DNA of 22,267 bases from Clostridia bacterium (GTDB taxonomy: Bacteria; Bacillota_A; Clostridia; Oscillospirales; CAG-272): contig JAFUQY010000362.1 of assembly GCA_017472105.1 (NCBI GenBank), forward strand, positions 1 to 22,267, written 5' to 3'. Shown piece after piece: positions 1-22,267 of the stretch (position 1 is its first letter; every line of letters begins with the position of its first letter). The position numbers and the translations under genes were made by a program. The notes beneath the pieces are model-generated. The model did not search any database and was not told where the DNA came from. It saw only the letters and a program-made list of their open reading frames with translations.

Positions 1-235
1 GCTCGGTCTGAAGCGGAATTTCATGTTCCTGCTCGGCACGGTCGCGGTAGTTCTGATCGAATACTTCCTCATGTACGCGTACTTCCCGCTTGCCGTCATC
101 GTTCCGTTCGTGATTATGCCGTCCCTGCTCGTCACGATGGGCGTCTATGCGGCGTTCCCCGTCATCAAAAGGTACATGATCGACCCGTTCTACGAAGAAG
201 TCGACGTGGAAGAGGACGAGGAAGAAGAATATTGA
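1..235 (+). CDS. Membrane protein, C-terminal part (possibly YesL/DUF624-like)
   Basis: The open frame enters from the left edge (first full codon at base 2) and ends at TGA 233-235, so only the last 77 residues are visible. They contain two hydrophobic stretches consistent with membrane segments (about residues 10-28 and 32-54), then a cytoplasmic-looking tail PVIKRYMIDPFYEE followed by a very acidic end (EVDVEEDEEEEY). The tail resembles the ends of YesL/DUF624 membrane proteins of Clostridia, often linked to sugar-uptake loci, but this comes from memory of the family and the visible part is too short to be sure. It is the only gene in the first 2.5 kb on the plus strand and is closed by the terminator at 243-282. 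Confidence 0.6.
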   Translation, partial: LGLKRNFMFLLGTVAVVLIEYFLMYAYFPLAVIVPFVIMPSLLVTMGVYAAFPVIKRYMIDPFYEEVDVEEDEEEEY

Positions 236-242
236 ATAAAAG

Positions 243-282
243 AAAGACTTGGAATCCCGAAAAGGAAACCAAGTCTTTTTTG
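243..282. terminator. Bidirectional intrinsic terminator
   Basis: AAAGACTTGG (243-252) pairs perfectly with CCAAGTCTTT (269-278) around a 16-nt loop, followed by a T-run on the plus strand. Read on the minus strand the stem is followed by CTTTTATT. It separates the converging membrane protein gene (+) and ECF sigma gene (-). Confidence 0.85.
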
Positions 283-284
283 CG

Positions 285-1907
285 TCAGATATTGCGGAAT
301 TCGCCCATCACGGACAGGACACCGTTCGTCATGGGTCTGTCGGGATCGGGCATTTCCAGCACACCGCGGCGGATCAGCTCTTCCGCGACGTATCCGATGA
401 CCTCCGTTGTCATGCAGGACACGTACTGGTTGATCTGACTGTCCAGTCTTGCGGGCACAAATCCCCGGAAGCTGTCGCGGATGGCGAGGAACAGACTGCG
501 GATCGGCTCGCGGATTTCGTCCGTATCCCTCAGCAGGCACGCCGCGAAACGGTCAAACTCCTCTTCCGTGAAGTGCGGGAAGTTCAGCGCGATGCCGGCG
601 TCGGTTTTCTTCACGAGATTTTTCTCCAGCAGATGCAGGGTGTCTTCCTCGGTGAGAATTCCGTCCGGGACGATGCCGTTTTCCGCAAGCGGAGCGATAT
701 CGTTTGCCACCATCCAGCGGGTTCCGCCGTTGTGGTAGATGCCGCCGTCGAAATATCTGCCGATGTGGTAGTAGTAGATGCAGTGCGGATTTTTCCCGGA
801 CGAGCCGCTGTCGTATCCCGCGATGTTGCATCCGGAGGAATCGTCGTCATTGACGCTCCGCTTTTCATCAGCGCACTCCTCGATGAGGAACCAGCCGTAG
901 CCGCCGTCCTTCCGCGGAGGATAGGGTCCCGCGTCAAGCTCCGGTGCGGATTTCATTACATCGAACACCTCACTGCGCAGAATCAGGTGCATCGCGATCC
1001 ATCCGAGCTTTTCCGATCCACGATCGCATCCGGTGAATCCCATTTCCGCAATATCGCCGGCCGTTTCCCGGATCCGGTGTTCAACGAAATCCGCGAGAAC
1101 GCTGACGTGCGGTGCATATGCGGACCGGAGGACTTCCCTGTCGCACCGTCTGAGGATGATGAAATCCGTGCCGTATCTGCCGCCGTTTTCCGCAATCGCA
1201 TCGCCGTAGGTCAGCCGCGGCAGTTCATCCTCGATATAGAGCGCGGGAATGCCGGTTTTCATGCTGATTTCGTCAACGGTCAGCGGCTTTTCGTATGCGG
1301 CTTCGCAGATTGCGCGGGAAATCTGGCTGTTCAGATACCGGTCGGGCTTGCAGCTCCCGTTGCAGGTTGTGGTAGTCCAGTTGATTTTTCTGTAAATTCG
1401 TTCCATGTTGGTCTCCATTCTCTGTCTGATCCGTTCCCGTCCCGCGTTCAGCCGCCATTTTACAGTGGTCTGCGGCAGTCCGTACTTCTCTCCGATCGCT
1501 TTCACGGGCATGCCTCCGATGTAGTGATCGACGAGGATGTCCCGGTACTGCCGGCTGAGCGTATGCAGACTGCGGAAAACCGCGGCGTATTCCCTCTCAC
1601 GGGCGTCCGCATTGCACATCTCCTGCACAAAATCGCGCTCGTCCGGTACGTCGTAGTCCTCAGGCAGGCTTTCCTCCATCCGCTTGTGCCGCCTGATGAA
1701 ATTCGCATAGCGGTTGTGCGCGATCCGCCAGACCCACGCGTCAAGGGAGTCGATTTTGTAGGTTTTCATCCCTTCCAGCGCACAGAGGATAATTTCACCT
1801 GCAAGATCTTCCGCATCCGCACGGTTGTCCAGCCGTCTGAGACAGAAGCCGAGCACAGGCTCGAGAAACCGGATCATTTCTTCATTGCTGTATTTTCTGT
1901 CGTTCAT
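285..1907 (-). CDS. ECF-type sigma-70 factor with long C-terminal extension
   Basis: The first ~165 residues form an ECF sigma factor. Region 2 contains DAEDLAGEIILCALEGMKTY...AWVWRIAHNRYANFIRRHKR. Region 4 contains LSRQYRDILVDHYIGGMPVKAIGEKYGLPQTTVKWRL, a typical helix-turn-helix. A further ~370 residues follow, far longer than a normal ECF factor (~160-200). They begin with a second winged-helix-like stretch (LTVDEISMKTGIPALYIEDELPRL, about residue 205). The remainder, with GYGWFLIEE and YYYHIGRYFDGG, looks globular with no membrane segment, and I do not recognise a ligand domain. I start at ATG 1907 because AAGGTGA lies 5 nt upstream; the ATG at 1940 has no ribosome site. The gene lies 89 nt downstream of the sigG 3' part and may be co-transcribed with it. 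Its target promoters are unknown. Confidence 0.88.
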   Translation of the reverse strand: MNDRKYSNEEMIRFLEPVLGFCLRRLDNRADAEDLAGEIILCALEGMKTYKIDSLDAWVWRIAHNRYANFIRRHKRMEESLPEDYDVPDERDFVQEMCNADAREREYAAVFRSLHTLSRQYRDILVDHYIGGMPVKAIGEKYGLPQTTVKWRLNAGRERIRQRMETNMERIYRKINWTTTTCNGSCKPDRYLNSQISRAICEAAYEKPLTVDEISMKTGIPALYIEDELPRLTYGDAIAENGGRYGTDFIILRRCDREVLRSAYAPHVSVLADFVEHRIRETAGDIAEMGFTGCDRGSEKLGWIAMHLILRSEVFDVMKSAPELDAGPYPPRKDGGYGWFLIEECADEKRSVNDDDSSGCNIAGYDSGSSGKNPHCIYYYHIGRYFDGGIYHNGGTRWMVANDIAPLAENGIVPDGILTEEDTLHLLEKNLVKKTDAGIALNFPHFTEEEFDRFAACLLRDTDEIREPIRSLFLAIRDSFRGFVPARLDSQINQYVSCMTTEVIGYVAEELIRRGVLEMPDPDRPMTNGVLSVMGEFRNI

Positions 1908-1996
1908 GTGTGTCACCTTGTAAAGAGCTCTTACACCCATATAGTGTCGTTTTCATGCCGCGGGATAGGTCATTTCCGGAAATTTCCCGAATTTTT

Positions 1997-2515
1997 TCAC
2001 AGATTTTTCCGGATCCGCTCGACGGCGCTTTTTTCCAGCCGGGAGACCTGTGCCTGCGAGATGCCGATTTCCGCGGCGATTTCCATCTGTGTCTTGCCGG
2101 CGTAGTAGCGTTTGGAGATGATGGTGCGCTCCTTTTCCGTCAGATGCGCGATGGCTTCTCTGAGTGCGATGTCCTCCAGCCACAGCTCGTCACTGCTGTT
2201 CTCGTCGCAGAGCTGATCCATGACGCAGATGGAGTCCCCGCCGTCGCTGTACACCGTTTCGTAGAGGGAAACCGGCTCCGTGATGGCTTCGAGCGCGTAG
2301 CTCACATCCGACGGCTTCTCTCCCAGCTCTTTCGCGATGGCTTCAACGGTCGGTTCCCCGTCAAACTGTGCCGCCAGCTTTTCCCTCGCACCGAGCGCAC
2401 GGTATGCCAGATCCCGCACGGAACGGCTGACACGGATTGTCTGATTGTCACGGAGAAAACGCCGGCATTCGCCGAGTATCATCGGAACGGTTATGGAATG
2501 GCGAAAATATTTCAT
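1997..2515 (-). CDS. sigG: Sigma-G, C-terminal part (regions 2.4-4) of an interrupted sigG
   Basis: From PMILGECRRFLRDNQTIRVSRSVRDLAYRAL to KTQMEIAAEIGISQAQVSRLEKSAVERIRKNL this follows the sigma-G family closely: region 2.4 for -10 recognition, region 3, and the region 4 helix-turn-helix. YSDGGDSICVMDQL is the sigma-G form of the region 3/4 linker. Only codons from base 2485 down belong to sigG. The first ten residues (MKYFRHSITV) are read from element DNA. There is no region 1.2/2.1-2.3, so this product alone cannot be a working sigma factor. The matching N-terminal part is 16.7 kb away at 19453-19167, same strand and frame. The apparent ATG at 2515 overlaps the recombinase TGA (ATGA), so a sigma3-sigma4 fragment could be made by translational coupling. 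Joined to the other part, sigma-G would be 257 residues. Confidence 0.95.
   Translation of the reverse strand: MKYFRHSITVPMILGECRRFLRDNQTIRVSRSVRDLAYRALGAREKLAAQFDGEPTVEAIAKELGEKPSDVSYALEAITEPVSLYETVYSDGGDSICVMDQLCDENSSDELWLEDIALREAIAHLTEKERTIISKRYYAGKTQMEIAAEIGISQAQVSRLEKSAVERIRKNL
2468..2510 (-). other. Attachment site at the sigG 3' junction (element/host hybrid att site)
   Basis: On the minus strand the element arm ends ATAACCGTT, then CC (2485-2484), then host codons GATGATACTC (P-M-I-L of sigma-G). The hexamer GGCGAA lies at positions 15-20 from the centre on the element side (2500-2505) and at positions 11-16 on the host side (2468-2473, read on the minus strand). This is the partner of the site at 19142-19184. 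The recombinase gene ends 26 nt from the core, a usual arrangement for large serine recombinases. Confidence 0.88.
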
Positions 2516-4077
2516 TCCTCCGGATTCTGCCGGGTCAGATAGTCTTTCAGCTTCAGAAACACCTCAACCTCGCCGGTTTTGTATATCACGACGCGCTCGA
2601 TCAGCTCACGGCAGACCGACTGGCGCTCCTTCGGCGTCATGTATTCCCACGTGTCGCCCAGTCCGGTGAGAATCCGCTTCGCTTTTTCGACCTTCCGTGC
2701 GATGTTCTTCTGCTCGCTTTCGCTTCGGAGCTGGGCTTCGAGATCGCGGATTTTCTTCCGGCAGGTCTGGATTTTTTCCGTCAGCACGTCGTCCTCGAGA
2801 TCATCCTCGAAATCAAGAAGCCGCGACAGCTTGCGCTTGAGCGTGAGAATCTGCTGGGTAATCACCTCCGACGGATCGATCCGCCCGGGGCTTTTTTCGT
2901 TGTTCCCGTCTGGGATGTAGGAGAGCGAGAAAATCTCGTGCATCACCGCGTTCTCGATCTCACTCTGCCAGTACAGCGGATTCGGGCAGTTTTCGTCCTT
3001 CACGAGGTACGGCTTCGACTTCTGCCGCGAGTAGCAGACCAGTTTGCATTCGTCACTCCCCGTCCACTTCTGATACCGCATTTTCGCACCACATTCGCCG
3101 CAGTACAAAAGTCCCGTGAGAAGGTACTCCGACTCTCCGCGGACGACGGTGCGTCTGGCGATTTCATCCTGTGCCTCCTGCCAGACTTCCAGCGGAATGA
3201 TCGCCTCGTGCAGTCCGTCGTATTCCTCACCCTTGTAGACGATGCATCCGGTGAGGGATTTCCGTCTGAGAATCTGCGCAACAATGCGTTCGCCCTTGAA
3301 GCCGAGCCTGTCCGCGATCTTCGCCGGGGGCATTTTTTCTTCGATGTACAGCCGGAAGATTTCACGCACCTTTTCCGCTTCCTCCGGGACGATTTTCAGA
3401 ATGCCGTCCTCCCTGTCGTAGCGGTAGCCGTACGGGATATTGCCGCCGCCCATCCATCTGCCGGATGCGACACGCGCAGTTTTGCCCGCCTGCAATTTTT
3501 CAACAATGAGATCGCGGTCAAATTCCGCAAGACCTGCGAAGAACATCAGCATGAACTTGCCCTGCGGGTTGTTCCGCTCGATGCGGCAGTAGTTTTCGGC
3601 GACGGAGATGAACTCGATGTCCTCCCGGTTGCGGTTGACCGCGCTGTTTTTGCTGTCGAAGCTTGCAACCATGTAGTCCTGAATGAACTGGAGCGTGCCG
3701 AGCAGGGTTCTGCTGAGACGGTCGATCCGCGGGACAATGAAGGCGTTTACACGGATGCGGGATTCCCCGTCGTTGTATGCGCGGATGCGTGCGATGACTG
3801 CCTGCAATGCGGGTCGGTCCATGTTCGTGCCGGTGTAGCCGTCGTCGATGCACAGGAGCAGATTCGGGATCCCGTTGCGTTCGCAGTAGGTGCGGATCGT
3901 GTTCTCCTGCACGTTCAGTCCGAAGCCTTCCTCCGCCTGCTTGTCCGTCGAAACGCGGATGTAGCCGATGTTCACAAGGTAGTTTCCGTTCCCGTCGGTC
4001 TGTACAGCGTCGTCAATCAGGATTTTTTCGTTGTATGCCGGTTCTATCAGCCGGGACAATCGGTATTCTCTGTTCAT
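2512..4077 (-). CDS. Large serine recombinase (SpoIVCA-like site-specific integrase/excisionase)
   Basis: The 521-residue protein has the serine recombinase order. The catalytic domain starts GYIRVSTDKQ, with nucleophile Ser43, and continues through DDGYTGTNMDRPAL and the arginine motif IDRLSR (R120, R123). A recombinase domain follows (GGNIPYGYRYD...RRKSLTGCIVYKGEEYDGLHEAII). Then comes a zinc ribbon (C326, C329, C348, C364) and a charged C-terminal coiled-coil region (about 395-470). About 35 extra residues precede the catalytic domain. GGAAGG lies 7 nt before ATG 4077. The stop lies 26 nt from the attachment core, so this is the enzyme expected to join and separate sigG and the element. 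Family knowledge: B. subtilis SpoIVCA excises skin from sigK, and such enzymes need a directionality factor for excision. Expression looks vegetative from the promoter at 4109-4137. Confidence 0.96.
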   Translation of the reverse strand: MNREYRLSRLIEPAYNEKILIDDAVQTDGNGNYLVNIGYIRVSTDKQAEEGFGLNVQENTIRTYCERNGIPNLLLCIDDGYTGTNMDRPALQAVIARIRAYNDGESRIRVNAFIVPRIDRLSRTLLGTLQFIQDYMVASFDSKNSAVNRNREDIEFISVAENYCRIERNNPQGKFMLMFFAGLAEFDRDLIVEKLQAGKTARVASGRWMGGGNIPYGYRYDREDGILKIVPEEAEKVREIFRLYIEEKMPPAKIADRLGFKGERIVAQILRRKSLTGCIVYKGEEYDGLHEAIIPLEVWQEAQDEIARRTVVRGESEYLLTGLLYCGECGAKMRYQKWTGSDECKLVCYSRQKSKPYLVKDENCPNPLYWQSEIENAVMHEIFSLSYIPDGNNEKSPGRIDPSEVITQQILTLKRKLSRLLDFEDDLEDDVLTEKIQTCRKKIRDLEAQLRSESEQKNIARKVEKAKRILTGLGDTWEYMTPKERQSVCRELIERVVIYKTGEVEVFLKLKDYLTRQNPEE

Positions 4078-4108
4078 GTTTATGCCTTCCGTGGGGTTTC
4101 ATGAGGAT

Positions 4109-4137
4109 ATGATACCATGATTCGGGTCATGTGTCAA
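4109..4137 (-). promoter_or_regulatory. Sigma-A-type promoter of the recombinase with palindromic spacer
   Basis: TTGACA (4137-4132) and TATCAT (4114-4109) are separated by exactly 17 nt on the minus strand. The spacer holds an inverted repeat, CATGA-CCCGAA-TCATG (4131-4116), placed where a bound repressor would block RNA polymerase. A further TCATGA lies at 4099-4104. The predicted transcript starts about 25 nt before the recombinase ATG. No sporulation-type promoter is visible here. Confidence 0.8.
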
Positions 4138-4170
4138 ACGGAAAAATCAGGAAGAATCCGACAACAGCAG

Positions 4171-4209
4171 AAAACAGACGGTACCATGAAGCCGGTATCG
4201 CCTGTTTTT
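4171..4209. terminator. Intrinsic terminator upstream of the recombinase promoter
   Basis: AAAACAGACGGTACC (4171-4185) and GGTATCGCCTGTTTT (4194-4208) form a long stem with two mismatches around an 8-nt loop, with T-rich sequence on both sides. It should end the minus-strand transcript carrying the hydrolase and the 56-residue protein, separating it from the recombinase. Confidence 0.7.
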
Positions 4210-4223
4210 CGGAATATGCGGCG

Positions 4224-4394
4224 TCACTGCCCCGATGCATCCGGAATTACGGGTTCACGGACGGCTCCGGTGCTGTGACGTCTGACAATGTCGTTTACGA
4301 TGCGGTCGATGGATGCACTGCGGATCCGGTATTTCGGCAGATCCTTCGATGCAACCGGGACGCTGTTGATATACACCCTGACTTTGATTTCCAT
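4224..4394 (-). CDS. Small basic protein of unknown function, 56 residues
   Basis: An ATG at 4394 is preceded by GAGAGG with 7 nt spacing and opens a frame of 56 codons ending in TGA at 4224. The product begins MEIKVRVYINSVPVASKDLP and continues with a likely helix SIDRIVNDIVRRHS. It is moderately basic, has no signal or membrane segment, and I do not recognise it. It lies between the hydrolase (64 nt upstream) and the recombinase, and is followed by the terminator at 4171-4209. Position and size would fit an element accessory protein. Directionality factors of serine recombinases are small and poorly conserved (SprB of SPbeta is of similar size), but nothing in this sequence proves that role. 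Confidence 0.6.
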   Translation of the reverse strand: MEIKVRVYINSVPVASKDLPKYRIRSASIDRIVNDIVRRHSTGAVREPVIPDASGQ

Positions 4395-4458
4395 ATCGTT
4401 ACCTCTCGGGTGTATGTTTCACGTTTTTTCCGCGCGGTATGCACCGGATGCGGGAATT

Positions 4459-6246
4459 TTATCCGATCAGCTCCGTTTCACACAGCACGAGAGCAAGACA
4501 GCCTTCCAGTCCGCCGATGAGACAGATGCCGGGGATCCGGAAATCCCGCTCGTATGCGTCGTCTCCTGTGAGCAGAAGTGCCGCCCGCTCTAGCTTCGCG
4601 GATTTCACGTTTCCGCATAACGCCAGCGCACAAACCGCCGCTCTTGCCGCACATCCGTCCGCGTACAGAGTCACATCACACCCGGATTCCGCCGCCGCCT
4701 GGATGAGAAGTGCAGCGTCCTGTACGCGGAGTGCGTCCGTGGTGCAGTTGAACGTCGTATAGTATCTGTTGTCCGCGGCAGTTCCGGCAACGTCAATCAC
4801 GCATGCCGCCGTCTCACCGGTCAGAAGCAGATCCCCGGACACGACCCGGACGCCATCCTCCAGCATCCCGCGGACTTCATCCCTCCCGAGACAGCACTTG
4901 CCGTCACCGCTGAGCATGAGGCAGACGCGTTTCCCATCCCATCCGGCGGGAGTCAGCTTCACATACGGGAGCTTTTCGCCGTATTCGCCGCAGATCACAC
5001 TCCGCTCAACGGTGACGCCGTCCCACTCCTCAGTTGAAATTCCGATCTCGCGCACCGTGTTTTCCCGCACACCGGTGATCCACGCGAGCATTTTCCGCTT
5101 TTCGCCGTCGTCCAGAGCCGAAATTTTTGCCGTGCGCTCCGCTTTGTATGCGCGGAAAAATGCTTCGTCATCCGCAATGCCCGGGGCGCGTCCGTTTCCG
5201 CGGAACCACGTGAGATCCCACACATCCGCGACCTCGATGGGCTGTTCGTTCCAGACGATATTCTTGCCCATCAGATGCCGCGCGAAGAAGCTGTACACGC
5301 GATGCCGGGTCTTGGCGTTGTACTGATGCGTCGCAATCTGATAGAAATGCTCAACCATGTCCTCAGCACCGTACTGCCGGTAGGCTTCAAGCACCGCAGG
5401 CAGTTCCGCCGTTTCGAGATTTTTCGTCCAGTCACCGTCGGATCCAGCCAGAAACAGCGCACGCGGAGCAAGCATGGCGCACATTTCGGTGTTGTCGGTG
5501 AACCGTCTCAGTCCCGGGGCATTTTCGCACTGGCATCCGCCCTGCATGTGGAGCGAAATCATGTTGATCGGTGCGGCAGCCTTGATTCTCTCGTCGACGA
5601 GGCTGAGGAACAGGGTCTGCGAGCCGCCGCCGGATGCCCCGGTCACGCCGATGTTGTCCGCATCCACGAAAGGCATGGAGCAGAGCAGATCGAGCGCGCG
5701 GATGTTGTTCCACAGCTGAACGCCGAGTCCGTTCGAGAGCCACAGCTCCTTCGTTCCCCTGCCGTAGTCGTGGGAAATCTGCCGGCTGTCGACCTTGCCG
5801 ATCATGTCGGTGACAAGGCAGACGAATCCCATCCGCGCGAAGTTCGCAAGCTGTGCGGGATAATCCGCTTCGTCGAGCCGGGTCAGCCGCTGATTCTCCC
5901 AGTGTCCGATGACATTCAGAATCGCAGGTGCTTTTTCGGGCATCGGCTCGGGCAGGTAGAGATTGCCGGTTGACCAGAATCCCGGGCGGCTCTCGAACAT
6001 GATTTTCTTCACGGAGTAGCCGTCGTATGTACCGACATTCTCGGTTTTCGTGTTCAGCGGCATCTTTTCCGGCCATGGATACAGTCCCGCCGCCATCCGG
6101 AGATTGAACCGCAGCTCTTCCCGGCGTCTGTCTACCTCCTCGGCGGAGTGAAACCGCGTGATCGGGAAGACCGTGTTCGTGTGCCGGCTGACATGGAGGC
6201 GTTCGTCGTCCGGCAGATAGGTGAGTACTTTGTACATCTCGTTCAT
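4459..6246 (-). CDS. Alpha/beta hydrolase, acetyl xylan esterase-like
   Basis: The 595-residue protein has a core of about residues 70-330 with an alpha/beta-hydrolase fold. It contains the nucleophile elbow GASGGGSQT (Ser205), a likely acid in LFLAGSDGDW (Asp270 or Asp272) and a catalytic His in QIATHQYN (His307). WSTGNLYLPE...ILNVIGHWENQR and FVCLVTDMIGKVDSR resemble the large acetyl xylan esterase/dienelactone-hydrolase-like proteins of polysaccharide degraders. The C-terminal ~230 residues have a second, hydrolase-like repeat without a clear active site. There is no signal peptide, so it should act in the cytosol, perhaps removing acyl groups from imported oligosaccharides. It has its own promoter at 6282-6310. 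The exact ester substrate is unknown. The start could also be ATG 6237. Confidence 0.85.
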   Translation of the reverse strand: MNEMYKVLTYLPDDERLHVSRHTNTVFPITRFHSAEEVDRRREELRFNLRMAAGLYPWPEKMPLNTKTENVGTYDGYSVKKIMFESRPGFWSTGNLYLPEPMPEKAPAILNVIGHWENQRLTRLDEADYPAQLANFARMGFVCLVTDMIGKVDSRQISHDYGRGTKELWLSNGLGVQLWNNIRALDLLCSMPFVDADNIGVTGASGGGSQTLFLSLVDERIKAAAPINMISLHMQGGCQCENAPGLRRFTDNTEMCAMLAPRALFLAGSDGDWTKNLETAELPAVLEAYRQYGAEDMVEHFYQIATHQYNAKTRHRVYSFFARHLMGKNIVWNEQPIEVADVWDLTWFRGNGRAPGIADDEAFFRAYKAERTAKISALDDGEKRKMLAWITGVRENTVREIGISTEEWDGVTVERSVICGEYGEKLPYVKLTPAGWDGKRVCLMLSGDGKCCLGRDEVRGMLEDGVRVVSGDLLLTGETAACVIDVAGTAADNRYYTTFNCTTDALRVQDAALLIQAAAESGCDVTLYADGCAARAAVCALALCGNVKSAKLERAALLLTGDDAYERDFRIPGICLIGGLEGCLALVLCETELIG

Positions 6247-6281
6247 TCTGCAATGCCCATCCTTTCCGGGTGTTTTTCTTT

Positions 6282-6310
6282 ATTCTACCATGCATTTTCG
6301 GGTGTGTCAA
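6282..6310 (-). promoter_or_regulatory. Sigma-A-type promoter of the hydrolase
   Basis: TTGACA (6310-6305) and TAGAAT (6287-6282) on the minus strand, spacer 17 nt, 36 nt before the ATG at 6246. Confidence 0.75.
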
Positions 6311-6324
6311 TCAATCCGGCGCGT

Positions 6325-6369
6325 TTTTATCAAGAAAAGCCCCGGACACTGTTCGGCATCCGGAGCTTT
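6325..6369 (-). terminator. Intrinsic terminator after the aldo/keto reductase
   Basis: On the minus strand AAAGCTCCGGA (6369-6359) pairs along its whole length, with one G-T pair, with TCCGGGGCTTT (6346-6336). TTCTTG and further T-rich sequence follow. It lies 29 nt beyond the reductase stop and just upstream of the hydrolase promoter. Confidence 0.78.
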
Positions 6370-6397
6370 GTTGGATTCTGTTTTCTTTTTGACGCGA

Positions 6398-7531
6398 TTA
6401 TTCGCAGAGAATCTTGCAGACCTTTTCGAGGTTTTCGCGGATTGCGAGGTGCTGGGGACATTTCTGTTCGCAGATGCCGCACTTCTTGCAGTCAGCGAAG
6501 GTCTTGCCGCCGTGGTGGAGGTAATCCTTCATCATGTTCTTCGCGTGATCCTTGAGACCGTAGACGTTGTAGTAGGTCCAGATTTCGAAGATGCGCGGGA
6601 TGTTGATTTCAACCGGGCAGGGCTGGCAGTATTTGCATCCGGTGCAGTAGAGCTCGGAGAACTTCTTGATTTCTTCCATAGCCGCGCCGAGCTGTTCCCA
6701 CTCTTCCGCAGAAAATGCGGTGTCGTCGGAGGAAACCTTGACGTTCTTCTGTACCATGTCGAGGTTCTGCATGCCGGAAAGTGCGCAGTTGAGGCTGGGA
6801 TTGCCGAGGCAGAACTTGAACGCGAGCTCGTAGGTGGAGATGGACGGCTTGCCGGTGAGTTTTGCGTACAGATCCGTGGGAGCCGCGAGACGTCCGCCGC
6901 CGACAGGACCCATGGCAACGGTGCCGAGACCCTTTTCGTTCACGTACTTGATCATTTCTTCGTTGGAACGGTCGAGGAGGTTGTACTGGCACAGCATGGA
7001 TTCCATCTTCACGCCGCGTTCCTCGGAGGTGTCAACGATGTACCGGATTGCGGAGGGATGGTCGTGGAAGGAGAAGGAAATGTGGCGGATGAGTCCCTCT
7101 TCCTTTGCCTTCCGTGCGGCTTCGAGGAGGTTTTCGGCGAGAATCAGATTGTCATAGGTGCCGCGGTTGATGCCCCAGAAGTGGTAGAAATCGATGTGAT
7201 CGGTTCCGAGACGGGTAAGGCTGCGTTCAAGATGCCTGCGGTAGCCGTCCTGACCCATCCCCTTGTCCATGGGACATTTGGTGGAGATGAGAATCTTGGC
7301 GCGGAAGTTCTTTACAGCGTGACCGAGAGCGGCTTCGCTGTTGGAGTTGCAGTAGTGAGGTGCGGTATCGAAGTAGTTCACGCCGTTTTCGTAGGCGTAT
7401 GCGATCATTTCGTCAACCTTGTCCTGATCGACGAAGTTCTTTTCGTCCTGCTTGTATTCGGGGAAACGCATGCAGCCGAAGCCGAGTGCGGAGATTTTCT
7501 CTCCGGTTTTGCCGAATTCGCGGTAATTCAT
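6398..7531 (-). CDS. Aldo/keto reductase with C-terminal 4Fe-4S ferredoxin domain
   Basis: Residues 1-285 form an aldo/keto reductase barrel (REFGKTGEKISALGFGCMRFP start) with the catalytic set Asp55, Tyr60, Lys85 and His117. The last ~85 residues carry two four-cysteine motifs, CTGCKYCQPCP (C296, C299, C302, C305) and CKKCGICEQKCP (C348, C351, C354, C358), expected to bind two 4Fe-4S clusters. Such fused reductases are common in anaerobic Clostridia and presumably couple carbonyl reduction or sugar-alcohol oxidation to ferredoxin-type electron flow; the substrate is not known. Length of 377 is normal for this subfamily. AAAGGA lies 9 nt before ATG 7531. It is a single-gene unit with its own promoter and terminator. 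Confidence 0.93.
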   Translation of the reverse strand: MNYREFGKTGEKISALGFGCMRFPEYKQDEKNFVDQDKVDEMIAYAYENGVNYFDTAPHYCNSNSEAALGHAVKNFRAKILISTKCPMDKGMGQDGYRRHLERSLTRLGTDHIDFYHFWGINRGTYDNLILAENLLEAARKAKEEGLIRHISFSFHDHPSAIRYIVDTSEERGVKMESMLCQYNLLDRSNEEMIKYVNEKGLGTVAMGPVGGGRLAAPTDLYAKLTGKPSISTYELAFKFCLGNPSLNCALSGMQNLDMVQKNVKVSSDDTAFSAEEWEQLGAAMEEIKKFSELYCTGCKYCQPCPVEINIPRIFEIWTYYNVYGLKDHAKNMMKDYLHHGGKTFADCKKCGICEQKCPQHLAIRENLEKVCKILCE

Positions 7532-7566
7532 GGGATGGATTCCTTTCGGGATATGTATTTTTAAAT

Positions 7567-7595
7567 ATTATAGCACATAATTTTAATAATAGCAA
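7567..7595 (-). promoter_or_regulatory. Sigma-A-type promoter of the aldo/keto reductase
   Basis: TTGCTA (7595-7590), a 17-nt AT-rich spacer and a consensus TATAAT (7572-7567) on the minus strand, 36 nt before the reductase ATG. Confidence 0.78.
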
Positions 7596-7676
7596 CCCCT
7601 GTATGCCGGATTTATACAATTTCTGTGATTTTCCGGAAAAACTGTGTCGTTTTGGCATACTCCCACGTCAGCCGGC

Positions 7677-8294
7677 TCACCGCACGATATAGTCAAACCG
7701 CTCGATGCGCGTGATTCCGATCTCCCGCAGAACGGCTTCGCTCCGGTTCCGGTGTTCGTCCGTGTTGTAGTCCGGAATCAGGGGCAGGCGTACGCGGATG
7801 TTCGCGGGATCGGTCAGCGTGACGAGAAGACGGAGGTTGTCCAGTGCCGTCGTGACTTCCCTGCCCGTGTACGCGCGGTAGACGGCGGGATCGGTGTCCT
7901 TGATATCGACAATGAAGCCGTCCATGACCTCTGCGGCAACCCGGACATTCTTCTCCGGCACGCTCAGGCTGGTTTCGGCGTACAGCTTCCATTTCGTGCC
8001 GCAGAGAGCGCGGAATCCGGGAAAAAAGTCCGCGTACAGGAGCGGTTCACCGCCGCCGAAGGTCACGCCGCCGCCGGTTGCCTCAAAATACAGGGAGTCC
8101 AGTTTCACCCTGTCGTACAGCTCCTGCGGCGTGAGGCGTTCGGATTTGGTGTTCTCATCCCATGTGAACCGGTTGATGCAGTACGCGCACCGCAGAGGAC
8201 AGCCCATCCCGCAGACGAGTGTGGTAACGCCCTCGCCGTCGGTTGCCATCCGGAGCCGCGATACTGCCGCCGCCGGAAAGACCGGTCCCGTCAT
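7677..8294 (-). CDS. Radical SAM protein, glycyl-radical-activase-like
   Basis: The protein has 205 residues with the radical SAM cluster motif CPLRCAYC (C32, C36, C39; another Cys at 28) and the SAM-contact motif TFGGGEP (about residues 78-84). The TGGGVTFGGGEPLL stretch and the overall size resemble pyruvate formate-lyase-type activases. No glycyl-radical enzyme gene is present in this window, and the extra ferredoxin domain of many activases is missing. Its ATG overlaps the stop of the upstream Cys-rich membrane protein (8291-8294, ATGA), so the two are translationally coupled and probably work together. The substrate may be that partner protein or an enzyme encoded elsewhere. No clear terminator follows. 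Confidence 0.85.
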   Translation of the reverse strand: MTGPVFPAAAVSRLRMATDGEGVTTLVCGMGCPLRCAYCINRFTWDENTKSERLTPQELYDRVKLDSLYFEATGGGVTFGGGEPLLYADFFPGFRALCGTKWKLYAETSLSVPEKNVRVAAEVMDGFIVDIKDTDPAVYRAYTGREVTTALDNLRLLVTLTDPANIRVRLPLIPDYNTDEHRNRSEAVLREIGITRIERFDYIVR

Positions 8295-8917
8295 GGCGTC
8301 TCACCGGCATCCGGTTCCGGGAGTCTGATATCCCCTTCGAGGATGACCTCATCCGTCTCTTCGATCAGCGGAATTCCGCCTGCAATCTCGGTCATCTCCT
8401 CTGTTTCTTCAACAATCAGGACTTCGCCTTCTTCCAACTCGGGCAGCTGCTCCGTCTCATCAGCCACCGGAACACCGGCTGTGGTTTCGGTCACTTCGAC
8501 TTCGCCTTCTTCCATTTCCCATGCCGGCTCGCCTTCCGTGACGACGCATTCCGTCTGCTCGGGTTCCGTCTGTTCCGTCGCGGCAACGGCGCCCGATGTG
8601 GTTTCCGCCAGCATGTCACCCTCGAGCGTCGCAATTTCGTTTGTAATCCCCTTTGCGATTTCCTTCACGGTGTCAATCGGCGAGCATGATGTCAGCAGAA
8701 ATCCGGCTGAGATACCGGCGAGTGCGATTTTTCTGCCGGATGCGCGGCGTTTTTCCAGCTCCCGCTCCAGCATGCGGACTTCCCATTCGCATCTCGGGCA
8801 GGTTCCGCGGCATTTTCCCTTGTGCGTGCATTCCTCGATGACAAAGCGGATGTCGTTCTGCTCGGCAATCTGCCGCCGGATTTCCTTGAGAATTCTGCAT
8901 TTCTGTTTTCCTGTCAT
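8291..8917 (-). CDS. Cys-rich N-terminal membrane-anchored protein, unknown function
   Basis: Residues 1-60 are basic with five cysteines (C7, C30, C36, C40, C43; ...EECTHKGKCRGTCPRCEWE...) arranged like a metal or Fe-S site. A hydrophobic stretch IALAGISAGFLLTSCSP (about 63-80) resembles a lipobox but lies too far from the N-terminus for a normal signal. The rest is a very acidic low-complexity tail (EEGEVEVTETT, ELEEGEVLIVEETEEM repeats). I recall similar short proteins in gut Firmicutes but know of no function. AGGAGG lies 7 nt before ATG 8917. The leader (AGACA...CCAACGAA..ACAGGAG) resembles that of the lipoprotein gene at 9535. It overlaps the radical SAM gene by 4 nt. Confidence 0.75.
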   Translation of the reverse strand: MTGKQKCRILKEIRRQIAEQNDIRFVIEECTHKGKCRGTCPRCEWEVRMLERELEKRRASGRKIALAGISAGFLLTSCSPIDTVKEIAKGITNEIATLEGDMLAETTSGAVAATEQTEPEQTECVVTEGEPAWEMEEGEVEVTETTAGVPVADETEQLPELEEGEVLIVEETEEMTEIAGGIPLIEETDEVILEGDIRLPEPDAGETP

Positions 8918-9001
8918 AGTGATTCCTCCTGTTCGTTGGGTTCTGTCTTAATAGACGGATTCACGGGCGGATTTGTTCCAGCCTGACGGAAAATTTCTGC
9001 A

Positions 9002-9535
9002 TTATCCGGAAATTTTTATCTCACTGAGGTACACCGACCCATCCATGCCGCTCCAGTTTACGGAGAAATACCTTGTCGCGCCGGTGCCGTCCGTGTAGGA
9101 GACCGCGCAGTACGGGATGGTTTCAGGAATCATCATCGTCACGCACCACGCTTTCTCCGGCGTCAGCTCACCGTACCGGAAAATTTCGTCCGCAGTGAAC
9201 GTGATGCTCTCGCCGAACTCCACGGTCAGGGCATGCAGAGTGAAATCGCGCACGGCACTGTCGGTTGTGAAGACGACTTTCGACGCGTATCCGGAGTCGG
9301 TGACGGCATATTCGTCGTATTCCCCGGTGTATTCGGATGCGTACATTGCCCGCACGTCCGGGTTTTCGGCGTATTCGGGCTCCGGTGCGGCGGTTTCGGC
9401 ATCAGATTCGGCGGAAGTTTCGGGTACAGCAGTCTCATTCGGTACGGTTTCCGATGCGGTTTCGCCGGGATCTGCGGATCGGCATCCGGTCAGAAGCATG
9501 ACGGCAAGAAAAACAGCGGTCAGGGTTCGGATCAT
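9002..9535 (-). CDS. Small secreted lipoprotein, unknown function
   Basis: The product has 177 residues. MIRTLTAVFLAVMLLTGCRS is a lipoprotein signal with lipobox LTGC, followed by a Thr/Glu/Ala-rich spacer (about 20-55) and a compact C-terminal domain (about 60-177: VRAMYASEYTGEYDEYAV...ISG). I do not recognise the domain. I choose ATG 9535 because AGGAG lies 7 nt upstream and the lipobox follows directly. The longer frame from 9637 would run through the promoter. It should be anchored outside the membrane. Confidence 0.8.
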   Translation of the reverse strand: MIRTLTAVFLAVMLLTGCRSADPGETASETVPNETAVPETSAESDAETAAPEPEYAENPDVRAMYASEYTGEYDEYAVTDSGYASKVVFTTDSAVRDFTLHALTVEFGESITFTADEIFRYGELTPEKAWCVTMMIPETIPYCAVSYTDGTGATRYFSVNWSGMDGSVYLSEIKISG

Positions 9536-9568
9536 GATTTTTCTCCTGTTTTCGTTGGTGTTGTCTTT

Positions 9569-9597
9569 ATTATACGGGTCCGGTGCGGAAAAGTCAA
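9569..9597 (-). promoter_or_regulatory. Sigma-A-type promoter of the lipoprotein gene
   Basis: TTGACT (9597-9592), 17-nt spacer and TATAAT (9574-9569) on the minus strand, just downstream of the terminator of the sugar operon and 34 nt before the lipoprotein ATG. Confidence 0.82.
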
Positions 9598-9605
9598 TGC
9601 CGGAG

Positions 9606-9652
9606 AAAAAAGCCGCACGGCGTTCTGCGAAATTCACAGAAAACCGTGCGGC
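9606..9652 (-). terminator. Intrinsic terminator of the GH32-fructokinase-binding protein operon
   Basis: On the minus strand GCCGCACGG (9652-9644) and CCGTGCGGC (9620-9612) pair perfectly and are followed by six T (9611-9606). An inner TTCTG/CAGAA pair extends the hairpin. It lies 31 nt after the binding-protein stop. Confidence 0.92.
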
Positions 9653-9683
9653 AATGGTATGTCAGTTTATACTTCCGGTAGAA

Positions 9684-11225
9684 TTACTGATAGTCAGCGA
9701 TCTTATCGAAGCTCTTCATGATCTTTTCGATGCTCTTTTCCGCCATCTTGCCCATACGTGCAACGTAGGTAACGGTAGTGGTGGTGTTGCGCCATACAGG
9801 TTCACGGAGAACGCCCTGAGGATAGCTGTTCATGTTGAGGGAGTAAACCCAGCCGGAGTCAAGGTATGCGTTCTTGAAGATGGTCTGGAGACTGGTTACG
9901 GAGTCCTGGTCACGCGCATACTTCTGGGAAAGTGCGGTTTCGTAGTATGCGGGGATGACGCGGTTGTGGCTGTCGGATGCCATCGCTTCCATAACTGCGC
10001 CCACGGATGCGGGATCCGCAACGGTGCAGAGGATGGAGAAAGTGGTGAACTGGTCGTGGATGTAGGAGTAGTAGTCGTCCTGCTGTTCGTCGTACTTGGG
10101 GTAAGGAATGATACCGTAGTCGGATTCCATATCACGGAATACGCCGGTGCCGGTGGAGTAGATCCAGTCGTTCATAAAGAGGAGCTGGTCCTTGGCGAAT
10201 GCTTCGGGGAGATATACGCCGTCGGTGAAACCGGTGCCTTCTACGAGACGGATAACGCCCTTCTGGTTGTAAGCGAAGTCCTGAAGACGTTCAACAACGC
10301 TGACGAGCTTTTCAAGGTCAGTGTCGAGCTTGAGAACGCCTTCGGAGTCACGGCTGGTCATGCGGATCTGGCAGGAAGACCAGTAACCGTCGGTGGAAGA
10401 GGATACCTGGAGACCGTAGCCGTAAACGTCGTTTTCATCGGCGATACCGTTACCGTCCTTGTCGGTGTAAACGTCCTTGGTCAGCTCGATCATCTTGTCG
10501 AGAGTCCAGCCGCCTTCGAATACGGTGCTGTAAATATCAGCGGGCTGAATGCCGTACTGTTCGCAGAGGTTTCTGTTGAAGAATACCGCGAAAATGGACT
10601 GGTACATATACAGACCGAGAGAACCGGTCGCGCCGAACAGAGAGCCGTTGATCTCGGTGCTGTCGATGAGGTGCTGAGCCCAGTATTCCTTTTCAAGGTT
10701 GAGGTTTTCAACATTGTAGAGGTTGAGGTAGTAACCGGTCGGATAGGTGTTTGCGGTGGACCAGTTGGAGTTTGCGAGAATGTCGTATGCGCCGTCGGAA
10801 GCCGCTACGGAAGTGGATACCATGGTGAGGAGTTCATTGCCGTGACCATCGGTACCGGTTGCGATGTTTTCGATATTGCATTCGAGACGTTCTTCAACCG
10901 CGATTTCACGATTGAAAACAGCGTCGTTTACGACTTCGCCGTTCATTTCTTCGGCGGTGATTTCGTGTGCGTTCTGTTCTCTGCCGCGGGAAAGGAAGGT
11001 TACGGTGAGACCGCCGAGCTTGAGATCAGCCGGAAGGTCATCGTTGACGGTCTTGAAGAGGGAGCCGTCGTCTTCGGTTTCTTCGGGTTCGGTTTCAGCA
11101 GCAGGGGTGTTTACAGCAGCGGAGGTGTCCTTGGAAGTTTCTTCAACCGGTTCAGAGCATCCGGCCAGAGACAGGAGCATCGATGCTGCGCAGAACAGTG
11201 CGATCCATTGCTTGAGTGTCTTCAT
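9684..11225 (-). CDS. Extracellular solute-binding lipoprotein (ABC sugar transporter, family 1)
   Basis: The protein has 513 residues. A lipoprotein signal (MKTLKQWIALFCAASMLLSLAGCSE, lipidated Cys23) is followed by an acidic spacer. The rest is a two-lobed sugar-binding-protein-like body with blocks typical of clostridial family 1 binding proteins: ANSNWSTANTYPTGYYLNLYNV, FNRNLCEQYGI, GWTLDKMIELTK, DYGIIPYPKYDE. DKDGNGIADENDVYGYG (about residues 254-270) looks like an EF-hand-type calcium loop, often seen in this group. It should capture an oligosaccharide outside the cell. The upstream fructokinase and GH32 genes suggest sucrose or fructo-oligosaccharide. No permease or ATPase gene lies in the window, so its transporter must be encoded elsewhere. 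AAGGAG lies 8 nt before ATG 11225. Confidence 0.9.
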   Translation of the reverse strand: MKTLKQWIALFCAASMLLSLAGCSEPVEETSKDTSAAVNTPAAETEPEETEDDGSLFKTVNDDLPADLKLGGLTVTFLSRGREQNAHEITAEEMNGEVVNDAVFNREIAVEERLECNIENIATGTDGHGNELLTMVSTSVAASDGAYDILANSNWSTANTYPTGYYLNLYNVENLNLEKEYWAQHLIDSTEINGSLFGATGSLGLYMYQSIFAVFFNRNLCEQYGIQPADIYSTVFEGGWTLDKMIELTKDVYTDKDGNGIADENDVYGYGLQVSSSTDGYWSSCQIRMTSRDSEGVLKLDTDLEKLVSVVERLQDFAYNQKGVIRLVEGTGFTDGVYLPEAFAKDQLLFMNDWIYSTGTGVFRDMESDYGIIPYPKYDEQQDDYYSYIHDQFTTFSILCTVADPASVGAVMEAMASDSHNRVIPAYYETALSQKYARDQDSVTSLQTIFKNAYLDSGWVYSLNMNSYPQGVLREPVWRNTTTTVTYVARMGKMAEKSIEKIMKSFDKIADYQ

Positions 11226-11282
11226 TGCAGTTTCTCCTTGGTTTTTAGTTATATTTTATATGTATTCGGGAGCTTGGTTCGG

Positions 11283-12152
11283 TTACGCTCTGAGAGCGTC
11301 GGGAATTGCTTCGGTATGGGATACCACGATGTCGCTGCGGCGGGATGCGGTGCGGATGGCTTCGGGGATGGATGCGCCGGTCAGATAGGAGTGAATGAAG
11401 GATGCGCTGTAACAGTCACCCGCTCCGACGGTGGAAACCACCCTGACCTTGCCGGGTTCGCCGGATTCATGGGTCACGCCGTTTTCGAAATCATAGACCG
11501 CGGAGCCCTTGGAGCCCATGGTGTAGATGAGAAGCGTGAGGTTGGGATATGCCTTATGTACCGCTTCGCTGAAATTGCCGTCAGCGGAAACCAGACCGCA
11601 TTCGATGAGGAAATGCGCTTCTTCGTCGCTGATCTTGACGATATCGGAGCGTTCCATGCAGAGGTTGAGGGAATCGCGGTCCCAGCAGCCGGGGCGGATG
11701 TTCACGTCGCAGAAGACGCATCCGAATTCCACGCCTTCGAGGAGGGTATGGATTGCGCGGCGGGAGACTTCGCATCTCTGTGCCAGCGTGTTGAAGTAGA
11801 ATACGTCGGGCTTCTGTGCGCGGATTGCCCCGAGCATTGCTTCGTCAACGATAACATTGTCGTAAGCAACGTCGGTCAGCACATTGTACTGGGGAACGCC
11901 CTTTTCGTTGAGCGTTACAAGGCACTGTCCGGTGGGCTTGTCATTGCGGCAGAGAAAATCGGTCCTGATGCCGTATTCCGCAATGTATTCTTCCGCCTTT
12001 GCACCCAGCTCGTCATGTCCGAGACCGGTTACAAAGTACACATCACCGCCCATGAGAGCGACGTTTGCGCTGAAATTGAACGGTGCGCCGCCGATCACGC
12101 TTTTATCGGGATACACGTCCCAGATGATTTCGCCGAAAACAAGATATTTCAC
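11283..12152 (-). CDS. PfkB-family fructokinase
   Basis: The product has 289 residues starting at GTG 12152 (VKYLVFGEIIWDVYP), with AAAGGG about 10 nt upstream; the start lies 17 nt after the GH32 stop. GGAPFNFSANVALMG is the N-terminal PfkB signature, and VSTVGAGDCYSASF holds the GAGD anion hole and catalytic Asp. The substrate-site residues and gene order match fructokinases that phosphorylate the fructose released by GH32 enzymes. It is probably cytosolic and ATP-dependent. The ribokinase/PfkB family also includes kinases for other sugars, so fructose is inferred from context. It is followed after 57 nt by the binding protein gene. Confidence 0.92.
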   Translation of the reverse strand: MKYLVFGEIIWDVYPDKSVIGGAPFNFSANVALMGGDVYFVTGLGHDELGAKAEEYIAEYGIRTDFLCRNDKPTGQCLVTLNEKGVPQYNVLTDVAYDNVIVDEAMLGAIRAQKPDVFYFNTLAQRCEVSRRAIHTLLEGVEFGCVFCDVNIRPGCWDRDSLNLCMERSDIVKISDEEAHFLIECGLVSADGNFSEAVHKAYPNLTLLIYTMGSKGSAVYDFENGVTHESGEPGKVRVVSTVGAGDCYSASFIHSYLTGASIPEAIRTASRRSDIVVSHTEAIPDALRA

Positions 12153-12169
12153 AGTTGTAACACCCTTTC

Positions 12170-13774
12170 TTAAAGTGCGAGTTTTTTCAGTTCGATGCGG
12201 TCGATCACGGCAGGTTCGCTTCCCTCTGCGGTGAAAACTGCGTAGCATCGGTTGTAATTGAGCGTCCACGGGGTTGTCATGATTGCCTTGCCGCCGCTGA
12301 CGAAAATCTCGACGCTTCCCTTGTCGATGATGCATTTCACTTCGGGTTTGGAAGCCGAGACGGAAATGGGCATCGTGTCCCGTCTGACGCGGATGGTATT
12401 CCGGGGACATTCGAGAAGAATCTGCTGACCGAAAATGTCGATGCGGATATTGGACGCCGCCTTTGCGGAATCGAAGGCAAGATCGAGTTCATACGCGCCC
12501 TCTTCCAGCTCGACGCGGAAGTCGTTTCCCTCGGACAGCGTGACATCGGTGAACTCCTTTTTCTCACAGCAGAGAGCATCAAGCTCCTTCACGGGAGATG
12601 CGCAGAGATAATAGCCGTCCTTGCGCTCGGTCAGGGTCATCCGGCAGGGTACGCTCATCTGACCGCAGAGAGGTGCGTTTCCGAAGGTGCAGTTTCTGTC
12701 CCACGCGATCTGGATGCGCTCCATTTCGTCGTCGGTCGAGAAGGTCTGCCCTGCGTAGCGGCTTCCGCCGTTGTTGAGCGGACGGGAACTCTGCACAACC
12801 TCGAACCGGTCCTTCACGGCTTCGCAGACGATGTAGTGATGGGACGCGCCGCTGAGAATCCACTTTCGCTTGGCGGGATTGCCGTCGGCGTTGAGCGGAT
12901 AGAAATCGGGGCATTCCGAGTCCCGCTCGATCCGGAGCGTCTGAAGCGGCTCCCAGTCGAGGAGATTTTCCGAGGTGAGAAGCTGGTATTCACTGCGATC
13001 GAGGTAGAGAGCCATGACGAATTTGCCGAGCTCCTCACACCAGATGACCTTCGGGTCACGGTTGTCCGCAGCGATGTGGTCCACCACGGGATTCTTTTCG
13101 TATTTTGTAAATGTCATGCCGCCGTCGTTGGAGTACGCGATGCACTGGGTGAACTTCTTCCCCTGAGAGCGGAAGGAATTATTGCCGGCGCAGGTGTAGA
13201 ACAGCAGAATGACGTCCTCATCCCCCGTGCGGAGTCCGGATCGGTTTTCGTGGTCGACGATTGCACTGCCGGAGAACATGGTGCCGTCGTCATCGGGATA
13301 GAGCGCGTGCTCGCAGTGCTGCCAGTGGAAGAGATCCTCACTGACGGCGTGTCCCCAGTGCATGTTGCCCCAGATCCAGTCGTAGGGATTGAGCTGGTAG
13401 AACATGTGCCACACGGTCTTCCCCGTCACGGGAGAGGTGTATTTCAGGAGACCGTTCGGGTCATTGTTCCAGCCGTATTTCGGCGTGAAGTGCAGAATGG
13501 GTCTGAATGCCTCACCTGCCGTACCGTGATCCGGCGTGTCGGTCTGCATATCGCGCAGCTCCATGTCCGGGGAGACGGCAAGGGTGATTTCCTGTCCCAT
13601 GTATTCTCCGATGGGATAGTAGGAATAAGCCGTGGGATTGCGGTAATCCAGCCGGAGCGTGATGTCGTCGAACACCGTGCCGTCCTTCATGAACCGCACC
13701 TGATGATTTCCTACGAATCCGCTGACCGGCAGAATCAGAAATCCGGCTCTGACGGAAATTTTCATTTCGCCCAT
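12170..13774 (-). CDS. Glycoside hydrolase family 32 (sucrose/fructan beta-fructosidase)
   Basis: The protein has 534 residues with no signal peptide, so it acts in the cytosol on imported sugar. After a ~90-residue N-terminal beta domain it carries the GH32 set: nucleophile Asp105 in WNNDPNG, transition-state Asp240 in NRDPK, and acid/base Glu287 in ECPDFYP. QLNPYDWIWGNMHWGHAVSEDLFHW is the second GH32 signature. A C-terminal beta-sandwich follows (about 400-534). It hydrolyses terminal fructose from sucrose or fructo-oligosaccharides. I start at ATG 13774, since AGGAGG lies 9 nt upstream; the ATG at 13795 lies upstream of that ribosome site. It is the first gene of an operon with fructokinase and binding protein, divergent from the AraC regulator. 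Confidence 0.94.
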   Translation of the reverse strand: MGEMKISVRAGFLILPVSGFVGNHQVRFMKDGTVFDDITLRLDYRNPTAYSYYPIGEYMGQEITLAVSPDMELRDMQTDTPDHGTAGEAFRPILHFTPKYGWNNDPNGLLKYTSPVTGKTVWHMFYQLNPYDWIWGNMHWGHAVSEDLFHWQHCEHALYPDDDGTMFSGSAIVDHENRSGLRTGDEDVILLFYTCAGNNSFRSQGKKFTQCIAYSNDGGMTFTKYEKNPVVDHIAADNRDPKVIWCEELGKFVMALYLDRSEYQLLTSENLLDWEPLQTLRIERDSECPDFYPLNADGNPAKRKWILSGASHHYIVCEAVKDRFEVVQSSRPLNNGGSRYAGQTFSTDDEMERIQIAWDRNCTFGNAPLCGQMSVPCRMTLTERKDGYYLCASPVKELDALCCEKKEFTDVTLSEGNDFRVELEEGAYELDLAFDSAKAASNIRIDIFGQQILLECPRNTIRVRRDTMPISVSASKPEVKCIIDKGSVEIFVSGGKAIMTTPWTLNYNRCYAVFTAEGSEPAVIDRIELKKLAL

Positions 13775-13860
13775 GAGTGTTTCCCTCCTGTGCATTAATG
13801 ATAATTTTTGACGCCCAAATCTATATTCTTTGCCTATTTAAAAATTGATTTCAACTATGG

Positions 13861-13899
13861 TATAATATATATTATACAGGATAACGCAGAGCTATGCAA
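13861..13899. promoter_or_regulatory. Overlapping face-to-face promoters for the GH32 operon (-) and araC-type gene (+)
   Basis: On the minus strand TTGCAT (13899-13894), 17 nt and TATAAT (13876-13871) form a promoter for the GH32 operon, with a leader of about 90 nt. On the plus strand TGGTATAAT (13858-13866) is an extended -10 for the regulator gene; its -35 region (TTAAAA) is weak. The two -10 elements form the palindrome TATAATATATATTATA (13861-13876), so polymerases at the two promoters would exclude each other. Confidence 0.7.
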
Positions 13900-13933
13900 T
13901 ATCCAAAATTGATGGAATTGGTAAAAATCCGAC

Positions 13934-14728
13934 ATGATTCACTTGATTAACGGTCCCGGATACGACAAAACGGAAGTCCTGAACACCCTCGAGGTCTGCG
14001 GTATCACCTATACCGACGTCAAGAAAAACTGGATTCACCGAGAGCGCTTTCTGCCCGCGGATCAGATGATCTTTCTGCTCAAGGGCGAGCTGTATCTGGC
14101 CGTGAACGATACCCAATACACGATCCGCAGGAACAGCTTTTTCTACATCCGCCAGTTCAGCACCGTATCCGGCTACAAAACCTCCGACATGCCGTGCGAG
14201 TTTTACACGGTTTCCTTTAACGCAACGAAGATTGACATCCCGGACCGTACCGAAATTCCGCTCAACGGAAACAATATTTTCATCGAAGAGCTTGCCAAGA
14301 GGCTGTATGACGCCCGCTCCTGCATCGGTCAGGAAGAAAACCAGTGCGAGATTCTCTTCCTCTCCCTGCTGCATGAGGTGAAGCGGTTCCTCTCTGCCGG
14401 AAGCAGCACCTTCCCGCTGATGGAACAGACGATGAATTACATCAACAACAATATCAACAATCCCATCACGGTGGATTCCATCTGCGACCACCTCGGATAC
14501 AACCGCGACTACATTTCCAAGCAGTTCCTGCGGTGCTACGGGATCAGCATCAAGAAGTACATCGACCGGAAGAAAATCAGCGCGGCGAAGCATCTTCTGA
14601 TCTCATCGAAAATGTCGCTGGAGGAAATTGCCGCCGCCATCGGATTCGAGAACGCACAGCAGTTCTACAAATTCTTCAACTACCACGAAAACATCTCGCC
14701 GACGCAGTTCCGCAACCGCAATGCGTGA
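13934..14728 (+). CDS. AraC-family transcriptional regulator
   Basis: The protein has 264 residues. Residues ~1-130 are a cupin-type sensor domain (FLPADQMIFLLKGELYLAVNDTQYTIRRNSFFYIR). Residues ~160-264 hold two helix-turn-helix units (ITVDSICDHLGYNRDYISKQFLRCYGISIKKYI and MSLEEIAAAIGFENAQQFYKFFNYHENISPTQFR). It is transcribed away from the GH32 operon through overlapping promoters and most likely regulates that operon in response to a sugar. The ribosome site (GGAATTGG, about 11 nt upstream) is weak. Its stop codon directly abuts the CotH gene stop, leaving no room for a terminator. It is the only plus-strand gene inside the element. Confidence 0.93.
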   Translation: MIHLINGPGYDKTEVLNTLEVCGITYTDVKKNWIHRERFLPADQMIFLLKGELYLAVNDTQYTIRRNSFFYIRQFSTVSGYKTSDMPCEFYTVSFNATKIDIPDRTEIPLNGNNIFIEELAKRLYDARSCIGQEENQCEILFLSLLHEVKRFLSAGSSTFPLMEQTMNYINNNINNPITVDSICDHLGYNRDYISKQFLRCYGISIKKYIDRKKISAAKHLLISSKMSLEEIAAAIGFENAQQFYKFFNYHENISPTQFRNRNA

Positions 14729-16678
14729 TTACTCAATCCCGAGATCGGATCGGATCCATGCATCACGCGCCCTGAGCCAGTCCTTGAGGTACTGCACGTT
14801 TTCCATGTAGTCCGCGCTCGGATTGTCGTATTCGCAGAAGAAGTACTTCGTCGTCAGGCTGTATCCGCCGAGCTCGTAGTTGCGCAGGAACGCGTCGCCG
14901 AACTCTTCGATGTAGCTGTCAATCATGCCGCCGTCCGCGTACATGGTTTCAATCGCGGGAATCAGCTCGGTGTAGCGCTCCTTCACGAGATCACGGAACC
15001 AGCGCGCTTCCATGAGCGGATCATAGAAATCGACCGTCGCCCAGTTGCCCGTGGTGCTGTCGTTGCGCTTGCCGTTGCCGTACTTCTCCAGTCCGTGGAT
15101 CGAGTTGTGGTACTTCGCGTATTTCGAGTCCGCGGCGCCTTCCTCAAAGGAGACATTGCCCATGCTCAGGTCCATATCCCAGATCGGGCCGGAGTAGAGC
15201 TTTTCGTTCTTATAGTAGAAATACGTCGAGCCGTGGAAAATGTCAATGTCCTTCATCAGCTCCTCGCAGATGTACATGTTCACGAAGGAGTCGATATCGA
15301 GAATGCCTTCCACTCTCTCCCGGTCGCCGGAAATGCACGAGAATTCCGCTTCCTTGAGCAGCATCTTGATCGCTTGCTTCTGTTCCTCGGTTTCCTGACC
15401 GTGCTCGGGTGCAATGGGAACGAAGCGGATGCCGGCGATGGGCGTGTAGTTGAAGACCGATCCTGCCGCCTCGAGGTTGTAGTAGCCGTTTCTCTCAAGG
15501 AGCATTTCGCCCTTTTCGACTTCAACGTCCACCGTACCGTCCGTGACGGGCATTGTCAGCTGATAGCATCCCTTGTAATCCCCGTCGAGGTAGACTTCCA
15601 CGAAGGTGCTCTTCAGCTCGGGAGTGACGCCCGCGATTGCCGCAAAATCATATGCCAGCTTGTTGCGGATCAGAGTTTTGTCAAACAGGTTGGCGAGCAA
15701 ACACCATTTTCGGGTGCCCTTCATTCCGAGAATGGTCTTTTTGTTTTCAAACTTGATGTTGTAGGGATTCTTGACCGTATTGGCAGTGGAGTTGCCGCGC
15801 ACCTTGACCTGAACGGTTTCGGAGATGACGGGATATTTGCCGCCTTCCCTGTCAACGATCACGACTTCGGCTTCCCTGTAAGTTGTGCCGATGCTTGCCG
15901 CTTTCTCGGGCTTACTCAGATACGCGCCGACTTCCTCGAGCTGATACGGCATCGACGACGCAGTCAGCATACGCATGCGCATATACCGGGCACGTACCGT
16001 TGTGTCAAGCGTGAGTCCCTGGGTCTTGTATTTCGCACCATCTTCCACGACGCGGACGGTTGTCCAGTTTTCGCCGTCTTCGGACAGGTCAATTTCGTAG
16101 TTCTTTGCCGCTCCCTTGCCCCATTCGACAACGACATAGCCGATTTCGCGGATTCTGCCCCAGTCAAAGGTCAGGCAGTGCGCTTCGGTTTCGTCGGACA
16201 GCCAGTAGGTTTTGCTGTCACCGTCCACGGCAAGTGCGGTTGTTGTGTCGTCGGGATTCCCGTCATACGAAACGGCAGAATCTTCGGCGTAGTTGGGTGT
16301 GGGCGAATAGGTATTCAGATAAACACGCGGAACGTCGCCGCGAAGGTATTCGACAGCTTTATAGGCGTTGACCAGCTCTTCCGCCAGCGCACAGCATTCG
16401 GCATCATCCGGATTCTCCTGTGCCAGAAGCAGCTCGCCTTCCTCCGCCAGAGCCGTGAATGCGTTGTACCCTTCCGGTTCCAGCAGATCCTGCATCAGGC
16501 TGATCCCGCACAGCTCACGGATTTTCGCCTTGGCTTCCTCTGCATCGGTGAACATGGGCAGCTTTTCCGTCTCCGCCGATGCGGTTTCGTTCGTCTCCGC
16601 TGTTTCCGCCGGTGTCTCCTGTCCGCAGCCTGCCAGAAGAAGCATTCCCGCGAGCAGTATCCAAATTAGTTTCTTCAT
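14729..16678 (-). CDS. CotH-kinase-domain lipoprotein with discoidin-like (F5/8C) domain
   Basis: The protein has 649 residues. A lipoprotein signal (MKKLIWILLAGMLLLAGCGQ, Cys18) is followed by a Thr/Glu-rich spacer and a helical stretch. A discoidin/F5-8C-like carbohydrate-binding region follows (about 117-260: DDTTTALAVDGDSKTYWLSDE...ARYMRMRMLTASS). Then comes a CotH domain (about 270-620) with VKVRGNSTANTVKNPYNIKF, FDKTLIRNKLAYDFA, EVYLDGDYKGCYQL and the metal/catalytic-type motif GPIWDMDLSMGN. CotH of spore formers is a protein kinase of the spore coat, but many clostridial CotH proteins are cell-surface proteins, and the lipobox favours a surface role here. ATG 16678 is chosen for the signal peptide and AAAGGA 9 nt upstream. 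Its substrate is unknown. Confidence 0.9.
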   Translation of the reverse strand: MKKLIWILLAGMLLLAGCGQETPAETAETNETASAETEKLPMFTDAEEAKAKIRELCGISLMQDLLEPEGYNAFTALAEEGELLLAQENPDDAECCALAEELVNAYKAVEYLRGDVPRVYLNTYSPTPNYAEDSAVSYDGNPDDTTTALAVDGDSKTYWLSDETEAHCLTFDWGRIREIGYVVVEWGKGAAKNYEIDLSEDGENWTTVRVVEDGAKYKTQGLTLDTTVRARYMRMRMLTASSMPYQLEEVGAYLSKPEKAASIGTTYREAEVVIVDREGGKYPVISETVQVKVRGNSTANTVKNPYNIKFENKKTILGMKGTRKWCLLANLFDKTLIRNKLAYDFAAIAGVTPELKSTFVEVYLDGDYKGCYQLTMPVTDGTVDVEVEKGEMLLERNGYYNLEAAGSVFNYTPIAGIRFVPIAPEHGQETEEQKQAIKMLLKEAEFSCISGDRERVEGILDIDSFVNMYICEELMKDIDIFHGSTYFYYKNEKLYSGPIWDMDLSMGNVSFEEGAADSKYAKYHNSIHGLEKYGNGKRNDSTTGNWATVDFYDPLMEARWFRDLVKERYTELIPAIETMYADGGMIDSYIEEFGDAFLRNYELGGYSLTTKYFFCEYDNPSADYMENVQYLKDWLRARDAWIRSDLGIE

Positions 16679-16715
16679 CTGATCGGATCCTTTCAGAAAT
16701 CGCAGTGTATGCAAA

Positions 16716-16743
16716 GAGAGGTGATCCTTGCCGAACACCTCTC
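16716..16743 (-). terminator. Hairpin between the surface protein and CotH genes
   Basis: On the minus strand GAGAGGTG (16743-16736) pairs with CACCTCTC (16723-16716), followed by a short TTT. A second small hairpin ATCGGA/TCCGAT lies just upstream, nearer the surface protein stop. The T-run is short, so termination may be partial and CotH may be partly read through from upstream. Confidence 0.55.
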
Positions 16744-16782
16744 CTTACATTATGCATCGGACTCTCATCCGATAATTTTCAA

Positions 16783-18309
16783 TTAGTTTCTCTTCTTGGA
16801 AACTGCGTAGCCTGCTGCGGAAACGATTGCTGCAACTGCTGCGATTACTGCTGCGTCGAAGGTCTGGGGAGCTTCAACAACTTCTTCAGCAGCGGGAGCT
16901 TCGGTTTCAACAACTTCTTCAACTGCGGGAGCTTCGGTTTCAGCCTCGGTTTCAGCAACGGGAGCTTCGGTTTCTGCAACGGGAGCTTCAGTTTCAGCTT
17001 CGGTTTCTGCAACGGGAGCTTCGGTTTCTGCAACGGGAGCTTCGGTTTCAGCTGCGGGAGCTTCAACAGTGCCGGTGGATGCAACGAGTTCCTTGGTGCC
17101 GTCGGGATAGATGGTGTACTGTTCAGCGCCGACAACTTCGCTTACCTTGAAGGAAGTGAATTCAACGGAACCGGTCCAGGTCATAACGCCGAGCCAGCAG
17201 CCGGTCCATTCGGTGTTTTCGATCTGACCGAACAGCTTGCCTTCGGAGTAGAGGTAGAACATGCCGTTGTCGATTTCGATACCGATGGTGAGGGGCTTGT
17301 TGTTGGTGAAGTCAGTGCTGTAAAGCTGAACTTCCTTGGCAAGACCAGGGCCGAATGCACGGGTGGAAGGTCTGCCGATTTCCATGTTCATGCAGTTCCA
17401 GCTTTCGAAGGGAGCTTCGTAGCTGTTTCTTGCCATCATGATACCGAATGCCTGACCTTCGGTAACGTTACCGGTCATTTCGATGTAAACATGATCGTCA
17501 GCTTCGATGCGGTAGTCGGTCATGTATGCGGTGTCGCCGAGAGCAGCGTTGGGAGCAACGAGCTTGCCGTCAACCCAGTTGTATTCGCCGTTAACAACGG
17601 TCTTGAAGTTTTCGGCAACAAGAAGGTCGGTGGTTTCGCCGAGGGCGAGGGTTCTTTCGTCGTAGGGCTTTTCTTCGATAACCATCTCGATCTTTTCGGG
17701 TTCGTACTTTTCGCCGGTGCCGAGACGGGTGATGGAGTAGGAGGTGTATTCAGCGTTGCAGAAGAAGGTCATGAGACCAACGTATGCGCCGATCCATTCG
17801 TCATTCTGACGTTCGCCGTAGAGTTCACCGTTGAAGTAGCATCTGAAGATGTTGTCTTCGGTGATTTCGAGAGCGAGGGTGTAGGGCTGACCGGTGGTGA
17901 GGTTGGTGTTGAGAACCTTAGCTTCATCGGGGTTAGCAACACCGGGACCGAAGAGACGGGAGTCCAGTCTGTTCAAGTCGATGTTGATGCAGTTCCAGGA
18001 TGCGAAGGGAGCGGAGGGATCAATGAGGGCAAGCATGATACCCCATGCCTGACCTTCGGTGATGGTACCGGTAGCTTCGAGAACTACGTGTTCGCCGACG
18101 TCAACGAAAACATCGGTCATGATTGCGGTGTCGCCGATGTCCTTGTTGGTGGCAACGAGCTTGCCGTCAACCCATTCCCATGTACCGCCGCTGGGAAGGT
18201 TCAGGTAGTCTTCGGAAAGAAGATCAGTTGTTTCTGCTGCAAAAACATTCATTGCAAGGCAAGCGATCATGCAGACAGAGACGAATAATACTGCGAATAA
18301 CTTTTTCAT
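16783..18309 (-). CDS. Secreted two-module surface protein with APQTFD-type C-terminal anchor
   Basis: The protein has 508 residues. A signal peptide (MKKLFAVLFVSVCMIACLAMNVFAA) is followed by two homologous modules of ~200 residues. Each has WVDGKLVA.N...GDTA.MTD, HV..E.TG..TEGQA.GIM, APF.SWNC.N and FGPG, then a lectin-like (LamG/DUF1080-type) beta pattern. Both could bind glycans. Next comes a linker of Thr-Glu-Ala-Pro repeats and the end APQTFDAAVIAAVAAIVSAAG...SKKRN. That end is a hydrophobic anchor with positive tail preceded by a PQTxD motif like clostridial sorting signals. AGGAGG lies 8 nt before ATG 18309. Its strong promoter, clean ribosome site and repetitive linker suggest an abundant surface protein. 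The binding target is unknown. Confidence 0.82.
   Translation of the reverse strand: MKKLFAVLFVSVCMIACLAMNVFAAETTDLLSEDYLNLPSGGTWEWVDGKLVATNKDIGDTAIMTDVFVDVGEHVVLEATGTITEGQAWGIMLALIDPSAPFASWNCINIDLNRLDSRLFGPGVANPDEAKVLNTNLTTGQPYTLALEITEDNIFRCYFNGELYGERQNDEWIGAYVGLMTFFCNAEYTSYSITRLGTGEKYEPEKIEMVIEEKPYDERTLALGETTDLLVAENFKTVVNGEYNWVDGKLVAPNAALGDTAYMTDYRIEADDHVYIEMTGNVTEGQAFGIMMARNSYEAPFESWNCMNMEIGRPSTRAFGPGLAKEVQLYSTDFTNNKPLTIGIEIDNGMFYLYSEGKLFGQIENTEWTGCWLGVMTWTGSVEFTSFKVSEVVGAEQYTIYPDGTKELVASTGTVEAPAAETEAPVAETEAPVAETEAETEAPVAETEAPVAETEAETEAPAVEEVVETEAPAAEEVVEAPQTFDAAVIAAVAAIVSAAGYAVSKKRN
16869..17068 (-). repeat. Tandem Thr-Glu-Ala-Pro coding repeats
   Basis: Degenerate 18-nt units encode alternating APVAETE blocks of the linker before the surface anchor. 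The phase is kept in codons, so this is a protein-level repeat. Such tracts expand and contract easily. Confidence 0.85.
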
Positions 18310-18378
18310 CTTGTTATCCTCCTCTGAAAAATAGCAAAAATTACCCAATTCATCAGCAGAATCAGGTTTGCTGTTATC

Positions 18379-18407
18379 ATTATAGGATATTATCTCTTCT
18401 CCCGCAA
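18379..18407 (-). promoter_or_regulatory. Sigma-A-type promoter of the surface protein gene
   Basis: TTGCGG (18407-18402), 17-nt spacer and consensus TATAAT (18384-18379) on the minus strand. The leader before ATG 18309 is about 60 nt. Confidence 0.72.
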
Positions 18408-18571
18408 GAGAAAGATTACGACATTTTGGAAAATTTCCGACTTTTTCGTTGTGAATACCGTTTTTTCACATCTGATTTTCGTCTTATTTGTCGGACTTTA
18501 TAAATTCCGCGAACAATTGTCTGCCGGCGTCCTTCTGACAAGTCCTGGATCGTGTGCGCCGCGGAACGGAT

Positions 18572-19129
18572 TCAGTCCCCTGCCGGAAAACCGCAGTCAG
18601 AGCGGATTTTTACCCGCAGATGTGCCGTTTCGCCCGTTTTTCCGGCGTTTTTTCCCGATTCAAGCCCCAGATGGGCAAGCAGCTGACACCATCGGGTGAG
18701 ACCGTGATGCCGGCATACCGTGATCCAGCATGGTGTGGACGGACTGCGGTTTCTGTCAAATTCCCGTGCACTGCGGGGCTTGATTCTGCGGTAATCTTCG
18801 AGAAAAGCCGCGGTCAGCCGTTTGGTTTCCGATTCCGGTGAAATGTCGGTTTTTGGATAATTCCGCCTCATCCATTCTCCGCACGTTATTCCGTACCGGT
18901 TCCGGATCACGGTGTGCGGCGGCAGGGGGCGTTTCCCGAAATCCCGCACGGACGGTATGTATCCGTTTTCCGCGATGAACTGCTCGACGGCATCCCGGAT
19001 TCTTCCGTCCGTCCACGATGCAAGCGGCAGTTCGTGCATGATTTCGTAAAGGACCGCGATGACTTCCCCGTTCTCCCCGGATTTTCCAAGCCGTTCGGCT
19101 GCGGCTTCCAATGCCTGTTTCCTCGTCAT
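18572..19129 (-). CDS. Element-end protein with two tandem HTH-like repeats; candidate directionality factor
   Basis: The product has 185 residues starting MTRKQALEAAAERLGKSGEN. ATG 19129 is preceded by GGGAGGGAAC, a good ribosome site, and lies 38 nt inside the element from the sigG junction. Two similar stretches, GYIPSVRDFGKRPLPPHTVIRNRYGITCGEWMRRNY and IKPRSAREFDRNRSPSTPCWITVCRHHGLTRWCQLL, suggest a duplicated DNA-binding unit. They vaguely resemble the small repeats seen near homing endonucleases. I do not recognise a family. It is the first gene downstream of the sigG promoter in the integrated state, and the frame is open from the sigG 5' part into it. A role as excision directionality factor or regulator is inference from position only. 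Confidence 0.7.
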   Translation of the reverse strand: MTRKQALEAAAERLGKSGENGEVIAVLYEIMHELPLASWTDGRIRDAVEQFIAENGYIPSVRDFGKRPLPPHTVIRNRYGITCGEWMRRNYPKTDISPESETKRLTAAFLEDYRRIKPRSAREFDRNRSPSTPCWITVCRHHGLTRWCQLLAHLGLESGKNAGKTGETAHLRVKIRSDCGFPAGD

Positions 19130-19453
19130 GTTCCCTCCCGTATGCTTTCGACTTTCTATAACCGTTGGCACGGCGTAGGTCGAAAACTCCACTTCAAGCT
19201 CGGGATTGAAATTGTCAACCGCTTTAATCAGTCCGATGCAGCCAACCTGAAAGAGATCGTCCATGCTCTCGCGCCGGTTCGTAAAGCGCTGGATGATACT
19301 GAGCACAAGTCTGAGATTCCCGTCGATCAGTTCTTCCCGTGCCGCCATGTCTCCGTCTTTCGTCCGCCGCAGAAGATTCTTTTTCTCAAGTGACGTGAGC
19401 GTGGGAAGTCGTGCCGTGTTGACGCCGCAGATTTCTACTTTATTATAGTACAT
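18572..19453 (-). CDS. sigG: Sigma-G N-terminal part (regions 1.2-2.3) fused in frame to the element-end protein
   Basis: The first 96 residues (MYYNKVEICGVNTARLPTLTS...EELIDGNLRLVLSIIQRFTNR...DDLFQVGCIGLIKAVDNF...EFSTYAVP) are a clear sigma-G N-terminus. KVEICGVNT is its hallmark, followed by the core-binding and -10 melting part of region 2. After the Pro codon (19168-19166) the sequence leaves the family abruptly and reads 12 element-encoded residues (TVIESRKHTGGN) before the Met of the element protein, giving a 293-residue fusion frame. I start at ATG 19453 because GGAAGGG lies 6 nt upstream; the ATG at 19486 overlaps a candidate -10 and has no ribosome site. Region 2.4 and regions 3-4 are at 2485-1997. 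The fusion could bind core RNA polymerase but should not direct promoter use. Confidence 0.93.
   Translation of the reverse strand: MYYNKVEICGVNTARLPTLTSLEKKNLLRRTKDGDMAAREELIDGNLRLVLSIIQRFTNRRESMDDLFQVGCIGLIKAVDNFNPELEVEFSTYAVPTVIESRKHTGGNMTRKQALEAAAERLGKSGENGEVIAVLYEIMHELPLASWTDGRIRDAVEQFIAENGYIPSVRDFGKRPLPPHTVIRNRYGITCGEWMRRNYPKTDISPESETKRLTAAFLEDYRRIKPRSAREFDRNRSPSTPCWITVCRHHGLTRWCQLLAHLGLESGKNAGKTGETAHLRVKIRSDCGFPAGD
19142..19184 (-). other. Attachment site at the sigG 5' junction (host/element hybrid att site)
   Basis: On the minus strand the host codons ...TACGCCGTG are followed by CC (19168-19167) and then the element arm AACGGTTAT. GTCGAA lies at positions 15-20 from the centre in the element arm (19152-19147) and at 11-16 in the host arm (19179-19184 on the plus strand). 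Combined with the other junction, the element ends give ATAACCGTTCCAACGGTTAT, a perfect 9-bp inverted repeat around CC. The wider arms agree at 20 of 25 positions. Confidence 0.88.
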
Positions 19454-19485
19454 ACCGTACCCTTCCGGTGTTGGATTTGCCTTCA

Positions 19486-19517
19486 TAGTATAACCTGAAT
19501 CCGCCGGAACTTATGCA
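19486..19517 (-). promoter_or_regulatory. Candidate sigG promoter (forespore-sigma type)
   Basis: On the minus strand TGCATA (19517-19512) and TATACTA (19492-19486) resemble the sigma-F/sigma-G consensus (roughly TGAATA and CATACTA), but the 19-nt spacer is slightly long. The position, about 33 nt before ATG 19453, fits. A vegetative promoter reading of TATACT without a good -35 is less convincing. Confidence 0.45.
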
Positions 19518-19581
19518 CGGTCGTTTTTTCCAGTATGTGGTCGGCTCCTGCGGTAAGATCGGCGGAAATTTCCCGACGCTC

Positions 19582-19610
19582 TTGATTTTCCATGCGGGAG
19601 CGGGTATAAT
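19582..19610 (+). promoter_or_regulatory. Sigma-A-type promoter of the YitT-family gene
   Basis: TTGATT (19582-19587), 17-nt spacer and TATAAT (19605-19610), 39 nt before the ATG at 19650. It is divergent from sigG. Confidence 0.78.
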
Positions 19611-19649
19611 ATGATTATAATGTCTGTTCAGAAATTTTCCGGAGCTGTC

Positions 19650-20549
19650 ATGAAAAAAACAATGAAACAAAACCTGAAATCCTTCTTTCTCGTCGTCGCC
19701 GGAACGCTGGTTCTCGCGCTCGGAACTGCCGTGTTCATCATCCCGTTCGATCTGGTCGCGGGCGGCATTTCCAGTATGGCGATTCTTCTCGACAAGGTCA
19801 TCGCGGCGGAGTTTGTCACCACGGATCTGCTCATCACCGTCATCACGTGGTCGCTGTTCTTCCTCGGGCTGATCTCGCTCGGACGGGGATTCGCGCTCAA
19901 GACCCTCGTTTCCACCATCGTCTATCCCATCGGCATCTCGCTGTTTTCCAGACTCCTCGATCCGGGTGTCTTCGGCGGCATTTTTGACCTGAGCCGGTCG
20001 GCGTATTCCGAGATTGCCATTCTGCTGGCTGCCCTGTTCGGCGGGGTTCTCATCGGTGCGGGATGTGCGCTGACCTTTCTCGGCGGCGGCTCGACGGGCG
20101 GTGTGGACATTCTTGCGTTCCTCATCTGTAAATTCGTCAAGGGTCTGCGCAGCTCGGTCGTGATCTTCGTCATTGATGCGGCGACGGTTCTGCTCGGTCT
20201 GTTCGTGATCGGGGATCTCGTGATTTCCCTTCTCGGCGTGTCCTCCGCGTTCATCAGTGCGGCAGTGATCGACAAGCTCTTTCTCGGCGAATCCAAGGCG
20301 TTCATCGCGCAGATTGTGTCGGATCGCTACGACGAAATCAACCGCGCGGTTGCCGGGGAGCTGGAGCGGACGACGAGCATTTTCGACATGCAGGGCGGTT
20401 ATTCCGGCGAGCACAAGAAGATGCTGATGGTCTCCTTCACCATGGAGCAGTACAACGACCTGATGGGTATCATCGCACGGCTCGATTCAGGCGCGTTCAT
20501 CACGGTACACCGTGCGCACGAGATCAACGGCGAAGGCTGGACGCGGTAA
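19650..20549 (+). CDS. YitT family membrane protein (DUF161 with C-terminal DUF2179 domain)
   Basis: The protein has 299 residues. About five membrane segments (residues ~8-195) carry the YitT hallmarks ALGTAVFIIPFDLVAGGISSMAILL near the start and GCALTFLGGGSTGGVDILAFLI in the middle. A cytoplasmic DUF2179 domain (about 210-290: KAFIAQIVSDRYDEINRAV...TVHRAHEINGEG) follows. The YitT family is widespread in Firmicutes and its substrate is not established. I start at ATG 19650, with GGAG 5 nt upstream; the frame from 19611 begins at the likely transcription start. It lies just outside the intervening element, so with the ECF gene it marks the host flanks. Confidence 0.92.
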   Translation: MKKTMKQNLKSFFLVVAGTLVLALGTAVFIIPFDLVAGGISSMAILLDKVIAAEFVTTDLLITVITWSLFFLGLISLGRGFALKTLVSTIVYPIGISLFSRLLDPGVFGGIFDLSRSAYSEIAILLAALFGGVLIGAGCALTFLGGGSTGGVDILAFLICKFVKGLRSSVVIFVIDAATVLLGLFVIGDLVISLLGVSSAFISAAVIDKLFLGESKAFIAQIVSDRYDEINRAVAGELERTTSIFDMQGGYSGEHKKMLMVSFTMEQYNDLMGIIARLDSGAFITVHRAHEINGEGWTR

Positions 20550-20566
20550 ACTGTATTATAATGAAG

Positions 20567-20600
20567 AAAACTCTTATGTCATGCGCGGCATAAGAGTTTT
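20567..20600. terminator. Bidirectional intrinsic terminator
   Basis: AAAACTCTTATG (20567-20578) and CATAAGAGTTTT (20589-20600) pair perfectly around a 10-nt loop. The stem is A-rich on one side and T-rich on the other, so it serves both the YitT gene (+) and the converging GNAT gene (-), whose stop is at 20606. Confidence 0.92.
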
Positions 20601-20605
20601 TGTGT

Positions 20606-21040
20606 TTACAGTGATTTTTTCCAGATCATGCACCGGTTTCCGCGGCGGTTGATGAATTCCCTGCCGTCCAGTTCAAAGCCGAGACTCTGATGCAGAGCGA
20701 TGCTGGCGGCGTTGTCCGTCCGGATCTGCTGGGAGACGGTATGGTAACGGAGTTCCTTCGCTCTGTCAAGTGCCTGCCGCATTGCTTCTCTGCCGAATCC
20801 CATGCGCCGGAACGCTGTGAAAATCTCCGGTCCGATGGAGACAACGCCTTCGGATTGCTCGTACAGGGAGATCATCCCGACGATTTCTCCGTCAGCTGCC
20901 GCGGCGAGCATCTCAAAATATCGCCCGCCGAACGAATGCGTTTCCCACTCGCGGATCATCGCTTCGATTGCTTCGTTCGTCATGTCCGGGTGCATCCGAT
21001 TCTTCAGAACCGCAGTATCGTCCGGTGTAAAACTGCGCAG
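20606..21040 (-). CDS. GNAT family N-acetyltransferase
   Basis: The acetyl-CoA-binding motif is FRRMGFGREAMRQALDRAKE, with the C-terminal GNAT block TDNAASIALHQSLGFELDGREF. The only ATG with an open frame (20995) has no ribosome site and would cut off the first strand. In the same frame upstream the sequence reads LRSFTPDDTAVLKNRMHPDM, a normal GNAT beginning, and AAGGAGG lies 7 nt before a CTG codon at 21040. I therefore place the start there, giving 144 residues, with CTG 21046 also possible. This non-standard start is inference. The gene begins 12 nt after the beta-lactamase-like stop and belongs to its operon. The acetylated substrate is unknown. Confidence 0.8.
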   Translation of the reverse strand: MRSFTPDDTAVLKNRMHPDMTNEAIEAMIREWETHSFGGRYFEMLAAAADGEIVGMISLYEQSEGVVSIGPEIFTAFRRMGFGREAMRQALDRAKELRYHTVSQQIRTDNAASIALHQSLGFELDGREFINRRGNRCMIWKKSL

Positions 21041-21052
21041 GATCAGCCCTCC

Positions 21053-22099
21053 TTATTCCTCCGCGTCTCCGAACAGCACCGCATGAAGATCATCACACAT
21101 CTCAGCCGTCGTGCGGAACAGTGCGTTTGCATCCTTCTCGACAGCGAAATCCATGTATGTCATCACCGTGAGAACGTATGCCGTGCCGGGTGCGTACACA
21201 ATTGCCGTATCGTGGTAGCCGTCCGCGCCGCCGTTGTAGCCGTATTTATGCGCGGTTTCATAAGCGGTTCCGGCTGAAATCTGCGCGTTGAAGCTCGTGT
21301 TTTTCAGATGCTCCGCGAGTGTTTCCGAACTGCGGTAAATTTCCGACATCGCCGCGGAGAGTTCACGTGCACTCACCTCTGCCCATTCGCTTCCGCTGTT
21401 CAGTGCGAGTCCGGGAATGCCGATGGATGTGATGTATTCGTTATAGCCGTCCGTGCCGAAGGTGTCGTACAGGAGCCTGTATGCCTGATTGTCGGAGTCA
21501 CGGATGGTGTACCCGATCAGCTCGTCTGCCGTGAAGCTCTGCCCGACTGTGGATGTGGTGAGCATGCCCGATGCACTGGTGCGCGAGGACGACAGGAACG
21601 GAATCTCCGCCGACAGATCCGTACCGGATTCCGAAAGATACAGGCAGTACGGCGCCTTGATCGTGCTCGCGGAGTGAAATTTCACGTTTTCGTGGATCCC
21701 GAAGAAGAACTGACCGTTCACGTCCGCAAAATACACGGCGGCATCGGGATAGTCCGCAAACGCACCGGCGATTTTTGTGAGGATTTCTTCCGCCGCCGTG
21801 ACCGTGATGTTGGTTGTGATTCCGTCGGGAAGATTCAGCGGGACGGGTTCCCTCTCGGGCGGTTCTGCCGTTTCCGTGGGTACGGTTTCCGTTGCTGCGG
21901 GCTGAGGTTCGGGTTCCGTTACAGCGGTTTCCGGTTCCGTTTCCGCGGCTTCGGTTTCGGGTTCAGCGGATTCCGCGTCTGTCTCCGGTGATTCGGTCTG
22001 TGCGCTCTCCTGCTGAGGCGGCGTGGGTTCCGGTATGTCCGGCTGTGTCCCGCAGGATGTCAGCAGAAGGAGAATCACGGCTAGAATGAGTCTGCGCAT
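21053..22099 (-). CDS. Class A beta-lactamase-like serine hydrolase lipoprotein
   Basis: The protein has 348 residues. A lipoprotein signal (MRRLILAVILLLLTSCG, Cys16) is followed by a ~70-residue Pro/Glu/Thr-rich spacer and a penicillin-recognising domain. The catalytic Ser145-x-x-Lys148 is in SASTIKAPY and the SDN motif is at 202-204. The usual KTG is replaced by HKYG (Lys285-Tyr-Gly). The family covers class A beta-lactamases and related cell-wall hydrolases. The changed third motif and long spacer make a true beta-lactamase uncertain, so peptidoglycan-related or relaxed hydrolase activity at the outer membrane face is equally possible. AGGGAAG lies 6 nt before ATG 22099. The gene starts 3 nt after the upstream membrane protein stop and is followed by the GNAT gene. 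Confidence 0.85.
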   Translation of the reverse strand: MRRLILAVILLLLTSCGTQPDIPEPTPPQQESAQTESPETDAESAEPETEAAETEPETAVTEPEPQPAATETVPTETAEPPEREPVPLNLPDGITTNITVTAAEEILTKIAGAFADYPDAAVYFADVNGQFFFGIHENVKFHSASTIKAPYCLYLSESGTDLSAEIPFLSSSRTSASGMLTTSTVGQSFTADELIGYTIRDSDNQAYRLLYDTFGTDGYNEYITSIGIPGLALNSGSEWAEVSARELSAAMSEIYRSSETLAEHLKNTSFNAQISAGTAYETAHKYGYNGGADGYHDTAIVYAPGTAYVLTVMTYMDFAVEKDANALFRTTAEMCDDLHAVLFGDAEE

Positions 22100-22102
22100 C
22101 GG

Positions 22103-22267
22103 TCACTTCCCTGCCGAACGGTTCCTCAGGCGGTAGTAATGTACGGCGAATCCCGCAAAAACGAAGACGTACACGCCGAGAATGCCGCCGAAAAATGCCG
22201 CGACGCTGTAATGCCCGTTTGCAAGATTCAGCAAAAACTGCGGCAGGAGGCAGGCACTGAAAATCAC
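22103..22267 (-). CDS. Membrane protein, C-terminal part
   Basis: An open frame enters from the right edge and ends in TGA at 22105-22103. The visible 54 residues contain a hydrophobic stretch and a longer membrane segment (AAFFGGILGVYVFVFAGFAV) followed by a basic tail (HYYRLRNRSAGK). It overlaps the ribosome site of the beta-lactamase-like gene and must be in its operon. Too little is visible to name it. Confidence 0.6.
   Translation of the reverse strand: MIFSACLLPQFLLNLANGHYSVAAFFGGILGVYVFVFAGFAVHYYRLRNRSAGK

Follow-up and report, generated by a model that had tools for sequence, protein, structure and literature searches.

The sporulation gene sigG is split by a site-specific recombinase element in the window (the whole 22,267-nucleotide stretch of Clostridia bacterium DNA analyzed here), the split is real, and such elements in sigG recur across numerous genomes of Clostridia as well as in phage-like contigs. 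SigG is the sigma factor of the forespore, the compartment that lives on after sporulation. We propose a model, which we consider rather likely on the sequence features described below, in which a 16.7-kb integrative element within sigG would be precisely excised by its own recombinase, SigG being made only afterwards.

A recombinase element splits sigG at a proline codon

Open reading frames and the NCBIfam SigG model (TIGR02850) located both parts of the gene on the minus strand: the 5' part at 19166..19453, encoding residues 1 to 96 and ending FSTYAVP, and the 3' part at 1997..2482, encoding residues 97 to 257 and the stop codon. The first-pass annotation, made from the letters of the window, had placed the two halves on one strand and in one frame, 16,683 bp apart, and the coordinates that we re-derived agree. 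It had also claimed that joining them gives 257 residues with none missing or duplicated, as is borne out by an ungapped alignment to the intact 257-amino-acid relatives P0070 and P0071. The N-half frame matched TIGR02850 positions 1 to 97 and the C-half frame positions 90 to 253, while either half alone scored below the full-length cut-off. The break, at FSTYAVP-MILGE, falls in what we take from sigma-factor anatomy to be the helix reading the -10 element. Among 8,000 candidates scored, no intact sigG of the same species was found, the best full-length protein being 89% identical.

The insert encodes its own site-specific recombinase and interrupts a sporulation-specific gene, the frame of which its precise removal would give back, features expected of a sporulation-gene intervening element in the broad sense. 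The large serine recombinase announced at one edge of the insert is indeed found there (521 amino acids, 2512..4077, minus strand), with the resolvase, recombinase, and zinc-ribbon domains (Pfam) and the active serine of a large serine integrase; this catalytic-type residue, serine 43, is conserved in all 12 of the relatives aligned. Hybrid att sites, the outer limits of which are approximate, lie at the sigG 5' part (19143..19192, CC core 19167-19168) and at the 3' part (2460..2509, CC core 2484-2485), with the core falling in a sigG proline codon. The attP deduced for the window is likewise of the large serine integrase type, having a two-base core common to both junctions and arms that form an inverted repeat at 19 of 24 positions (~6 expected for random bases); in 14 genomes having both ends, 14 to 21 of the 24 positions are repeated. 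Among the split halves examined, window included, the junction is the identical CCN codon in 26/26 N halves and 29/29 C halves; the junction queries were cut at this codon, so that the proof lies in CC being followed by non-sigG arm sequence. Uncut sigG protein matches run past the junction because the att arms mimic the next codons.

The cargo (4459..18348) comprises an AXE1-like esterase, an aldo/keto reductase, a radical SAM protein, a PfkB kinase, a GH32 protein, an AraC regulator, a CotH-domain protein, and at least four proteins without a Pfam match. Assignment of the element as a prophage was rejected, as no phage structural family was recognized among the 10 insert proteins compared with PHROGs; the GH32, PfkB, and recombinase proteins, apart from these 10, were scanned against Pfam. 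The narrow-sense skin type, which has a mother-cell target, was also rejected, the target here being the forespore factor.

Split sigG recurs in Clostridia genomes and phage-like contigs

A related recombinase was found beside a split sigG half in 41 other genomes, and in one contig scan and four families it lay near a sigG half in all 40 genomes carrying it. Both parts are found in order on one strand of one contig in eight genomes including the window, with inserts of 3.4 to 32.5 kb; the G011 family departs from this layout, its two parts being separated by at least 132 kb that include core genes. The splits suspected in G034 and G234 were discarded as contig edges. In a class-wide draw, just one of eight new recombinases was located at a split sigG, and the stretches fetched around the other seven (G893, G920, G951, G897, G1016, G1114, and G1194; the shortest 3 kb) contained no split sigG. 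Thus, specificity for sigG is not a property of the entire recombinase clade. No sigG part was present in the stretches fetched beside the recombinase relatives of Lysinibacillus (L012, 30%) and of a viral record (L013, 26%).

An intact second sigG, named in the first-pass annotation as the finding that would overturn its reading, was looked for in relatives only; among the 29 split genomes searched, it was found in one, G008. The intact G008 copy shows 76% DNA identity to the split C half of the same genome and possibly belongs to a different organism binned with it.

The same sigG site is used by phage-like contigs. The best matches of the recombinase were phage records at 37.4% (Dulem virus 39) and plasmid records at 30.2%, the latter match spanning two thirds of the protein. 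Related integrases are encoded by Dulem virus 39 (PP511791) and by IMG/VR contigs G841, G843, G844, and G846 to G848, which are phage or phage-like, whereas the window element has no recognized phage structural gene. As in the window, a sigG part stands beside the integrase in G841 and G846 to G848, while the other records of this set have an attP-like palindrome after the integrase (palindromes read by eye); that of Dulem virus 39, as read by eye, contains GTGCCAATGATT, corresponding to the sigG codons for VPMI. The viral contig G844 carries the recombinase, attP, and the MTRK gene described below in uninterrupted, free order. No excised junction or circle was observed: one scan of the viral contigs for the attP patterns of group B and of the window gave no match, and the phage collection contained no near DNA match to the window.

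A candidate excision factor and a model of excision

The MTRK gene (18572..19129, minus strand, 185 amino acids) lies within the insert, next to the sigG 5' part and in the same direction, and is a candidate excision (directionality) factor by its position. Its predicted fold (mean pLDDT of 76, pTM of 0.40) had no PDB match at an E value of ≤0.001. MTRK adjoins the att site and reads away from sigG in the window, G001, G004, G005, G006, G010, G062, and G007 (cut), and for 11 of 68 MTRK homologues, a sigG N half reads through into the homologue. MTRK was not found in the complete inserts of G169, G197, G660, and G723 (E value of ≤1e-10). The neighbor of the sigG 5' part is the recombinase instead of MTRK in 15 of 40 genomes; hence, a read-through trigger cannot be general. 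Upstream of sigG, a sigma-F-like promoter (19486..19516, minus strand) is the sole match in the window to the consensus, with 0 matches in 100 shuffles. The strict sigma-F/G pattern occurs upstream of 4 of 27 sigG starts (0.15 expected).

In the proposed model, the recombinase alone would integrate the element, and the recombinase together with MTRK would excise it; recombination between the two hybrid end sites would cut the element out precisely and rejoin sigG, and SigG would be made once the DNA is rejoined. As MTRK lies downstream of the sigma-F-like promoter of sigG in the window, the switching on of sigG in the forespore would make the excision factor. Because the forespore survives, the freed circle would then have to reinsert at germination, or the lineage would lose the element. 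The expectation that forespore excision cures spores unless the element reinserts was counted against the excision model.

Constraint on the split gene and alternative explanations

In G564, G660, G723, G773, and G812, the recombinase (dS of 0.22 to 0.60) and the sigG C half (dS of 0.29 to 0.85) have diverged in step, with a C-half ω of 0.00 to 0.06, as under purifying selection acting since the split. Between G660 and G723, amino acid differences are limited to 1/92 and 1/161, for 21 and 29 silent codon differences. Among 20 split genomes, SASP genes were found in 17 and GPR in 18, with none lacking both. These nearly unchanged proteins, together with the retention of SASP or GPR in 20/20 genomes, argue that the split sigG is probably rejoined and used in carriers.

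A different explanation would see sigG as a mere landing site for islands and phages, with excision that is rare or follows phage induction, unrelated to sporulation, and with spores coming from element-free cells or not formed at all. It would account for a recent spread, as suggested by G007 and G008, which have identical recombinases yet saturated sigG differences, for the patchy presence of carriers (4/247, 6/250, 7/38, and 18/300 genomes in four families), and for the use of the same site by phage-like contigs. It is less easily reconciled with the lengthy residence of elements implied by the parallel divergence of sigG and recombinase, with the strong constraint on both gene parts, and with the retention of forespore genes in carriers, and we regard it as unlikely. 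An assembly error or a dead gene is highly improbable: although most relatives are metagenome assemblies, the identical junction and matching att arms recur in many assemblies, including that of G062, which has a 3,219,924-bp contig, no split half examined contains a stop codon, and ω is 0.00 to 0.08 across close pairs. That the two parts act as separate polypeptides, together forming SigG without DNA joining, is hardly tenable in view of a break inside the presumed -10-reading helix and of adjoining sequences that vary between elements, despite the constraint on both parts and the overlap, in the window, of the recombinase stop with a start codon reading into the C part (2512-2515).

Implications of an element in a forespore gene

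In the usual account, the mother cell is a dead end where the element is lost, while it is kept in the spore (PMC5025042, in the part of the text available). An element in the forespore gene sigG breaks this rule, and its inheritance is the main puzzle: if the forespore rebuilds sigG, either reinsertion is a regular step of the life cycle, or every round of sporulation cures the spores. The former is favored by the long in-step divergence that some lineages show between the element and its host gene. Extending the excision model, we tentatively suggest a programmed and reversible germ-line rearrangement, in which a sigma-F-driven transcript of the broken sigG would carry the excision factor, the element would be excised in the forespore, kept as a circle in the spore, and reinserted at germination. 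Such a cycle would have been long kept and be common to islands and phages; for the G011 family, it would imply that the module acts on a large portion of the chromosome, by inversion or resolution. If this is true, the timing of SigG would run on a recombination cycle. Moreover, genome surveys could score carrier Clostridia as lacking sigG, hence as non-sporulating, though the gene is merely split.

Comparison with known intervening elements

Like skin in sigK of Bacillus subtilis and Clostridioides difficile, the window element is a large serine recombinase element within a sporulation sigma-factor gene. However, sigK encodes a mother-cell factor, so that the rearranged DNA is lost when that cell dies, whereas sigG encodes the forespore factor. 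The genes spsM, spoVFB, and yabG are mother-cell genes. They are the targets of SPβ, vfbin, and yin, respectively (PMC10747680, available part), and differ in this from the target of the window element. For C. difficile skin, the accessible text of PMC5025042 reports that the recombinase alone integrates and that a second factor is needed for excision. In Bacillus cereus ATCC10987, the non-phage element gin in gerE relies on a serine recombinase and an extra factor to rebuild a sporulation gene (PMC5595907, in the portion at hand). The window element resembles gin in having a serine recombinase and no recognized phage structural genes, but the target of gin is a mother-cell regulator, and gin, according to the same portion, has three recombinase genes against one here.

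The first-pass annotation knew of no described sigG case, and no sigG-interrupting element was found in the available portions of the literature searched, including PMC5595907, PMC5025042, PMC10747680, and PMC10083194 (preprints and most subscription papers being outside its scope); the intervening elements described in these portions have mother-cell genes as targets. A Listeria prophage in comK does excise in a cell line that lives on (cited in PMC5025042, available part), but, unlike sigG, its target is not a sporulation gene and its excision is tied to growth in phagosomes. The earlier proposal of a new class of sporulation-gene intervening element is therefore to be narrowed: the kind of element is already known from skin, SPβ, vfbin, gin, and yin, while sigG is a new target, and the forespore a new cell type, for it.

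Results

The window carries the two parts of sigG on its minus strand, an N part (residues 1-96, 19453-19166) and a C part (residues 97-257, 2482-1997), separated by 16,683 bp, in agreement with the first-pass annotation. Both match the NCBIfam SigG model and, once joined, align without gaps to the intact 257-aa relatives P0070 and P0071, which upholds its further claim that the parts make a complete sigma-G. The large serine recombinase that it had placed at the insert edge is indeed there, a 521-aa protein (2512-4077, minus strand) adjoining the C part, and the end adjoining the N part encodes a 185-aa protein (18572-19129, minus strand) labeled MTRK from its first residues. At 2512-2515, the recombinase stop codon overlaps an ATG whose frame is open into the C part. 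Outside the element, 21053-22099 encodes a Beta-lactamase2 domain protein (PF13354).

Both junctions look like hybrid att sites, with a common CC core taken from a proline codon, sigG sequence outside and element arms inside. The two arms are inverted repeats of each other, with 19/24 bases matching in the window and 14/24 to 21/24 across the 14 genomes with both element ends; since the CC core is not a palindrome, the att sites should be directional. Eight genomes hold both parts on one contig, spaced by 16.7 kb (window), 27.6 kb (G002; G numbers denote relative genomes or viral contigs), 32.5 kb (G062), 6.1 kb (G169), 3.4 kb (G197), 6.4 kb (G660 and G723), and about 6.7 kb (G730), and in all eight the parts are on the same strand and in order, the arrangement required for excision.

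Scanning genome contigs for the recombinase gave 12 loci, 11 of them near a sigG part (37-60% identity) and the twelfth, in Lysinibacillus (30% identity), not. Four family profile searches detected it in 4/247 genomes (alignment A1, E ≤ 1e-110) and in 6/250, 7/38, and 18/300 genomes (alignment A2, E ≤ 1e-105). In the 40 genomes from the scan and these searches, the assemblies of relatives being mostly metagenomic, a sigG part always lay within 3.2 kb of the recombinase, and within 150 bp in 31. The integrative element family is real and recurrent, and sigG is its site. A class-wide draw of 391 genomes yielded 10 recombinases, 8 of them new, and within the stretches fetched only one of the new ones (G856) was at sigG (41/48 overall); thus, sigG targeting is a trait of certain recombinase lineages and not of the whole clade. 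Seven related serine recombinases (loci L282-L288) are not at sigG in these stretches.

The rebuilt sigG is probably used in the carriers, relatives of the window's host, as judged from coding constraint and gene content. Pairwise dS and omega (Nei-Gojobori, custom script) revealed two regimes. Among G564, G660, G723, G773, and G812, divergence was in step (dS 0.22-0.60 for the recombinase, 0.29-0.85 for the C part), with omega of 0.00-0.06 for the C part and 0.05-0.28 for the recombinase. Between G660 and G723, each with both parts on one contig, amino acid changes affected 1/92 codons of the N part and 1/161 of the C part, whereas silent changes numbered 21 and 29 codons, respectively. Among G001 and G003-G006, omega was 0.00-0.08, but the recombinase dS values mostly fell below those of sigG, and some of the constraint may therefore predate insertion. 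G007 and G008 have identical recombinases and saturated sigG differences, which marks a recent transfer, and wider pairs (with G546, G731, G593, and G588) gave omega of 0.16-0.29 or saturation and hence no clean test. No stop codon interrupted any of 57 coding halves (55 split halves plus the two parts of an intact G008 gene). Of 20 split genomes tested, 17 encode SASP, 18 encode GPR, and none lacks both. The intact G008 gene (C150, L014), present alongside a split C part at 76% DNA identity, may come from a contaminant or a second strain.

The recombinase adjoins the C part in 25/40 genomes and the N part in 15/40. MTRK is co-oriented directly 3' of the N part in the window, G001, G004, G005, G006, G010, and G062, as well as in G007, where the contig end truncates it; in G002, the entire element is reversed and MTRK adjoins the C part. 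A sigma-F-like promoter lies 5' of the window's sigG start, so MTRK would be cotranscribed with the broken gene; the strict promoter pattern occurs at 4/27 sigG starts (intact G008 gene included) versus 0.15 expected. Searching about 5.8 billion proteins yielded 68 MTRK homologues, 11 of which are read through from a truncated sigG N part ending in YAVP or YGVP. Pfam HNH_repeat matches some homologues, and the window's MTRK gave no match to that model. The gene's placement suggests MTRK as a candidate excision factor. This role cannot apply to every family member: MTRK was not found in the inserts of G169, G197, G660, and G723, each searched whole. In protein P0063, the MTRK start is fused to a later portion of the sigG C part, which may reflect a deletion or an assembly fault.

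Cargo varies. The window carries sugar-use enzymes and a CotH-domain protein. On the insert side, G001 encodes CRISPR-Cas I-C proteins (Cas3, Cas5c, Cas8c, and Cas7c genes at L081 3522-9130, about 4 kb into the element), G004 a DarTG pair (L004 3471-5115), G005 a PglZ-like protein with PADLOC candidate proteins (L080 15315-19506), G197 a formate-tetrahydrofolate ligase, G660 an aldehyde ferredoxin oxidoreductase, and G062 polysaccharide-type genes (read by eye). The G004 and G005 recombinases are closely similar.

Among 85 viral loci tested, five (G841, G846, G847, the 66.7-kb contig G848, and MT839977) have a sigG part near an integrase. In Dulem virus 39 (PP511791), the sigG codons VPMI (GTGCCAATGATT) lie 24 bp past the integrase gene, within an inverted repeat seen by eye. 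The 114.9-kb G844, which encodes tape-measure and minor tail proteins, holds recombinase, palindromic attP, and MTRK in uninterrupted order, and a sigG match sought in this record was not found. The 6.1-kb G169 island and phage-like G848 have three neighboring genes in common (68, 45, and 44% identity), the first of nicotinamide phosphoribosyltransferase type (Pfam). Together, these data point to an integration module common to islands and phages, with an apparent phage origin for at least one of the small islands.

Discussion

Sigma-G acts in the forespore, the compartment that gives rise to the next cell. The sigG element has nonetheless been retained across long divergence in some lineages. 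As the simplest answer to this inheritance puzzle, we propose that the element would reinsert at germination. Forespore excision followed by such reinsertion is a tentative reading that we consider possible but somewhat doubtful, slightly the more so because four complete inserts lack a recognized MTRK and because the recombinase adjoins the N part in 15/40 elements. Simple excision does not fit the G011 family: in G011 (C2 and C14, L140-L148) and G530 (C78 and C91), the N part with the recombinase sits on one contig and the C part on another. The insert side spans no less than 132 kb in G011, core genes (identified by eye from their names) among it, and no less than about 175 kb in G530. Possible explanations there are inversion, resolution into two circles, and a fixed rearrangement.

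In Clostridioides difficile, as stated in a report on skin (PMC5025042), the recombinase alone integrates and excision requires a second factor; the same logic would be expected for the sigG element, with MTRK as the second factor joining the recombinase in excision. Elements in terminal-cell genes are inherited safely, according to the same report by Serrano and colleagues (PMC5025042), whereas an element in sigG would have no such safety. The first-pass annotation's new class of sporulation-gene element stands as a recurrent family at the sigG site, but as a fresh variant within the intervening-element kind. Intervening elements themselves were already known; what is new is one in sigG, in an unexpected cell type.
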